Below are positions 1 to 52,890 of a DNA stretch of 52,890 nt, piece by piece. The notes under the pieces are model-generated. The model worked only from the letters and a program-made list of their open reading frames with translations. It did not search any database and was not told the origin of the DNA. The translations under genes were made by a program, and so were the position numbers. This DNA is from Candidatus Flexifilum affinis (GTDB lineage Bacteria > Chloroflexota > Anaerolineae > Aggregatilineales > Phototrophicaceae): positions 1 through 52,890 of the forward strand of contig JADJPJ010000029.1 of the NCBI GenBank assembly GCA_016713325.1. The letters run 5' to 3'. Numbering within the stretch: position 1 is the first letter of the stretch; each line of letters starts with the position of its first letter.

Positions 1-757
1 CACCGGCGAACAGGCCAGTGACGAAGCCAAAGTCTCCATGGAGCCGGAGCTGCTGAAATCCCTCCTCAGTGAGCGCCAGCCGTACAACCCCGATGACCAA
101 TCCCTGAGTCGTCGCTCAAGTGATCCCAACGGTGAACATTTCCGGACGTGGACGCTCGACAGCGATCGCTATCAGACATGGGAGGGGGTTGGCGATAACG
201 CCCGCATCCTGTGGAGCTGGCTCGTCATGGGAAAAGGAAAGAAACTGCGCTCGATGTTCGGCCTCGTGTTCGACGAGACAACCCGCCGCCCACCGTCAGT
301 CGCTCAGGACCGCATGAACGGACAGCCGTTGAAGTTCACTCGGTGCGCACGGCCATTCGTCGCAGTCCGCGCCAGGGGCACCAACAACGGATCCAGTGGT
401 CGAGATTACCCAGCGACGCCGCGGCTATTTTGATCGAGAGGAGCAAAAGCATCACGACGCGGGTCCGAGCTCTTCAACCGAAGCAAGCGATTTTCGTTAT
501 TACGCGGGCTGCACACTGCTCATCAACCCTGCGACGATGGAGGTCGGGCGCGTCATCCGTACCCCGGCACGATTGCCGACGACGACTGCCTGGAGCGCTT
601 ACGCAGATTCCTCACCGAAGGGACGACCGAACCACACAACGCCTTTGACTTCACCAGCGACAGCCTGAACGCGCGCGAGGTGTTCGCGATGGTGCACCAG
701 AACGTGGAGACCAAACGCGATACGCAGGAAACCAGACAGGGCAAGCGACATGACTAG
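1..757 (+). CDS. Unrecognised protein, 5' end outside window, frameshifted
   Basis: I do not recognise this protein. An N-terminal stretch reads MEPELLKSLLSERQPYN and continues to about base 290 in one frame. Coding-like text then passes through two other frames (VVEITQRRRGYFDREEQ near 400, FRYYAGCTLLINPATMEV near 500) and ends with a charged tail at a TAG at 755-757. The stop overlaps the start of the MBL-fold gene by 8 bases, so the two are probably translationally coupled and may work together. At least three frame changes are needed, which fits assembly indels better than a real fusion. No transmembrane segment or nucleotide-binding motif is visible. The true start may lie before base 1. 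A role cannot be given from sequence alone; membership of a three-gene set with MBL-fold and PLD-like hydrolases is inferred only from order and strand. Confidence 0.45.
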
Positions 758-2293
758 AAATCGAAACTCCCCGCGACGATTGCTCCCTCCCGAGAACGGG
801 GCGACTGTTCGCATGTACCGCACAGGGCATGGCGACTGTTTTCTGCTCGCGCTGGCCGGGCAGGAACCTGCCAAACCGGTCTATGTCCTGATCGACTGCG
901 GCTCCAAGCCAGGATCGCCCAAATTCATCGGCACGAGTATCGATAAGATCGTCGACAGCATCTACGCCGCGACAGGCGGACACCTCGATATCGCCGTACT
1001 GACCCATGAACATCAGGATCACCTGGACGGCATCAGTCAAGCACGCTTCGACCGGGTCGAAATCGGTGAAACCTGGCTGGCGTGGACCGAGAACCCGGAG
1101 GATAAACTCGCCAACAAGCTGCGCAAGACCTACAAGGACACGCTGCTCGGCCTGCTGGAGGCGCGCAACCGACTGCAAGTGACGCGCGGCGCCGACGATG
1201 AACAGGTCGAACGGCTGGAACGGTTTTTAGGGTTTGAGCTGGGTGGGGAAGCGGAGGCGCTGTTCGGCGCGGCGGTCGACCCGGCGAACTCGCGCAGAAC
1301 AAGCAGGCGATGAAATTCTTCGTTGATCATTCCAGAAATGGTGCTCGCTATCTGTACCCCACGATGGCATCTTCACCATCCCTGGCGCACCCGACGTGAA
1401 CGTCTTCGTACTAGGCCCGCCATGCGACGAAGAGCGATTAAGACCTCGATCCGCGTCCTGATGAGGGGTTCAACCCGGAAGCGTTCGCCGCCGCCCGCCC
1501 TGCGGCTGACCTTCTGACGGCCATGCTAGGATCGAACGTTGTTCCTTTCGCCCGGCGCTACTACACGCCACTCGAAGAAGCTGCCGATGAGCGAGAGGCG
1601 GGGGGCAGTGCCCAGCTTTTCGCTGCCTACTACGGGCAGCAGGGTGTTCGATCCTCTCATGCGAGCCAACCGGGGCTGGTACGCGGTAGCAAAGAGGTGC
1701 ACGATAACCCTGCATGGCGCCGCATCAATGACGATTGGCTGTTTTCAGCGGATCAACTTGCGCTCGCGCTGAACAGCTACACCAACAATGCCAGCCTCGT
1801 CCTTGCCTTCGAGCTTGGCATCGACGGAAAAGTGCTGCTCTTCGCCGGAGACGCACAACGCGGCAACTGGGTTTCGTGGGCGCGCAAGGACTGGACGCAC
1901 GGTAAGCGCACGGTAAGCGCCCGTGAACTTCTCGCTCACACCGTTCTCTGCCAAGGTTGCCCATCACAGCAGCCATAATGCCACGCTGAGCGGAACAGCC
2001 GCAAGCGACTATCCTAATCTCGAATGGATGGGGCTTGGTAGTTACGCACGAGAATTCACAGCGATGATCACAGCGGTGCCTGCATGGGCAAAGCCCAAAC
2101 CCCCCGGTTGGAACCATCCTCTCCCAGCGATACGCGAGGCGCTCGATCGCAAGGCAGCCGGGCGGGTCTTTCAAACGGATACGGATCTGAAAGAACTGAA
2201 GAAGCCGATAACATCTTCACGAGCGGATTGGGATGAATTTCTGGCTCGTGCCAAAGAGATAAGTTGTACTTCGATTACGTGATTGTACCGTAG
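750..2293 (+). CDS. Metallo-beta-lactamase-fold hydrolase (ComEC/Rec2-like soluble type), frameshifted
   Basis: The protein starts at ATG 750 and carries the MBL-fold metal motif THEHQDHLDG at about residues 85-94 (DNA about 1002-1031). It is preceded by MYRTGHGDCFLLAL and VLIDCG, the usual first strands of soluble ComEC/Rec2-type MBL domains. A later metal-binding element, VAHHSSHNATL, lies at about 1950-1990, and LLFAGDAQRGNW at about 1840 matches the middle Asp ligand. The chain changes frame near 1290-1520, again near 1940, and near 2255, where the reading KLYFDYVIVP ends at TAG 2291-2293. About 500 residues result if the indels are repaired. MBL-fold enzymes of this type are metal-dependent hydrolases of nucleic acids or phosphodiesters; the substrate here is unknown. 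No transmembrane segments are seen, so this is not the ComEC channel itself. It sits between an unknown protein and a PLD-like protein on the same strand. Confidence 0.7.
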
Positions 2294-2537
2294 GCGAAGG
2301 TGCGGAAAATGGGAACCATTGATAATTCGATCAACGCTTTCGCATCCAGCGACACGCCAAAAACCAGCCCTGTCTTCGCCACATCCACACCGTAGGTGGA
2401 ATAGATGGAATCTCTTACCAACGCTCCACTGCAATACGGGGTGTTTCATTTGGGTCTGGAACGCCAAGTAGCCTGCGGCATCGGCTGGTGCCGCAGGTCA
2501 CGCACCGACTACAAGTGGTCCTGCAAGGTGGAAAAAT
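2294..2537. other. Short gap after the MBL-fold gene, no certain gene
   Basis: A start with a plausible ribosome site (GAAGG before ATG 2309) opens a reading MGTIDNSINAFASSDTPKT that stops after 28 residues. Coding-like text continues in another frame (GVFHLGLERQVACGIGW near 2440-2490) up to the edge of the 480-base repeat. It may be the 5' part of a small gene interrupted by that repeat, or chance. No terminator or RNA motif is clear. Confidence 0.25.
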
Positions 2538-2583
2538 ATCATCGGAGGGAGAATTGAGGCAGCCTCTGCAGCGTGAGACCGAT

Positions 2584-2631
2584 CAAACCGATCAGCCTCG
2601 TCAGCATTCGCTCGGCGGGCTGATCGGTTTG
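2584..2631 (-). terminator. Perfect 14-bp inverted repeat downstream of the primase C-terminal fragment
   Basis: Arms CAAACCGATCAGCC (2584-2597) and GGCTGATCGGTTTG (2618-2631) are exact reverse complements with a 20-base loop. A further half copy, CTGATCGGTTTT, follows at 2639-2650. It lies just past the stop of the minus-strand fragment, as in the intact copy at 4896-4943, so transcription termination is the likely role. There is no clean U-tract, so it could instead be an element boundary. Confidence 0.55.
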
Positions 2632-2654
2632 ACGGGCCTGATCGGTTTTCGCGG

Positions 2655-3017
2655 CTACGGCCTTGCCAGCGGCGACACGTCGTAGCGCTGCATCATGTCC
2701 AGCACCTGCGTCCGGTCGATCGCGTAGATCTTCCCTTCGGCGGTGTGCTGCCGGCGCTTGCGGTCCATCAGCCCGAGCCGCTTGAGCACATGGCCAATCC
2801 ACTGCGCCGCATTCGTCCGCTCGTCAGCCCCGTCCAGGATGCGGTTCACCTGCTCCCCCAGCGCCGCCGCCGTCAGCCAGCAGGAGGCGGTGGGGCACCC
2901 ACCCTCCGTCATCCGCTCCAACGCCTGGAGCACTGCCTCCTCCCGGTCGTTCAGCGCGCGGCCGTCGCCCAGCTCGACTTCCCAATGCGCCGCATCTGCC
3001 ACCGCAGAACGCAGGCC
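2655..3017 (-). pseudogene. Truncated duplicate of the primase C-terminus
   Basis: The minus-strand reading frame encodes AVADAAHWEVELGDGRALND and continues to LDMMQRYDVSPLARP, with near-identity to the last 120 residues of the primase at 4967-7528. Upstream of 3017 the similarity stops abruptly, and the frame runs on into unrelated sequence (to 3074), so this is a 5'-truncated copy. The frame is still open and most differences are substitutions, which suggests either recent duplication or a retained winged-helix-like C-terminal domain. It has no visible ribosome binding site of its own. It faces away from the PLD-like gene, whose start lies 41 bases beyond the repeat edge. Confidence 0.85.
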
Positions 3018-3057
3018 ACCTATCAAGCCTAATGTCGCAGCCAAGAGGGTAACGACC

Positions 3058-4582
3058 ATGCGCAACAAAGTCACCGATCAAGGACTCAGCGTACAAGCAA
3101 TTGCCGGAACCCACGTCGTGCTGCTCGGCTTCAATATGGAAGAAGTCAACTGCGATCAATTGATGGGCTTTGCCATCCACCGCACAGATCATACGGAGGA
3201 AGAGTGTTACTGGTTGAAGGGGCAGAAGACATTTGCCGAAACCGATCCCGGTTTTCCGCCCGGGTCGCAGTACTCAACGCGAGCCATCCGATCCAGAGTT
3301 TTCGTGGTCGGATTTTTCCGCAAAAGCCGAACCATGACTATACCTTTCGCGTGCAGGCGCTCAAAGGCACGCCACGCGACCTTCAAACCGCCCTGAAGTC
3401 TCAGTACGCATACAAACTGAAGCGCCAGAGGGTGGGACGCATGACGTATATTTCAATCGTGGGGCAGCCGCCTCGCGGGAATATGCCAACCGCTTCGGGA
3501 ATAGATCCCCGTCCGAAGTCGGGCGGGCAGCACATGAATGGCTCTCGCGTGGGTTGTATGAGTCGATGCTGGAATTCATCGGCAGGGCGACGGGACCGGA
3601 CTTCCGAACTGCGCATCTGTGCCTGAATTCCACTATGTGCCCATCCTAGAGGAACTGCGCGCTGCGAAGAACGCGGCGCTGGGCTGCCGGATTATCTATG
3701 ATCGGCGCAAAAGACAACCTGGCGCGCGAAACGATGCGGCTGTTCAAGAGGTTGGCATCGACAATCTATCATCAAACGCATATCGAATAAAGTCCGACAT
3801 CTCCGCATAACAAATTCATAATATTGCTGAAGGACGGCGAGCCGCAGGCCATCCTCACCGGTGGGACGAACTTCTCGGAAGGCGGCATCTTTGGTCACTC
3901 CAATGCCGTCCACATCGTCGAGGAGTCTGAGGTTGCGCGCGCCTATGCCCGCTACTGGGACTTGCTCTCGACCGATCCGAAAAGCGCGGCTCTGCGACCC
4001 AAAATCAACGATCTCTACGTGCTGCCGGATGGCAAGCCGCCGCAGGGCACGGGTGCGATATTCAGCCCACGTAACGGTCTTGATGCGCTCGACTGGTATT
4101 CTAGATTGGCGTCTTCAGCCGAGACCGGCCTGTTCATGACCTTCGCGTTCGGCATTCATCCAGCGTTTCAAGAGGGTCTATCGTACCGGCAAGGCGCGTA
4201 TGCAGTTTGCGCTGCTCGAAGAAGCCACACGACCGATGAAGAACGGTCCTGAAAAGGACGCGGAAGGCAGCGCATCCGTGATCTGAGGAAGAAACCGGAA
4301 AACCGCTTTGCCATCGGCGCATTTTGACGCTGAATAAGTTCGATCACTGGGTGAACGAGCAGGTCTCCGGTCTCAATCACAACATGCAGTACGTCCACAC
4401 GAAGTACATGCTCCGTTGACCCGCTCAGCGATGACCCCATTGTCGTCGCCAGGGTCTGCGAACTCAGCGCCGCTTCTACCACGGACAACGACGAAAATAC
4501 TTTGGTCGTACGGGGAACAAGCGGGTAGCCGGAACCTACCTCCGGAGAGTTTAGCTCGCGTGCACTAACCGCATTTCCGTGA
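3058..4582 (+). CDS. Phospholipase D-like (HKD superfamily) protein, frameshifted
   Basis: The gene starts at ATG 3058 behind a good ribosome site (AAGAGGGTAACGACC). After an N-terminal domain (MRNKVTDQGLSVQAI) two PLD-type motifs appear. The first is HNKFIILLKDGEPQAILTGG followed by TNFSEGG (about 3808-3885). The second is VHTKYML, a broken DPLSDDPIVV, GSANFSAASTTDNDEN and LVVRGNKR (about 4393-4530). These match the HxK(x4)D and GSxNF pattern of PLD-superfamily phosphodiesterases and nucleases. VRIIYDRRKDNPA precedes the first motif, as in family members. Five or more frame changes are needed (about 3270, 3390, 3630, 3805, 4150, 4420). The stop used is TGA 4580-4582; a degraded tail may continue to about 4760. 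The neighbouring MBL-fold protein is another phosphodiesterase type, so a nucleic-acid or lipid target is possible; the sequence does not decide this. Confidence 0.7.
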
Positions 4583-4849
4583 GTGGGCACAGTCGAAGTC
4601 GGCAGCGGGCGCATAGTCATCTGTTGATCGGAATCTGCGGACCAAGAGGGGGGGTTGGGTACTTCGGCAAACCCCTTGCGGACCCAAAGTCACATCAGCC
4701 CGCGGAAGCCGCGCATTGTAACGGCATTGGGGGGGGCCTGGCGATCCCCGCGCCCCGTCGCTAGCCTTTGGCGATGCCGGACTCTGCTGATCTAAAATGC
4801 GGACTTGTCCGGTCATCTGACGAACGCTAGACCTGAACCTGGGGTGGGC
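4583..4849. other. Gap between the PLD-like gene and repeat copy B
   Basis: This 267-base stretch contains short homopolymer runs (G7 near 4647 and G8 near 4729), common sites of indel error, and coding-like text that may be the damaged 3' end of the PLD-like gene. I see no promoter, hairpin or separate gene. Confidence 0.3.
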
Positions 4850-5329
4850 ATCATCGGAGGGAGAATTGAGGCAGTATCTGCAGAGTGAAACCGGTCAAAC
4901 CGATCAGCCTCGTCAGCATTCACTCGGCTGGCTGATCGGTTTGACGGGTCTGATCGGTTTTCGCGGCTACGATCGCGCCAGCGGCTGCACGTCGTAGCGC
5001 TGCATCATGTCCAGCACCTGTGTGCGGTCGATGGCGTAGATTTTGCCCTCGGCCGTGTGCTGCCGGCGATTGCGGTCCATCAGCCCCAGCCGCTTGAGCA
5101 CATGCCCGATCCACTGCGCTGCGTTCGTCCGTTCGTCACCGCCGTCCAGGATGCGGTTCACCTGCTCCCGCAGCGCCGCCGCCGTCAGCCAGCAGGAGGC
5201 GGCAGCGCTTCCGCCTTCCGTCATCCGCTCCAGCGCCTGCAGCACCGCCTCCTCCCGGTCGTTGAGCGCCCGCCCATCGCCCAGCTCCACATCCCACTGC
5301 GCAGCATCCGCCACCGCTGCTCGCAGACC
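4850..5329 (-). repeat. 480-bp direct repeat, copy B (within the intact primase gene)
   Basis: This is the same 480 bases as copy A at 2538-3017, direct orientation, no net length change. It covers the terminator-like inverted repeat and the 3' end of the intact primase gene, so this copy is presumably the source. A shortened, indel-rich relative lies at 48336-48694. Confidence 0.9.
4896..4943 (-). terminator. Inverted repeat downstream of the primase gene
   Basis: Perfect 14-bp arms CAAACCGATCAGCC (4896-4909) and GGCTGATCGGTTTG (4930-4943) flank a 20-base loop, 24 bases past the primase stop codon on the minus strand. Position and stem strength fit a terminator or an RNA-stabilising hairpin. 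A following half copy CTGATCGGTTTT lies at 4950-4961. The structure is conserved in all three copies of this repeat, and substitutions in the third copy (right arm CTGATCAGTTTG) weaken only one pair. Confidence 0.6.
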
Positions 5330-7528
5330 GACAATTCCGCCCTCCTCCTCGAAGAACGCTGCCAGCGCCATCAGCGGCGACCACAGCTCAGCAGACCGGT
5401 TGTTCAGCGGGTGCAGTTCGGGCCGCGCCGTGTAGTTGTGGCGCACCTCCTGGAACGCCGTCAGCGCCAGGGTGTAGAGCTGGTGCCGCAGCGCAGCTCC
5501 GTCGAAGTTCGCCGGGAACACCGGCAGCTTCTGCATCGTCCGCCGCATCGGCAGCGCGATGCAGCGACTGGCCAGCACATCCTCCAGCCCGGCAATCGCC
5601 GCCAGGATCTTCGGCGAGTAGACGTCGAACGTCTGCGGCCTGTGCTCGTCGCCGATGAGCCTCAGCGCCGGCATCCCCGCCTTGTAACCGCTGTTCAGGA
5701 GCTGCCGGATCTGCGCCATCGCCGGGTCGCGCGGGCTGTGGTAGCGCTCTGCCTCGTCGATGCCCACCGTGCAGCTTGTCATGTGGATCAGGCGGAACAG
5801 ACTGGCCCCGGTCGGGTCCGCGGTGCTGACCATGTTGAAGGCCAGCGGCTGCAGGACGCGCAGCACTGTGCTCTTGCCACTGTTTTTCGGTCCATTCAAC
5901 GCGAGATAGGGATAGGCGGGGAAGAGCGCATAGAAGTAGGTGCCAATCGTCCACAGCGCCAGCACATGACTCTCCACTTCCGAGCGGAATTCGAGATAGG
6001 TCGCCAGCAGTCTTCGAAGCGTCAAATAGACCTCTCCCGGCGAGGCGATCTCCCCGGCCAGGTAGCGCTGGATGTCGCTGTAGCGCCAGCGCATCAGGAA
6101 GTCGCCACCGTCGGGGATACTCCGCAGCGCGATCTCCCGTCCGCCGACCTCGACCACCTGCGCGCCGTTGAGCCGCACCAGCTCACGGGCGCTGCTCACC
6201 AGGTATGGCTGCAGGACCAGACGGTTGTCGCGGGTCCGCTCCCGCAGCGTGACGGTCACGATCCCCACCTCCTCGCTGAAGCCCTGCGCCGCCGACAGCA
6301 CCGGCACATCATCGTTTACGAGATCAAATTCCAGGGCGGACTCATGTGTCGCTGCCGCCGGCGTCGACTTCATCAGCGCAGTGATCAGCCGCGGCGGGAC
6401 GCCGAGCTCCTGCACGGCCGACCGGAACTGCGCCACCGCGTACGGGTCGAGGTCGCCGGCACTCGCAAAGCACTCCCGCAGCGCATCCTCCCGCGCCAGC
6501 CCTTCCAGCCGCCCTGCCCGCTCGACCTCGGCCAGCAGCCAGTTCTGCGACCGGTTGAGCAGCGCCTCAGCGTCCTCGCGCGTTCCTCCGGCCAGCAGCC
6601 ACTCGTTGGCATCCTTGATGCCCTCCGGCAGCGTCGGCAGAAAGGCCCGCGGGCCGAGTGCACGCGCCATCTGCCGCCCGATCTCCGACGCCTCTGGCGT
6701 GTTGTCCAACAGCACGAAGGCACGCCGCTGCCCCTTCAGCCGGCGCAGCAGATCCTCTGACGCGCGCATCCCGCCCAGCGCCACGGCCGGAATGCCCCAC
6801 CCGCCGAAGGTGATGGCATCCGCCTGCCCTTCGACGATTACGATATGCGGTGCATCCTCGTGGAACACATGGTTGAAGTAGGGCTGCCGCTCGCCGATGA
6901 CCTCCGCCGGCGGGTTGTAGTGGCGCTTCCCCTCGATCGACCGGCCGCTCAGATACGTCAGCCGACCTGATTCGCGGTGAACGTAGACCAGCATCCCCGC
7001 CGGGAACTTCTCCACCACCTTGCGCCACTTCTCAGATAGATGCAGATCCTTCAGCAGGACGCGCTTGTCCGCCGGCATGAAGCCCACCTGCTCGGCGCGC
7101 AGCGTCGCTGCCGGCCATCCACGGGTCTGTGTGGCGTACACCAGAGCACCGGGCGTCTGCATCAGGCACTCGTGCAAACGAGCGACCAGTTCGCGCTCCG
7201 CCCACAGGCCTGAGCGGCGAAAGTCGCTGTCCTTATCTATGAGAATGCCCGCCCGGTCAGCCAGGAGCTTAACCGCTTCCAGAAACATACCTGCATCGCG
7301 CGCGTTCCACCGCTCGCCGTAGCCAAGCAGGTGCCGCCCGGCGAAGTCGAACACGTCGCCCTGCTCACCTCGTGAATTCCAGAAGTAGTACTCCGTCTTC
7401 GGCGTCACCACCAGACTGTCGTGGTCCACACCGATGTAGCGCGCTCCCTGCCTGCGCAGAGGATAGCGTTCACCGATGACCTGCTGGATCGGGCAGCGCG
7501 CCCGGATCGGGTCGAGATCGAGGGTCAT
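4967..7528 (-). CDS. Plasmid/phage-type primase with Toprim and P-loop ATPase domains
   Basis: Start ATG 7528 is chosen over an upstream TTG (7546) because GGGAG sits 8 bases before it; the product is about 853 residues and unbroken. The N-terminus (residues 1-95) resembles the DnaG-type primase zinc-binding module (YFWNSRGEQGDVFDFAG) but lacks the Cys/His cluster. Residues about 228-316 form a Toprim domain: IVIVEGQADAITF supplies the catalytic Glu, and KDANEWLL is typical. The acidic pair is reduced to LLDNTPEAS, so one usual Asp is Asn. Residues about 535-680 hold a P-loop ATPase (Walker A GPKNSGKST, Walker B VGIDEAE, possible arginine finger LASRCIALPMRR). The last 120 residues look like a winged-helix DNA-binding region. 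Such primase-ATPases start replication of plasmids and phages. It is the last gene of a parA-parB-primase set, which supports a role in replicon maintenance. The 3' end is duplicated elsewhere in the window. Confidence 0.8.
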   Translation of the reverse strand: MTLDLDPIRARCPIQQVIGERYPLRRQGARYIGVDHDSLVVTPKTEYYFWNSRGEQGDVFDFAGRHLLGYGERWNARDAGMFLEAVKLLADRAGILIDKDSDFRRSGLWAERELVARLHECLMQTPGALVYATQTRGWPAATLRAEQVGFMPADKRVLLKDLHLSEKWRKVVEKFPAGMLVYVHRESGRLTYLSGRSIEGKRHYNPPAEVIGERQPYFNHVFHEDAPHIVIVEGQADAITFGGWGIPAVALGGMRASEDLLRRLKGQRRAFVLLDNTPEASEIGRQMARALGPRAFLPTLPEGIKDANEWLLAGGTREDAEALLNRSQNWLLAEVERAGRLEGLAREDALRECFASAGDLDPYAVAQFRSAVQELGVPPRLITALMKSTPAAATHESALEFDLVNDDVPVLSAAQGFSEEVGIVTVTLRERTRDNRLVLQPYLVSSARELVRLNGAQVVEVGGREIALRSIPDGGDFLMRWRYSDIQRYLAGEIASPGEVYLTLRRLLATYLEFRSEVESHVLALWTIGTYFYALFPAYPYLALNGPKNSGKSTVLRVLQPLAFNMVSTADPTGASLFRLIHMTSCTVGIDEAERYHSPRDPAMAQIRQLLNSGYKAGMPALRLIGDEHRPQTFDVYSPKILAAIAGLEDVLASRCIALPMRRTMQKLPVFPANFDGAALRHQLYTLALTAFQEVRHNYTARPELHPLNNRSAELWSPLMALAAFFEEEGGIVGLRAAVADAAQWDVELGDGRALNDREEAVLQALERMTEGGSAAASCWLTAAALREQVNRILDGGDERTNAAQWIGHVLKRLGLMDRNRRQHTAEGKIYAIDRTQVLDMMQRYDVQPLARS

Positions 7529-7615
7529 GAGCTTGTCTCCCGGCAATACGAAGCCAGCGCCGCCCGCCTGAGCGGCGAAAAATCGCAGTTGAATTGTCAG
7601 CGGTCCGGGAGTGTG

Positions 7616-7649
7616 ATAGAGTTTGAGGTGTCCAGTCTCAAATCTCTAT
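7616..7649. repeat. Imperfect inverted repeat in the parB-primase gap
   Basis: ATAGAGTTTGAG (7616-7627) pairs with CTCAAATCTCTAT (7637-7649) with one bulged base and a 9-base loop. It lies about 90 bases upstream of the primase start on the minus strand, so it could be an operator or a leader hairpin for that gene. No consensus is recognised. Confidence 0.5.
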
Positions 7650-7664
7650 CGGTTCCCGCCCAGA

Positions 7665-7694
7665 CCCACCCTTCCAGGTGGGCTTTTCTTTTCT
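7665..7694 (+). terminator. Hairpin followed by T-rich tract
   Basis: CCCACC (7665-7670) and GGTGGG (7677-7682) form a 6-bp stem with a CTTCCA loop, followed by CTTTTCTTTTCT. This is a rho-independent terminator shape read on the plus strand. No plus-strand gene precedes it, so it may block antisense transcription into the gap or end an unannotated plus-strand RNA. Confidence 0.5.
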
Positions 7695-7749
7695 ATCGCC
7701 CTGACGAGGGCGGCGCGCGGCTTCTGCATGCTCTTCTCCCTCAGACTCA

Positions 7750-7775
7750 AAAAGGTTTACGCGCGTAAACCTTTT
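7750..7775. promoter_or_regulatory. 26-bp perfect palindrome, candidate parS centromere
   Basis: The 26 bases are exactly self-complementary, with core GGTTTACGCGCGTAAACC. It lies 120 bases past the parB stop and about 220 bases upstream of the primase start. ParB proteins bind palindromes, often placed next to the parAB genes, and the TTTAC...GTAAA core is similar in style to known parS palindromes. It is the only such sequence I can see in the window. An RNA hairpin or terminator is the alternative; the run after the right arm (CCTTTT) is too short to be convincing. Confidence 0.55.
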
Positions 7776-7894
7776 AGTCTTCTGGCAGGTAGTGTCTCAC
7801 CCGTGTCAGAAAGCCGATGTGGAATCGATGCCGAGCTCTGGCTAGAGCGCCCGTCTCTTCCTGGCGCAGCATCATGCCCTGGCCACCTCCTGTT

Positions 7895-8977
7895 TCATCT
7901 TTCATGCTGAGCCGCCGGGATCAGGCCCTGGCAATCCTTCACCTGGGGCGACAGCGGGCTGAACCCGTCCTGGTCATCCGATCCGTCCTGGGGTTGTTCA
8001 CCTCGGCAGGTCGCGGATCTCACCTGCCGATTCAGGCTGAACTGGATCGCGTGCAGCACCATCTCCGCCTGAAGCTCCGGGTCCAGATCGAGCATCGGAC
8101 GCAGCCGAAACTCGTCCACATTGTTGCGATCAGCCAGCTCCATCGCTTCGTCGGAGAGGCTGAGCAAGGCTTTGTACTGACTGAAGCGGACTCTGTCGAT
8201 GCCACCCATCGCCGCGAGGATGACCTCGGTGAACTCACGCCGGCCCCGCAGGTCAATTGTCAGCGCCTGCCGGTAGAAGTCGTTGTCCACGGCATAGGCA
8301 GGGATCTCGTAGCCATGCACCGTCAGCAGCAGCAGCGCCGCCTGCCGCGCCATGGCAATCGCCGACAGCCCTGCCCGTGCCGTGTTCTCCCGCGCCTGCC
8401 GGAACGGTGATGACTTCTCCGCCGGAATGACGATGCACGGGATCAGCCCATCGCTCTCGTAACCCGGGATGAAGTCGCGCAGCAGCCATGTCGCCCAGTA
8501 GCGCCGCTCCCCCGTCTCGATGCGGTACTGCCGCGTCACCCCCTGCGTCACATCCACCACCGTCAGCGGGTTCACCTGCCCGTCGTCGCGGATCGTCATC
8601 GCCAGGTTCACCAGGTCCCGCACCAGCGCCTCTTCAGGGGATAGCACCGACGACTCGATTTCCTTTTCTTCCTCGCTGTTTCCCAGCAGCTCCAGCACGT
8701 TGCTGAACGGTCGCCCGTTCTGCCGTGCCGCGATCTGCGCCGTCTGGATCAGCTCGCGCAGCGCCTGCGTCGGCGTCAGCCGGCTGTTGTGGAACGCCTG
8801 ATACACCCGCTCCGGCAGGATCCGCCGCGGCTGTGCCGGGTCCGGCCGTACCATCTCCAGCAGAATCCGCTCCACCCGCACACCGCCGTCGTCGACAATC
8901 TCGAAATCCACACCGCCCAGCATCTCCGCCGTCACGCTCGCCAGCATCCCCGTGTTCGCCTCTCGCTTCCGCGTCAT
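7895..8977 (-). CDS. parB: ParB/RepB-like partition protein
   Basis: The start ATG 8977 overlaps the parA stop by 4 bases (ATGA), a sign of translational coupling; the product is about 360 residues. The ParB N-terminal nuclease-like fold is visible: VRPDPAQPRRIL near residues 45-56, then GQVNPLTVVDV, YRIETGERRYWATWLL (the GERR box) and a helical stretch RENTARAGLSAIAMARQAALL as in the DNA-bridging region. An insertion of about 80 residues, rich in E, N and S, separates the first motif from the rest and is longer than usual. ParB binds parS palindromes and stimulates the ParA ATPase to separate replicon copies. A perfect palindrome lies directly downstream. The C-terminal 40 residues are Gln/Asp-rich and could reflect a late frameshift. 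The symbol is given by family, not by orthology to a named replicon. Confidence 0.8.
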   Translation of the reverse strand: MTRKREANTGMLASVTAEMLGGVDFEIVDDGGVRVERILLEMVRPDPAQPRRILPERVYQAFHNSRLTPTQALRELIQTAQIAARQNGRPFSNVLELLGNSEEEKEIESSVLSPEEALVRDLVNLAMTIRDDGQVNPLTVVDVTQGVTRQYRIETGERRYWATWLLRDFIPGYESDGLIPCIVIPAEKSSPFRQARENTARAGLSAIAMARQAALLLLTVHGYEIPAYAVDNDFYRQALTIDLRGRREFTEVILAAMGGIDRVRFSQYKALLSLSDEAMELADRNNVDEFRLRPMLDLDPELQAEMVLHAIQFSLNRQVRSATCRGEQPQDGSDDQDGFSPLSPQVKDCQGLIPAAQHER

Positions 8978-9807
8978 GCCCCCGCCTCCTTCCGGCCGAA
9001 CAGCTGCCGCACCAGCCCATCCACGACGTGGCCATAGGCTTTCGCCGCCGTTGCCTTCGGTTCGTAGTGGAAGATGCTCAGATGGTGGTGATGGGAGTAG
9101 GACACCGCTTCGTTCTGCGGCACCACGCCGCGCAGCAATCCGCCCAGGACGCTGTGCGCCTTCAGCTCGCCCAGCAGCTGGTTGTGCCCGCGCACCCGGC
9201 CGTCCATCTTCGTCACCAGGATGCCCCGCACCCGCAGGCTCGGATGCCGCCAGCCTTCCCGGATGTCGCTGATCTTCTGCATCACGCTCAGCAGCCCCAC
9301 CGTCTCCAGGTAGCGCGGCTCCACCGGGATCAACGCGTCCGTCGCCGCCAGCAGTCCCATCTCCGTCAGCAGCGAGAACGAGGGTCGGGTGTCGATGACG
9401 ACGGCGGCGTAGTGCGAGGCAATCCGGCTGAGCGGTTCGGCGATCCGGAACGGCGCGCCGGCCACCCCCATCAGCTCCCGCTCCGCCCCTTCCAGCATCG
9501 GCGAAGCGGGCAGCACGTGCAGGTCGGCGTCCCAGGCGCTCTGCACGATGCAGTCGGCCATCGCCTGTGCGGCGTCTTTGCGCTCGGCCATCAGCACCGT
9601 GTACAGGCTGTTGTCCGCGCCGAAGTCCCGCCGCCCTGTCGTCACCAGCGAGGCGTGTCCCTGGCTGTCGGTGTCGATGAGCAGCACCCGTGGATGAGCA
9701 GCGCCGTAGTGCCGCAGCGCCGCGACCAGGCCAAACGCGATGTTGGTGGCTGAAGTGGTCTTTCCTAGCCCACCCTTGTGGTTGGTCAGAACAATCGATT
9801 GGGTCAT
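8974..9807 (-). CDS. parA: ParA-type partition ATPase
   Basis: Start ATG 9807 follows a strong ribosome site (GGAGGGAACAGCTC); the in-frame extension to 9870 lacks one. The product of about 277 residues begins MTQSIVLTNHKGGLGKTTSA, the deviant Walker A of ParA/MinD/Soj proteins (KGGxGKTT). It continues with VLLIDTDSQGHA (Walker A' and switch I), AAVVIDTRPSFSLLTEMGL (Walker B) and ALIPVEPRYL. No N-terminal helix-turn-helix is present, so it is a small type Ib/Soj-like ParA. It overlaps parB and probably drives the parA-parB unit. An 8-bp inverted repeat (9872-9897) lies about 65 bases upstream and is a candidate autoregulatory site. No frameshift is needed. Confidence 0.88.
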   Translation of the reverse strand: MTQSIVLTNHKGGLGKTTSATNIAFGLVAALRHYGAAHPRVLLIDTDSQGHASLVTTGRRDFGADNSLYTVLMAERKDAAQAMADCIVQSAWDADLHVLPASPMLEGAERELMGVAGAPFRIAEPLSRIASHYAAVVIDTRPSFSLLTEMGLLAATDALIPVEPRYLETVGLLSVMQKISDIREGWRHPSLRVRGILVTKMDGRVRGHNQLLGELKAHSVLGGLLRGVVPQNEAVSYSHHHHLSIFHYEPKATAAKAYGHVVDGLVRQLFGRKEAGA

Positions 9808-9871
9808 GAGCTGTTCCCTCCGCACTTCGTACAGAACCGAGGCGATTTCCGTCGCCAAAAACAACTCCACC

Positions 9872-9897
9872 CCGACCTGTGCTAGACTGCAGGTCGG
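9872..9897. promoter_or_regulatory. Inverted repeat upstream of parA, candidate operator
   Basis: CCGACCTG (9872-9879) and CAGGTCGG (9890-9897) are perfect complements with a 10-base spacer that contains TGCTAGACT. Partition operons are usually autorepressed at such sites. No clear -35/-10 pair was found for the minus strand. Confidence 0.45.
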
Positions 9898-9930
9898 AAG
9901 GCGTCGTCATCCTCCGCGACGGCGCGTTCT

Positions 9931-9966
9931 GGTGGGTCGGGGCGTGCTGTCTGCGCCCGACTCACC
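9931..9966. terminator. GC-rich hairpin in repeat R2
   Basis: GGTGGGTCGGG (9931-9941) can pair with CCCGACTCACC (9956-9966) with one mismatch. The copy at 48735-48770 pairs perfectly over 11 bp. Conservation of the pairing suggests a functional hairpin or protein site, but no T-tract follows. Confidence 0.45.
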
Positions 9967-10108
9967 TGAACTGATAAGGTTGGTTCGGTTCGAGAGTTGT
10001 GTGAGTTGCTCACGCTGAGGAAATTGAAGCCGCTGCAGGAACTCTACAGTGGAAACAGGGGAAGAACTGGGTTCGAAATAGCTCCTAGTGCGCCCATCGC
10101 TCGCTCAG

Positions 10109-10139
10109 AAACGCTGCCGAAGTGTCCGGCAAGCGTTTT
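10109..10139 (+). terminator. Hairpin with T-tract in repeat R2
   Basis: AAACGCTGCCG (10109-10119) pairs with CGGCAAGCGTTT (10127-10138) with one bulged base, followed by TTCTT. The second copy at 48945-48973 pairs perfectly. The shape is a rho-independent terminator on the plus strand. Confidence 0.6.
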
Positions 10140-10346
10140 CTTCCCCCCATTGGGTTCGGGAACCTGTCGCGAGTCTGCTTTCGGCTCCGTTGCCGTTCGA
10201 GTGCCATCAGCACTAAACTGCCGAAAACGGCCCTGACAACAAATGTGTCTGGGCTTCTTTTTTGCGTGGGCTTGTGCGAATCCCGTCAGGATGTTGGCTT
10301 TGGATTGTGTAGTTGTCTTCCAGCTCCGGCTCGACTGCTTCCGGGG

Positions 10347-12041
10347 TCACTCTCGCTCAAACAGCGCTGATGAACATGTCGTCAGCGCTGTTTTCTTGCT
10401 TGGGTCGGTTCGAATCCTGTTGGGAGTCGTTGCCCGCTCGTTCCGCTTGCTCTGTGTCGCACTCAGCCAGACGTCGCCTTGCGTCCAGGTGCGATCGATA
10501 TAGCGCCACATCGTTCCGGTGGGATTGCGATCCTGTAGCTCCGGGGGCCAGGCGGTGCGAGCGGACGTTGTCAGTAGCGGGGCAAGGGCGGCGAAGCGGT
10601 GCAGCGAAGCGGGGAATACCCACGGCCGTGAACCCGGGTGGCCGGTGGATGGGAAGGGTCCGCCGTGGTTCATGGCTGGGCTGACGGTCACGCCGGTGGG
10701 CATCTTGTCATTGAGCAACCGGCCGACCTTGCCGCGCAGCGCCGGCTCGATGGCGTCGTACAACGCGTCGTCGGCGCTCCCGGTGTGGCTGTAAATCGAC
10801 CCGGTCAGGTTGCCTTCCAGACTGGCTATCGCCTGCACCAATTCGGCTTCGCTGTCAGCCACGATGACCAGCGACGCCGCGCCGAATGCCTCTGTCTGGA
10901 GCTCGGATGGGTGCGCCATGAAGGTTTGAGCGCTCACCCGGTAAAGCGTGTTCTGGAACCGGAAGCGCTCGCCTGGAACTCTGGCTCCGCCCGTGATGCG
11001 CGAGGCGCCTGCAGACTCCCAGGTTTGTACGGCCTCGGCCATGCTCTCCGGACCGTACTCGCTGAGCAGGATGCCTCCCTCGGTCGAGTCGAAACGGGAG
11101 CGGGCCTGCTCGATGAATTGCTCTGCGATGTCGCCGGCCAGCAAGAAGACCAGACCGGGATTGGTGCAGAATTGGCCGGCGCCCAGGGTGCAGGAGGCAT
11201 ACAGCGCGTCGGCAATGGTCTCCAGGCGTTCGTCGAGAGCGCCGGGCAGGACGAAAACCGGGTTCACGCTGGACAGCTCCAGGTAGATGGGCTTGCCGGC
11301 CGCGTCGGCGGCGCGCTTGAGATTCAGGCCGGCCTTGCTGCCGGTGAAGGCCGTCGCGCCGATGGCGGGATGCGACACCAGCCTCAGACCATTTTCGGGG
11401 GCGGTGCGGTAGAGCATCTGCACTGTGGCGCGCGGGACGCCGGTCGCCTGGATAGACTCCAGCGCGGCCTGTGCCAGCAGTCGAGTGGTATGCGCGTGGG
11501 ACGGGTTGGCCTTGGCGATGACCGGGTTGCCGCTGGCGATGGCTGCCGCGAAGTCGCCGCCGCTCGCCCCGTTGAAGGCCAGTGGGAAGTTGTTCGGCCC
11601 GAAGACGACCACCGGTCCGCCCAGCGGGCCGAACATGCTGCGGATGTTATTGGCGGTGTCGAGGGTGGCCGTCACCCAGGATCGATCCTCGACTGCCCAG
11701 GCGGCCTGCCGGAGCTGATTGACCGTGCGGTCCAGCTCCCCTTGCAGGCGGGGCGACGCCGACAGGGCGGTCTCGGTGTAGGCGGCGGTAACGATCGCCT
11801 CGCGATTCGCTTCGATCCGGTCGGCGAAGTCCGTGAGGAAGGCTGCGCGTGTTTCCAGAGGGGTATCGCGCAGTTCTACGGCCGCCTGCGCTCCGGCCTG
11901 GATCATGGCCTCCACAGTGTCCAGCGGTGAAACGGGAAATTCGTAGGGAAGGGGTTCGCCAGTCGTCGGGTTGACCGACTGGAACGTCTTTTCTTCGGCG
12001 GCGTGCTCCCACCGGCCGTTCAGTAGAATTGGTTCGCTCAA
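10347..12041 (-). CDS. Alpha-ketoglutarate-semialdehyde dehydrogenase (KGSADH), C-terminal frameshifts
   Basis: The protein starts with TTG at 12041 (MSEPILLNGRW), supported by GGAGG seven bases upstream. It matches the KGSADH/2,5-dioxovalerate dehydrogenase branch of the aldehyde dehydrogenases: FGPNNFPLAFNGASGGDFAA (cofactor region), FTGSKAGLNL, LELSSVNPVFVLPGAL (general-base Glu region), AGQFCTNPGLVFL (catalytic Cys) and LNDKMPTGVTVSPAMNHGGP near the C-terminus. After GHPG the frame is lost: GGTTCACG where GGTTTCACG would give the expected GFTAVGIP, then the frame changes at least once more before ELQDRNPTGTMWRYID. The open frame runs to 10347 through a terminator hairpin, so the real stop is probably at 10400-10500. 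The enzyme oxidises 2-oxoglutarate semialdehyde with NAD(P) to 2-oxoglutarate, the last step of non-phosphorylating sugar-acid pathways. It is the last gene of the long minus-strand cluster. Confidence 0.85.
   Translation of the reverse strand: MSEPILLNGRWEHAAEEKTFQSVNPTTGEPLPYEFPVSPLDTVEAMIQAGAQAAVELRDTPLETRAAFLTDFADRIEANREAIVTAAYTETALSASPRLQGELDRTVNQLRQAAWAVEDRSWVTATLDTANNIRSMFGPLGGPVVVFGPNNFPLAFNGASGGDFAAAIASGNPVIAKANPSHAHTTRLLAQAALESIQATGVPRATVQMLYRTAPENGLRLVSHPAIGATAFTGSKAGLNLKRAADAAGKPIYLELSSVNPVFVLPGALDERLETIADALYASCTLGAGQFCTNPGLVFLLAGDIAEQFIEQARSRFDSTEGGILLSEYGPESMAEAVQTWESAGASRITGGARVPGERFRFQNTLYRVSAQTFMAHPSELQTEAFGAASLVIVADSEAELVQAIASLEGNLTGSIYSHTGSADDALYDAIEPALRGKVGRLLNDKMPTGVTVSPAMNHGGPFPSTGHPGSRPWVFPASLHRFAALAPLLTTSARTAWPPELQDRNPTGTMWRYIDRTWTQGDVWLSATQSKRNERATTPNRIRTDPSKKTALTTCSSALFERE
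10360..10395. terminator. Strong 11-bp hairpin with T-tract past the semialdehyde dehydrogenase gene
   Basis: AACAGCGCTGA (10360-10370) and TCAGCGCTGTT (10382-10392) are perfect complements with an 11-base loop, followed by TTCTT on the plus strand. The minus-strand side has only TTTGAG. It sits at the end of the minus-strand dehydrogenase operon, so it may be bidirectional and insulate that operon from the partition module. Confidence 0.65.
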
Positions 12042-12065
12042 GATATTGCCTCCGATTGTATGTCG

Positions 12066-13192
12066 TCAATCAAGGGCAAAACGGGTCGCCTGGATGCAGG
12101 TGACTCCGCCACTGTCCTGTCCATAATATACCGTGTAGACGTGGCCTGGGGTGAGCACCGCAGCCGGATAGCCCAGATCGCGGTTGGGTAAATCGTCGCG
12201 CACAATCAGCGGTGATTGCCCGTCCCAGGTGCGGCCGCCATCCTCGAAACGACCGCGCGAATGCCATAGGGGGCGTAGCGGTAGCCGTAGACGCACAGAA
12301 TGCGTCCGTCGGAGAGGGGAGCAATGGCCGGGATACCCCTGAAAGGGGCACCGGTTTCGGCGGCGACCAGGTGGTGCCCCCCCATCGGACGAGAAGACCG
12401 TATGCATGATGCGGCCAGAGTTCTCGCGCAGCATGACCAGCAGCCGGCCGTCGGGCAGTTCCAGGATGGATGGCTCCTCGAACTGCTTGCCCGACTCGCT
12501 GGCGATCTCGACCGGCGGTCCCCAGGTGCGGCCGTCGTCGCTGGAGCGTACGAGGAAGACAGTGCGATAGTTGGGCACATCGCTCAGCGGCAGCAGAATG
12601 TCACCGTTGGAGAGCTGCACGGCGCCACGCATACCATAGCCGCCGGAATAGGGGGCGGTGGAAATACGAACGGTCTTGTCCCAGGTGCGCCCGCCATCAT
12701 GCGAGAAGTGGGCGTATGTGCCGTCGCTGCCTCTGGCCCAGGGGACGTAATCCGCCGGATTCTCAGGGAGCATGTCGAGCGTGTGCAGTTCGCTGGAGAT
12801 CAGCAGTTCAGAGACCCAGTCCTCCGGGAAGAAGAGGCGCTCGCCGCCGGGTAGCTGACGCGCCGTTTCGATGGGATACCACTTGAAGCGCCACTGATTG
12901 AGCATGAGCAAGTCGCCGGCCAGGACGGTCAGGCCGGCGCATTCGACGCCGTACCAGTCGTAGCCGGGCACGACACGCGGCGTCTCCCAGGTAGCGCCGC
13001 TGTCCGACGAGCGGATCATGAGGTTGTAGTAGTGGGGATCATTTGGTGGGTGCAGCAGAAACGGCCGCCGAACCGACCGGTTGAACACCACCACCCATTC
13101 GCCGTTTGGCAGGCTGGCGATAAACGGGTGAGCGCAGTAGGCATAGGATCTTTGTGCAAGATCTGCTGGTCGAGGATGCGCACGGACGCCAT
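12066..13192 (-). CDS. Sialidase-like six-bladed propeller protein, second of a tandem pair, frameshifted
   Basis: Start ATG 13192 lies 3 bases after the stop of the preceding sialidase-like gene and begins MASVRILDQQILHKDP; one frameshift near 13150 leads into YAYCAHPFIASLPNGEWVVV. Repeated Asp boxes (SxDxGxTW) mark the propeller blades: SSDSGATWETP, SHDGGRTWDKT, SSDDGRTWGPP and FEDGGRTWDGQ. Further frame changes occur around 12260-12390. The end, IQATRFALD, is at 12066, 25 bases before the KGSADH start. No signal peptide is visible, so it is probably cytoplasmic. Asp-box proteins include true sialidases and many glycoside-processing or glycan-binding relatives; the Arg triad needed for sialic acid is not clear here, so substrate is open. 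Two copies in tandem beside a sugar ABC transporter suggest work on an imported oligosaccharide. Confidence 0.72.
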
Positions 13193-13195
13193 TGA

Positions 13196-14420
13196 CTAAT
13201 CCTGAAGGCGGAAGCGGGTACACAGGACGTACTGAATCGGCTGGGGATCGTCGCTCCACTTCGTGGTAAACCGTCACGAGGGTGCCGTCGGGCATTTGCG
13301 CCACGCTGGGGTAGCCAATGTGCTGGAACAGCCCGGGGTTCTTCCAGTCGATGACTCCCTTGCGCTTGCGGGCTCTGACCGGGTCGATCAGTGTCGAAGC
13401 AGGCTGCTCATAAACATTCTGGCCGGGGACGCCGCCCTGGCGAATGACGAACTCGTTTTTGACATCCCAGGTCAACCCATCTTCGGAGATGACGCCGCGC
13501 ACGCCATAGGGCGGCCGACGGTAGCCGTAGATCATCAGGTAGCGCCCGTCGAGGAGCGGGATCGTCTCGGCCGGGTAGCCCCAGATGTTGGTCCACTTTG
13601 GCAGCGTCCAGGAGAAACCGCCATCTTCCGAGACGACCATGGCCAGGTTGCGGGCATCCGAGCTGGGGTTGGCATGGGTGCGCAGGAACGACACCAGCCG
13701 ACCGTCTTTGAGCTGGAGGAGCGCCGGCTCTTCAAAGTCGAGATGCTGGCAGCGTCATAGGCCAGGGTCGAGAAGTATTCAGCTGTCGCCGCCGTCGTCG
13801 GAGCGGAGCAGGCAGAGCGGGTGCTTTTTCGCCTTCTCCTCTTCGTTATAGCCGCGAATGCGGCCGTAGACGCCCATCAGCAGCGAGCCGTCGGGCATGG
13901 GCCAGCAGCCCAGGCGCGTGCCGGCATGCTTGAGTGGCAGCACGTTGACCGGGATAGGCGCCGTCCAGGTGGCGCCGTTGTCGGGCGATTTGAGGACAAA
14001 GGTGCCGATCCAGTTGCGCAGCCGGTAGGACCAGGTCCAGTCGCCCCACTCCTCGGTCATCGGCTCGGCACTCCACGACGGCATGGTGGCGCGGATGCCA
14101 CGCTTGAAGAAGGCGCACTGGGTCAGATTGATGATCAAGGTGCCATCGTCCAGTTCGGCGATGCCGCAGTCCCAGTTGCCCATCAGATCGGTGTAGGGAA
14201 GTACAACCTGCCGGGTGGATGGATCCCAGCTCTGGCCGCCATCGCGCGAGCGGATCAGCACCGTCTGACCGGTGTCGTGGTGGTACGGGAACCGCTCCTC
14301 GTTGTAGACGACCACCAGCTCGCCGTTTCTCAGCAGGCGGATGTTGGCCTGGTTGTAGCAGTGGGCGAGGCTGACGTCCTTGTCGAGCAGAGAGTGGTTG
14401 ACCTCAGTAATCGTGGTCAT
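13196..14420 (-). CDS. Sialidase-like six-bladed propeller protein, first of a tandem pair, frameshifted
   Basis: Start ATG 14420 (MTTITEVNHSLLDKDV) follows AAGGAATCGT. Asp boxes appear as SRDGGQSWDPS, SPDNGATWTAP and SEDGGFSWTLP, and similar blade sequences (LLDGRYLMIYGYRRPPYG) follow. A frame change near 13755-13790 joins the N-terminal part (ending LCLLRSDDGGD) to FLRTHANPSSDARNLAMV. Another near 13250 gives the true C-terminus WSDDPQPIQYVLCTRFRLQD and TAG at 13196-13198. Without these corrections the C-terminal half appears fused to the next gene, which is an artefact of the indels. About 400 residues, no signal peptide seen. It follows two ABC permease genes and precedes a second sialidase-like gene, so the set probably imports and trims a glycan-derived molecule. 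Confidence 0.72.
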
Positions 14421-14467
14421 ACGATTCCTTTCAGGTGTTGGAGAGTCGAATTGCAGGACCCTGCAGC

Positions 14468-15343
14468 TCAGCCTTTGAGGCCGGTGCGCGATACCCCTTC
14501 GATGAAATAGCGCTGCAGCAGGAGAAACACGAGCAGGCTGGGCAGCGTCAGCAGCGTCACGCCGGCCATCGCCGGGCCAAAGCCGACAAGCTGCACCTGC
14601 GACCCTACGACCGGGGCGAAGGCAATCATGCCGACCGGCATGGTCTTCATGTTCTCGTCGAAGATGATCGAAAAGCGGCCAGAGGAAGGCATTCCAATTG
14701 GCGGTGAACAGGAGGATGGTGGAGGCCACGGCGGAGAACGCGCCAGGGGCAGTGCAACACGAATGAAGATGCCGAAGCGGGAGGCGCCGTCGATGGATGC
14801 GGCTTCCTCCAACTCCTTGGGGAGAGTCAGGAAGAACTGGCGGAAGATGTAGACGCTGAACACGTTGGCGATGAACGGCAGCCCAATCGCCAGATAGCTG
14901 TCGGTCAGGCGGGCTTTCAGGAAGGCGATGTACAGCGGAACGATTGCCATTTCGCCGGGGATCATGATCGAGGCGAGCAGCAGGCCAAAGACCACCCCAC
15001 GCCCGGGAAAGTGCAGGCGTGCCAGGGCGTAGCCGGCCAACGCGCCGAGCAGGACGGCGACGGCGGTCGTCCCGACGGCGACGATGAAGCTGTTGATCAT
15101 CCAGCGTATGACTGGCTGTTCGAACACGGTGACATAGTTCTGAATGATGAAATTGCGCGGAACCCACTCGACGTCGGTGGTCATGATCTCGCTGAGCGGC
15201 TTGAACGACGTGATCACCATCCACAGGAAGGGCGCGAACCAGATCAGGGCGATGAACATGCCAAATGCCCACAAAGGGATGTCGTACCACTTCAAGCGGC
15301 GTTCTTTCAGGAATCGGTTCATGCGCAGCGCGAGGGCGCTCAT
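14468..15343 (-). CDS. Carbohydrate ABC transporter permease, MalG-type
   Basis: The product of about 291 residues has six predicted membrane segments and the EAA loop (LPKELEEAASIDGASRFGIFIR) that contacts the ATPase, characteristic of the MalG/CUT1 inner-membrane permease. ATG 15343 overlaps the stop of the upstream permease (TGATG); an in-frame GTG at 15346 is the alternative. Between about 14690 and 14775 two opposite indels shift the frame locally: the expected VASTILLFTANWNAFLWPL is visible in another frame, after which the frame is restored. It pairs with the MalF-type permease immediately upstream and the binding protein before that. The ATPase is not in the window; CUT1 systems often share one. 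Confidence 0.88.
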   Translation of the reverse strand: MSALALRMNRFLKERRLKWYDIPLWAFGMFIALIWFAPFLWMVITSFKPLSEIMTTDVEWVPRNFIIQNYVTVFEQPVIRWMINSFIVAVGTTAVAVLLGALAGYALARLHFPGRGVVFGLLLASIMIPGEMAIVPLYIAFLKARLTDSYLAIGLPFIANVFSVYIFRQFFLTLPKELEEAASIDGASRFGIFIRVALPLARSPPWPPPSSCSPPIGMPSSGRFSIIFDENMKTMPVGMIAFAPVVGSQVQLVGFGPAMAGVTLLTLPSLLVFLLLQRYFIEGVSRTGLKG

Positions 15344-16261
15344 CACGCTTGCTCCTTCACGACGCGCAACTGAATGATAGTGATGATAAGGATCACGAAG
15401 AAGAGCATCAGCGACACTGCCGAGGCATAACCGAGCTTGAACTTGGTGATGCCGGAGTTATAGATGTAGTGAATGACCGAGGACGAGGCGCCGGCGGGGT
15501 TGCCGTTGGTCATCACGAAAATCTGGCTGAAAATGCGCAGCGTCGAAATCATTTGAAGCGTGATCACCATGCTGATAGTCGGGCGCATCATCGGCAGGAT
15601 GATACGGAAGAGCACCTGCAGGCGGTTGGCTCCGTCGACCACTGCCGCTTCCTTGATTTCGGAATCGACTTCCTGCAGACCCGCCAGGAACAGCACGAAG
15701 GCCAGACCCAGATCCCACCAGATTGAGGCGAGACCTACCCCCAGATAAGCCCACTGTGTACTGGTCAGCCAGGGGATGCGAACACCGAGGTAATGATTGA
15801 TGATGCCGTACTGGGTGTCGAGCATCCACACCCAGACCAGGCCGATGACCGTCGCTGACACGACGTTGGGTGCGTAAAAGGCGAACCGGGCGAACACATA
15901 ACCGGGCCATTTCTGGTTCACGTACAGGGCGAAAATGAAACCCAGCACGGTGACACTGGGAACGATCACCAATCCGTATCGGAAGGTGTTCAAAAATGCC
16001 TTGCCCCACCGATGGGTCGGCAAAGGCCGCCTCAAAATTGGCGAAACCGACCCACTGTGCTGTCCCGACAATGCGCCAGTCGGTGAAGGCAACGAAGACG
16101 CCGGAACAGAATGGCGCCCACCGTGAAAAGGAAAAATGGGACGAAGAACGGCAGCAAGAACGCATAGCCCGACCATTGGATCGGCTGACCTTTCCAGCGC
16201 AGCACCCGGCCGCCATTGGGACGTTCGCGGGTCTTTCTATAATGGTGGCCGCCTGTGTCAT
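15343..16261 (-). CDS. Carbohydrate ABC transporter permease, MalF-type, frameshifted near the N-terminus
   Basis: Start ATG 16261 (MTQAATIIERPANVPM) has GGAGAG just upstream. The first membrane segment, about 16100-16190, is in a second frame (LLPFFVPFFLFTVGAIL). VFVAFTDWRIVGTAQWVGFANF and the rest follow after further shifts near 15990-16090. From 15970 the frame is continuous: NTFRYGLVIVPSVTVLGFIF, the EAA loop QEVDSEIKEAAVVDGANR and the final segment VSLMLFFVILIITIIQLRV. This is a CUT1 MalF-like subunit forming the translocation path with the next permease, whose start overlaps its stop. The binding protein gene ends 100 bases upstream, so all three belong to one transport operon for an oligosaccharide or sugar acid. 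Confidence 0.85.
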
Positions 16262-16360
16262 AGGAGATCTCTCCATTTTCTATGCGATCGGGCCGCGGTA
16301 AGGGGCGGAGATGTTCGCGCATCTCCGCCCACCTTGAGCGCTTAGCTGCTCAACTCTAGC

Positions 16361-17702
16361 TTAGCCCGCATCCAGTCCTGCCTGCCAGCGCACCGTCAGT
16401 TCATCCATCATCTGTTCGATGGTCTTCGCCGGCAATGACCGCCCCGATAGTCGTGGCCAGGAAGTTTCCGCCGGAGTAGATTTCGAAGTCGTCGGCTGCG
16501 AGCACTGGCACCGGCAGGATATCGGCAAAGGACATGCCTTCGACAAACGCGCCGCGGACCTCCCAGGCTGCCGGCGGAGTTGTAGTCTTCGCGGGCGAGG
16601 ATTGAGTTGCGCACCGCGGCGCCGCGCCCGACCGTCGTCCACAGGAAGCTATTGTCGGACAGCCACTTGATGGCTTCCATCGTCGCCGCATAGCGCCCTG
16701 GGTCGGTCTGCGTGTACAGCTCCAGCCCTCCCAGCTCGAAGTAGGTGTGCTGCGACCCGCCGATGGCCGGCATGGGTACCGTGTTGAAGGGCAGATTGAT
16801 GTCCACATAGCCGGGAACCGTCCAGGGGCCGGTCCAGAACATCGATCCCTCACCGGCGCCAAATGCGCGATAGCGGTCGGTGACGTCACGGGTGGAGACC
16901 TTGTGCGTGTCGAACAGGTCGAGCACCCACTGCGTGGCCGCGGCGCCCGCTTCGGGATCACGGCGGCGGTCTTCAGATCGTCGCTCGCGCGGCGGAAGCC
17001 CATCTGGTGGGAGACAATGCCCCAGGTGACGGTCGGCTGCACGCCCGAGCCGGTCATCATGATTCCCGACCGGGTGACGGTGTCGCCGTCGCGCACGGTC
17101 ATGGCCTGCGCCCACTCCAGCAGCGCTTCGGCGCTGTTGGGCGGAGTGGCGATGTCCAGGCCGGCGGCCGCAACGTGATCCGTGTTGACTTCCATCTGGA
17201 GGCTCATCGCGTCCATCGGGATCATGTAGGTCTGGTTGTCGAATTTCGGATAGCGCGAGGCGCGCAGTGAGGATTCGGTGAAGTCGGCGATATCCAGGCC
17301 GGCGCTGGCGATCAGGTCATCGAGGGGGACCAGCACGCCATCGTTGATCCACTGCGAGCGCAGACCGCCCGGTCCCCAGCCGAAATCGGGGGCGTTGCCG
17401 GCGGCGACACCGGCCAGCACTTTGGTGTTGTATTCGTCGGCGTTCTCGACGGACATGACGATCTTGATGTCGGTATTGGCTTCGTTGAAGGCGTCGACCA
17501 TCTGCTGCCAGACCTCGCCATCGGAAGCGACCAGCCAGCTCCAGTGGACCAGCTCGATTGGACCCTGACGAATCATCGCGATCGGATGATAGCGGGTGCT
17601 GCGGGCGGCGTTTGCGACCCCAGAGGCGCCCAGCGCCGTGCCAGCGGCCGCGATCCCGGCCGTCTTTAGAAACTGCCTGCGAGACATGCTCTTGTTTGCC
17701 AC
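16361..17702 (-). CDS. Extracellular sugar-binding protein of ABC transporter (Tat-type signal), frameshifted
   Basis: The chosen start is GTG 17702, nine bases after AGGAGA. The protein opens VANKSMSRRQFLKTAGIAAA, a twin-arginine signal (SRRQFLK) with a hydrophobic stretch, so it is exported folded. The mature part resembles family 1 carbohydrate-binding proteins: IELVHWSWLVASDGEVWQQM, VDAFNEANTDIKIVM, VLAGVAAGNAPDFGWG. Frame changes near 16940 and 16575 lead through WVLDLFDTHKVSTRDVTDRY and EGSMFWTGPWTVPGYVDI, then GAFVEGMSFADILPVPVLA, to the C-terminal MMDELTVRWQAGLDAG (stop at 16361). About 445 residues if repaired, normal for the family. It heads the transporter genes, with a 298-base gap upstream, so its own promoter is likely in addition to read-through from the aldehyde dehydrogenase gene. 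Confidence 0.85.
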
Positions 17703-18000
17703 GACGTTCTCTCCTGTTGAAAAATCTAGGTTGAATAAAACGGCACATCTGCTTACGCGCCCTGACCGGATGGGAGTGCGATTGCCAGTCACACCCGGCG
17801 CGCCGAAGCACCTCCGCAGCTGACCAGGCACAGGCCAGCCGGATTAGCAGCTCAAGATTGTCGGCAGTCCTTTCCCGGCAGAGGTGATGCCGAAGCAGCT
17901 CCATAGAGCGTCGAACGACAGCCTTTCGCCCATCCGTGCCGGGCGGGGCGAGGGCGTGCTGGAGGTTTGAGCTTTGGATGCCTGAGACATACGCGCCTCG
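17703..18000. other. Gap upstream of the sugar-binding protein gene
   Basis: This 298-base stretch lies between two minus-strand genes. It holds the AGGAGA ribosome site at its left edge and an AT-rich patch at about 17720-17745 that could carry a minus-strand -10 element, but no -35/-10 pair stands out and no hairpin is evident. No gene is seen. Confidence 0.4.
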
Positions 18001-19489
18001 CTAATTCAGATCGATCCAGATCGTCTTGAGCTCGGTGTACTGATCGTAAGCGAAGGCCGATTTATCACGTCCGCCGAAGCCCGACTGCTTGTAGCCTCCG
18101 AACGGAGTGGTGATGTCGCCCTCACCATAGGAGTTGACCGTGACGGTGCCGGCGCGAATAGCGCGCGCCGCCCGGATGGCATTCCTGACGTTGCCGGAGA
18201 AGACCGATGCGGCCAGCCCGTAAGCTGTATTGTTGGCGACCTGGATGGCCTCTTCGTTGTTCCTGACGGCGATGACCGAGGTGACCGGTCCGAAGATCTC
18301 GTCACGGTTGATGATCGAACCGGACGGGGCAGAGTCGAAAATCGTTGGCTCGACATAGCGGCCGTCTACGGTCTTGCCGCCCATAAGGATGGCCGCGCCA
18401 TCGTCGCGACCACGATCGAGGTATGAGCACACCTTGGCGAAGTGTTCGGGGTCGATCAGCGCGCCCAACCTATTGACCGGGTCGAGCGGGTCGCCGGTGC
18501 GCCATTCGCTGGCGCGGGCCACGATACGCTCCACCAGGGCATCCTTGACGGACTCGTGGACAATCAGGCGCGAGGCGGCGGAGCAGTTCTCACCCATGTT
18601 CCAAAAGGCGCCATTGACCACATGCTCGGCGATGGAATCAAGGTTCACGGCGTCGTCCAGCACGACGAACGGGTTCTTGCCGCCGCATTCCAGCACGATC
18701 TTCTTCAGGTTGGACTCGGCAGAGTAGCGCAGGAAGCGCCGCCCGGTGTCGGTCGAGCCGGTGAAGCTGACCATGTCGATATCCATGTGGCGGCCAATCG
18801 CTTCGCCGGCTTCTGGGCCCAGGCCGGCAGGACGTTGAACACGCCGGCGGGAAGCCTGGCCTCCACCGCCAGTTCAGCGATCTTGAGCGCGGTCAGAGAC
18901 GTCTGTTCGGCCGGCTTGACGATCATCGAGTTGCCCGCCGCCAGGGCCGGACCGATCTTCCAGGCCATCATCAGCATGGGGAAGTTCCACGGCAGCACGG
19001 CGCCGACCACGCCGATTGGCTCGCGCACGATGACCGACAGCACGCCCTCGCCCGACGGTGTAGCCTGGTCATAGAGCTTGTCGGCCAACTCGGCATACCA
19101 GCTCATGGTCAGGATGGTGTCGGGAATGTCGATGTTCTCGCAGTCGCGGATTGGCTTGCCGCTGTCCAGCGATTCCATGACGGCCAGCTCGTGCCGGTCG
19201 CGTTCGATCAGCGAGCACAGGCGGAGCAGGATCTCCTGCGTTCTCGTGGGTGTTTGGAGCGCCAGCGGCTGTCCTCATAGGCGGCTCGGGCCTTGCTCAC
19301 CGCGTAATCGACGTCCGGCACATCGCACGCCGCAACTTCGGCCAGGATGCCACCCGTCGCCGGGTTGATGGTGGGCATCGTCTTGCCGGACGCCGCCGGC
19401 CGGTATTCGCCATCGACAAAACTCTGCGTGGGAAAGGCCAGCCTGTCCGCGATCGCGCCGTATGCTTCACGAGTGAGTAGTTCCGCCAT
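18001..19489 (-). CDS. NAD(P)-dependent aldehyde dehydrogenase (PuuC-like), frameshifted
   Basis: Start ATG 19489 (MAELLTREAYGAIADRLAFP) has GGAGG eight bases upstream. Frame changes near 19240 and 18800 break the gene into three pieces: FVDGEYRPAASGKTMPTINP; VVGAVLPWNFPMLMMAWKIG, PALAAGNSMIVKPAEQTSLT and FNVLPA; then FTGSTDTGRRFL, LECGGKNPFVVLDDA, the catalytic Cys in NMGENCSAASRL, and EIFGPVTSVI. The final residues, YTELKTIWIDLN, match the usual family C-terminus. Length about 495 residues if repaired. The enzyme oxidises an aldehyde to the acid; the true aldehyde cannot be read from sequence. It lies between the DHDPS-family gene (130 bases away) and the transporter, so it probably acts on an aldehyde formed in the same pathway, in addition to the KGSADH further downstream. 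Confidence 0.85.
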
Positions 19490-19618
19490 CCGTTCGTCCT
19501 CCACAATCCTGCAGAAGGTCAATCCAATCGGGGGAGCTCGCTATGTCCTGGACTCTGTAATGTCTGCCGCTCCTCCATGGCCCGCCGACCGATACGGTTT
19601 CGTTATTGGCGTTCGAAC

Positions 19619-20574
19619 CTATGACTCTTCGGTAATCAGTCCCGGCACGCCGCTCTTGCGCATCATGTCGACGGTCGCCTGGCGATAGCGTTGGCGAATG
19701 TCGCGCGTGGGTGGGCGGCACCGGCTGGAGGGAGCCCGACCAGTTCCATGCACAGCTTGTCCAGGTAGCGTCGCCGCTGGTGTACTCGGACTCGATCTGG
19801 GTCCACAGGTGATAGAAAGGCATGACCGCGGAGACCAGGTTGCGCTGCACGTCGGCGTAACGGCCAGCCCGCAGATCGTCGAGCATCTGAAGGGCGAACT
19901 CCGGCCAGTAGTTGCAGACGTGCATCTCGATGGCGCGCGCACCCATCATGAAGCTCTGGGGAAGAGCAGGTTGTTGTCGATGATGCAGAAGCGGTCGGAG
20001 AAGCGCGAGCAGACCGTCTCGAACTCCATCGCGTCCGTGCGCGGGGTCGCCCATTTCAGACCGACCACGCTCGGCACTTCGGCCAGCCGCTCGACCATCC
20101 TGGTAGAAACGTTGGCGCTGGTCCAGAAGGTGTTGTAGATGATGATTCCCACGTCTGGCGCGGCCTGGGCCGCCGTCATGATGTGCTCGAAGAAGTCTTC
20201 TTCAGTGTGATTGAAGTAGAATGGCGGCGAAATCTGGACGAAGTCGGCGCCCAGCTCCTGCGCCTTCTGAATCAGGCGGACCAGTTCGCGCGTGCTGGTG
20301 GTCTGGGCGCCCATCGCCACAGGAATTCGTCCGGCGGACTCCTCGATGACGCCCTGAGAGAGCGGCGGCGCGTTCGTCGAAGGTCATGGTGGAAAAGTCG
20401 TTGGCGGCGCTGCCGGCCAACAGCACGGTGTTGTCGGCGTTCAACCCATGCTCGATCAGAAATCGGACGACTGCGGGTGGCCTCCAGATCGAGCTCCAGG
20501 TCGGGATCTTGAAACATGGTCGGGATGGTGACGTAACAGCCCTCAAGTCGTTTCTTCAGAAGGTCGAAGTCCAT
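19619..20574 (-). CDS. Dihydrodipicolinate synthase/N-acetylneuraminate lyase family protein, frameshifted
   Basis: The reading begins at ATG 20574 (MDFDLLKKRLEGCYVTIPTM), shifts near 20480 to VVRFLIEHGLNADNTVLLAG, near 20370 to IPVAMGAQTTSTRELVRLIQ, and near 19965 and 19770 towards the C-terminus MMRKSGVPGLITEES (stop at 19619). Class I aldolase landmarks are present: GIIIYNTFWTSA (catalytic Tyr) and VVGLKWATPRTDAMEF (Schiff-base Lys). About 315 residues if repaired, as usual. The family includes NeuAc lyase, 2-keto-3-deoxy-sugar-acid aldolases and dehydratases such as those making 2-oxoglutarate semialdehyde. With an enolase-type dehydratase and a KGSADH in the same cluster, the dehydratase role is favoured; with sialidase-like neighbours, NeuAc lyase remains possible. 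It is the first enzyme gene after the GntR regulator. Confidence 0.8.
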
Positions 20575-20642
20575 CAACGTCTCTTTCTGATGTCTGCAAT
20601 GGGGTGTCCGTCAATGACCCTGGCGCGCGATGAACGCTCCGG

Positions 20643-21314
20643 CTAGCCGCCGGGGTCGATGTCCGACACCTTCCTCAAAATGTGATAGCGAATGGCAGCC
20701 GCGCAGGTATCCGGATCGCGCCCGCGGAAGGCGTCCAGCAGTTCCTGGTGGCGGAGCACCCAATTCATGTAGGCCTGCTTATCGACCGGATAGAGGTCGA
20801 ATTCGAACGACCAGATCAGGTTGGCGGCGCCGGTCATGTGCCAGGTGCGCGACAGGGTGCGGTTGCGCGCCGAATCGACCAGCAGCTCGTGCCAGCGGGT
20901 GTCGAACTCGATACCCGCCACCGGGTCATTCTGGGCGACAGCGTAATGGCCGTCGGCGAGCAACGCCTGATACTCAGCGCACAGATCGTCCCATTCGTCG
21001 ATGGTCAGCCGTTCGAGAGCCTGCCGCACAGCGAGTTCTTCCAGGGCGGCGCGCACGTACAGACCATCCATCGATTCCTGCTTGTTGAGGCGTGCGACAT
21101 AGGTGCCGTTCTGCGGACGAATCTCCAGCAGGCCCTGCTGCTCCAATACGCGGATAGCCTCGCGTATCGGGGTGCGGCTCACGCCAAGCTGGGCGGCCAG
21201 GTCCTGCTCGGGGATCTTCTCGCCCGCCTTGAACTTTCCCTCAATAATGGCATTGCGGATGGAGTCCAGAATTCGGTCGCGCAATGACACTTTTTCAAGC
21301 TTATTTAGAGCCAT
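20643..21314 (-). CDS. GntR-family regulator with FCD domain
   Basis: The product has 223 residues and is intact. Residues about 10-75 form the winged helix-turn-helix (LRDRILDSIRNAIIEGKFKA, then LAAQLGVSRTPIREAIRVLE and GLLEIRPQNGTYVA). The C-terminal FCD ligand-binding domain has YVRAALEELAVRQALERL, the metal-site residues in FDTRWHELLVDSARN, and LLDAFRGRDPDTCAAAIRYH with HILRKV. FCD regulators bind a sugar acid or other carboxylate, usually with a metal ion, and release operators of the TTGTATACAA type; one is present in the divergent gap. It is the first gene of the minus-strand cluster and 66 bases before the DHDPS-family gene, so it most likely controls both divergent arms and itself. 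Confidence 0.9.
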   Translation of the reverse strand: MALNKLEKVSLRDRILDSIRNAIIEGKFKAGEKIPEQDLAAQLGVSRTPIREAIRVLEQQGLLEIRPQNGTYVARLNKQESMDGLYVRAALEELAVRQALERLTIDEWDDLCAEYQALLADGHYAVAQNDPVAGIEFDTRWHELLVDSARNRTLSRTWHMTGAANLIWSFEFDLYPVDKQAYMNWVLRHQELLDAFRGRDPDTCAAAIRYHILRKVSDIDPGG

Positions 21315-21359
21315 CAGTCGTACTCCGGTGTGCGCCTCACGATTTGCTTACTTTATTGT

Positions 21360-21375
21360 ACGGTTTGGAAACCGT
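21360..21375 (-). promoter_or_regulatory. Inverted repeat near the gntR promoter
   Basis: ACGGTTTGGAAACCGT has 7-bp perfect arms around a 2-base centre. A -10-like TACAAT (complement of 21355-21360) touches it on the minus strand, 40 bases from the GntR start codon. It could be a second operator, or a start-site element for the GntR gene; the -35 region is poor. Confidence 0.4.
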
Positions 21376-21429
21376 CGAGGCTCCGGGGCGCTTCCCACTT
21401 CGCATGTCAGGTCGATGGCCGAGATTTGC

Positions 21430-21458
21430 TTGCGCTGGACCGTCTCATGCGTTATGAT
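21430..21458 (+). promoter_or_regulatory. Sigma-70-like promoter for the hydroxyacid dehydrogenase operon
   Basis: TTGCGC (21430-21435) and TATGAT (21453-21458) are separated by 17 bases. Transcription would start near 21465, inside the TTGTATACAA palindrome. The gene start is at 21642. Confidence 0.5.
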
Positions 21459-21464
21459 GCGCGC

Positions 21465-21474
21465 TTGTATACAA
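21465..21474. promoter_or_regulatory. TTGTATACAA palindrome, candidate FCD-GntR operator
   Basis: This perfect 10-bp palindrome fits the TnGTnnnACnA-type core bound by FCD-group GntR regulators. It overlaps the predicted start of transcription, so binding would block initiation. A related half site, ACATACAA, follows directly (21474-21481). Confidence 0.6.
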
Positions 21475-21641
21475 CATACAACGTATTGTTTCGATTGTCA
21501 AAGAGTTCGTAATCCCAATTCCATTACCCCGTTTTTGCGACTACGGTTGCCAGAGGGGGCGAAGGGCCGATATGCTGGGGATGGCATGAGCACCGCCCAT
21601 CCGGTTCCTGCACTGGCCTGTCACTGGAAGAGAGCTGACCT

Positions 21642-22605
21642 ATGACCTCCTATATCCTGATCGCCGTCGATGCCCTGAGCAGCGCTCATGTCGAGGCGAT
21701 TGCCACCACCGTCGCTGACTGGGTAACCTGCGAGCGCATCCTGGAGGGCGCCCGGAACCGGAACAGCGCGCCCGCCTCGCCTCGACGGAAGTCATGATCG
21801 GCTGGCCGGAGCCGGAGTGGCTGCTGGACAGCCCGATCCGCCTGCTGCTGTGTCCCAGTGCAGGATATGAGGCTTATGTCGGGAAAGGGCTGGAGTCCAA
21901 ACCCGATTTCATCTTCTGTAACGCAGCCGGCGTGTATTCCGAAGGGGTGGCTGAACACACCCTGGCGATGATGTTCGCCCTGGCCCGCCGCCTGCCACAG
22001 TACGTACGGGCCACGGCGACACGCACCTGGCAGCGCAACCAGGTGCATTATCAACTCGCCGGGGCGACGGTGTGCATCGTCGGGTTAGGCGGCATTGACT
22101 GGCACTGGCGCGGCGCTGCCACGCCCTCGGCATGACGGTAACTGGCGTACGGCGCGATGCCCGATCCCCTGCTGACTATATCCACGCCATCTACACCCCC
22201 GACCGGCTGGCCGAAGCGGTCGCCGGCGCCGATCACGTCGTGGTCACGCTGCCCGGCGGCACGGCGACCGCCTCGATGTTCGACGCGCGCATCTTCGACG
22301 CCATGAAGCCTGGGGCGTATTTCTACAACGTCGGACGTGGAAGCGTAGTGGACGAAGACGAGCTGATCCGGCGGCTGGAGAACGGACGTCTGGGTGGGGC
22401 GGCGTTGGATGTCTTCCGCCGCGAACCGCTGCCCGACGACAGCCCACTCTGGACGCTGGAGAATGTCCTGGTGACGCCGCATATGGCTGGCACCACCGGC
22501 GACTTCGGCTCTCGGCTGGTCGATCTGATAAACGAGAATCTGCGGCGCTACCACACAGGCGAGCCGCTGCTGAACGTGATCAATCTCCGAGAGGAATCGA
22601 CATGA
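21642..22605 (+). CDS. D-isomer 2-hydroxyacid dehydrogenase, frameshifted
   Basis: The start is ATG 21642 (MTSYILIAVDALSSAHVEAI), with GGAAGAGAG upstream. Frame changes near 21755 and 22095 separate three pieces: the catalytic-domain start; VMIGWPEPEWLLD with GVAEHTLAMMFALARRLPQY and GATVCIVGLGGI (dinucleotide-binding loop); and MTVTGVRRDARSP, HVVVTLPGGTATASMF, FYNVGRGSVVDEDELI, GAALDVFRREPLP and VLVTPHMAGTTGDF (catalytic His). About 315 residues if repaired. The family reduces 2-oxo acids or oxidises D-2-hydroxy acids with NAD(P); this branch often acts on glyoxylate, hydroxypyruvate or sugar-derived 2-oxo acids. The stop overlaps the next gene's ATG (ATGA), so it is co-translated with the enolase-superfamily gene under the promoter in the divergent gap. 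Confidence 0.82.
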
Positions 22606-23728
22606 AAATCACGGGCATGACGACGCGCGTGTTGGCCATCGATGCGGCCCCCTGGTTCGGCGGCAATCCCATTCCGCCTGATATTCCGCCAGTCTGGCCC
22701 TATGCCTTCACCGTTATTTCGACCGACGAGGGGATTGACGGCTGGACGATGGGCTATGGCGCCAACGGGGAGGGAGCGGCACGGCCTACCAGCTTCACGA
22801 TGTCTTCCTACCCTGATCCTGGGGAAAGATCCGCTGCGTACCGAGAGCCTGTGGCAGGAGATGATGGCCCTCAACCGCCACCTGTACCCGATCTCCGATG
22901 GGCTGGTTGGCATCCTGGACGTCGCCTTCTGGGATATCCGGGGGAAAGCCGCGGGGCTGCCGATCGGTGCGATGCTCGGCCTGTACCGCGACCGAGTGCC
23001 CAGCTATCGGACCGGGTCGCATTACAACGACACGCCGGAACGGGTCTACGACGAAGCCCTGCGCATGAAGACGGAGGGCTACCGCGGCTACAAGATGACT
23101 CTGTGGGAAGGTCCGCAGAAGGATATTCCCCGTCTGCGGGCGGCGCGCGAAGCCGTCGGCGCGGATTTTCCGCTGATGCTCGACTGCGTCAGCGGGCTGC
23201 GCTTCACCCAGGCGCTGGAGATCGGCCGGGCGTTAGGCGACCTGGGCTTCTACTGGTTCGAGGAGCCGATCCCCGACCGGAACATCGCCATGCTGCGTCG
23301 GCTGACCGAGGAGCTGGATGTGCCGATCCTGGCGACGGAAACCAGCACACTGCGCGAACTGCCGGAATATCTCGCCCAGCACGCCGTCGATCTGGCGCGC
23401 GGCGATGTCTTCATCAAGGCGGTGTGACAGGGCTGCGCAAGGCGGCGGCAATGTGCGAACTACTGGGCTACAACCTGGAAGTGCACACCTGCACTCGCCG
23501 CTGCTGGATATCGCCAACCTGCACGTCGCCTGCGCCATCCGTAACAGCGAGTTCGTGGAGTCGCACCACGCGATGTTCCGCTTCGGGCTGAAGAACGCCC
23601 CGCTGGATATCGACGCCGAGGGGTATCAGCGCCTGCCGGCCGGTCCGGGCCTGGGTGTGGAACTCGATTGGGATTGGATCGAGGATCACACCATCGAGGT
23701 GATCGCCGGCAGTCCTGCGAGTCGCTAG
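22602..23728 (+). CDS. Enolase-superfamily (mandelate racemase/muconate lactonizing) sugar-acid dehydratase-like protein, frameshifted
   Basis: ATG 22602 overlaps the preceding stop. The N-terminal capping domain begins MKITGMTTRVLAIDAAPWFG; a frame change near 22790 leads into GLVGILDVAFWDIRGKAAGL, normal for the superfamily. The barrel shows the Lys region GYRGYKMTLWEG, then metal ligands in LMLDCVSGL (Asp), FYWFEEPIPD (Glu) and PILATETSTL (Glu). Changes near 23425 and 23490 give CELLGYNLEVHT (candidate catalytic His) and SPLLDIANLHVACAIRNSEF, ending ELDWDWIEDHTIEVIAG. About 375 residues if repaired. Mandelate-racemase-subgroup enzymes abstract the proton alpha to a carboxylate; most in such clusters dehydrate sugar acids to 2-keto-3-deoxy acids, the substrate expected by the DHDPS-family protein nearby. 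The stop overlaps that of the convergent phnM by 4 bases. Confidence 0.82.
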
Positions 23729-24927
23729 ATCGCGCCCAATTGAGTCAGCACCGACAGGTTGGTCATGTGGCTGTCCCAATAGATCGGCACGCCCTGGCGA
23801 ATGGTGCCGCGCACGCGCGGGTACTCGTCGTCGGCGTGGACCAGGACCAGATCGGCACTGCACCCCACGTCAATTCGTCCCAGGTGTCCCATGCCCATCA
23901 CGTCGGCGGCATTGGTGCTGCCCAGCCTGATGCTCTCATGAAGCGGCATAATCCCCTCGCGCGCCAGCTTGAACACGGTGTGCAGGATGGCCGCCGGGTA
24001 GTAGTCGGTCGCTAGAATATCGACCAGCCCGGCGTGGATGGCGTCCATGGCGCTCAGATTGCTGGAGGTGGACACGCCGCGGTAAGCGTTGGGCGCGCCC
24101 ATGATGACCTTCATGCCGTGGTCGCGGGCTGCACTGGCGGCGGCCCTGGTCACGGGAAATTCGCTTATGGTCACGCCCATCTCGGCCTGGCGCGCCACTT
24201 TTTCGGCGGTATCGTCGTCGTGCGAGGCAACCGGCACGCCATAGGCGACGGAGACCTTGAGCACATCTTCCACCACATCCCAATCGCGCGCTTTTGCGGC
24301 AGCGGCTTCGATGTTTTCACGCATGCGGGCGATAATTCTCCTTGTACTCGCCCAGACTGTCAAGATCGGCGCCCAGCCACTTCTGCATGAAGTTCAGGTA
24401 GCGATCCACGTCCTTATACTGTCCCTGACCAGGAGTGCGATCCATGATCGAGACGAGTTGGACGCGGCCGCGATCGAGGGAGATCTTTGAGGATCGGGGC
24501 GGTATCCGGAATTGGTCACCTCGAAGCGCGCGTGGACGAACATGTCGACCAGGGTGTCCGGGTTCATCCGGTTGACCGTCTCGATCATTTCGGTGGCGCT
24601 CTCCTGAGAGCGGAGATCGCTGCTGCGCCAGGCGAAGGAGATGGCGGCGAAGGCGGTGGTGATGCCGGCCCCCGCGTAGCGCTTGTCCAGTTCGAGCAGT
24701 CCCATCTCCGTCGGGAAGCGGGCCGATGGGCGTGGTTCGACGTCACGCTCCAGCATGTCGCCATGCAGATCGATCAGCCCTGGAATGACGGTTACGCCGT
24801 GAACACCGGGGACATCCTGAGTCGCGCTGCCGCCGGTAATCTCGGCGATCATGCCGTCTTCAATGCGAATCGAGCCATGTTCCAGGATGCGATCCGGCAG
24901 GACGATTTTCAAATCACTCAGCCACAT
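23725..24927 (-). CDS. phnM: Alpha-D-ribose 1-methylphosphonate 5-triphosphate diphosphatase PhnM, frameshifted
   Basis: Start ATG 24927 (MWLSDLKIVLPDRILEHGSI). The PhnM signature DLHGDMLERDVEPRPSA supplies the first metal His. It continues with RYAGAGITTAFAAISFAWRS and VHARFEVTN. Around 24320-24480 the frame changes twice; the third frame holds QLVSIMDRTPGQGQYKDVDR, where PhnM normally has MDHTPGQ, so a His appears as Arg. It resumes with VASHDDDTAEKVARQAEMGV, ISEFPVTRAAASAARDHGM and ILATDYYPAAILHTVF. About 395 residues if repaired. PhnM is an amidohydrolase-superfamily enzyme that removes pyrophosphate from the triphosphate made by PhnGHI(L), giving the substrate of PhnJ. It is the last gene of the minus-strand phosphonate operon and 118 bases after phnD, beyond a terminator-like hairpin. 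Confidence 0.9.
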
Positions 24928-24995
24928 GGCGATTTCCTCACAGTTCAGGCATGAAGCGCGGCAGCAGCCGCGCGCAAAATGGTAGTAGATGACAA

Positions 24996-25027
24996 AGGAC
25001 GGAGCAGGACTATGCCCGCTCCGTCCT
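24996..25027 (-). terminator. Hairpin between phnD and phnM
   Basis: AGGACGGAGC (24996-25005) and GCTCCGTCCT (25018-25027) are perfect 10-bp complements with a 12-base loop, followed on the minus strand by TTTGTCATC. It lies 18 bases past the phnD stop. This is a terminator or attenuator that would lower phnM expression relative to the binding protein. Confidence 0.7.
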
Positions 25028-25044
25028 CACCGCCAAGGCAAATC

Positions 25045-26075
25045 TTATTGTTCGGCGGTCACCGCAGCGATGTCACGAACGACATCGTAGAAATCGTAGA
25101 TGGTCTCCAGGCCGAGTTCCGCAGCCAGCTCAGGATCCTGGGCCGGGTCGACGTACCAGCGGCCGATCGACTGAAGGTCTTCCGGCTTGTCCTTGATGCT
25201 CAGCAGAGCATCAGCAATCGCCTGCTTGAAGCTCGCCGGCAGGTCTTCGCGCACGGCGAAGGGGGTATTGGGAATCGGGTCGGACTGGGCGATCACGACG
25301 AGATAACCCTCGGGGCAGTCGTCATAGATCTGATCGATCATTTCCTGCGTCAGGGTGACGCCGGTGCGGTCTTCTTCGAAGCCACAGACCTGGGCCTGAC
25401 CTTCGTTGCGCATGTTGATCAGGTTGCCCTCGAAGGTCGCCGCAACTTCGACATCACCGTTGACCAGGGCCAGGACGGCGCTGGGATGGCTGCCGGCGAA
25501 CACCGGATTCAGCCAGGTATCGACATCAGCCGGGTCTCCAGGCCTTCGATATCGTTGATCAGGCGGACCACCGGAGCGTTGCGACCGCTGGTCGAGGCCG
25601 GATCAACAAACGCGACATTCTTGCCTTCCAGCTCGGCCAGGCTGCGGATGCCGCTGCCCTTGGTAGTCACGAAGACGCTGTAGTAGAAGGGGCGCACATC
25701 CGGGTTGTAGGCCACAACGCCGCCTTCCAGCGTGTCTTCGCTGGCGCCGACCGCGATGGCTTCCGCTCGGGCCTCACGCTCTGCGATGACAAACGCGAAG
25801 GGACCGACTTCCATGGCGTCGACCTGGCCGGCCTGCATGGCGGCGACCACTGCGCTGTAGGTGGTGCCGACGTTGACGGTGACCGGAATGCCCAGTTCGC
25901 GCTCCAGGTAAGCGCGCAGCGGCTCGGCGGACAGCAGGGCGTTGGCGGCGTCGTCACCACTAAAACGACCGAACGAGAAGACGATGGGCCAGTCGGACTT
26001 ATCCACTTCAGTCTGCGCGAACGTGGGCGCCACGATCAGGAAAATCGCGACGAACAGAAAGAGGAACTTCTTCAT
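25045..26075 (-). CDS. phnD: Phosphonate-binding protein of ABC transporter PhnD, frameshifted
   Basis: Start ATG 26075 opens a Sec-type signal peptide, MKKFLFLFVAIFLIVAPTFA; AGGAG lies 12 bases upstream. PhnD-family features follow: IVFSFGRFSGDDAANALLSA, LRAYLERELGIPVTVNVGTT, YSAVVAAMQAGQVDAMEVGP and NVAFVDPASTSGRNAP (ligand-binding loop). A frame change near 25505-25530 leads to FAGSHPSAVLALVNGDVEVA and the C-terminal domain ending DIAAVTAEQ. About 343 residues if repaired, normal for the family. It captures phosphonates, phosphate esters or phosphite outside the membrane and passes them to PhnE. A 208-base leader with two hairpins separates it from phnE, suggesting extra control of the most abundant transporter subunit. 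Confidence 0.9.
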
Positions 26076-26120
26076 CGTGTAAGCTGTCTCCTTCATGGTC
26101 AGGACCTTTAAGAGAACCTT

Positions 26121-26143
26121 GTGCCCGGATCAATGCCGGGCAC
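26121..26143. repeat. Perfect 8-bp hairpin in the phnD leader
   Basis: GTGCCCGG (26121-26128) and CCGGGCAC (26136-26143) flank a 7-base loop, 46 bases before the phnD start on the minus strand. No U-tract follows. It may stabilise the phnD message. Confidence 0.5.
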
Positions 26144-26241
26144 CCGCAAATAAGGCTGTTTTGATCACACCAGTAAGTTCGCACAGGTCGTCTCGCGGAT
26201 GTGCACAGACTGCACCCTCTCGGCCAACACATTTGCTCACA

Positions 26242-26274
26242 CGAGGGGTAGACCCGTTGCCAGCCCCCCCCTCG
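26242..26274 (-). terminator. Hairpin directly after phnE
   Basis: CGAGGGG (26242-26248) and CCCCTCG (26268-26274) pair perfectly, and flanking bases extend the stem with mismatches (TCACA/CGTGA). It begins 9 bases past the phnE stop on the minus strand. It could end part of the transcript so that phnD needs its own promoter. Confidence 0.45.
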
Positions 26275-26283
26275 CGTGAACCC

Positions 26284-27549
26284 TCAGATGATCCGCTTGC
26301 GAATGGTGTCGCTGACGCGGTCGATGATGGTCACCATGATGGCGATAATGATCACCGCGCCCATCAGGCGGTTGAACTGGAACAGCGCCGTGTATTTCTG
26401 GATGACGAAGCCGACCCCGCCTGCGCCGACGATGCCCAGGATGGTCGACTCGCGGACGTTGCCTTCAAAGCTGATCAGCGAATAAGTGGCGAGCAGAGGG
26501 AAGGCCTGCGGCAGAACGCCGAAGTTGAACACCTGGAGCGGACCGGCGCCGGTGGCCCGGACAGCCGCTACCTGGTTGGGGTCAATCTGCTCGAAGGATT
26601 CGGCGTACAGCCGGGCAGTCGAGCCGATGGATGCGACGAAGAGGGCCATGATGCCGGCGAAGGGACCGAGGCCGACGGCCGAGACCATGATCAGCGCCCA
26701 GATCAGCGTCGGGATGGAACGATTGACGTTGAGAAAGACGCGCGTAATCATGTACACGATGGGATGCGGCGAGATGTTGCGCGCCGCCAGCAGCGCGAAG
26801 GGCATGGAGATGAGCACCGCGCCGAGCGTACCGACGATAGCGATCTGCACCGTCTCGATGATGGCGTCGATGATCACCGGATAGCCAATGATAGCCTCGC
26901 CGGGTTCCAGCACATAGCGTTTGGCGACGACCATCTGCCCTTCCAAATGAGGGACTGAGTAGTAGACCTGGTAGCCTTCAGGGGCGACCATGGCCGCGTC
27001 ATCCACGCGTCGAGCACGATCTCGAAGCCGGGCTCAGCGATGTAAGGGGCGAAGCTGCTCTACTTCATCCGTGTCGTAGTTCGCGGCTTCTTCCGGGCTG
27101 ATAAGTTCGACCGGTCCGCGCGGTTCAATCTGGAGTACGTAGTAGAGACGCTGGCCTTCCTGGAGATTGGCGACTTCCTCTGCGCTGGCACGGCGAGCGC
27201 GGTCGACTTTCGGGGTGGGCGCGATCTCGCGTACCTGGAAGCCGGGGGTCATGATGGCGCGTTCGGAACTTGCCCCGAACTCGAGCTCCGGTGGCAGCAG
27301 ACCCCCGACAAAGCGTAGCAGCGCCGGGATGCCATCGATGATGCGCTGCGGCCGGGCTTCGGTGGCGTTCACCCCCCAACCGATCGCCGTGACCGCGATG
27401 ATGACGGCGATAATCTGAGGCAGCTTCAACCGGGGGAGAGGATGGGTGAGTTCTTCGCGGACGCGCGCGATCTCCTGCGCCTGGGCGTGCGGATCAGAGA
27501 CAGGCGTGGTCGGTGAAGTAACAGGTATTCCTTTCGAACAGCGGCTCAA
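26284..27549 (-). CDS. phnE: Phosphonate ABC transporter permease PhnE with long N-terminal/periplasmic insertion, frameshifted
   Basis: The C-terminal half is a typical PhnE permease: MPFALLAARNISPHPIVYMI, NRSIPTLIWALIMVSAVGLG, the coupling loop YAESFEQIDPNQVAAVRATG and NVRESTILGIVGAGGVGFVI. The first membrane segment, LPQIIAVIIAVTAIGWGVNA, lies far upstream, and about 150 residues separate it from the second (including VREIAPTPKVDRARRASAEE and a run on MVAPEGYQVYYSVPHLEGQM), much longer than the usual loop. A frame change occurs near 27010-27035. The start is uncertain: a TTG at 27549 opens the frame, but the best ribosome site (AAGGAATACCT) is followed by GTT where GTG or ATG is expected (27519), perhaps a base error. 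PhnE forms the membrane channel with PhnC as ATPase. phnC ends 29 bases upstream. Confidence 0.85.
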
Positions 27550-27578
27550 ACGCTTCTGACGGTGGCTTGCCCGTTGGT

Positions 27579-28379
27579 TTAGGCGTTAACAGGTGTTCTG
27601 TACGAAACCGGCATGAGTCCCGCTGGAGCCGGCGCTGCCTTCGGTTCGGAACGATAGATGCGGTCCATCATGTTCTCATCGAGTTCTGCCGGCGTCCCGT
27701 CAAAGACGACCACCCCGTTGGCGATGCCGATCAGACGATCGGTGAAAGCCTTGGCCAACTCGACGTGGTGGATATTGATGATGGTCGGGACGCCCTCCTC
27801 ACGGGCTACGCGGGAGAGATCTTCCATCACCTGCCAGGAGAGGTCCGGATCAAGACTGGCGACCGGCTCATCAGCCAAGAGGAGGCGGGGGCGCTGTGAA
27901 ATCGCGCGGGCGATGGCAACGCGCTGCTTTTCGCCGCCGGAGAGGCGGTCGGCGCGATGTTTGGCGCGGTGCAGCATGTTGACGCGCTCCAGGCTGTGCA
28001 GCGCGATCTTGCGATGTTCGCGGTTGAAATAGCCAAAGAGGCTGCCGGCAGTGCGGTTATAACCCAGGCGGCCGGTCAGGACGTTGGTGATGGCCGGGAG
28101 ACGGCCAACCAAATTGTATTCCTGCCAGATGAACCCGACCTCGCGCCACAGTTGGCGAAGCTCAGTCTTGCTCATGGCGGTCACGTCCAGGTCGTCCAGG
28201 TGCACGGTGCCGGACGTGACCTTCTGCATGCCGTTGATGGCGCGAAGCAGCGTCGACTTGCCGGCGCCCGAACGACCGATGATGGCCACCACTTCAGCTT
28301 TCTTGATCGAGACGGAAACGGACTTCAGCGCCTCGGTTCCGTTGGGGTAAATCACCCGAACATCGCGAATTTCTAACAT
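27579..28379 (-). CDS. phnC: Phosphonate ABC transporter ATPase PhnC
   Basis: An intact 266-residue ATPase. Visible are Walker A GRSGAGKSTLLRAI (about residues 35-48), the Q-loop region GFIWQEYNLVGRL, the signature LSGGEKQRVAIARA, Walker B LLLADEPVASLDPD and the switch His in INIHHVELAKAF. The insertion VLTGRLGYNRTAGSLFGYFN, typical of PhnC, helps to separate it from other importers. It energises uptake through PhnE of phosphonates captured by PhnD. ATG 28379 has GGAGG immediately upstream. It lies 25 bases after the HAD gene. The order phnC-phnE-phnD-phnM differs from the E. coli order phnC-phnD-phnE. Confidence 0.93.
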   Translation of the reverse strand: MLEIRDVRVIYPNGTEALKSVSVSIKKAEVVAIIGRSGAGKSTLLRAINGMQKVTSGTVHLDDLDVTAMSKTELRQLWREVGFIWQEYNLVGRLPAITNVLTGRLGYNRTAGSLFGYFNREHRKIALHSLERVNMLHRAKHRADRLSGGEKQRVAIARAISQRPRLLLADEPVASLDPDLSWQVMEDLSRVAREEGVPTIINIHHVELAKAFTDRLIGIANGVVVFDGTPAELDENMMDRIYRSEPKAAPAPAGLMPVSYRTPVNA

Positions 28380-28404
28380 CGTTCCTCCGCTGGGACAGGC
28401 TCAA

Positions 28405-29078
28405 CTACGACTGTTTGGCGAGATTTTGTTCGGCTGCTGCTACGATCGCGTCGAGCGGCATGACGCTGAAATCCGGCAGCGAGAGGTGGGCGGGTTCCCG
28501 GAGCTTTTTCGGCGCCGACGGCGACCACGAACATGCCTGCGTTTCGCGCAGCGTCCACCCCTGCCTGTGAGTCTTCAAAGACGATGCAGGAAAGTGGAGG
28601 GACGCCGAGCGCCCCTGCGGTCCAGATGAATATGTCGGGAGCCGGTTTGGAATGCGCGGTGATGCTGCCATCGGCGACAACCTGCATGTAATTCAGCAGG
28701 CCGACATAGCGTAGGACAGCCCTGGCGTTGGCGCTTGACGAGGCCACGCCAATCAGGAGATTGCGATCGTGCGCGTCTTGCAGAGTGTCGATAACGTGCG
28801 GGAGGAGCAGTCGGTTCGGAGCCGTCTGCTGGAGGAGTTCCAGATAGAACTGATCCTTGACCTGGAGATAAGCACTGATCTCGGATTCGGTGAGATCGCG
28901 CCCATGGAAAAGCTCCAGCAGGCAGTCGCGGCGCTGTCGTCCCCGAAAATGCGACCGGTGCGCCTCCGTGAACGCGATGTTGTGACTGGCTGCCAGAAAC
29001 GCCCACGCCTGGAAGTGAGGCGACCGTGTTGACCAGAACTCCATCCAGATCGAAGATCAGGGCATGGATCTGGCTCAT
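28405..29078 (-). CDS. HAD-superfamily hydrolase, beta-phosphoglucomutase-like, frameshifted
   Basis: Start ATG 29078 (MSQIHALIFDLDGVLVNT) gives the HAD nucleophile motif DLDGVL. A frame change near 29025 leads into the cap domain SPHFQAWAFLAASHNIAFTE and LLPHVIDTLQDAHDRNLLIG. Motif II is VASSSANARAVL, motif III the Lys in AHSKPAPDIFI, and motif IV VFEDSQAGVDAARNAGMFVV. A change near 28510 gives the C-terminus PDFSVMPLDAIVAAAEQNLA. About 224 residues, normal for subfamily I HADs. It removes or moves phosphate on a small sugar phosphate. Placement directly before phnC inside the phosphonate operon, in a locus without phnN or phnP, makes a role on ribose phosphates from C-P lyase a reasonable inference, unproven. 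Confidence 0.8.
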
Positions 29079-29146
29079 GGAGCGCACTTCTCGACAAAGC
29101 TGTCGATATCCAGCAGATCGGCGAAGCGCGTTCCAGCGTCGGACGA

Positions 29147-29732
29147 TCAGTCCCACCAGGCGATTTGCAGCAGTTTCTCGATGGTCGGGCCGTTAAAACG
29201 CTTGCGTATGGGCCTGGCCGCGACTCCGACCACGACGGTGTAGGGTTCGACATTCTTCGTGACCACCGCCCCGGAGCCGACGACGGCGCCGTGGCCTACT
29301 TTGACGCCCGGCATGACGATCGCGCCGTGGCCAATCCACACATCGTGGCCTATGTCGCAGCGGTGCTCGCGGCGCCAGTCGAAGAATTCGCGGTCGTCCT
29401 CGCCAAAGCCGTACTGCCGGCGGCGATAGGTCATGTGATGCTGCGTCACGCGCCACATGGGGTGGTTGCCAGGGTTGATGCGTACGTGGGAGGCGATGGA
29501 ACAGAATTTGCCGACGTCGGCATAGATGATGCTGACATCCCCCGCCGCATAGCTGTAGTCGCCGAGCGTCGCTTCACTGAGGTGCGTGCCGGAACTAATT
29601 CCGTCCATGAACCGACAGAACTGTCGTGCACAACGACATCGTCGTGAAAGAGCGGCTCTTCGCCAAGGGTCTTGCTGCGGTGCTTTTCGACAAGTTCCGG
29701 GCTGGCGGGATACAGCGCGAAATCTTCATCAT
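29147..29732 (-). CDS. Phosphonate-metabolism hexapeptide-repeat transferase, frameshifted near the N-terminus
   Basis: The protein has left-handed beta-helix hexapeptide repeats: [60 protein letters not shown] and [40 protein letters not shown] with FFDWRR is typical of the transferase found in C-P lyase operons (the TIGR03308 type, from memory). Start ATG 29732 (MMKISRCIP) is inferred because a coherent N-terminus, [20 protein letters not shown], lies in another frame; changes occur near 29685 and 29600. About 190 residues if repaired. Relatives are acyltransferases; the acceptor in phosphonate use is not established. It is the first gene of the minus-strand operon, 234 bases from the divergent phnG. 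Confidence 0.82.
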
Positions 29733-29901
29733 AAATGCTTCACACTCCGCAGGACTTGCCCTGCTCGATGTGATCTCCAGTTGGTGGTTGTTTGATGCGA
29801 ACGAAACCGAGGATAGCCGCGGTTGCGAAAGACCCGGTTATCGGCCGTTTATCAACATAAGTGTTTTCGAAGATCATTCGTTTAAGTTATTGCCAACTCG
29901 A

Positions 29902-29930
29902 TTGACAAAACTGCGCCAACGAAGCACTAT
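29902..29930 (+). promoter_or_regulatory. Promoter-like pair upstream of phnG
   Basis: A consensus TTGACA (29902-29907) is followed after 17 bases by CACTAT (29925-29930), a weak -10. A second TTGAC lies at 29934-29938. phnG starts at 29967. The weak -10 and repeated TTGAC would suit activation under phosphate limitation, but no Pho box can be claimed. Confidence 0.45.
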
Positions 29931-29966
29931 CCGTTGACGTGAGCTTTTTACAGGCAGGGCAACATT

Positions 29967-30392
29967 ATGAATCCTCTTTCGCGAGGCGAGACTCTGTCCA
30001 TTCTGACCCATGCCCCGGCGCAAGGTGTGCAATCCCTCGCAGAGCAGGTGCTGCCTCATCTTGGCGAGGTGACGGTTCTGCGCAGTCGGACCGGACTGGT
30101 GATGATGCCGTTTACCGACAGCGCCCACGGCAGCGTCTTTCATCTCGGCGAGGTACTGGTCGCCGAAGCGCACATTCAACTGGACGACGGGACCGAGGGC
30201 TATGGTATGGTCGCTGAGCGAGATGCGCTGTTCGCCATGGGGGTTGCCATACTGGACGCGGCCCTGAGCGCCGGGATCATGAGCGAGGCGATTGCTGCTT
30301 TCGTAGACGAACAGCAGTCGGCCCAGCAGTCGGTGGACGACGATCTGCTCCGCATGGTCGAAACGACCCGCGTTGAAATGGAGACGTTCTAG
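29967..30392 (+). CDS. phnG: C-P lyase subunit PhnG
   Basis: An intact 141-residue protein. PhnG features are LSILTHAPAQGVQSLAEQVL, VLRSRTGLVMMPFTDSAHGS, FHLGEVLVAEAHIQLDDGTE and GYGMVAERDALFAMGVAILD. PhnG is part of the PhnG-H-I core that joins the phosphonate to the ribose 1-position of ATP with release of adenine. ATG 29967 is preceded by CAGGGCAACATT, a modest ribosome site. Its stop TAG shares one base with the GTG start of phnH, so the two are tightly coupled. It heads the plus-strand operon. Confidence 0.93.
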   Translation: MNPLSRGETLSILTHAPAQGVQSLAEQVLPHLGEVTVLRSRTGLVMMPFTDSAHGSVFHLGEVLVAEAHIQLDDGTEGYGMVAERDALFAMGVAILDAALSAGIMSEAIAAFVDEQQSAQQSVDDDLLRMVETTRVEMETF

Positions 30393-30976
30393 TGACCCCT
30401 CCTGTCTATACGCCCGAGGAAGCGCGCACCCGTCAGACGTTTCTTTCGCTGATGTGGGCGCTCAGCTACCCCGGCAAGATCCATATGCTCCCCTTCAACG
30501 GAATCGAAGCTTTTCACGCGGTGGCCGATACCCTGCTCGACCTGGAGACATCCTATTACTGCCCCGACGATGCGCTGGCGCTGCACCTGTCGCGCAGCGG
30601 CGCTCGCGCGCTCGATGCCGAGTCGGCGGCGTATCACTTCTACCCCCATGTCGAGCCGTCCATGATGGCCGGCATCGGCGAAGCCAGGACCGGGACGCTG
30701 CTCTCCCCGGATCTGGGTGCGACTCTGGTGGTTGGCTGCACGCTCGGCACAGGGACACGCTTCACGCTCACCGGTCCTGGTGTGCCTCTGGCGCAGCCAC
30801 GGACCCTGACTGTGGAGAGCATTCCGCCTGCATTCTGGGAACTGCTCGCCAATGCCAACCGGTATCCACGCGGCTGGGACATCTACCTGATCGATGGCGA
30901 TCAGGTGGTTGGTCTGCCGCGCACGACGAAGATGACGCTCAAGGCGGCCGCTGAACCGGTCGGGGAGGCGCTCTAA
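30392..30976 (+). CDS. phnH: C-P lyase subunit PhnH
   Basis: An intact 194-residue protein with GTG start (30392) overlapping the phnG stop. Family markers are TRQTFLSLMWALSYPGKIHM (the usual FR.LL.ALS.PG. start), AVADTLLDLETSYYCPDDAL, GTLLSPDLGATLVVGCTLGT and LTGPGVPLAQPRTLTVES, with NRYPRGWDIYLIDGDQVVGL and PRTTKM at the end. It is a structural partner in the PhnGHIJ complex. The stop TAA ends at 30976 and phnI begins at the very next base. Confidence 0.93.
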   Translation: MTPPVYTPEEARTRQTFLSLMWALSYPGKIHMLPFNGIEAFHAVADTLLDLETSYYCPDDALALHLSRSGARALDAESAAYHFYPHVEPSMMAGIGEARTGTLLSPDLGATLVVGCTLGTGTRFTLTGPGVPLAQPRTLTVESIPPAFWELLANANRYPRGWDIYLIDGDQVVGLPRTTKMTLKAAAEPVGEAL

Positions 30977-32171
30977 ATGCCTACGTAGCCACCAAAGGCG
31001 GCGAGCAGGCGATCCAGGAGTCGGAGAAGCTCTACCACCACCTCAAGGGGCCGGTCTACGCGCCAAGTGGTCGAGCAGATCGTCGAGACTATGCCCTATC
31101 TGATCGACCGTGTAATGGGGAGGGTTCGCTGTACGCACCAGAACTGGCGGCGCTGGCCATCGCTCAGGCAGGCGGCGACCTGTACGAAGCCGTTCTGCTG
31201 CTGCGCGCCTACCGCTCGACGCAGCCGCGCATCGCCTATGCGCAGCCCATTCAACTGGATCAGACTCTGACGGTGCGGCGCATCTCGGCGGCCTTCAAGG
31301 ACATCCCCGGCGGGCAGATCCTCGGTCCGTCGCTCGACTACAGCCACCGTCTGCTGCGCCTCGACGTGCTGGACTATGACGCCCCGGAAGCGGCGGAGCC
31401 CGTCCGCCGGGCGGACAAGCCGGCAGAACGCGCCTATCCGCTGGTGGCCGACTGGCAGCGCGGGCAGGGCGTGATCGCTGACACCCGGGTGGACGAGTCG
31501 CACATCGCCGCGGCGGAGATCCCCGACGTGACCCGCGACCCGGTGATGATGCCGGCCCCGCGCGCCCATCGGCTGCAGTCGCTGGCCCGCGCCGACACCG
31601 GCGGTGTGCTGGCGCTGGGCTATGCCAGTATGCGCGGATACGGCTTCGTACATCCGACAGTCAACGAATTGCGGCTGGTACATGCCGAAGTCCAGGTGAC
31701 GCACCCGGTGACCGGCGAGCCGTTCAGCATCGGGCGCGTGCGGGTGAGCCAGGCGGAGGTCGTCACCAACGACAAGTCGGGATTCAAGATCGGCTTCACG
31801 GCGGCGATGGGCTGGAACGAGATCAAGCTGATCGCCGGCGCCACACTGGACCTGGAGATGAGCCGTGCGGAGACGCACCCGGCGCTCAACGAGGACTTCG
31901 TGCTCTACCACACCGAGCCGATCGAGTCCTCCGGTTTCTGCATTCACTTCAAACTGCCGCACTATGTCACTTTCTCCAGCAGCATGGACAACGTGCGCAA
32001 GGTCATCAGCGCGATGTACGGCCCTGATGCGGCCGACACCATTCCGGCCGATGCCGCCTCCGCCAGTGGCAAGCGCCAACCGCCAGCCTCGAGACGGCGT
32101 CCAGCAGCACAGGCGAACAGGGCGCGCCGGCGATCGGCGAGCAGGCGGAAGTCAGCGAAGGGATCACGTAG
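30977..32171 (+). CDS. phnI: C-P lyase subunit PhnI (nucleosidase), frameshifted
   Basis: ATG 30977 reads MPT then stops; inserting one G after ATG gives MAYVATKGGEQAIQESEKLY, the expected PhnI start, so a G is probably missing. After a second change near 31065-31120 the frame is continuous: AIAQAGGDLYEAVLLLRAYR, RRISAAFKDIPGGQILGPSL, DYSHRLLRLDVLDYDAPEAA, GGVLALGYASMRGYGFVHPT, VGELRLVHAEVQV-like text (NELRLVHAEVQV) and DFVLYHTEPIESSGFCIHFK. The C-terminal tail shifts again near 32085 and ends GEQAEVSEGIT with TAG at 32169-32171, one base before the phnJ start. About 398 residues if repaired. PhnI alone is a purine nucleosidase; with PhnG, PhnH and PhnL it makes ribose 1-methylphosphonate 5-triphosphate. 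Confidence 0.92.
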
Positions 32172-32172
32172 C

Positions 32173-33120
32173 ATGAGCTTGCAGGATCTGGTGAATCCGC
32201 CGTCGGGGTACAGCTATGCCTTCCTCGACGGATTTGGCCGGCGCGAGCTGCGCCGCAGAATGCTGAAGGCGATCGCTATTCCGGGCTATCAGGTGCCCTA
32301 TGCCAGTCGCGAGCTGCCGATCGCGCGCGGCTGGGGGACCGGCGGCTTGCAGGTGACGCTCAGCCTGGTTGGGCCGGACGACACAATCAAGGTAATCGAC
32401 CAGGGCGCGGACGACTCGGTGAATGCCGCCAACTTACGGCGCTTCATCCAGCGCATGTCCGGCGCGCAGACAACGACTGATACCACAGGCGACGATCATC
32501 CAGAGCCGCCACCGTATCCCGGAAGAGCGGCTGAGCGAGGGGCAGACCCTGGTGCTCCAGGTACCGGACCCGGAGCCGCTGCGCCGCGTTGAATCGGACA
32601 TGTCGAAGTCGCGCCAGCTCCACGCCGATGCCGACTACGGCCAGATGTGGCTGGTACTTTACGAGCAGTTGGTGCGCTTCGGACGCTATATGCAGGGCGC
32701 GAGCTACCCCGTGCTGGTCCACGACCGCTACATCATGTCGCCCAGCCCGATTCCGCGCTGGGACACGCCCGACCTGCACCAGTCGGCGCATCTGACGCTG
32801 CTCTCGGCCGGTCGGGAAAAGCGCCTGTACGCGGTGCCGCCCTACACCAATGTCTACCCGCTGGAATTCATCGACGTGCCGTTCGAAGTCGAAGATCAGC
32901 GCGGCTGGACGTCGAAATCAACCGGCGCTGCCAACAAGTTCATGAATGAGATCCCCAGGCAGATGGCACGTCGGACTACGAACTGTCCGACACCGGCTAC
33001 CTGGAGAAGCTGACCAACCGCCAGCGCGGCGAGGCGGTCAGCATTGGCGAGACCTACTACGATGATGAAGGGCGGTTCTATCATGACGGCTACCTCAAGT
33101 CGCGTCCCGGTAAGCCTTAA
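32173..33120 (+). CDS. phnJ: C-P lyase catalytic subunit PhnJ, frameshifted, Cys motif not readable
   Basis: Start ATG 32173 (MSLQDLVNPPSGYSYAFLDG). Highly conserved PhnJ text follows: LKAIAIPGYQVPYASRELPI, RGWGTGGLQVTLSLVGPDDT, VIDQGADDSVNAANLRRFIQ, then after a shift near 32485 TIIQSRHRIPEERLSEGQTL, QVPDPEPLRRVESD, PVLVHDRYIMSPSPIPRWDT and GREKRLYAVPPYTNVYPLEF. PhnJ is a radical-SAM enzyme whose Fe-S cluster is held by a CxxC...C....C motif near the C-terminus. Here that region reads WTSKSTGAANKFMNEI and YELSDTGYLEK with Ser, Thr and Leu at the aligned positions; one compensated indel pair could restore CEI.GAANKF. A C-terminal extension (EAVSIGETYYDDEGRFYHDG) goes beyond the usual end. The stop TAA overlaps phnK by 38 bases. 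Function as the C-P bond cleaving subunit is expected if the cysteines are a sequence error. Confidence 0.9.
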
Positions 33121-33904
33121 CCCGCCGCAGATCAACCGCCAGCGCCCGCTGGTGACGGCGCGGGGTATGACCCGACGCTATGGGCGGATCAGCGCGGTGG
33201 AGGCGGTCGACATTGAGGCGTACCCCGGCGAGGTGCTGGGCATCGTCGGCGAATCTGGCTCCGGCAAATCGACGGTGATGCGCCTGCTCAACCTCGAAGA
33301 GCTGGCCGACGAGGGCGAGTACCAGCTGAACATCGACGGCGTGCCCGCCACCAACCTGTTCGAACTGAGCCGCTTCGAACGGCGCGAGGTGCAGGTGCAT
33401 CACATCGGCATCGTGTACCAGAACCCGCACCTGGGGCTGCGCATGCGCTTCAGCAGCAGCGGCAATGTTGCCGAGCGGCTGCTGATCACAGGCGAGCGTT
33501 CATTCGCCACGCTGCGGCAGGCGGCGAAAGATCGCTGGCGGCCTCCGGAATTCCCGCTCGATCGTATGGACGACCCGCCGCGTATCCTCTCTGGCGGCAT
33601 GCAGCAGCGCGTCCAGCTCGCCAAAGCGATCGCGCTCAAGCCGGAACTGCTGCTGCTCGACGAGCCGACGACCGGACTGGACGTCTCGATTCAGGCGACC
33701 GTGCTGGACACGCTCAAGCGCATCCAGCGGCAGCGCACCATCACCATGATCATCGTCTCGCACGACCTGGGCGTGATCCGCACGTTGGCCGACCGCGTCA
33801 TGGTGATGCGGCACGGGCGCGTGATCGAACAGGGGTTGACTGACCAGGTGCTGGAAGACCCGCAGGACGCCTATACCCAGCAGCTCGTCCATGCCAAGCT
33901 CTAG
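33083..33904 (+). CDS. phnK: C-P lyase ATP-binding protein PhnK
   Basis: An intact product of 273 residues from ATG 33083 (MTATSSRVPVSLNPPQINRQ), with GAAGGGCGG as ribosome site inside phnJ. ABC ATPase motifs: Walker A GESGSGKSTVMRLL, Q-loop GIVYQNPHLGLRM, signature LSGGMQQRVQLAKAI, Walker B LLLLDEPTTGLDVS and His switch IIVSHDLGVIRTL. SSGNVAERLLITGERSFATL is the PhnK-type helical region. PhnK docks on the PhnGHIJ core, where its ATPase dimer with PhnL gates the active sites. It is similar to oligopeptide transport ATPases, but its position identifies it as PhnK. Confidence 0.92.
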   Translation: MTATSSRVPVSLNPPQINRQRPLVTARGMTRRYGRISAVEAVDIEAYPGEVLGIVGESGSGKSTVMRLLNLEELADEGEYQLNIDGVPATNLFELSRFERREVQVHHIGIVYQNPHLGLRMRFSSSGNVAERLLITGERSFATLRQAAKDRWRPPEFPLDRMDDPPRILSGGMQQRVQLAKAIALKPELLLLDEPTTGLDVSIQATVLDTLKRIQRQRTITMIIVSHDLGVIRTLADRVMVMRHGRVIEQGLTDQVLEDPQDAYTQQLVHAKL

Positions 33905-33933
33905 CAGCAACCGGAAGTACAGAGGAAAATCCA

Positions 33934-34655
33934 ATGCCGTTACTGCGTGTCCTGAACTACAGCAAGCAGTTTCACATCGACCATCTTGGCCGCCAGATCG
34001 GTGTCTTCGAAAACCTGACCTTCACCCTCGACGAAGGTCAGTTCATGCTGGTCAGCGGGCCGAACGGCATCGGCAAATCGACGCTGCTGCGCTGCCTGTA
34101 CCGGACGTATCTGCCGACCGGCGGCCAGGCCCTTTACGACAGCCGGTACGGCGTGATCGATCTGGCGCGCGCCGCCGACATCGACATCCTGACGCTGCGG
34201 GCGGGTGGAGATCGGCTTCGTAACACAGTTTTTGCGCCCGCGTCCGCGTGTGAGCGCCCTCGAACTGGTGGCCGAGCCGCTGCTGGCCTCAGGGCGTCGC
34301 GCACGAGGCCGCTCTCGCCGAGGCGCGCGAGCTGCTGGAGAACTTTGGCCTGAAGTACGACCTCTGGGACGCCTACCCGACGACGTTTTCGGGCGGCGAG
34401 CAGCAGAAAGTCAACCTGGCTCGCGCGTTAGTGGCGCCACGGCGTCTGCTGCTGCTCGACGAGCCCACCGCCTCGCTGGATATCGCCACCCGACAGGCGC
34501 TGGTGCAGCGTCTGACTGACCTCAAGGCGCGGGGCGTGGCCATGATTGGAGTCTTCCATCACCCGGAAGATGTCGCGCACATCATCGACAGCGCCGTGCC
34601 GCTGGTGGGCGAAGGCGCAGCCGTAGACGGATTGATGCACGAACTGACGGAGTGA
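33934..34655 (+). CDS. phnL: C-P lyase ATP-binding protein PhnL, frameshifted
   Basis: Start ATG 33934 (MPLLRVLNYSKQFHIDHLGR). Walker A is GPNGIGKSTLLRCL; then IDILTLRAG, a frame change near 34200 to EIGFVTQFLRPRPRVSALEL, another near 34290 to LAEARELLENFGLKYDLWDA, the signature TFSGGEQQKVNLARAL, Walker B LLLLDEPTASLDIA and a His switch in GVFHHPEDVAHII. About 237 residues if repaired, as usual for PhnL. It forms an ATPase with PhnK on the C-P lyase core and is needed for triphosphate ribosyl transfer. It ends 7 bases before the EEP-family gene, so that gene is in the same operon. Confidence 0.92.
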
Positions 34656-34662
34656 GCCGGGA

Positions 34663-35460
34663 ATGCGCTTTACTGCGATGACCTTCAACGTCCGCGGATC
34701 GTTCCATGAGGACGGCGCAAACGACTGGGACCAGTGGCGCGATCTGAACCTGCGCACCCTTCTGCGCCACGCACCGGACATCGTCGGCTTTCAGGAGGCG
34801 CAGAGCGGCAATCTGAACGCCTACGACAGCGTCCTTATGGATTACGAGTCGGAGCATGGGCCGGTGGCTGTGCGCACGACCGATCGCTTTCAACATGTGC
34901 GTATCTACTGGAAGCGCGCGCGCTTCACCAAGGCAGCGGCCGGCGGCTTCTACCTGAGCGAGACGCCGGAGGCCTGGTCGCTGAGCTGGGGCTCCACGTT
35001 GGTGCGCTCGGCGACGTGGGTGCGCCTGCGCGATAGCAGCACTGGCGGTGAGTGCCTGGTCCTGAACACCCACTTCCCTCACGAGCCCGACTCGGATCGG
35101 GCGCGGACCGAGTGCGCGCGACTGATCGTGGAGCGGCTGGAGGTGCTGGGTCAGAACAAGATGCCGGCGCTGATCCTCGGCGACTTCAACGCAGCGCCAG
35201 GGAGCGACGCCTATCGAATCTTCACTGACGCGGGCTATCATGACGCGCATCTGGCGGCAGGCGGCGACGAGACAGTCAACACCTTTCACGGATTCCAGGG
35301 CATGGCGTTTCCCCGGCGCGGCATCCGCATCGACTGGATCATGGTGCATCCGCGGCAACGCACCCTCGCCGTATCTCAGTGCGTGACCCTCACCGACGCC
35401 GAACCGCCCCTTTACCCGAGCGATCACTATCCTGTTATGGCGAAACTGGAACTGACCTGA
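34663..35460 (+). CDS. Endonuclease/exonuclease/phosphatase (EEP) family hydrolase in the C-P lyase operon
   Basis: An intact 265-residue protein from ATG 34663 (MRFTAMTFNVRGSFHEDGAN). All EEP active-site elements are present: TFNVRG (Asn), DIVGFQEAQ (metal Glu), LVLNTHFPHE (His), ALILGDFNAAPGSDAYRI (Asp, Asn), RGIRIDWIMV (Asp) and YPSDHYPVMA (Ser-Asp-His). No signal peptide is visible, so it acts in the cytoplasm. EEP enzymes cut phosphodiester or phosphomonoester bonds in nucleic acids, lipids and sugar phosphates. It follows phnL by 7 bases and overlaps the next gene, where other lineages have phnN or phnP. Hydrolysis of 5-phosphoribosyl 1,2-cyclic phosphate or a related product is a plausible inferred role; the sequence does not prove it. 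Confidence 0.85.
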   Translation: MRFTAMTFNVRGSFHEDGANDWDQWRDLNLRTLLRHAPDIVGFQEAQSGNLNAYDSVLMDYESEHGPVAVRTTDRFQHVRIYWKRARFTKAAAGGFYLSETPEAWSLSWGSTLVRSATWVRLRDSSTGGECLVLNTHFPHEPDSDRARTECARLIVERLEVLGQNKMPALILGDFNAAPGSDAYRIFTDAGYHDAHLAAGGDETVNTFHGFQGMAFPRRGIRIDWIMVHPRQRTLAVSQCVTLTDAEPPLYPSDHYPVMAKLELT

Positions 35461-36191
35461 TGGCGAAATTCGCGGTGTACACCATCCCCCCGTCGGACAG
35501 CGACATGTACCGGCAGGGGAGCGAGATCCTGGGCTATGACGTGCGCGCCGGGGTCATGCTGCACGAAGACAACTCGACCCGCCGCCACCTGCCGGAATTC
35601 GACCCCGCCTGGGCGGCGCTTCCGCAGACGTATGGCTTTCATGCTACGACCGGCTATTCGCTGTATTTCGACATGGCGACGCTGCCGCAGATCGAGCAGG
35701 CCATGGACGACGTGTTCAACTGCTTCAGCAGCGGCGTGGAGTTTCTGCTCACACCCGCGGCGGAGCGCATCCCCTTCTGGAATGGCGATATTGTCGTGCT
35801 GCACTATGACCCCAACCCGGCGATGCTGATGCTGCACACCATGCTGATCGCACGGATCAATCCGTTCGGCACCGGCTCGAATGTCAGCGAGGCCTATGCG
35901 CACAAGTCACCGGAGTCACTGAATCCGGTCAACGCGCATCGGGTGCGCCAGTTCTACACGCCCTATATGCTGGACGGATGGGTACCGCACTTCACTCTGA
36001 TGATGCCCTATGAGGGTCAACAGCCGGAGGCCATGCGTGCGGCGCTGCTGGAGCTGTTCCCGCCGGAGCCGCTGCGGGTGGAGAGTATCTGCCTGCTGGT
36101 GCGCGATGACGAGGAAACGCACTACCGCATGTACCGAGAGTTTCACCTGAAGAATTACCCGCAGCCGCCTATCGTGTCTCCTTCCTCTTAG
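35460..36191 (+). CDS. 2H-type phosphoesterase-like protein (DUF1045-like) in the C-P lyase operon
   Basis: An intact product of 243 residues from ATG 35460, which shares one base with the EEP stop (TGATG). Two HxT motifs, YGFHATTGYSLYF (about residue 60) and WVPHFTLMMPYEG (about residue 180), give the 2H phosphoesterase active site. The pattern YG.HAT near the N-terminus is like the proteins of the DUF1045 group found beside C-P lyase genes. 2H enzymes open 2',3'- or 1,2-cyclic phosphates, so processing the cyclic ribose phosphate made by PhnJ is an attractive inferred role. No signal peptide or membrane segment. The operon appears to end here; the next 190 bases hold no gene. Confidence 0.75.
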   Translation: MAKFAVYTIPPSDSDMYRQGSEILGYDVRAGVMLHEDNSTRRHLPEFDPAWAALPQTYGFHATTGYSLYFDMATLPQIEQAMDDVFNCFSSGVEFLLTPAAERIPFWNGDIVVLHYDPNPAMLMLHTMLIARINPFGTGSNVSEAYAHKSPESLNPVNAHRVRQFYTPYMLDGWVPHFTLMMPYEGQQPEAMRAALLELFPPEPLRVESICLLVRDDEETHYRMYREFHLKNYPQPPIVSPSS

Positions 36192-36382
36192 GATCTTTTT
36201 TGACGAGTATGGCAGGATCCTGAAAGATGCAGTGCCGAGGGAGTCGCTCCGATCTGCATCATTTACGGTTGCGAAGAGTTCAGAAGTGCGTATTGGTCCG
36301 GCCCGGTGGTGATTGAAAGTCCGTTTGTGCAGAGCCATCGACCGGACAATTTGACTGTCCACCAAACTCTCGCCTGTTCAAT

Positions 36383-37221
36383 TCAGCGTGGGTCCAGGGC
36401 ATCGCGCAGCCAATCGCCAACGAGACTGACGGAGATGACGATCAGGAAGATCGCCGTTCCGGGATGAGCGACAGCCAGGGCGCAAACAGAAGATAGTCGC
36501 GTCCATCACCCATCATTTGCCCGAGACTGGTCATTGGAAGCTGCACGCCCAGGCCCAGGAAGCTCAAGCTCGACTCCAGCAGGATGGTGCCTGCCAGGTT
36601 GAAACCGAATTCGACGACCAGCGGGCTGGCGATGTTCGGCAGAATGTGACGCAGATAGACGGCATGCTGTTGGATGCCAAGCGACTTCGCCGCCAAGACG
36701 TATTCGCGTTCCTTTACAGACAGAACCATCCCCCGCGCGAGGCGAGCATAGTTCTCCCAGCCATTGATGCCGATGACCAGCAGCAGCGAGACGAACGGAA
36801 TTGCCCAGCAGCGCCAGCGCGGTCAGCGCAAAGACAATGAACGGCAGCGAAGCCTGTACATCGACCGCCGTCATGACGATGTCTTCGAAAATTCCCCGGC
36901 GATCGCCTGCCAGGGACGCCGAGGGTGCTCCCCAGCGCCGCCGGAAATGGCCGTGCCAACGACGCTGATCAGCAAAGTCACGCGAATGGATGACAACAGA
37001 CGGCTGAAAACATCTCGCCCAAGAAAATCCGTTCCCAGCGGATGTTCGAAACTGCCGCCGGGCGGCAGCATGGCATTCTGGATATCGAATTGATCGAATG
37101 GCACCGCTGCCAGAGACGCTCCGAACATTGCCAGCAAAATCATGAACAGCAGAATCAGCCACGCTGCCGCGACCACTGGCGGAAGCTTCATAATCCGAAT
37201 GGGTAGGACACGTCGGATCAT
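36383..37221 (-). CDS. Oligopeptide-type ABC transporter permease, DppC-like, frameshifted
   Basis: Start ATG 37221 (MIRRVLPIRIMKLPPVVAAA), 4 bases after the DppB-like stop. Typical DppC parts are FEHPLGTDFLGRDVFSRLLS, IRVTLLISVVGTAISG, TAVDVQASLPFIVFALTALA and the coupling region EREYVLAAKSLGIQQHAVYL, RHILPNIASPLVVEFGFNLA and ESSLSFLGLGVQLPMTSLGQ. Frame changes near 36940, 36790 and 36460 break it; the end is VSLVGDWLRDALDPR (TGA at 36383-36385), the usual C-terminus. About 280 residues. With the DppB-like subunit it forms an inner-membrane channel for peptides or other small molecules. No DppD or DppF ATPase gene is in the window. Confidence 0.87.
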
Positions 37222-37224
37222 GGA

Positions 37225-38143
37225 TCAACCCGCGAGGCGAATTCTGGGGATCGAACAGGCCATAGGCGACGTCAGTCAGAAAATTGAACAGGATGACGCT
37301 GGCTGCAATCAGCAGGACAAGCGCCTGCACCAACGCAAGATCGCGGATCGATACGGCTTCAACCATCAGGCGACCAATGCCAGGATAGCCAAAAACGCTC
37401 TCAATGATGACCGACCCGCCGACCAGATAACCTAGCTGGGGTCCGATCACCGTGATGACCGGGATGGCCGCATTGCGAAAGACATGGGCATAAAGGATAC
37501 GCCGCTCGCTTAGGCCCTTGGCGCGGGCGGTCTGCAAATGGGGCTCATACATCACTTCCAGCAGCGAATTCCGGGTGAACCGCCCGATACGCGCTGCCGA
37601 CGCTGTACCCAACGTCACGACGGGCAGGACGAGATGCTGCCATGAGTCGTTGCCTGATGTGGGCAGCCAATGCAGGTTTACAGCGAAGACAATGATGAGG
37701 ACCGTGCCGAGGAAGTAATTCGGCAGACTGAACCCGGCAATCGTGAGCAGCATCATGAGCCGGTCGAGCGGCTGATTGTGATGCTTTGCCGCTATGGTCC
37801 CCAGTCCTATGCCGAGCGTTAACGCCAGCAAGTATGCAGCGCTGCCCAGCAGCAACGTATTGGGCAGTTCCTCGCCGACGATGTCGGCGACCTTGCGACC
37901 GCTGGTGAACGAATAGCCGAGGTCACCCTGCACAATGCTGACGAAATAGCGCAGATATTGTTCGGGAATAGGTGCGCTCAGCCCCCATTTATCCGCATAG
38001 TAAGCGCGCAGATCGGGTGGCGTGCTTTCGGGGAGCAGGACGTTCAACGGATCGCCTAGCAGTCGGAACAGCAAGAAGATGATGCTGACCACAAGCCACA
38101 AGGTGAACAGGCCGCGAAGCAGCCGCTTCGCCAGGTAATTCAT
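37225..38143 (-). CDS. Oligopeptide-type ABC transporter permease, DppB-like
   Basis: Start ATG 38143 (MNYLAKRLLRGLFTLWLVVS) overlaps the stop of the phosphoesterase gene (ATGA). About 305 residues with six membrane segments: VSIVQGDLGYSFTSGRKVAD, LPNTLLLGSAAYLLALTLGI, LTIAGFSLPNYFLGTVLIIV and the coupling loop YEPHLQTARAKGLSERRILY, then GGSVIIESVFGYPGIGRLMV. One extra C in a CCCC run near 37245 moves the last residues out of frame; removing it gives DPRIRLAG and TGA at 37225-37227. An apparent long fusion with the DppC-like protein arises only from that shift. It pairs with the DppC-like permease and the binding protein at 39074-40620. Confidence 0.9.
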
Positions 38144-39011
38144 TCTGTCTTGTTCTCACCAGGGAGAAGCGGCGGCCAACCGGCGCAGGCGCCTTTCGGC
38201 AGGTCAATCGGATTCATGCCCTTGGGTTCGACCATTCGAAAATCGATTGCATGACCGAGGAATGTATATTCAACGAGGCCACAGCGATAGATGCCATCCA
38301 CGGCCCAGCTACCGTCAGCATCGCACATCAAGGTCGGGGCGTTCACAATGGTCACGCCTTCGCTGTCATACGTCCGATAGATATGGCGGTGACCTGATGC
38401 AAACAGGCGAATAGGATAAACCATCGCTAGCTCACGCAAACGCTTTCTTGCAGGATCGGGGACGGCGCGGGTGGTCGCCTCCGTTTCGTCAAAGGCATTG
38501 AGGCAGGGCGGTTTGTGCATGAGCAGTACGATCGACTGCCCCTGCGCCGCTTGAAGCTGCTGAATAAGAAATTCCCATTGTTCAGCCTCGGCATCGAATC
38601 CGGAGGAAAACAGTGAGGCATTCAAGCCGATCAGCAGCCAGTCACCCAGAGTCAGCGCCCAGTGGTCCTCGCCGACGAGAGATCGATAGCGTGCCAAGCG
38701 CTCCTTGGTGACCAGGTAGTTTTCCAGCCAGGGTACGTCGGGTCGAAGCGCGGGCTGCGGCGGCGCACCTCCGATGTCGTGGTCGCCGGGCAGGATCTTC
38801 AGCGGCAGAGAGATGCGCTGCAATTCTTGATACGCAAACGCCAGGTCCTCCACATCCTCAGGATGGTCGAGCAGCAGATCCCCGTGCAGACCACCAGATC
38901 CGGGCGCAAGGTTTCAATGTAGTCGAGCGCTGCCGCCCAATTGTCGTAGGTGTAGGCCCGCGTCTGGCTGAGGTGCAGATCGGATATCTGGATGAGTTTG
39001 TAGGTTTTCAC
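38140..39011 (-). CDS. Calcineurin-like metallophosphoesterase, one frameshift
   Basis: Start ATG 39011 (MKTYKLIQISDLHLSQTRAY). Metal motifs run in order: ISDLHLS (DxH), VVCTG with the following Asp lost in a shift near 38880, LKILPGDHDIGG (GDHD in place of the usual GNHE/GNHD), IVLLMHKPPCL (His) and FASGHRHIYRTYDS (GHxH). About 290 residues, close to the class III phosphodiesterase group that includes cyclic-nucleotide and glycerophosphodiester enzymes. No signal peptide. It sits between a binding protein and its permeases, so its substrate is probably what the transporter brings in. The reading therefore favours a phosphodiester or sugar phosphate over a peptide; this is inference. Confidence 0.85.
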
Positions 39012-39030
39012 GTTGTCGCGACCTTAACTG

Positions 39031-39062
39031 GGAGGCGGGTGCAGACGCTGCACCCCGCCTCC
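39031..39062 (-). terminator. Strong hairpin between the binding protein and phosphoesterase genes
   Basis: GGAGGCGGGTGCAG (39031-39044) and CTGCACCCCGCCTCC (39048-39062) form a 14-bp stem with one bulged C and a 3-base loop, 12 bases past the binding protein stop. No U-tract follows, so it is more likely a stabiliser that lowers downstream expression than a full terminator. Confidence 0.6.
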
Positions 39063-39073
39063 TATCGAACGGA

Positions 39074-40620
39074 TTACGAACCAACCGGAAAAAGGTCAGG
39101 ATGGAACGAGATGCTGAAGTTCGACAAGGCTGCCAATCCAGATCACTGCGATATGCATAGATCTCTGGTCGCTGCCACAGGAACAGCGCCTGCGGATCGG
39201 CATTCCACTCATCCTGAAGGTCGTTCCACAGCGCCAGGCGTTCTTCGGCGTCGCTCGTCTGTTCAAGCTGCTGGCACAGGCTCTCGATAGTCGGATTTAC
39301 GGTAATGCGACTCTGGCTGGCGTAGAAACTGTCAGCCGTCCAGATAGTGCAGAGTGGCGTGCTGGGGTCGGGCATCGAGATGTTGTTCGAGGTTGACCAC
39401 ATGTTGACGTCGGTCGGCGGGCGCAGCGTGAGCAGCGTCCAGTCGGGGACAATGTCCAATTGGACCTTCAGACCGACCTGCGACCACATGTTTTGCAGCA
39501 GCAGAGCGGTCTCGTTGATCAGCACGAAGTCGTTAGCGATGAATTGCAGCTTGATGCCTTCGCCCTGATACCCGGCTTCCTCCAGGAGCTGACGCGAGAG
39601 GTCGGGATCATACGCAGGGCGCGGGCGCTCCGGGTCATAGTAAGCTCCGTACGCGGGCGAGTTCAGATCGATGAGCGGGGTGACCAGGCCTCCGAAAAGG
39701 GTCTGCGAAATCGTGTCCAGATCGCTGGCGTGGATCAGCGCCCGACGGATACGAGCATCGTAAACCGGCAGTCCGTCAGGTCCGGTCATGAAGGCAAACA
39801 TCTGGATGTTTTCCTGCGGCATGACCGACACTTCGAAACCGCGCTCTTCCAGCGTCGGCACTTGCTGTGGTGTCACGCCGACGATCAGGTCGAATTCATT
39901 GTTCAGCAGCCCGGCAATCCGGGTTGAGAGTTCCGGCACGTCGCGATAGATGATGCTGGCGACCGGTGGCATGCCACCCCAGTAGTCGTCAAACGCCACC
40001 AGACGGACTTCGTCGCGCGGTTGATAGCCATCAATGCGGTAGGGCCCCGTCCCGATAGGCGCCTGGTTGAAGCCATCCGCCCCGACTTCCAGGAAGTAGG
40101 CTTTGGGCACAACACGGCCAATCTGAGATTGCAGGCGGCTGATCAGTGCGCCATCGGGAAAGGCGGTGGTGATACGCACGGTATTTTCGTCAACCACCTC
40201 GACGTCCGAGAATAGACCGATAGCCAGCGCATCGGGCGTAAGTGCCTTCTCACCCCACAGTTTTTCTTCCGACAGGGTAAAGGCGACATCTTCGGCAGTC
40301 ATTGCTTCGCCGTTGTGAAACTTGACTCCCTGGCGAATGGTCAGATCAAGCTCAGTCGGCGAAATCCATTCCCACGATTCAGCAAGACCGGGGATCGGCG
40401 TAGACCCCTGACCATCTTCACCAAAGTCCCGCCCAACAAGGGGATCGAAGACGTTGTAGATGATGCGGCGCGGAAATGTCCCATCGCAGGTCACGCACAA
40501 ATCATCCGGGACGTTGTTCAAACCAATGACAATTTCGGGGCGGCTGTCCTGGGCGTGCAGCGCACCCAAGCCGACTGTGAAGACGAGCAGAACCATCACC
40601 AGCAGCGAAAAGCGCTTCAT
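39074..40620 (-). CDS. Family 5 extracellular solute-binding protein (oligopeptide type)
   Basis: Start ATG 40620 opens a Sec signal, MKRFSLLVMVLLVFTVGLGA, with GAGGGATAGGA as ribosome site. Family 5 features: LAESWEWISPTELDLTIRQG, VKFHNGEAMTAEDVAFTLSE, APIGTGPYRIDGYQPRDEVR, FMTGPDGLPVYDARIRRALI and LLEEAGYQGEGIKLQFIAND. Near 39110 one shift moves the frame; the corrected end is LSNFSISFHPDLFPVGS with TAA at 39074-39076. About 515 residues. The mature N-terminus carries CVTCDG, an unusual Cys pair. It delivers a peptide or other ligand to the DppBC permeases downstream. Co-location with a phosphoesterase suggests that the ligand may not be a peptide. Confidence 0.9.
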
Positions 40621-40733
40621 GTCCTATCCCTCTGTATCTAGCCCGCAGCTTTAAACGCCGAGACAGGACGATGATAGCCCCCCACCCACCAGAATTCAGA
40701 CGATTGCGAGGTCGTTTAACCGAATGGAGCACA

Positions 40734-40749
40734 AACACCGAAACGTGTT
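40734..40749. promoter_or_regulatory. Inverted repeat upstream of the binding protein gene
   Basis: AACAC (40734-40738) and GTGTT (40745-40749) flank CGAAAC in the 183-base gap between the DeoR gene and the binding protein gene. It is a candidate DeoR operator by position only. The remaining gap holds no gene. Confidence 0.3.
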
Positions 40750-40803
40750 CACTTTGATGAAAGGGCTGCTTTCGGCTTAACACGGATACAACAGCCGCCG
40801 TGG

Positions 40804-41584
40804 TCATTCCGCGATAATCACTTTGAGGCCGCGCTGGCGCAGCGACTCGGCGGTCTCCAGCGGAATAAGCCGATCTGTCACCACCGTATCAATCTCACTC
40901 CAATCGCAAATCGTGACCAGCGGCGGCAGGTCAAACTTGGTGTGATCTGCTACGAGAATGCAAGATTTGGCGACCGCCACCAGTTCGCGCAGATACATGA
41001 CGTTGAGGATGTGTCCAGCGCTGACTCCGTGTTGGAGGTGGGCGGCGGTCACGCTCAGATACAGGCGATCGATCCCTGAAGTCGCGCACGGACGGGATGG
41101 AGTTCGGGCCGATCAGATTGTCGCGCCCTAGCCGCACAAACCCGCCCGGAACGAATACGCTGACCTGGTCGAATTCAGAAAGCGCCCGCACATGCGACAG
41201 GTCATTGGTGATGACGGTTAGTCTGCGCCACTGTGTTAGGTTGAGCGCCACCTGTGCGGTGGTCGATCCGCTCGCCAGAGCGACCGTCTCGCCATCACGA
41301 GCCAGATCCGCCGCTGCCCGCCCGATGACGCGTTTTTCTTCCAGGCAGGTAATCTCGCGATCGCGATAGAAGCGCGCCAGTTTATCGGATACCTGTGCGA
41401 CATGAACCGCCCCGCCATGCGTGCGATGTACCAAACCGTCTGCCTCGAGCGTTTTCAGATCGCGTCGGACGGTGGCGGGAGAGACGTAAAGCTGTTTCGC
41501 CATCGCATTGACGCTGATGTGTCCGTACTTCAAGAGCTGATCGATCATGTAATCGACACGCTTGTACTGCTCGTCTAACCGCAT
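40804..41584 (-). CDS. DeoR-family transcriptional regulator, one frameshift
   Basis: Start ATG 41584 (MRLDEQYKRVDYMIDQLLKY). The DeoR helix-turn-helix is HISVNAMAKQLYVSPATVRR followed by DLKTLEADGLVHRTHGGAVH, a textbook match. The sensor domain has ADLARDGETVALASGSTTAQ, LTVITNDLSHVRAL and VFVPGGFVRLGRDNLIGPNS; one shift near 41075 leads to LYLSVTAAHLQHGVSAGHIL and LVADHTKFDLPPLVTICDWS. About 260 residues. DeoR regulators bind phosphorylated sugars and repress the adjacent operon. It lies between two transport sets, with a minus-strand binding protein downstream and plus-strand permeases upstream, so it may control both. Confidence 0.88.
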
Positions 41585-41690
41585 GGCAACCCTTCACCAC
41601 CTGACCCTTGCACATCTTCGATGATAGCGACTATTTATCTCGGCAGCACCCGGACCCCCGACCATCGAATGACGTGCATCCCTTAAACCG

Positions 41691-41719
41691 GTGACAACTG
41701 CATTAACACGAGCTATCTA
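41691..41719 (+). promoter_or_regulatory. Promoter-like pair before the second DppB-like gene
   Basis: GTGACA (41691-41696) and TATCTA (41714-41719) are 17 bases apart, 35 bases before ATG 41754. Both boxes match consensus only in part. Confidence 0.3.
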
Positions 41720-41753
41720 TAGTCCAATGGTTAGGTCGATTGGACTCCACCGT

Positions 41754-42675
41754 ATGAACCGACTCATCATCATTCGTCTTTTGCGGACACTGCTCACGCT
41801 CTTGGGTGTTGTGGTCATCACCTTCTTTCTCGGCCGGCTCACCGGGGACCCGGTCGCCATGATGCTGCCGCAGACCGCGACGCTCGAAGACTATGAACGC
41901 ACGCGCCGCCCTTGGTCTGGACCAGCCCCTGCTGGTGCAGCTCGCCGTGTATCTCGGAGATGTTGTTCGCGGTGATCTGGGTACCTCGATTGCGTATAAC
42001 CGGTCGGCGCTGAACGTCGTAATGGAACGCGTTCCCGCCACGCTTGAACTCGGCATCCCGGCGCTGATCGCGTCGATTGCGCTCGGTATACCGCTCGGCA
42101 TCATCACCGCCTATGGACGCAACCGCTGGTATGACCGGCTGATCATGAGCATGAGTCTGGCCGGCCAGTCGCTGCCGTCGTTTTTGTCGGCATTCTCCTG
42201 ATCCTGTTCTTCGGGGTCGAATTGGGATGGGTGCCAACTTTCGGACGCGAAACAGCCGAATCACTACATCCTGCCAACGATAACGCTGGCAATTTACCCG
42301 CTGGCCTTTATTGTCCGTCTGACGCGCTCGTCTATTCTGGAGATCTTGAGCGAAACCTATATCAAAACCGCCCATGCGAAGGGACTGGCGCCCAGACGTG
42401 TCATCTACATTCATGCGCTGCGTAACGCGCTGATTCCGGTAGTGACTGTGGTTGGCTTGCAGGTCGCCGCTATTCTGGGCGGTTCCGCCATTGTCGAGAC
42501 CGTTTTCGCATGGCCAGGAATCGGTTTGCTGGCTGTGCAGAGCATCGGCGGGCGCGACTTCCCGATTATCCAGACGATCGTGCTGATTTCGGCTGCCGCA
42601 TTTGGTATCACCAATTTGATCGTCGATTTCATCTACGTGATGGTTGATCCGAGAATACAGCAAACTAATGGCTGA
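41754..42675 (+). CDS. Oligopeptide-type ABC transporter permease, DppB-like (second system), frameshifted
   Basis: Start ATG 41754 (MNRLIIIRLLRTLLTLLGVV). The chain runs ITFFLGRLTGDPVAMMLPQT, then shifts near 41905 to ALGLDQPLLVQLAVYLGDVV and RGDLGTSIAYNRSALNVVME, LGIPLGIITAYGRNRWYDRL and SLAGQSLPSF; it shifts again near 42180 and 42250 to YPLAFIVRLTRSSILEILSE, TYIKTAHAKGLAPRRVIYIH and ETVFAWPGIGLLAVQSIGGR. It ends at TGA 42673-42675 after VMVDPRIQQTNG. About 307 residues. The ATG of the next permease lies 8 bases before this stop. No strong ribosome site is visible at the start. It is divergent from the DeoR gene. Confidence 0.87.
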
Positions 42676-43573
42676 ACAGGTCGTCCGAATCTCGCCGCCG
42701 GTGCGTGACCCCGCGCCGCGCAAGGCCAATGGTTTCCTCAGGACATGGCTCGAACGCAGCAATCTCGCTGTGAATCTCAGCATCCTGGTGCTGATAACGC
42801 TCACGTTCGTGGTCACCACCGCCGACATCCTTGCCCCGCATGATCCGAACTCGATGAATCTTCTCAACCGGCTGGATCCGCCCGTCTGGCAGGGCGGCTC
42901 ATGGGAATTCCCACTCGGCACCGACGCACTAGGACGCGACCTTCTCAGCCGCATCTTCTATGGCGGTCGAATTTCCCTGGCAATTGGTGGCGCCTCGTCG
43001 CTGCTCGGATTGGCGATAGGGACGCTGCTGGGACTGATTTCCGGTTACGCACGCGGCTGGGCCGACCACATCATTATGTACCTGGTCGATGTTCAGCTCT
43101 CCCTGCCCTTCGTGCTGCTGGCGGTGGCGGTCGCCTTAGTGCTTGGGACATCGCTTGCCGTGCTGATCTTTATGGCGGCGCTTGCCACCTGGCCGGTGTA
43201 TACGCGAGTAGTGCGCGGCATCGTTTTGAGCCTGCGTGAACGAGAGTTCGTGATAGCATCGCGCGCGATCGGCGCGACCAATCTACACATTATGCTGAGG
43301 CACATTTTCCCCAATATGCTCGCGCCGCTGCTGGTGCTGATCACGCTCAGCGTGGGGCGCATCATCCTTCTGGAGAGCGGCCTGAGCTTTCTCGGCATCG
43401 GCGTGCAACCGCCGACACCCTCATGGGGCAACATGATCAACGAAGGCCGTGAGTACCTCTCCACCGCGTGGTGGATTGCCAACATGCCCGGCATCGCGCT
43501 GGTTCTGCTCACGATGGCGGTGGGCACGATTGGTGACTGGCTGCGCGATGTTTCGGATGTCTCCATCGGGTAG
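42668..43573 (+). CDS. Oligopeptide-type ABC transporter permease, DppC-like (second system)
   Basis: Start ATG 42668 (MAEQVVRISPPVRDPAPRKA) overlaps the preceding gene. It is almost intact: LAVNLSILVLITLTFVVTTA, WEFPLGTDALGRDLLSRIFY, LLGLISGYARGWADHIIMYL, VDVQLSLPFVLLAVAVALVL, EREFVIASRAIGATNLHIML, RHIFPNMLAPLLVLITLSVG and SGLSFLGIGVQPPTPSWGNM. The end reads GDWLRDVSDVSIG where LRD.LDP. is usual, perhaps a terminal indel. About 301 residues. The ligand-binding protein for this pair is probably the Tat-type family 5 protein at 45760-47311, and the ATPases must be elsewhere. Confidence 0.92.
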   Translation: MAEQVVRISPPVRDPAPRKANGFLRTWLERSNLAVNLSILVLITLTFVVTTADILAPHDPNSMNLLNRLDPPVWQGGSWEFPLGTDALGRDLLSRIFYGGRISLAIGGASSLLGLAIGTLLGLISGYARGWADHIIMYLVDVQLSLPFVLLAVAVALVLGTSLAVLIFMAALATWPVYTRVVRGIVLSLREREFVIASRAIGATNLHIMLRHIFPNMLAPLLVLITLSVGRIILLESGLSFLGIGVQPPTPSWGNMINEGREYLSTAWWIANMPGIALVLLTMAVGTIGDWLRDVSDVSIG

Positions 43574-43770
43574 ACAGCCGCCGCACCGTTGACTGATCCG
43601 AAGTTCAACCTGTGTTTTGTCCACTGCAAGCCGGTCGTGACCTTAACGTCGCGCCGACCGCATTTAATGCCCGATTCAACGTCATTTAGCAGCGCGCGGC
43701 TAAACTCCGCTCGGGTATACCAGATTCAACAATCAGACAGCCTATTGTCAGAAGGGGAAGTCGCAGCTTT
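43574..43770. other. Gap before the TIM-barrel gene
   Basis: This 197-base stretch has no gene I can support. A TTGACTGATCC near 43588 resembles a -35 box, but a matching -10 is not clear. A ribosome site (GGGGAAG) ends the gap at 43754-43760. Confidence 0.3.
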
Positions 43771-44335
43771 ATGTCGGAGAAAGCTTTCAAGATCGGTGCA
43801 TCGACGGATGTACGCAAACTGCCCGAGATCGTGGACTGGATCAAGGAATCTCACCGCGATCTGGAATTGTACACATTGGCGGGATTGCTCGAACCTGCTC
43901 AGGACCTCAGAACTGTTTTCAAGGAGGTGCCAGGCCTGCTGGACGGCTATCAGGGGCGATTTGGTCTGCATGGCCCCATCCTGTCCGCACAGCGGCCGGA
44001 CAGTGACCTGGGCCGGATTATCCTGCGCATGTATCGGGAATATCTGGAACTATGCGGTGATCTCAAGGCCACCCATATGGTCATACACAGCCCGTTTCAG
44101 TCGCTGGGCGCCCCTTTCCCCATGTTGCTCACCGAGGCAAAGGCTGGGTCATGTTCATGTGCAGGATACCGACGGCTACACCGATCGTCACTGGCCGCCC
44201 GGGCAGGGACACATTGGCTGGTACGGCTTCTTTCAAGCCCTGCGCGAACTCCCTCACGAACCCCGGTTGGTGCTGGAAGTCGCCGATGTGATGCGCGGTT
44301 TCCACTTTCTCAAAGACCAGGGTTTTGTCGAGTAA
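43771..44335 (+). CDS. Sugar phosphate isomerase/epimerase-like TIM barrel with internal deletion
   Basis: ATG 43771 (MSEKAFKIGASTDVRKLPEI) follows GGGGAAG. The AP-endonuclease-2-type (xylose isomerase-like) barrel is visible in GRFGLHGPILSAQRPDSDLG and MYREYLELCGDLKATHMVIH with SPFQSLG. At about 44138-44143 the frame moves to RLGHVHVQDTDGYTDRHWPP, GQGHIGWYGFFQALRELPHE and RLVLEVADVMRGFHFLKDQG. Family members are about 270 residues; here only about 188 remain, and the middle strands with a Glu/Asp metal-ligand segment (the part before GHVHVQD) are missing. So about 70-80 codons were lost at the junction, by real deletion or assembly collapse. It probably acted on a small sugar or sugar phosphate in the cluster. 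Confidence 0.72.
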
Positions 44336-44407
44336 GCCGTTCTCATCGTAGAGTGCCGTTGTCGGGTGTTTTCAACAGGCGTGGAGTCGCGCCATGCGCA
44401 GAAATCG

Positions 44408-44434
44408 CAGGGGCAGTCGTCGAGGCTGCCCCTG
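44408..44434. terminator. Perfect 9-bp hairpin between convergent genes
   Basis: CAGGGGCAG (44408-44416) and CTGCCCCTG (44426-44434) flank a 9-base loop in the 109-base gap between the plus-strand TIM-barrel gene and the minus-strand phosphatase gene. Position and stem favour a bidirectional terminator, though T-tracts are short. Confidence 0.6.
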
Positions 44435-44444
44435 CTCGCTAATC

Positions 44445-45703
44445 TTAACAGGGTTGAAAAATCGACTGACCGGGATAAGGGTCGAGCGGGAGTCCTAACA
44501 GCGCGGCGAAGGTAGGGGCCACCTGAATCGCTTCCGCACTTTCTGTGACACCTTGAGGCACGTTCGGACCGGCGAACACGCACAGGCGATCATCGCCGGG
44601 CAAGCCAGGACGAATGCCGTGGCTGGAGAGATGTTCCGGCCTGCCCACGGGGAGATTTGTCCTCGGGGTTCACCGGCTTGGCGATGATCTCGACTCCATC
44701 GGGCGCCACGAATACGCTCAATTGGTGCTTGAAGTCGTCCGGAATGTGGTCCTTGTTCCACGGTTCGACACCGAATTCGGCGAGCTTCTCCGTCACTTCC
44801 TGAAGCTGCGCTTCGCTTTCGGCGGCCACGTGCGGCATACTGCCATCCGGCGCGCAGTTGACTCCCGGCAGCAGGTTGTCCGTGTAGATTGCCCGCTCAA
44901 TGGGACTGTGACCATGATCGGCCATGATGGCCAAATTGTACTCGCCGAGTTTCCCGGCACTGGCGAGACGCTGCACCACCTTGCCGACCAGCATGTCGGC
45001 GTAAGCGATGGCAAAATGCGCATATTCGCTCTTGTATCCGGCGGAATGCTGCGCGCCATCCGGCATACCAACTTCGGTGATGATCAGGTCGACGTCTTCG
45101 TCGCTGGCGGCCAGTGCGCCTACCCAGTCAAAGACGCGATGATCGGCCATCAGCGCGTACTGCGCGAAAGTCGCGGGCGTGACCTTCTCGATGTCCAGCG
45201 GCGGCATGTCGGTGGGCAGCCCTGTCGCCTCCATGATGCGGGTGAAGCGTTCATGATCGCCGCGAGCTTCAATGACTTTCTGCCAGATGTCACCACCCGG
45301 CTCCAGCGCCGCGCGCGGACGATGATTGGACCCGCCCACCATGGCGCACGGAAAATCTGGGCCGATTCCGGGCGCAGCATGCCAAAGCCCAGCACCACGA
45401 CATCCATCCCGGCTTCGCGCGCCGTTCGGGCAGGGTGGGCACGCGGACATCATACGGTGTAGGCAACCGAAAACGTTCGCCATCCCAGTACGGGTTGCCG
45501 ATGATGGCGCTCTCCGCGCCGGTGACACCGGTCATCATGCCGACGCGCCCCGCCAGCGACACGCCGACGACTGCCGAGTGTAGATTGCGCACATAGTGAC
45601 CCCGCGCGGCCAGTGCGCTGATGTGCGGCATGCGCGCACGTTCGTTTTGGAAGTACTCCGCGCTGATGCCGTCCAGCATCATGACGATCAGTTTATTGGG
45701 CAT
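44445..45703 (-). CDS. Alkaline phosphatase superfamily (type I phosphodiesterase/phosphonate hydrolase-like) protein, frameshifted
   Basis: Start ATG 45703 (MPNKLIVMMLDGISAEYFQN). The first metal Asp is in MMLDGIS; a nucleophile region is VVGVSLAGRVGMMTGV. Shifts near 45430 and 45345 lead through MDVVVLGFGMLRPESAQIF and FTRIMEATGLPTDMPPLDIE, then VDLIITEVGMPDGAQHSAGY (Asp and His ligands) and LAIMADHGHSPIERAIYTDN (Asp-His). A shift near 44660 leads to HLSSHGIRPGLPGDDRLCVF, then APTFAALLGLPLDPYPGQSI, ending FQPC at TAA 44445. About 415 residues. The layout D...S/T...D..H...DH...H fits NPP, phosphonoacetate hydrolase and phosphopentomutase-type enzymes. No signal peptide is seen, so a cytoplasmic phosphoester, or possibly a phosphonate, is the likely substrate. 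It lies 56 bases after the binding protein gene. Confidence 0.8.
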
Positions 45704-45759
45704 CGAATACCTTTTCCGACAGTAGGGCAGCATACGAGCATGCTGCCCCGGAATGGCTG

Positions 45760-47311
45760 CTAGAGGCTGAAGTTGTACGGGCGCAGATCGATGTAGAACA
45801 GCGGATGCGTCTGCCAGTTGATGTCTTCACGGGTCGCGAAGAAGTCCGACGTCTGGTAGACCGGAGTGTAAGGCACGTCCTCGAAGAACAGATCGGCAAT
45901 GCTGCGGATGTCCCGACGGCGTGTTTCGCGATCGAAGTTGGTTGACAGCCGTACCATGGCTTCGGTGTACGCGGCGGGGGGCGTGTAGTAGTTGTTGGTG
46001 AACAGCCCTGCCGAACGCCACACATTGAACGGCTGTAGCTCGCCATCACCGAACGAGTCCGAGGCTCTGGATCGTCGCCGTTACCCCGCGGCGAAGCAAG
46101 TACTTCTGACCGTAAGCGCCGATTTCCATCTGCTCGAATTCGGTGGTTACGCCGACTGCCTGCCACATGGCATCAATGACCGGGGTCAGCAGTTCCGGAA
46201 TTGACGTAGCCCGCCGGAGGCGTGAAGAAATCGGCGTGCCGTCGTAGTTGGCGGCTTCCAGCGCGGCGCGGGCAGCATCCGGGTTGTACTCGATCACAGG
46301 CAGGCTCTCGTCAAAACCGAGCGTTCCTGGCTGCAGATAGTCGGTCATCGGGCGTACAAACCCGCCGAACAGTTCATCCACAATTGTCTGACGGTCAATG
46401 GCGAGGGCCAGGGCGCGGCGAATGTTGACATCCGCGGTCGGACCGGTCTTGGTGTTGAACAGGACATTCATATGGTTGAACAGAGGCCCGGTGACCACCT
46501 TGAGGCCGCTGGAGCCGTTGATCGTGGCGATCTGGTCAATGGGCAGGTTGGCGATCATGTCCACTTCGCCGCTCTGCAGAGCGCCGACGCGAATCGCATT
46601 TTCGGGAATGAAGCGCACGATGATCCGATCTGCAGCCGGGCGCCCCCAGTATTCGCTGTGGGCTTCCAGCACCAGATGATCGGTCGTGAACTCGACGACT
46701 TTGTACGGCCCTGCCCCGACTGGCGCAATCTGGAGCGTGTCGAAATCGGTCGCTTCCGTGGCGGCACGCGGCATGATATTGGCCCAGTGATACGCCAGGC
46801 GCAGCGGGAGCAGTGGGTCAGGCTGAACCGAAGTAAACGTCACTTCCAGGTCGCCGGTCGCTTCGACATTTGCGATGAACGGGCGCAGCAGCGCATTACC
46901 GAAGTTCTGCGGGTACTCCTCAGACATCATGCGGTTGAAGCTGAAGACGACGTCGTCCGCGGTGAGGGGAGTCCCGTCGTGGAAGACCACCCCGTCGCGC
47001 AGGGTGAATCGCCAGCGATCCCCGTCGTTCGCCCATTCTGTCGCCAGCAGCGGCTGTGGCTGTCCATCTCGACCGACCTGCGTCAGGCTGTCGTGCATCA
47101 TGCCGTAAAAGCGGTAACCAATGTTGGAGGGGCCGTTCTGCGACTGTGCGTCCAGCGAAGTGACCCACGAATTCATGCCGATGGTGATGGTTCGGCCGGA
47201 TTGCAGAAGCGCTGGCACACCGAATGCCCGGGTCACCGGAGATAGTGCAGCGAGGGCGCCGGCCGTACCGGTCAGCTGGAGAAAACTGCGACGAGAAAAT
47301 CGGTGGTTCAT
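45760..47311 (-). CDS. Family 5 extracellular solute-binding protein with Tat-type signal, frameshifted
   Basis: Start ATG 47311 (MNHRFSRRSFLQLTGTAGAL) gives a twin-arginine signal, SRRSFLQ. Mature features: RTITIGMNSWVTSLDAQSQN, WRFTLRDGVVFHDGTPLTAD, DVVFSFNRMMSEEYPQNFGN, APVGAGPYKVVEFTTDHLVL, VDMIANLPIDQIATINGSSG and IRRALALAIDRQTIVDELFG. Frame changes near 46235 and 46050 lead through LLTPVIDAMWQAVGVTTEFE to SAGLFTNNYYTPPAAYTEAM and DVPYTPVYQTSDFFATREDI, ending DLRPYNFSL at 45760. About 515 residues. It probably serves the plus-strand DppBC pair 2 kb away. The phosphatase-superfamily gene follows on the same strand. Confidence 0.9.
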
Positions 47312-47526
47312 GAAACGTGCAACCCCTTGTGTGCGTGAACAACAAACAGATGGTATCCGGGTCACGTTAAGCAAGCGGTGGGCGGATTTAAGGCTTGACA
47401 TGATTCGCGTTAAATGGGCTTTGGCGGCAAATGGTGTCTGTTATCCTAGGTGTGGTTCACGGCATTGATCTGCAGGACTCACTTCGCAACCGCCACATTT
47501 TCACTATTCAGGAGCATCACACGACA
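47312..47526. other. Divergent gap with a TTGACA element
   Basis: A consensus TTGACA is at 47395-47400 on the plus strand, but no good -10 follows at 16-18 bases. The gap separates the minus-strand binding protein gene from the plus-strand phosphatase gene, so promoters in both directions are expected. No gene is seen. Confidence 0.35.
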
Positions 47527-48251
47527 ATGACTACGGGCATGCGGCACATCCCGCTCGAAGGCGCCGATAACGTACGCGATGTGGGCGGCTATGCGACTGC
47601 CGATGGACGTCTGACAAAGTGGAAAGCCTGTCTGCGGTCCGACCGCTCGCTCGATGCGCTCACTTCGGAAGCGCAGCAGCAGCTCCGGCGTATGGCGTGC
47701 GAACCTTTGTCGACTTGCGCTCCGAGGCGGAGGTGGCGGACAAACCGAATGTGTTCGCCAGTTCAACTGTGGTTCGTTACCGGCATGTTCCAATGTGGAC
47801 AGACCCGGCTGACGCGATTCGCATGCCGGTCGATCTGGCGACGGGCTATCGCGAGTTGCTGAATCGCGCAGTCGCAGATTCTGAAGGTGATGCATGCGCT
47901 TCTCGAAGCCGATGCGTTCCCGGTGCTCGTCCATTGCGCTGTGGGCAAAGACCGAACGGGGGTGATCATCGCGCTGCTGCTCGATCTGGCCGGCGTAACG
48001 GATGCCCTCATTGCAGAGGATTACGCACTGTCGATGGTTTATCTGGCTCGAAATTCGAAGTGATCCAGCAGGCGGTAATGCAACCGGACAAAGACTTCGC
48101 CGTGATGGAACCGCTGCGTTCCGAACCTGAAACGATGATCAGCACGCTTCATTATCTGGACGAGCGGTATGGTGGTGCAGCAGGTTATCTGCGTCTAATA
48201 GGTCTGAGCGATGTGCAGATTGACACACTGAAATCCGCGCTTATTGATTAG
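47527..48251 (+). CDS. Tyrosine-phosphatase-like (dual specificity/lipid phosphatase type) protein, frameshifted
   Basis: Start ATG 47527 (MTTGMRHIPLEGADNVRDVG) with NVRDVGGYATADGRLTKWKA, the usual start of the Y_phosphatase3-type family, then RSDRSLDALTSEAQQQLRRM. Shifts near 47695 and 47880 lead to GVRTFVDLRSEAEVADKPNV and the active site VLVHCAVGKDRTGVIIALLL (Cys-x5-Arg, with the Lys-Asp variant typical of lipid and inositol-phosphate phosphatases). A shift near 48050 leads to SKFEVIQQAVMQPDKDFAVM and YLDERYGGAAGYLRLIGLSD. About 240 residues. It is cytoplasmic. The KDR variant and the surrounding phosphoesterases suggest a phosphoinositide-like, inositol phosphate or small phosphoester substrate more than a protein; this is inference. 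Confidence 0.82.
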
Positions 48252-48335
48252 CGATGGCCTTCCCCGCCTTCGCCGCCGTCGGCTTGACCGGCAAATGGTA
48301 CGCCCTACGGCCCCTTGCATACACAGTCAGGAAAG

Positions 48336-48694
48336 ACAAAACCGATCAGCCTCGTCGGCATTCGCTCGGCGGGCTGATCAGTTTGACGGGTCTGATCGGT
48401 TTTTCGCGGCTACGACCTGCGCCCAGCGGCTGTACGTCGTAGCGCTCCATCATATCCAGCACCTGGTCCGGTCGATGGCGTAGATTTTACACCCTCCCGG
48501 CGTGTGCTGCCAGCGCCTGCGGTCCATCGGCCCCAGCCGCTTGAGACATGGCCAATCCACTGCGCTTTGTTCGTCCGCTCATCACCGCCATCAGGATGCG
48601 GTTCACCTGCTCCGCAGTGCCGCTGCCGTCAGCCAGCACGAGACGGCATCGTTTTCACCGTCCGGCACTCGCTCCAGATCTGCTTCCTCCGGTT
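48336..48694 (-). pseudogene. Degraded primase 3' end with terminator, third repeat copy
   Basis: The stretch begins with the same inverted repeat (CAAAACCGATCAGCC at about 48337-48351; GGCTGATCAGTTTG 48372-48385) and continues with the antisense of the primase C-terminus: TACGTCGTAGCGCT, CATATCCAGCACCTG and GGATGCGGTTCACC are all recognisable. Many small deletions break the frame, unlike copy A, so this copy is older or under no selection. Similarity stops near the position equal to 5265 in the intact gene. There it is joined directly to the region that lies upstream of parA in the intact module, so the primase N-terminal part, parB and parA (about 4.6 kb) are missing. This is the clearest sign of a deletion derivative of that module. 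Confidence 0.85.
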
Positions 48695-48701
48695 GTTCAG
48701 T

Positions 48702-49053
48702 GGAAGGCGTCGTCAGCTTCGCGACGGCGCGGTTAGGTGGGTCGGGCGTGCTGTATGCGCCGACCCACCTGAACTGATAAGGTTGGTTCGGTTCGAAGTT
48801 ATAGTGAGTTGCTCACGCTGAGAAATTGAAGCCGCTGCAGGAACTCTACATTGACAGGGAAGAACTGGGTTCGAAATAGCTCCTAGTGCAGGGCGAGAAG
48901 CAGGAAAGAAAAAAAAAAAAAAAAGCAGCCCATCGCTCGCTCAGAAACGCTGCCGAAGTATCTGGCAGCGTTTTTCTTTCCCTCAACTGGGTTCGAATCC
49001 TAGTGCGCGTTTGCTTATGTCTCCGTTGCGGTGCGAGGACCACCAGCCCCCCA
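48702..49053. repeat. Repeat R2, second copy beside the primase remnant
   Basis: This matches 9896-10211 in direct orientation. The GGTGGGTCGG hairpin (48735-48745 with 48760-48770) is perfect over 11 bp here, and the AAACGCTGCC hairpin (48945-48954 with 48964-48973) is perfect too, both better than in the first copy. An insertion with the A16 run separates two conserved parts. Confidence 0.85.
48945..48980 (+). terminator. Rho-independent terminator shape in R2 copy 2
   Basis: AAACGCTGCC and GGCAGCGTTT pair over 10 bp with a 9-base loop, followed by TTCTTTC. No gene ends directly before it. Confidence 0.6.
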
Positions 49054-49356
49054 TTGCGATAGCCTAGTGCAAGATATGTACAATCAAGTTGAGCCAGACA
49101 TGGAGGCATACAGCCGCTGTGGGCGACCACGTGGACGAAGAAAATGGCGCTGCGTCACCGTCACCCAGGAAGTGGTCAAGCAATGCCTTTGGCGTGCCGC
49201 AGCCCCCCTGGACGATGGGCTGGTGCGTAACTGGGGCAATGATCAACACTCTCCGCATCAGTTGGGTTATGATGGGTGCCTTCTGAAGCAGGTGTTCTTT
49301 CCAAAGCAGAGAAGGAAGCACCTTACACGGAGCTGTTCGCACCAGGATATCAGCTG

Positions 49357-50049
49357 ATGACTGACAAACAACAGAAACCCTCAAGTGCTCTGTCACGCCG
49401 CCAACATCAATCTCGCGGACCTGGCTTACAACGCGCTCCTTACTGCCACCAGTCAACCAGGAATTCGAGCCGGGCGCCCATTTGAGCATTGATGCAATTG
49501 CCAAACAGCTGGCGATGAGCAACACACCTGTTCGCGAAGGCGTTGATGAGAGCAAACGGTGAACGCCGCGTATTCCAGAAGGCGAATCACGGATTTATCG
49601 TGACTCACTTCTATCCGTCGCCGAGTTACGTCAGATTTTGACCTGCGCTACGTCCTGGGCTGCATGCGCTCAGAAAGGCCAATTGCCCCATGCCCTGGTA
49701 CCCGAACTACGAAGACTAGCGGAGCGATGGTAGATTGAGCGACGGCGCGGTCTACAGTGACTCCAAGGACTATCTCCGGCTGGATCACGATTTTCATCGC
49801 ACGTTGATCAGTATGGCAGGCAACGCTTTCTTGTTGAAGAGCATGGGAAGACCTGCACATTCACCTTCATCTCTCTCGGCTTTACACGGGTGTGGGCCTA
49901 GTCGACAGGAACTTTTTCCGCCTCCGGAACACGACACCATCGTTGATGCACTCCAGAGTAGTCATCTCGAGAACGCTAAACAGATGCTTGCTCAGCACAT
50001 CCGGCGTGTGGAGGAGAACCGCGTTGGCAGTTTTCTGCAGAACCGCTAA
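49357..50049 (+). pseudogene. GntR-family regulator with FCD domain, multiply disrupted
   Basis: A start at ATG 49357 (MTDKQQKPSSALSRRQ) runs into another frame with INLADLAYNALLTA, then HLSIDAIAKQLAMSNTPVRE and LVFQKANHGFIVT, the GntR winged helix with the SxTPVREAL recognition helix. The FCD domain follows in other frames: LRQIFDLRYVLGCMAL, YLRLDHDFHRTLISMAGNAF, LHLSRLYTGVG, and finally HDTIVDALQSSHLENAKQML, AQHIRRVEENRVGSFLQNR, stop 50047-50049. At least six frame changes in under 700 bases and lower GC than the main clusters suggest real decay, although assembly error adds to it. Its former target cannot be named; no metabolic genes lie beside it in the window. Confidence 0.65.
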
Positions 50050-50236
50050 CACAGCATCGCTCAACGGCGACGGGCCTCAATACATCCACAACACCACATT
50101 GAGTGGGCTCGCATTCAACTCCATATCCTTAGTGAGCCTCGCTCCGTGCATCATGCATGCTACAATCTTTTGAAGATCACGATAATGCCGATTGCCTGCC
50201 GAAGACGCGATCTCACCAACCCAGTGACCGCATTGG

Positions 50237-52381
50237 GTGTTTGCGGGGTTATGCGGATTCTGGCAACTGCGGAAATTACTCGGCATTGCGACGTCAAGCA
50301 CCTGGCTGGACCACTGTATTCATCGGTGCAAGTATTTGGCTCATCTGATCGCGTCCAACGTGCTTTCACATCGAGTGCCAACTGAATGGCTTTTTGCTGC
50401 AGTAGCAACCGTCAGCATCTACGGTATACTCTACGTCCTGCGCGAAAACCATTTGACCAAAGCATGTCATTACCGTCACTTGTTTGTGGGCTGGCAATGC
50501 AATCCTTGCGCTTCATATACCGCTGCCTAGTCTCTATCTGTTTGGTCTTGTCATCGCGCTATCGAGCGGCCTCCTGCGACTCCCCGCCGCAGTTCTTTTG
50601 GCGACACTCAGCACGCTCTATATAGTCGCAGTGGCTCAAGGGCCAGAACTCGCTGTAGGCGCGATTATCTCCGCTTGGGGTAACCTGCTTGCTGGTGTCA
50701 TGATCTCAGAGGGCTTTTTGGGGCCCTGGGACAGTCAAACGACACCGAACACGCAATTCAGCAAATGAACCAAGCCCGTGAACATCGTGCAGAACTCGCC
50801 AGCTTGGCCAAAGCATTGAAAGAGGCGACCGAGAGTTTGTGGCACGCCAATGGTCAACTGCTCCATGCGCGCGAGGCCGCTGACGAAGCACGTCGCCTCA
50901 AGGCACAGTTTGCCGCCAACGTAAGCCATGAGCTACACCCCACGATCAACCTTGTCATCAGGTGGCAGGAAGTTATGGTGATGACACCGAAATCTACGGC
51001 GCACCCCTTCCGCCCACGTACCGTGGGGACATTCATACGATTTATAGCAACGCCAACCACTTACGAGACCCTGATCAACGACATTCTGGACATTTCTCCA
51101 GATCGAGGCATCTCGCTTAGCCATGTCAAAAGAGAAGACGGATCTGCTCTATACCCTCCTACGAAACGGCAAGATCGCGAATGACCTTGTCTGTAAGAAA
51201 GGATTGGAGTTCTACGTAGATCTTTCCGACGATACTCCCTGAAATTGTGGATTACCACACCCGTATTCGCCAGGTCGTAATCAATCTGCTGGCGAATACA
51301 GTCCGCTTCACTGACAAAGGTGCGATCACGCTGCGGGCGAACCAAGCACATGGCGAAATCATCGTTAGCTATGCGATACGGGCCTTGGGATTGCTAAACA
51401 TGGGCTGGCCGCGTTTTTGAAGAGTTTTATCAGGCTGAAAGTCTGTCGATTGGCAACAGGACGGTACCGGACTCGGACTCACCTCGAGTTTGCGTGTTAT
51501 TCAGCACCATGGTGGAAAACTGTGGGCCGAAAGCGAAGGTATTCCGGGTCGTGGAAGCACTTTCTCGTTTTACCCCCCTGTATCGGCTGACACAAAGCTG
51601 GTCAGGCACAATCCGGCTTCCACAGCGATTGGCGGTCACAGCCCGAAAATGCGTCATCGTTTTCGATGACGATATTGCAATAAAGACGCAACTCTTCAAG
51701 CGCTATCTGAACACCCGGAAGTCGTGATCACTCAATCAGAGGAGGACGCGATTAAGTCTCACACAGATGATCAAACCATCTGCCGTCATGATGGATCGCG
51801 TACAGCAGACACCGCATTCGAAAGACTTCTAGCTGCTGCCAACGCCGACACTGCCATGATTTTTGCCCGATGCCGAGTGGGGCGACGAACCGCCCAGGAG
51901 TACGGCGCAACAGACTATCTTGTCAAGCCACGATCACACGGCCAATCGTTGCTCGATGCTATCCTGGCGTTCGGAGAGCCCGGTGAGAAAGGTTCTTGTC
52001 GTCGATGACGAACGCGATATCACACGTATGTTGGCCCGTATGTTGCAGTCATACAATCAACACCACAGGCGGGCAAACAATGGCGAGGAGCTTAGCGCCA
52101 TAATGGTTCGTGAACATCCGGAAATGGTCCTCCTCAACATCAAGATACCGACCATGGATGGCATCAGTGTCGTCCATCGCATGAAACAGGATCCGTTGCT
52201 TCAACGAATTCCCATCATCATTGCCTCTGCCCAAGACACTGAGGAATCCTGAGTTCCGCGCTTGAAGGAAAACTGGCATTGGTGCGCCAAGAACGGGTTA
52301 AGGCCTATTGACTTGGTAAACTACGTCGAGGCGGTGGTCAATGCTCTGATGCCGTCCATTCACCCAATGCCTCGAAACTGA
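50237..52381 (+). pseudogene. Membrane hybrid sensor histidine kinase with receiver, multiply disrupted
   Basis: The N-terminal part has hydrophobic stretches in shifting frames: WLFAAVATVSIYGILYVLRE, PSLYLFGLVIALSSGLLRLP and AAVLLATLSTLYIVAVAQGP. A linker helix (LASLAKALKEATESLWHANG) leads to the phosphoacceptor helix AQFAANVSHELHPTINLVIR, where SHELxTPLN is usual, then LINDILDISPD. Fragments of the ATPase domain follow: LVCKKGLEFYVDLSDDTP near 51190, ANTVRFTDKGAITLRA near 51290, and TGLGLTSSLRVIQHHGGKLW near 51470 with FSFYPPVS. A first receiver-like piece, CVIVFDDDIAIKTQLF, is near 51655. A clear receiver, KVLVVDDERDITRMLARMLQ, has VLLNIKIPTMDGISVVHRMK (Asn at the expected phosphoacceptor Asp) and ends PIDLVNYVEAVVNALMP with TGA at 52379-52381. 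The many frames mean it is not functional as read. Confidence 0.6.
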
Positions 52382-52383
52382 CT

Positions 52384-52720
52384 CGATTGGGTGGCTTTCG
52401 GAGGTAGATTATCCGCACCGAGAGATAGCGCCAGGTCAGTTTTCAAGTACAGAACAGACCAACACGGGAATAGACTGGGTGAGCGGGTTCAACTTCAAGT
52501 CCTGCAACGTTTCCAGCCATCCGTATGCGGTAGCATGATGTCCAACACGATTAGCGCCGGCTGACTCTGGGCCAACGAAACCCTTCGCCTGCGTCGTAGG
52601 CCGAAAGATGTCTATGGCATTCCGGTAACGCCAGCGCTCAAAAGCGAGACAACTTCCGGATTATAAATCAATGACGAGGATAACCTACCGCTGTCGTCGT
52701 AGTTGTATCTGAAGTTGGCA
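52384..52720 (-). pseudogene. Response-regulator receiver fragment on the minus strand
   Basis: Read on the minus strand, VIDYNPEVVSLL near 52660 and QPALIVLDIMLPHTDGW near 52530-52580, followed by TLQDLKLNPLTQSIPVLVC near 52460-52510 and YLRKPPNRVS near 52390, show a receiver domain with the phosphoacceptor Asp in VLDIMLP and the conserved Lys region. Frame changes interrupt it at least three times. It is convergent with the histidine kinase remnant, ending within a few bases of its stop. Sequence to 52890 on this strand may be its N-terminal or an upstream regulatory part; I cannot name it. Confidence 0.45.
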
Positions 52721-52890
52721 ACCAGAACTCTTAGCTTTCATAATGGTTACAGTGCCTTGAAGTGTCGCCGGGAACTCGACCATAGCCGGGCTTGTCGTCA
52801 GCTTTGCGTGAAGATCGGACGGGTCTATACCGATGCCTGAGATATCGAAATAAACCACTGGATGACGATCCGCGCTTGTCGTTCCAAGGC

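Follow-up and report, generated by a model that had tools for sequence, protein, structure and literature searches.

The repeated segments in a stretch of 52,890 nucleotides from Candidatus Flexifilum affinis (hereafter the window) are very probably, in the best explanation taken as a whole, tail ends of large integrative elements, two or perhaps three of them, that belong to one Chloroflexota family. These would be ICE-like elements carrying a serine integrase with the attP inside its own gene, which is split on integration in a manner comparable to that of the archaeal 'suicidal' tyrosine integrases, a reading in which we have high confidence.

Repeats and partition-primase module

Self-alignment of the contig reproduced both repeats of the original prediction, in the same order and orientation at 48 kb. 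The primase 3' end at 4897-5233 matches 48339-48677 with 86.9% identity and the region upstream of parA at 9896-10211 matches 48702-49047 with 77.3%; their local alignment scores of 490 and 406 compare with maxima of 72 and 51, respectively, in 100 shuffles. The repeats are therefore real, but they do not form a simple pair, as the primase 3' end is present three times. The overlooked third copy has 88.75% identity to 4850-5329 and aligns with it without gaps. The parA-parB-primase module is intact, its three genes being open frames (Table 1), and the 48-kb copy is, as had been proposed, a deletion derivative of it with the deletion joint at about 48.70-48.71 kb. This copy is a relative that has decayed and lost internal sequence. 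The half-site that it contains matches the tail-1 half-site exactly over the latter's first 10 bases, but its spacing is 10 bp.

Table 1. Features of the window discussed in the text
Feature	Position	Strand	Basis
Third primase 3'-end copy, overlapping a 139-aa frame (2655-3074)	2538..3017	-	alignment
Reference copy of the repeat: 3' end of the primase with the hairpin downstream	4850..5329	-	alignment
Primase-helicase-like protein, 859 aa	4967..7546	-	open frame, homologues
Perfect palindrome of 26 bp between parB and primase, candidate parS	7750..7775	.	
ParB-like partition protein	7895..8977	-	
ParA-like ATPase	8974..9807	-	
Tail 1, recombinase C-terminal tail of 62 codons plus stop, read in frame from the core	9907..10095	-	
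Tail-1 right half-site, attP-type: core GG (10094-10095), N15, TTTCGAAC	10071..10095	-	
Catabolic block flanked by the two element ends	10347..48250	.	
Further att-like/hairpin relic upstream of tail 1 (by eye)	10407..10425	-	
Deleted copy: primase 3' end, carrying indels	48339..48711	-	alignment
Deleted copy, region upstream of parA: tail 2, hairpin, tRNA-like fragment	48702..49047	-	alignment
Tail 2, frameshifted, deleted copy	48806-48891	-	homology to recombinase tail
tRNA 3'-end-like half-site (GCGCACTAGG + ATTCGAACCC) in the deleted copy	48989..49008	-	

At E <= 0.001 the primase has 323 relatives; those named among the 120 matches listed are Anaerolineae/Chloroflexi or unclassified bacteria. 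The parA-parB-primase modules form a Chloroflexota family, a few members of which bear other record titles (L044 'Bacteroidetes', P0133 'Blastochloris'), and the window copy follows the family order of recombinase tail, parA, parB and primase. Collapsed modules were also found in L041 and L049. A perfect palindrome of at least 20 bp, with arms that vary between copies, lies between parB and primase in 23 of 40 modules (window counted) and is a candidate parS. The modules are dispersed, with 1-6 primase matches per genome in the 12 relatives searched, and the repeats are just 77-87% alike. The earlier suggestion of an integrated mobile element is retained for the module, but not that of a block excised or duplicated by recombination between the repeats.

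No record in the plasmid and phage collections spanned 80% of the primase, and viral contigs reached at most 38% identity to it over the best segment. A phage origin was rejected, no TerL (PF03354) being found in five genomes. A tyrosine integrase was likewise discarded as the mobiliser: the PF00589 matches of eight genomes, compared by eye, are not near the modules, and the closest one sharing a contig with a module is approximately 130 kb off (G004 C6).

A large serine recombinase separated from its tail

Both window copies have the C-terminal tail of a large serine recombinase upstream of parA, and this tail is found in the same place, at nearly fixed spacing, in 23 other loci. A recombinase with Resolvase and Recombinase domains is located upstream of parA in L025, L033 and L039 (the domain scan covering L039 only: PF00239, E 2.6e-21; PF07508, E 8.6e-08), and its frame continues into the tail in L025 and L039. 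In L007 just the last 95 aa of the recombinase remain. In relatives the catalytic N-terminal part (N-part) lies 25-240 kb from the tail on the same strand; that of G009 runs into a tRNA-Lys and has its tail 125 kb away on the same strand and contig. Codon phase 0 was read in 55 of 59 N-parts. It was also the unambiguous phase of 28 of 38 tails, the other tails being unreadable (eight), compatible with two phases (one) or in another phase (one). In the structure model of the recombinase (mean pLDDT 81.9, pTM 0.39) long helices span residues 401-430 and 435-478, and the crossover point falls in a disordered linker.

In several loci, as in the window, the tail is adjoined by a unit of about 80 bp made of a T-arm-like sequence and a hairpin. 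A reading of the T-arm-like words upstream of parA as tRNA scars was rejected, several of them being the T-loop-mimicking half-site within the recombinase gene.

The pairing of elements relied on their order and strand, and several lie on draft contigs. Elements with both ends readable have the module at one end and the N-part at the other, while the recombinase end of the G060 pair at 3351-3397 kb is unreadable. Tandem arrays of this layout occur in G001 C1 and G060. A gene for the coupling protein of conjugation is found inside nine of the 12 paired elements; these 12 elements make up 3.9% of five genomes and hold nine of its 11 places (nine of 12 when a weak row is counted), which suggests that the elements may be conjugative. 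Relaxases of the families PF03432 and PF08751 gave no match in the five genomes, and no circular form of the element was seen.

Junctions with tRNA genes

An antisense tRNA, of nine isotypes in all, abuts the recombinase end in 48 of 78 cases, and all 48 ends have a single spacing: motif, 15 bp, 2-bp core, 10 bp and T-loop motif (15-2-10). When both motifs were fixed and spacers of 10-45 were allowed, the spacer was 27 in 56 of the 78 ends and 32 in two, and 16, 33, 42 and 45 occurred once each. The joints between N-part and tail have the spacing 15-2-15 in nine cases (L007, L025, L030, L035, L039, L041, G060, G061 C1 and L188). These two spacings equal the ZD positions 11-19 (attB, 15-2-10) and 16-24 (attP, 15-2-15) of PMC3783163. 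Moreover, the core dinucleotide is equal at both element ends in all eight arrays read, and in G061 C4 the cores are CC/CC by eye.

Mirrored insertions were also observed, with a sense tRNA-Met, tRNA-Arg or intron-bearing tRNA-Phe at the tail side, and these may explain some of the 30 ends that have no called tRNA at the core (nine with the spacing only, four tail joints, four contig ends of less than 300 bp and 13 that fit neither). The control of ten distant recombinases (25-31% identical) is not clean, as four have a tRNA nearby. An empty site for the G009 element was searched for and not found.

Proposed mechanism

From the observed anatomy, spacing, codon phase, core identity and array order we infer a mode of integration in which the recombinase itself would carry out the reaction. 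A circular form probably exists, in which the recombinase gene would stand directly upstream of parA-parB-parS-primase with the attP within its last ~45 codons. The enzyme would recombine the 2-bp core of attP with a tRNA gene at its 3' end, where the universal T-loop (GTTCGANT) would be recognised as outer half-site motif. Integration would cut the gene, so that a catalytic and DNA-binding part of ~560 codons ends at the tRNA, while at the opposite end of the element the tail (41 codons in L039) remains upstream of parA; in a mirrored insertion the tRNA would be on the tail side. Repeated insertion at one tRNA would give tandem arrays, and neighbouring elements could restore a whole recombinase gene.

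Alternative explanations and the catabolic block

The numerous single-base indels and the long A run of the 48-kb copy could point to a product of mis-assembly or of nanopore-type errors. Its divergence is 13-23%, whereas an error echo would be near identical, and this origin is extremely improbable; since the copies as a whole are 11-23% divergent, a recent duplication is not likely either, nor is an assembly echo. It could also be argued, from the multiple copies of the modules, the few that adjoin a whole recombinase and the recurrence of deleted copies, that the module is a cryptic partition-primase cassette of chromosomal or plasmid origin spread by homologous recombination, with the recombinase as an unrelated neighbour. 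However, the tail is homologous to the recombinase end, its spacing is nearly constant and its phase mostly the same, and the core dinucleotides match at both ends, so we regard such a cassette as very unlikely.

The integrative element being preferred, there remains the nature of the DNA between its two ends in the window. The catabolic genes located there by the original prediction were recovered (Aldedh, BNR, ABC-transporter parts, PhnI-PhnJ and phosphodiesterase-type proteins; 38 frames in all in the domain scan of the window), and many frames of the block are short or broken. The window contains no recombinase N-part, no coupling protein (best tblastn E 2.3) and no tRNA or Rfam feature at gathering level, the weak matches near the repeats resembling chance hits or a terminator. 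The assignment of the window to the family is therefore based on homology to the tail and the module, the expected place of the tRNA-joined N-part of the first element being beyond the left edge. As both ends point left, the family layout would make the DNA from 48.3 kb to ~10.4 kb the body of a second, tandem element with collapsed module and lost N-part, and the 38-kb block its cargo. Arrays of the same layout and collapsed modules elsewhere speak for this, and we give it only slightly less than an even chance: the N-part is missing beside the 10-kb end and the coupling protein from the window, and in G001, G022, G060 and G061 the C-P lyase cluster lies outside the delimited elements. On the same grounds the block may equally be ordinary host DNA, with the 48-kb copy an isolated scar of a lost element, and the lower G+C and many broken frames to the right of 49 kb also favour this. 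The two ends of same orientation have nearly the same half-site sequence, however, which suggests one common target, and we consider the case for host DNA to be evenly balanced.

Comparison with known systems

SSV1-type integrases target tRNA genes. In the archaeal suicidal integrases (SSV1, pTN3, pT26-2) the att site lies within the integrase gene, which integration splits, and the review PMC8371274 describes self-disrupting recombinases as exclusively archaeal. Among the titles and abstract starts of the open-access PubMed Central literature, no bacterial or serine self-splitting integrase was recognised. We tentatively suggest, with some doubt, that self-splitting appears here for the first time in a serine integrase and for the first time in bacteria. 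The enzyme would be complete but for the small helical tail lost from its C-terminus, and this loss would let a DNA rearrangement switch its directionality or activity, also coupling or uncoupling the partition-primase operon and the recombinase transcript. If true, the same trick in an unrelated bacterial enzyme would be a clear convergence with the archaeal tyrosine recombinases (PMC8371274), and a test of the ways in which these elements escape and persist. With the T-loop as target motif, it would be understandable that one enzyme family reaches tRNAs of many isotypes, and integrases whose targets are portable can be envisaged. In addition, the rule of spacing and core could allow the large, tandemly stacked islands of Chloroflexota to be precisely delimited.

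The Chloroflexota integrase, as judged from its genes and junctions, shares with the archaeal ones the att in the integrase gene and the split on integration; theirs are tyrosine recombinases, whereas here a bacterial serine recombinase would shed only its C-terminal tail. It would work like the SSV1 type and is no member of it, having serine recombinase domains and bacterial records. Large serine integrases use a 2-bp core and a zinc-domain motif shifted 5 bp between attP and attB (PMC3783163). With those of the A118, phiC31 and Bxb1 type it has in common the Resolvase and Recombinase domains, this core and this shift, but differs in an attP in the coding end of the gene and in attB sites that are tRNA 3' ends of at least nine isotypes. 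Like ICEs and tRNA genomic islands, the elements have insertion at tRNA 3' ends, tandem arrays, a T4SS coupling protein and accessory genes; unlike them, they carry a partition-primase module at one end, and the five genomes gave no relaxase of PF03432 or PF08751.

Repeats and the module family

Self-alignment of the window bore out the repeats of the original prediction, with scores far above those of shuffled sequence: the primase 3' end is present in three related copies, one more than predicted, and the region upstream of parA in two (Table). In the copy near 48 kb the primase C-terminal sequence is fused to the parA leader, which upholds the direct junction claimed there. Between the third primase-end copy and the module (3.0-4.85 kb) no Pfam match was obtained when the frames were scanned. 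Further pieces of the primase end occur downstream of modules in genomes G012 and G009, at distances of about 5 and 23 kb. The module frames are intact, and those of the window flanks are often short or broken, which may reflect decay or sequencing error.

At E <= 0.001, 323 relatives of the primase were detected; the 120 listed, where they carry a name, are Anaerolineae, Chloroflexi or unclassified bacteria. Among genome contigs, 56 loci were located, and the title of one, L044, reads Bacteroidetes. In 12 genomes there are one to six primase matches per genome, fragments counted. The order parA-parB-primase is invariant wherever all three were matched. A perfect palindrome of at least 20 bp separates parB from the primase in 23 of 40 modules, including that of the window, and its arms differ among modules, as would be expected for diverging parS sites. 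Internal deletions recur, parA residues 1-169 being fused to the primase from 192 (L041) and parA 1-99 to the primase from 550 (L049). Three proteins recur downstream of the primase (e.g. in L012, L049, L014 and L016): a DNA-binding protein of LexA type at nine loci, a Bro-N protein at eight and a CoiA-like protein at four.

Coordinates of features in the window and in related loci (L), genomes (G) and contigs (C)
Feature	Position	Remark
Primase 3' end	2538-3017, 4850-5329, 48339-48677	window
Third primase-end copy plus stretch up to module	2538-4849	window
Region upstream of parA	9896-10211, 48702-49047	window
Primase/parA leader joint	~48.70-48.71 kb	window
Short or broken frames	1-4.8, 49-52.9 kb	window
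~80-bp T-arm-like/hairpin unit	10.10-10.21, 10.34-10.44, 48.90-49.05 kb	window; also L022, L033, L044, L047, L055
tRNA-Phe gene with anticodon-loop intron, joined directly to element tail	L028:7076-7386	
~317-aa recombinase paralogue		G002:C44, G007:C43, G027:C40, G031:C237/C75/C115, G033:C325/C337/C197/C440, G036:C16, G038:C82
Element pair, recombinase end not readable	3351-3397 kb	G060

A recombinase gene probably divided between the element ends

Clustering of neighbours placed a large serine recombinase upstream of parA at L025, L033 and L039, the last with Resolvase and Recombinase domains. At L025 and L039 its frame continues into the tail, which lies at a near-constant distance from parA in the window and 23 other loci; L007 keeps only the last 95 aa. 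The modules of L044 and L047, which are separate records, are 96% identical, and divergence begins just ahead of one common word. In several genomes (Table) a short paralogue spanning the N-terminal half stands immediately upstream of the full-length recombinase, and beside many tail cores there is an ~80-bp unit that, being common to both window copies, seems to move with the element.

The catalytic N-part of the gene was found elsewhere. In G009, N-part and tail share contig and strand and lie 125 kb apart; the N-part ends within a tRNA-Lys gene of antisense orientation. Of the 78 recombinase ends examined, 48 lie directly against the 3' end of a tRNA gene in antisense orientation (Lys 13, Gln 8, Ser 8, Ala 5, Asn 5, Arg 4, Val 3, Glu 1, Leu 1). 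Each of these 48 shows, in order, a GTTC-motif, 15 bp, the 2-bp core, 10 bp and the T-loop motif. The core tracks the isotype (Lys GA 13/13, Gln TG 8/8, Ser GG 8/8). The other 30 comprise nine with the spacing but no tRNA called at the core, four N-part/tail joints, four contig ends (<300 bp) and 13 that are neither. When the motif spacer was left free over 10-45, it was 27 in 56 of the 78 ends, 32 in two, and took four further values at one end each. More distant recombinases (26-30% identical; L296-L299 in G007, G008 and G009) have tRNA-Val or tRNA-Asp genes nearby, which suggests a wider tRNA-targeting clade.

The two gene halves mostly agree in phase. The core is a codon start in 55 of 59 N-parts (three without a phase call, one ambiguous). 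The same holds without ambiguity for 28 of 38 tails; eight tails gave no call, one is readable in two phases, and L007 is in another phase, where the motif is probably not its true core. Both ends carry the same core in G009, G022, G004 (C6, C14 and C25), the Lys array and Ala element of G060, the C1 array of G001 and, by eye, G061 C4; contig number and length link G022 to L044. Tandem arrays occur on C1 of G001 and of G060. In mirrored insertions the tail side carries the sense tRNA with the 10-bp spacing (G061 tRNA-Met; G060 tRNA-Arg; L028 tRNA-Phe with intron, tail frame broken).

In the 604-residue model, residues 1-530 are mostly confident, 531-573 are disordered and two weakly predicted helices close the chain. 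The crossover falls at codon 564, so integration would cut off the terminal helices but spare the folded core, a loss that may switch recombinase activity.

Transfer genes and the catabolic block

Nine of the 11 coupling-protein places in five genomes fall within 12 elements, which make up 3.9% of the sequence; the count omits one weak match, which falls in no element. In these genomes neither TerL nor a relaxase of the two families PF03432 and PF08751 was found. The G009 coupling protein has no match in the window (best E 2.3). In G009 itself, its neighbours include an SSB gene and regulators, and those of the module include heavy-metal-type ATPases and a multicopper oxidase.

In the window, tail 1 (~10 kb) has the core GG and the half-site GCGCACTAGGAGCTA-TTTCGAAC, by eye nearest to Val-type acceptor sequences. 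Tail 2 (~48 kb) is frameshifted, with an insertion adjoining the core. Since both point left, element 1 extends past the left window edge. The catabolic content predicted between the repeats was confirmed (Aldedh, BNR, ABC-transporter parts, PhnI/PhnJ, phosphodiesterase-type proteins). The stretch 10.4-48.3 kb may be the body of element 2 or, about as probably, host DNA; hmmsearch found no recombinase remnant in the window (best E 0.52). With three candidates scored per genome, 21 of 98 genomes gave a match to the C-P lyase region, which lies outside the delimited elements of G001, G022, G060 and G061.

Comparison with known integrases

The review PMC8371274 restricts self-disrupting recombinases to archaea, and searches of open-access papers listed no bacterial or serine self-splitting integrase. 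We file the enzyme as a serine integrase which resembles suicidal integrases in its proposed working but is no member of their family. Its sites can be compared with those of large serine integrases: the account of zinc-domain positions in PMC3783163 gives 16-24 for attP and 11-19 for attB, a 5-bp shift equal to that between the 15-2-15 spacing of nine N-part/tail joints and the 15-2-10 spacing at tRNA genes.
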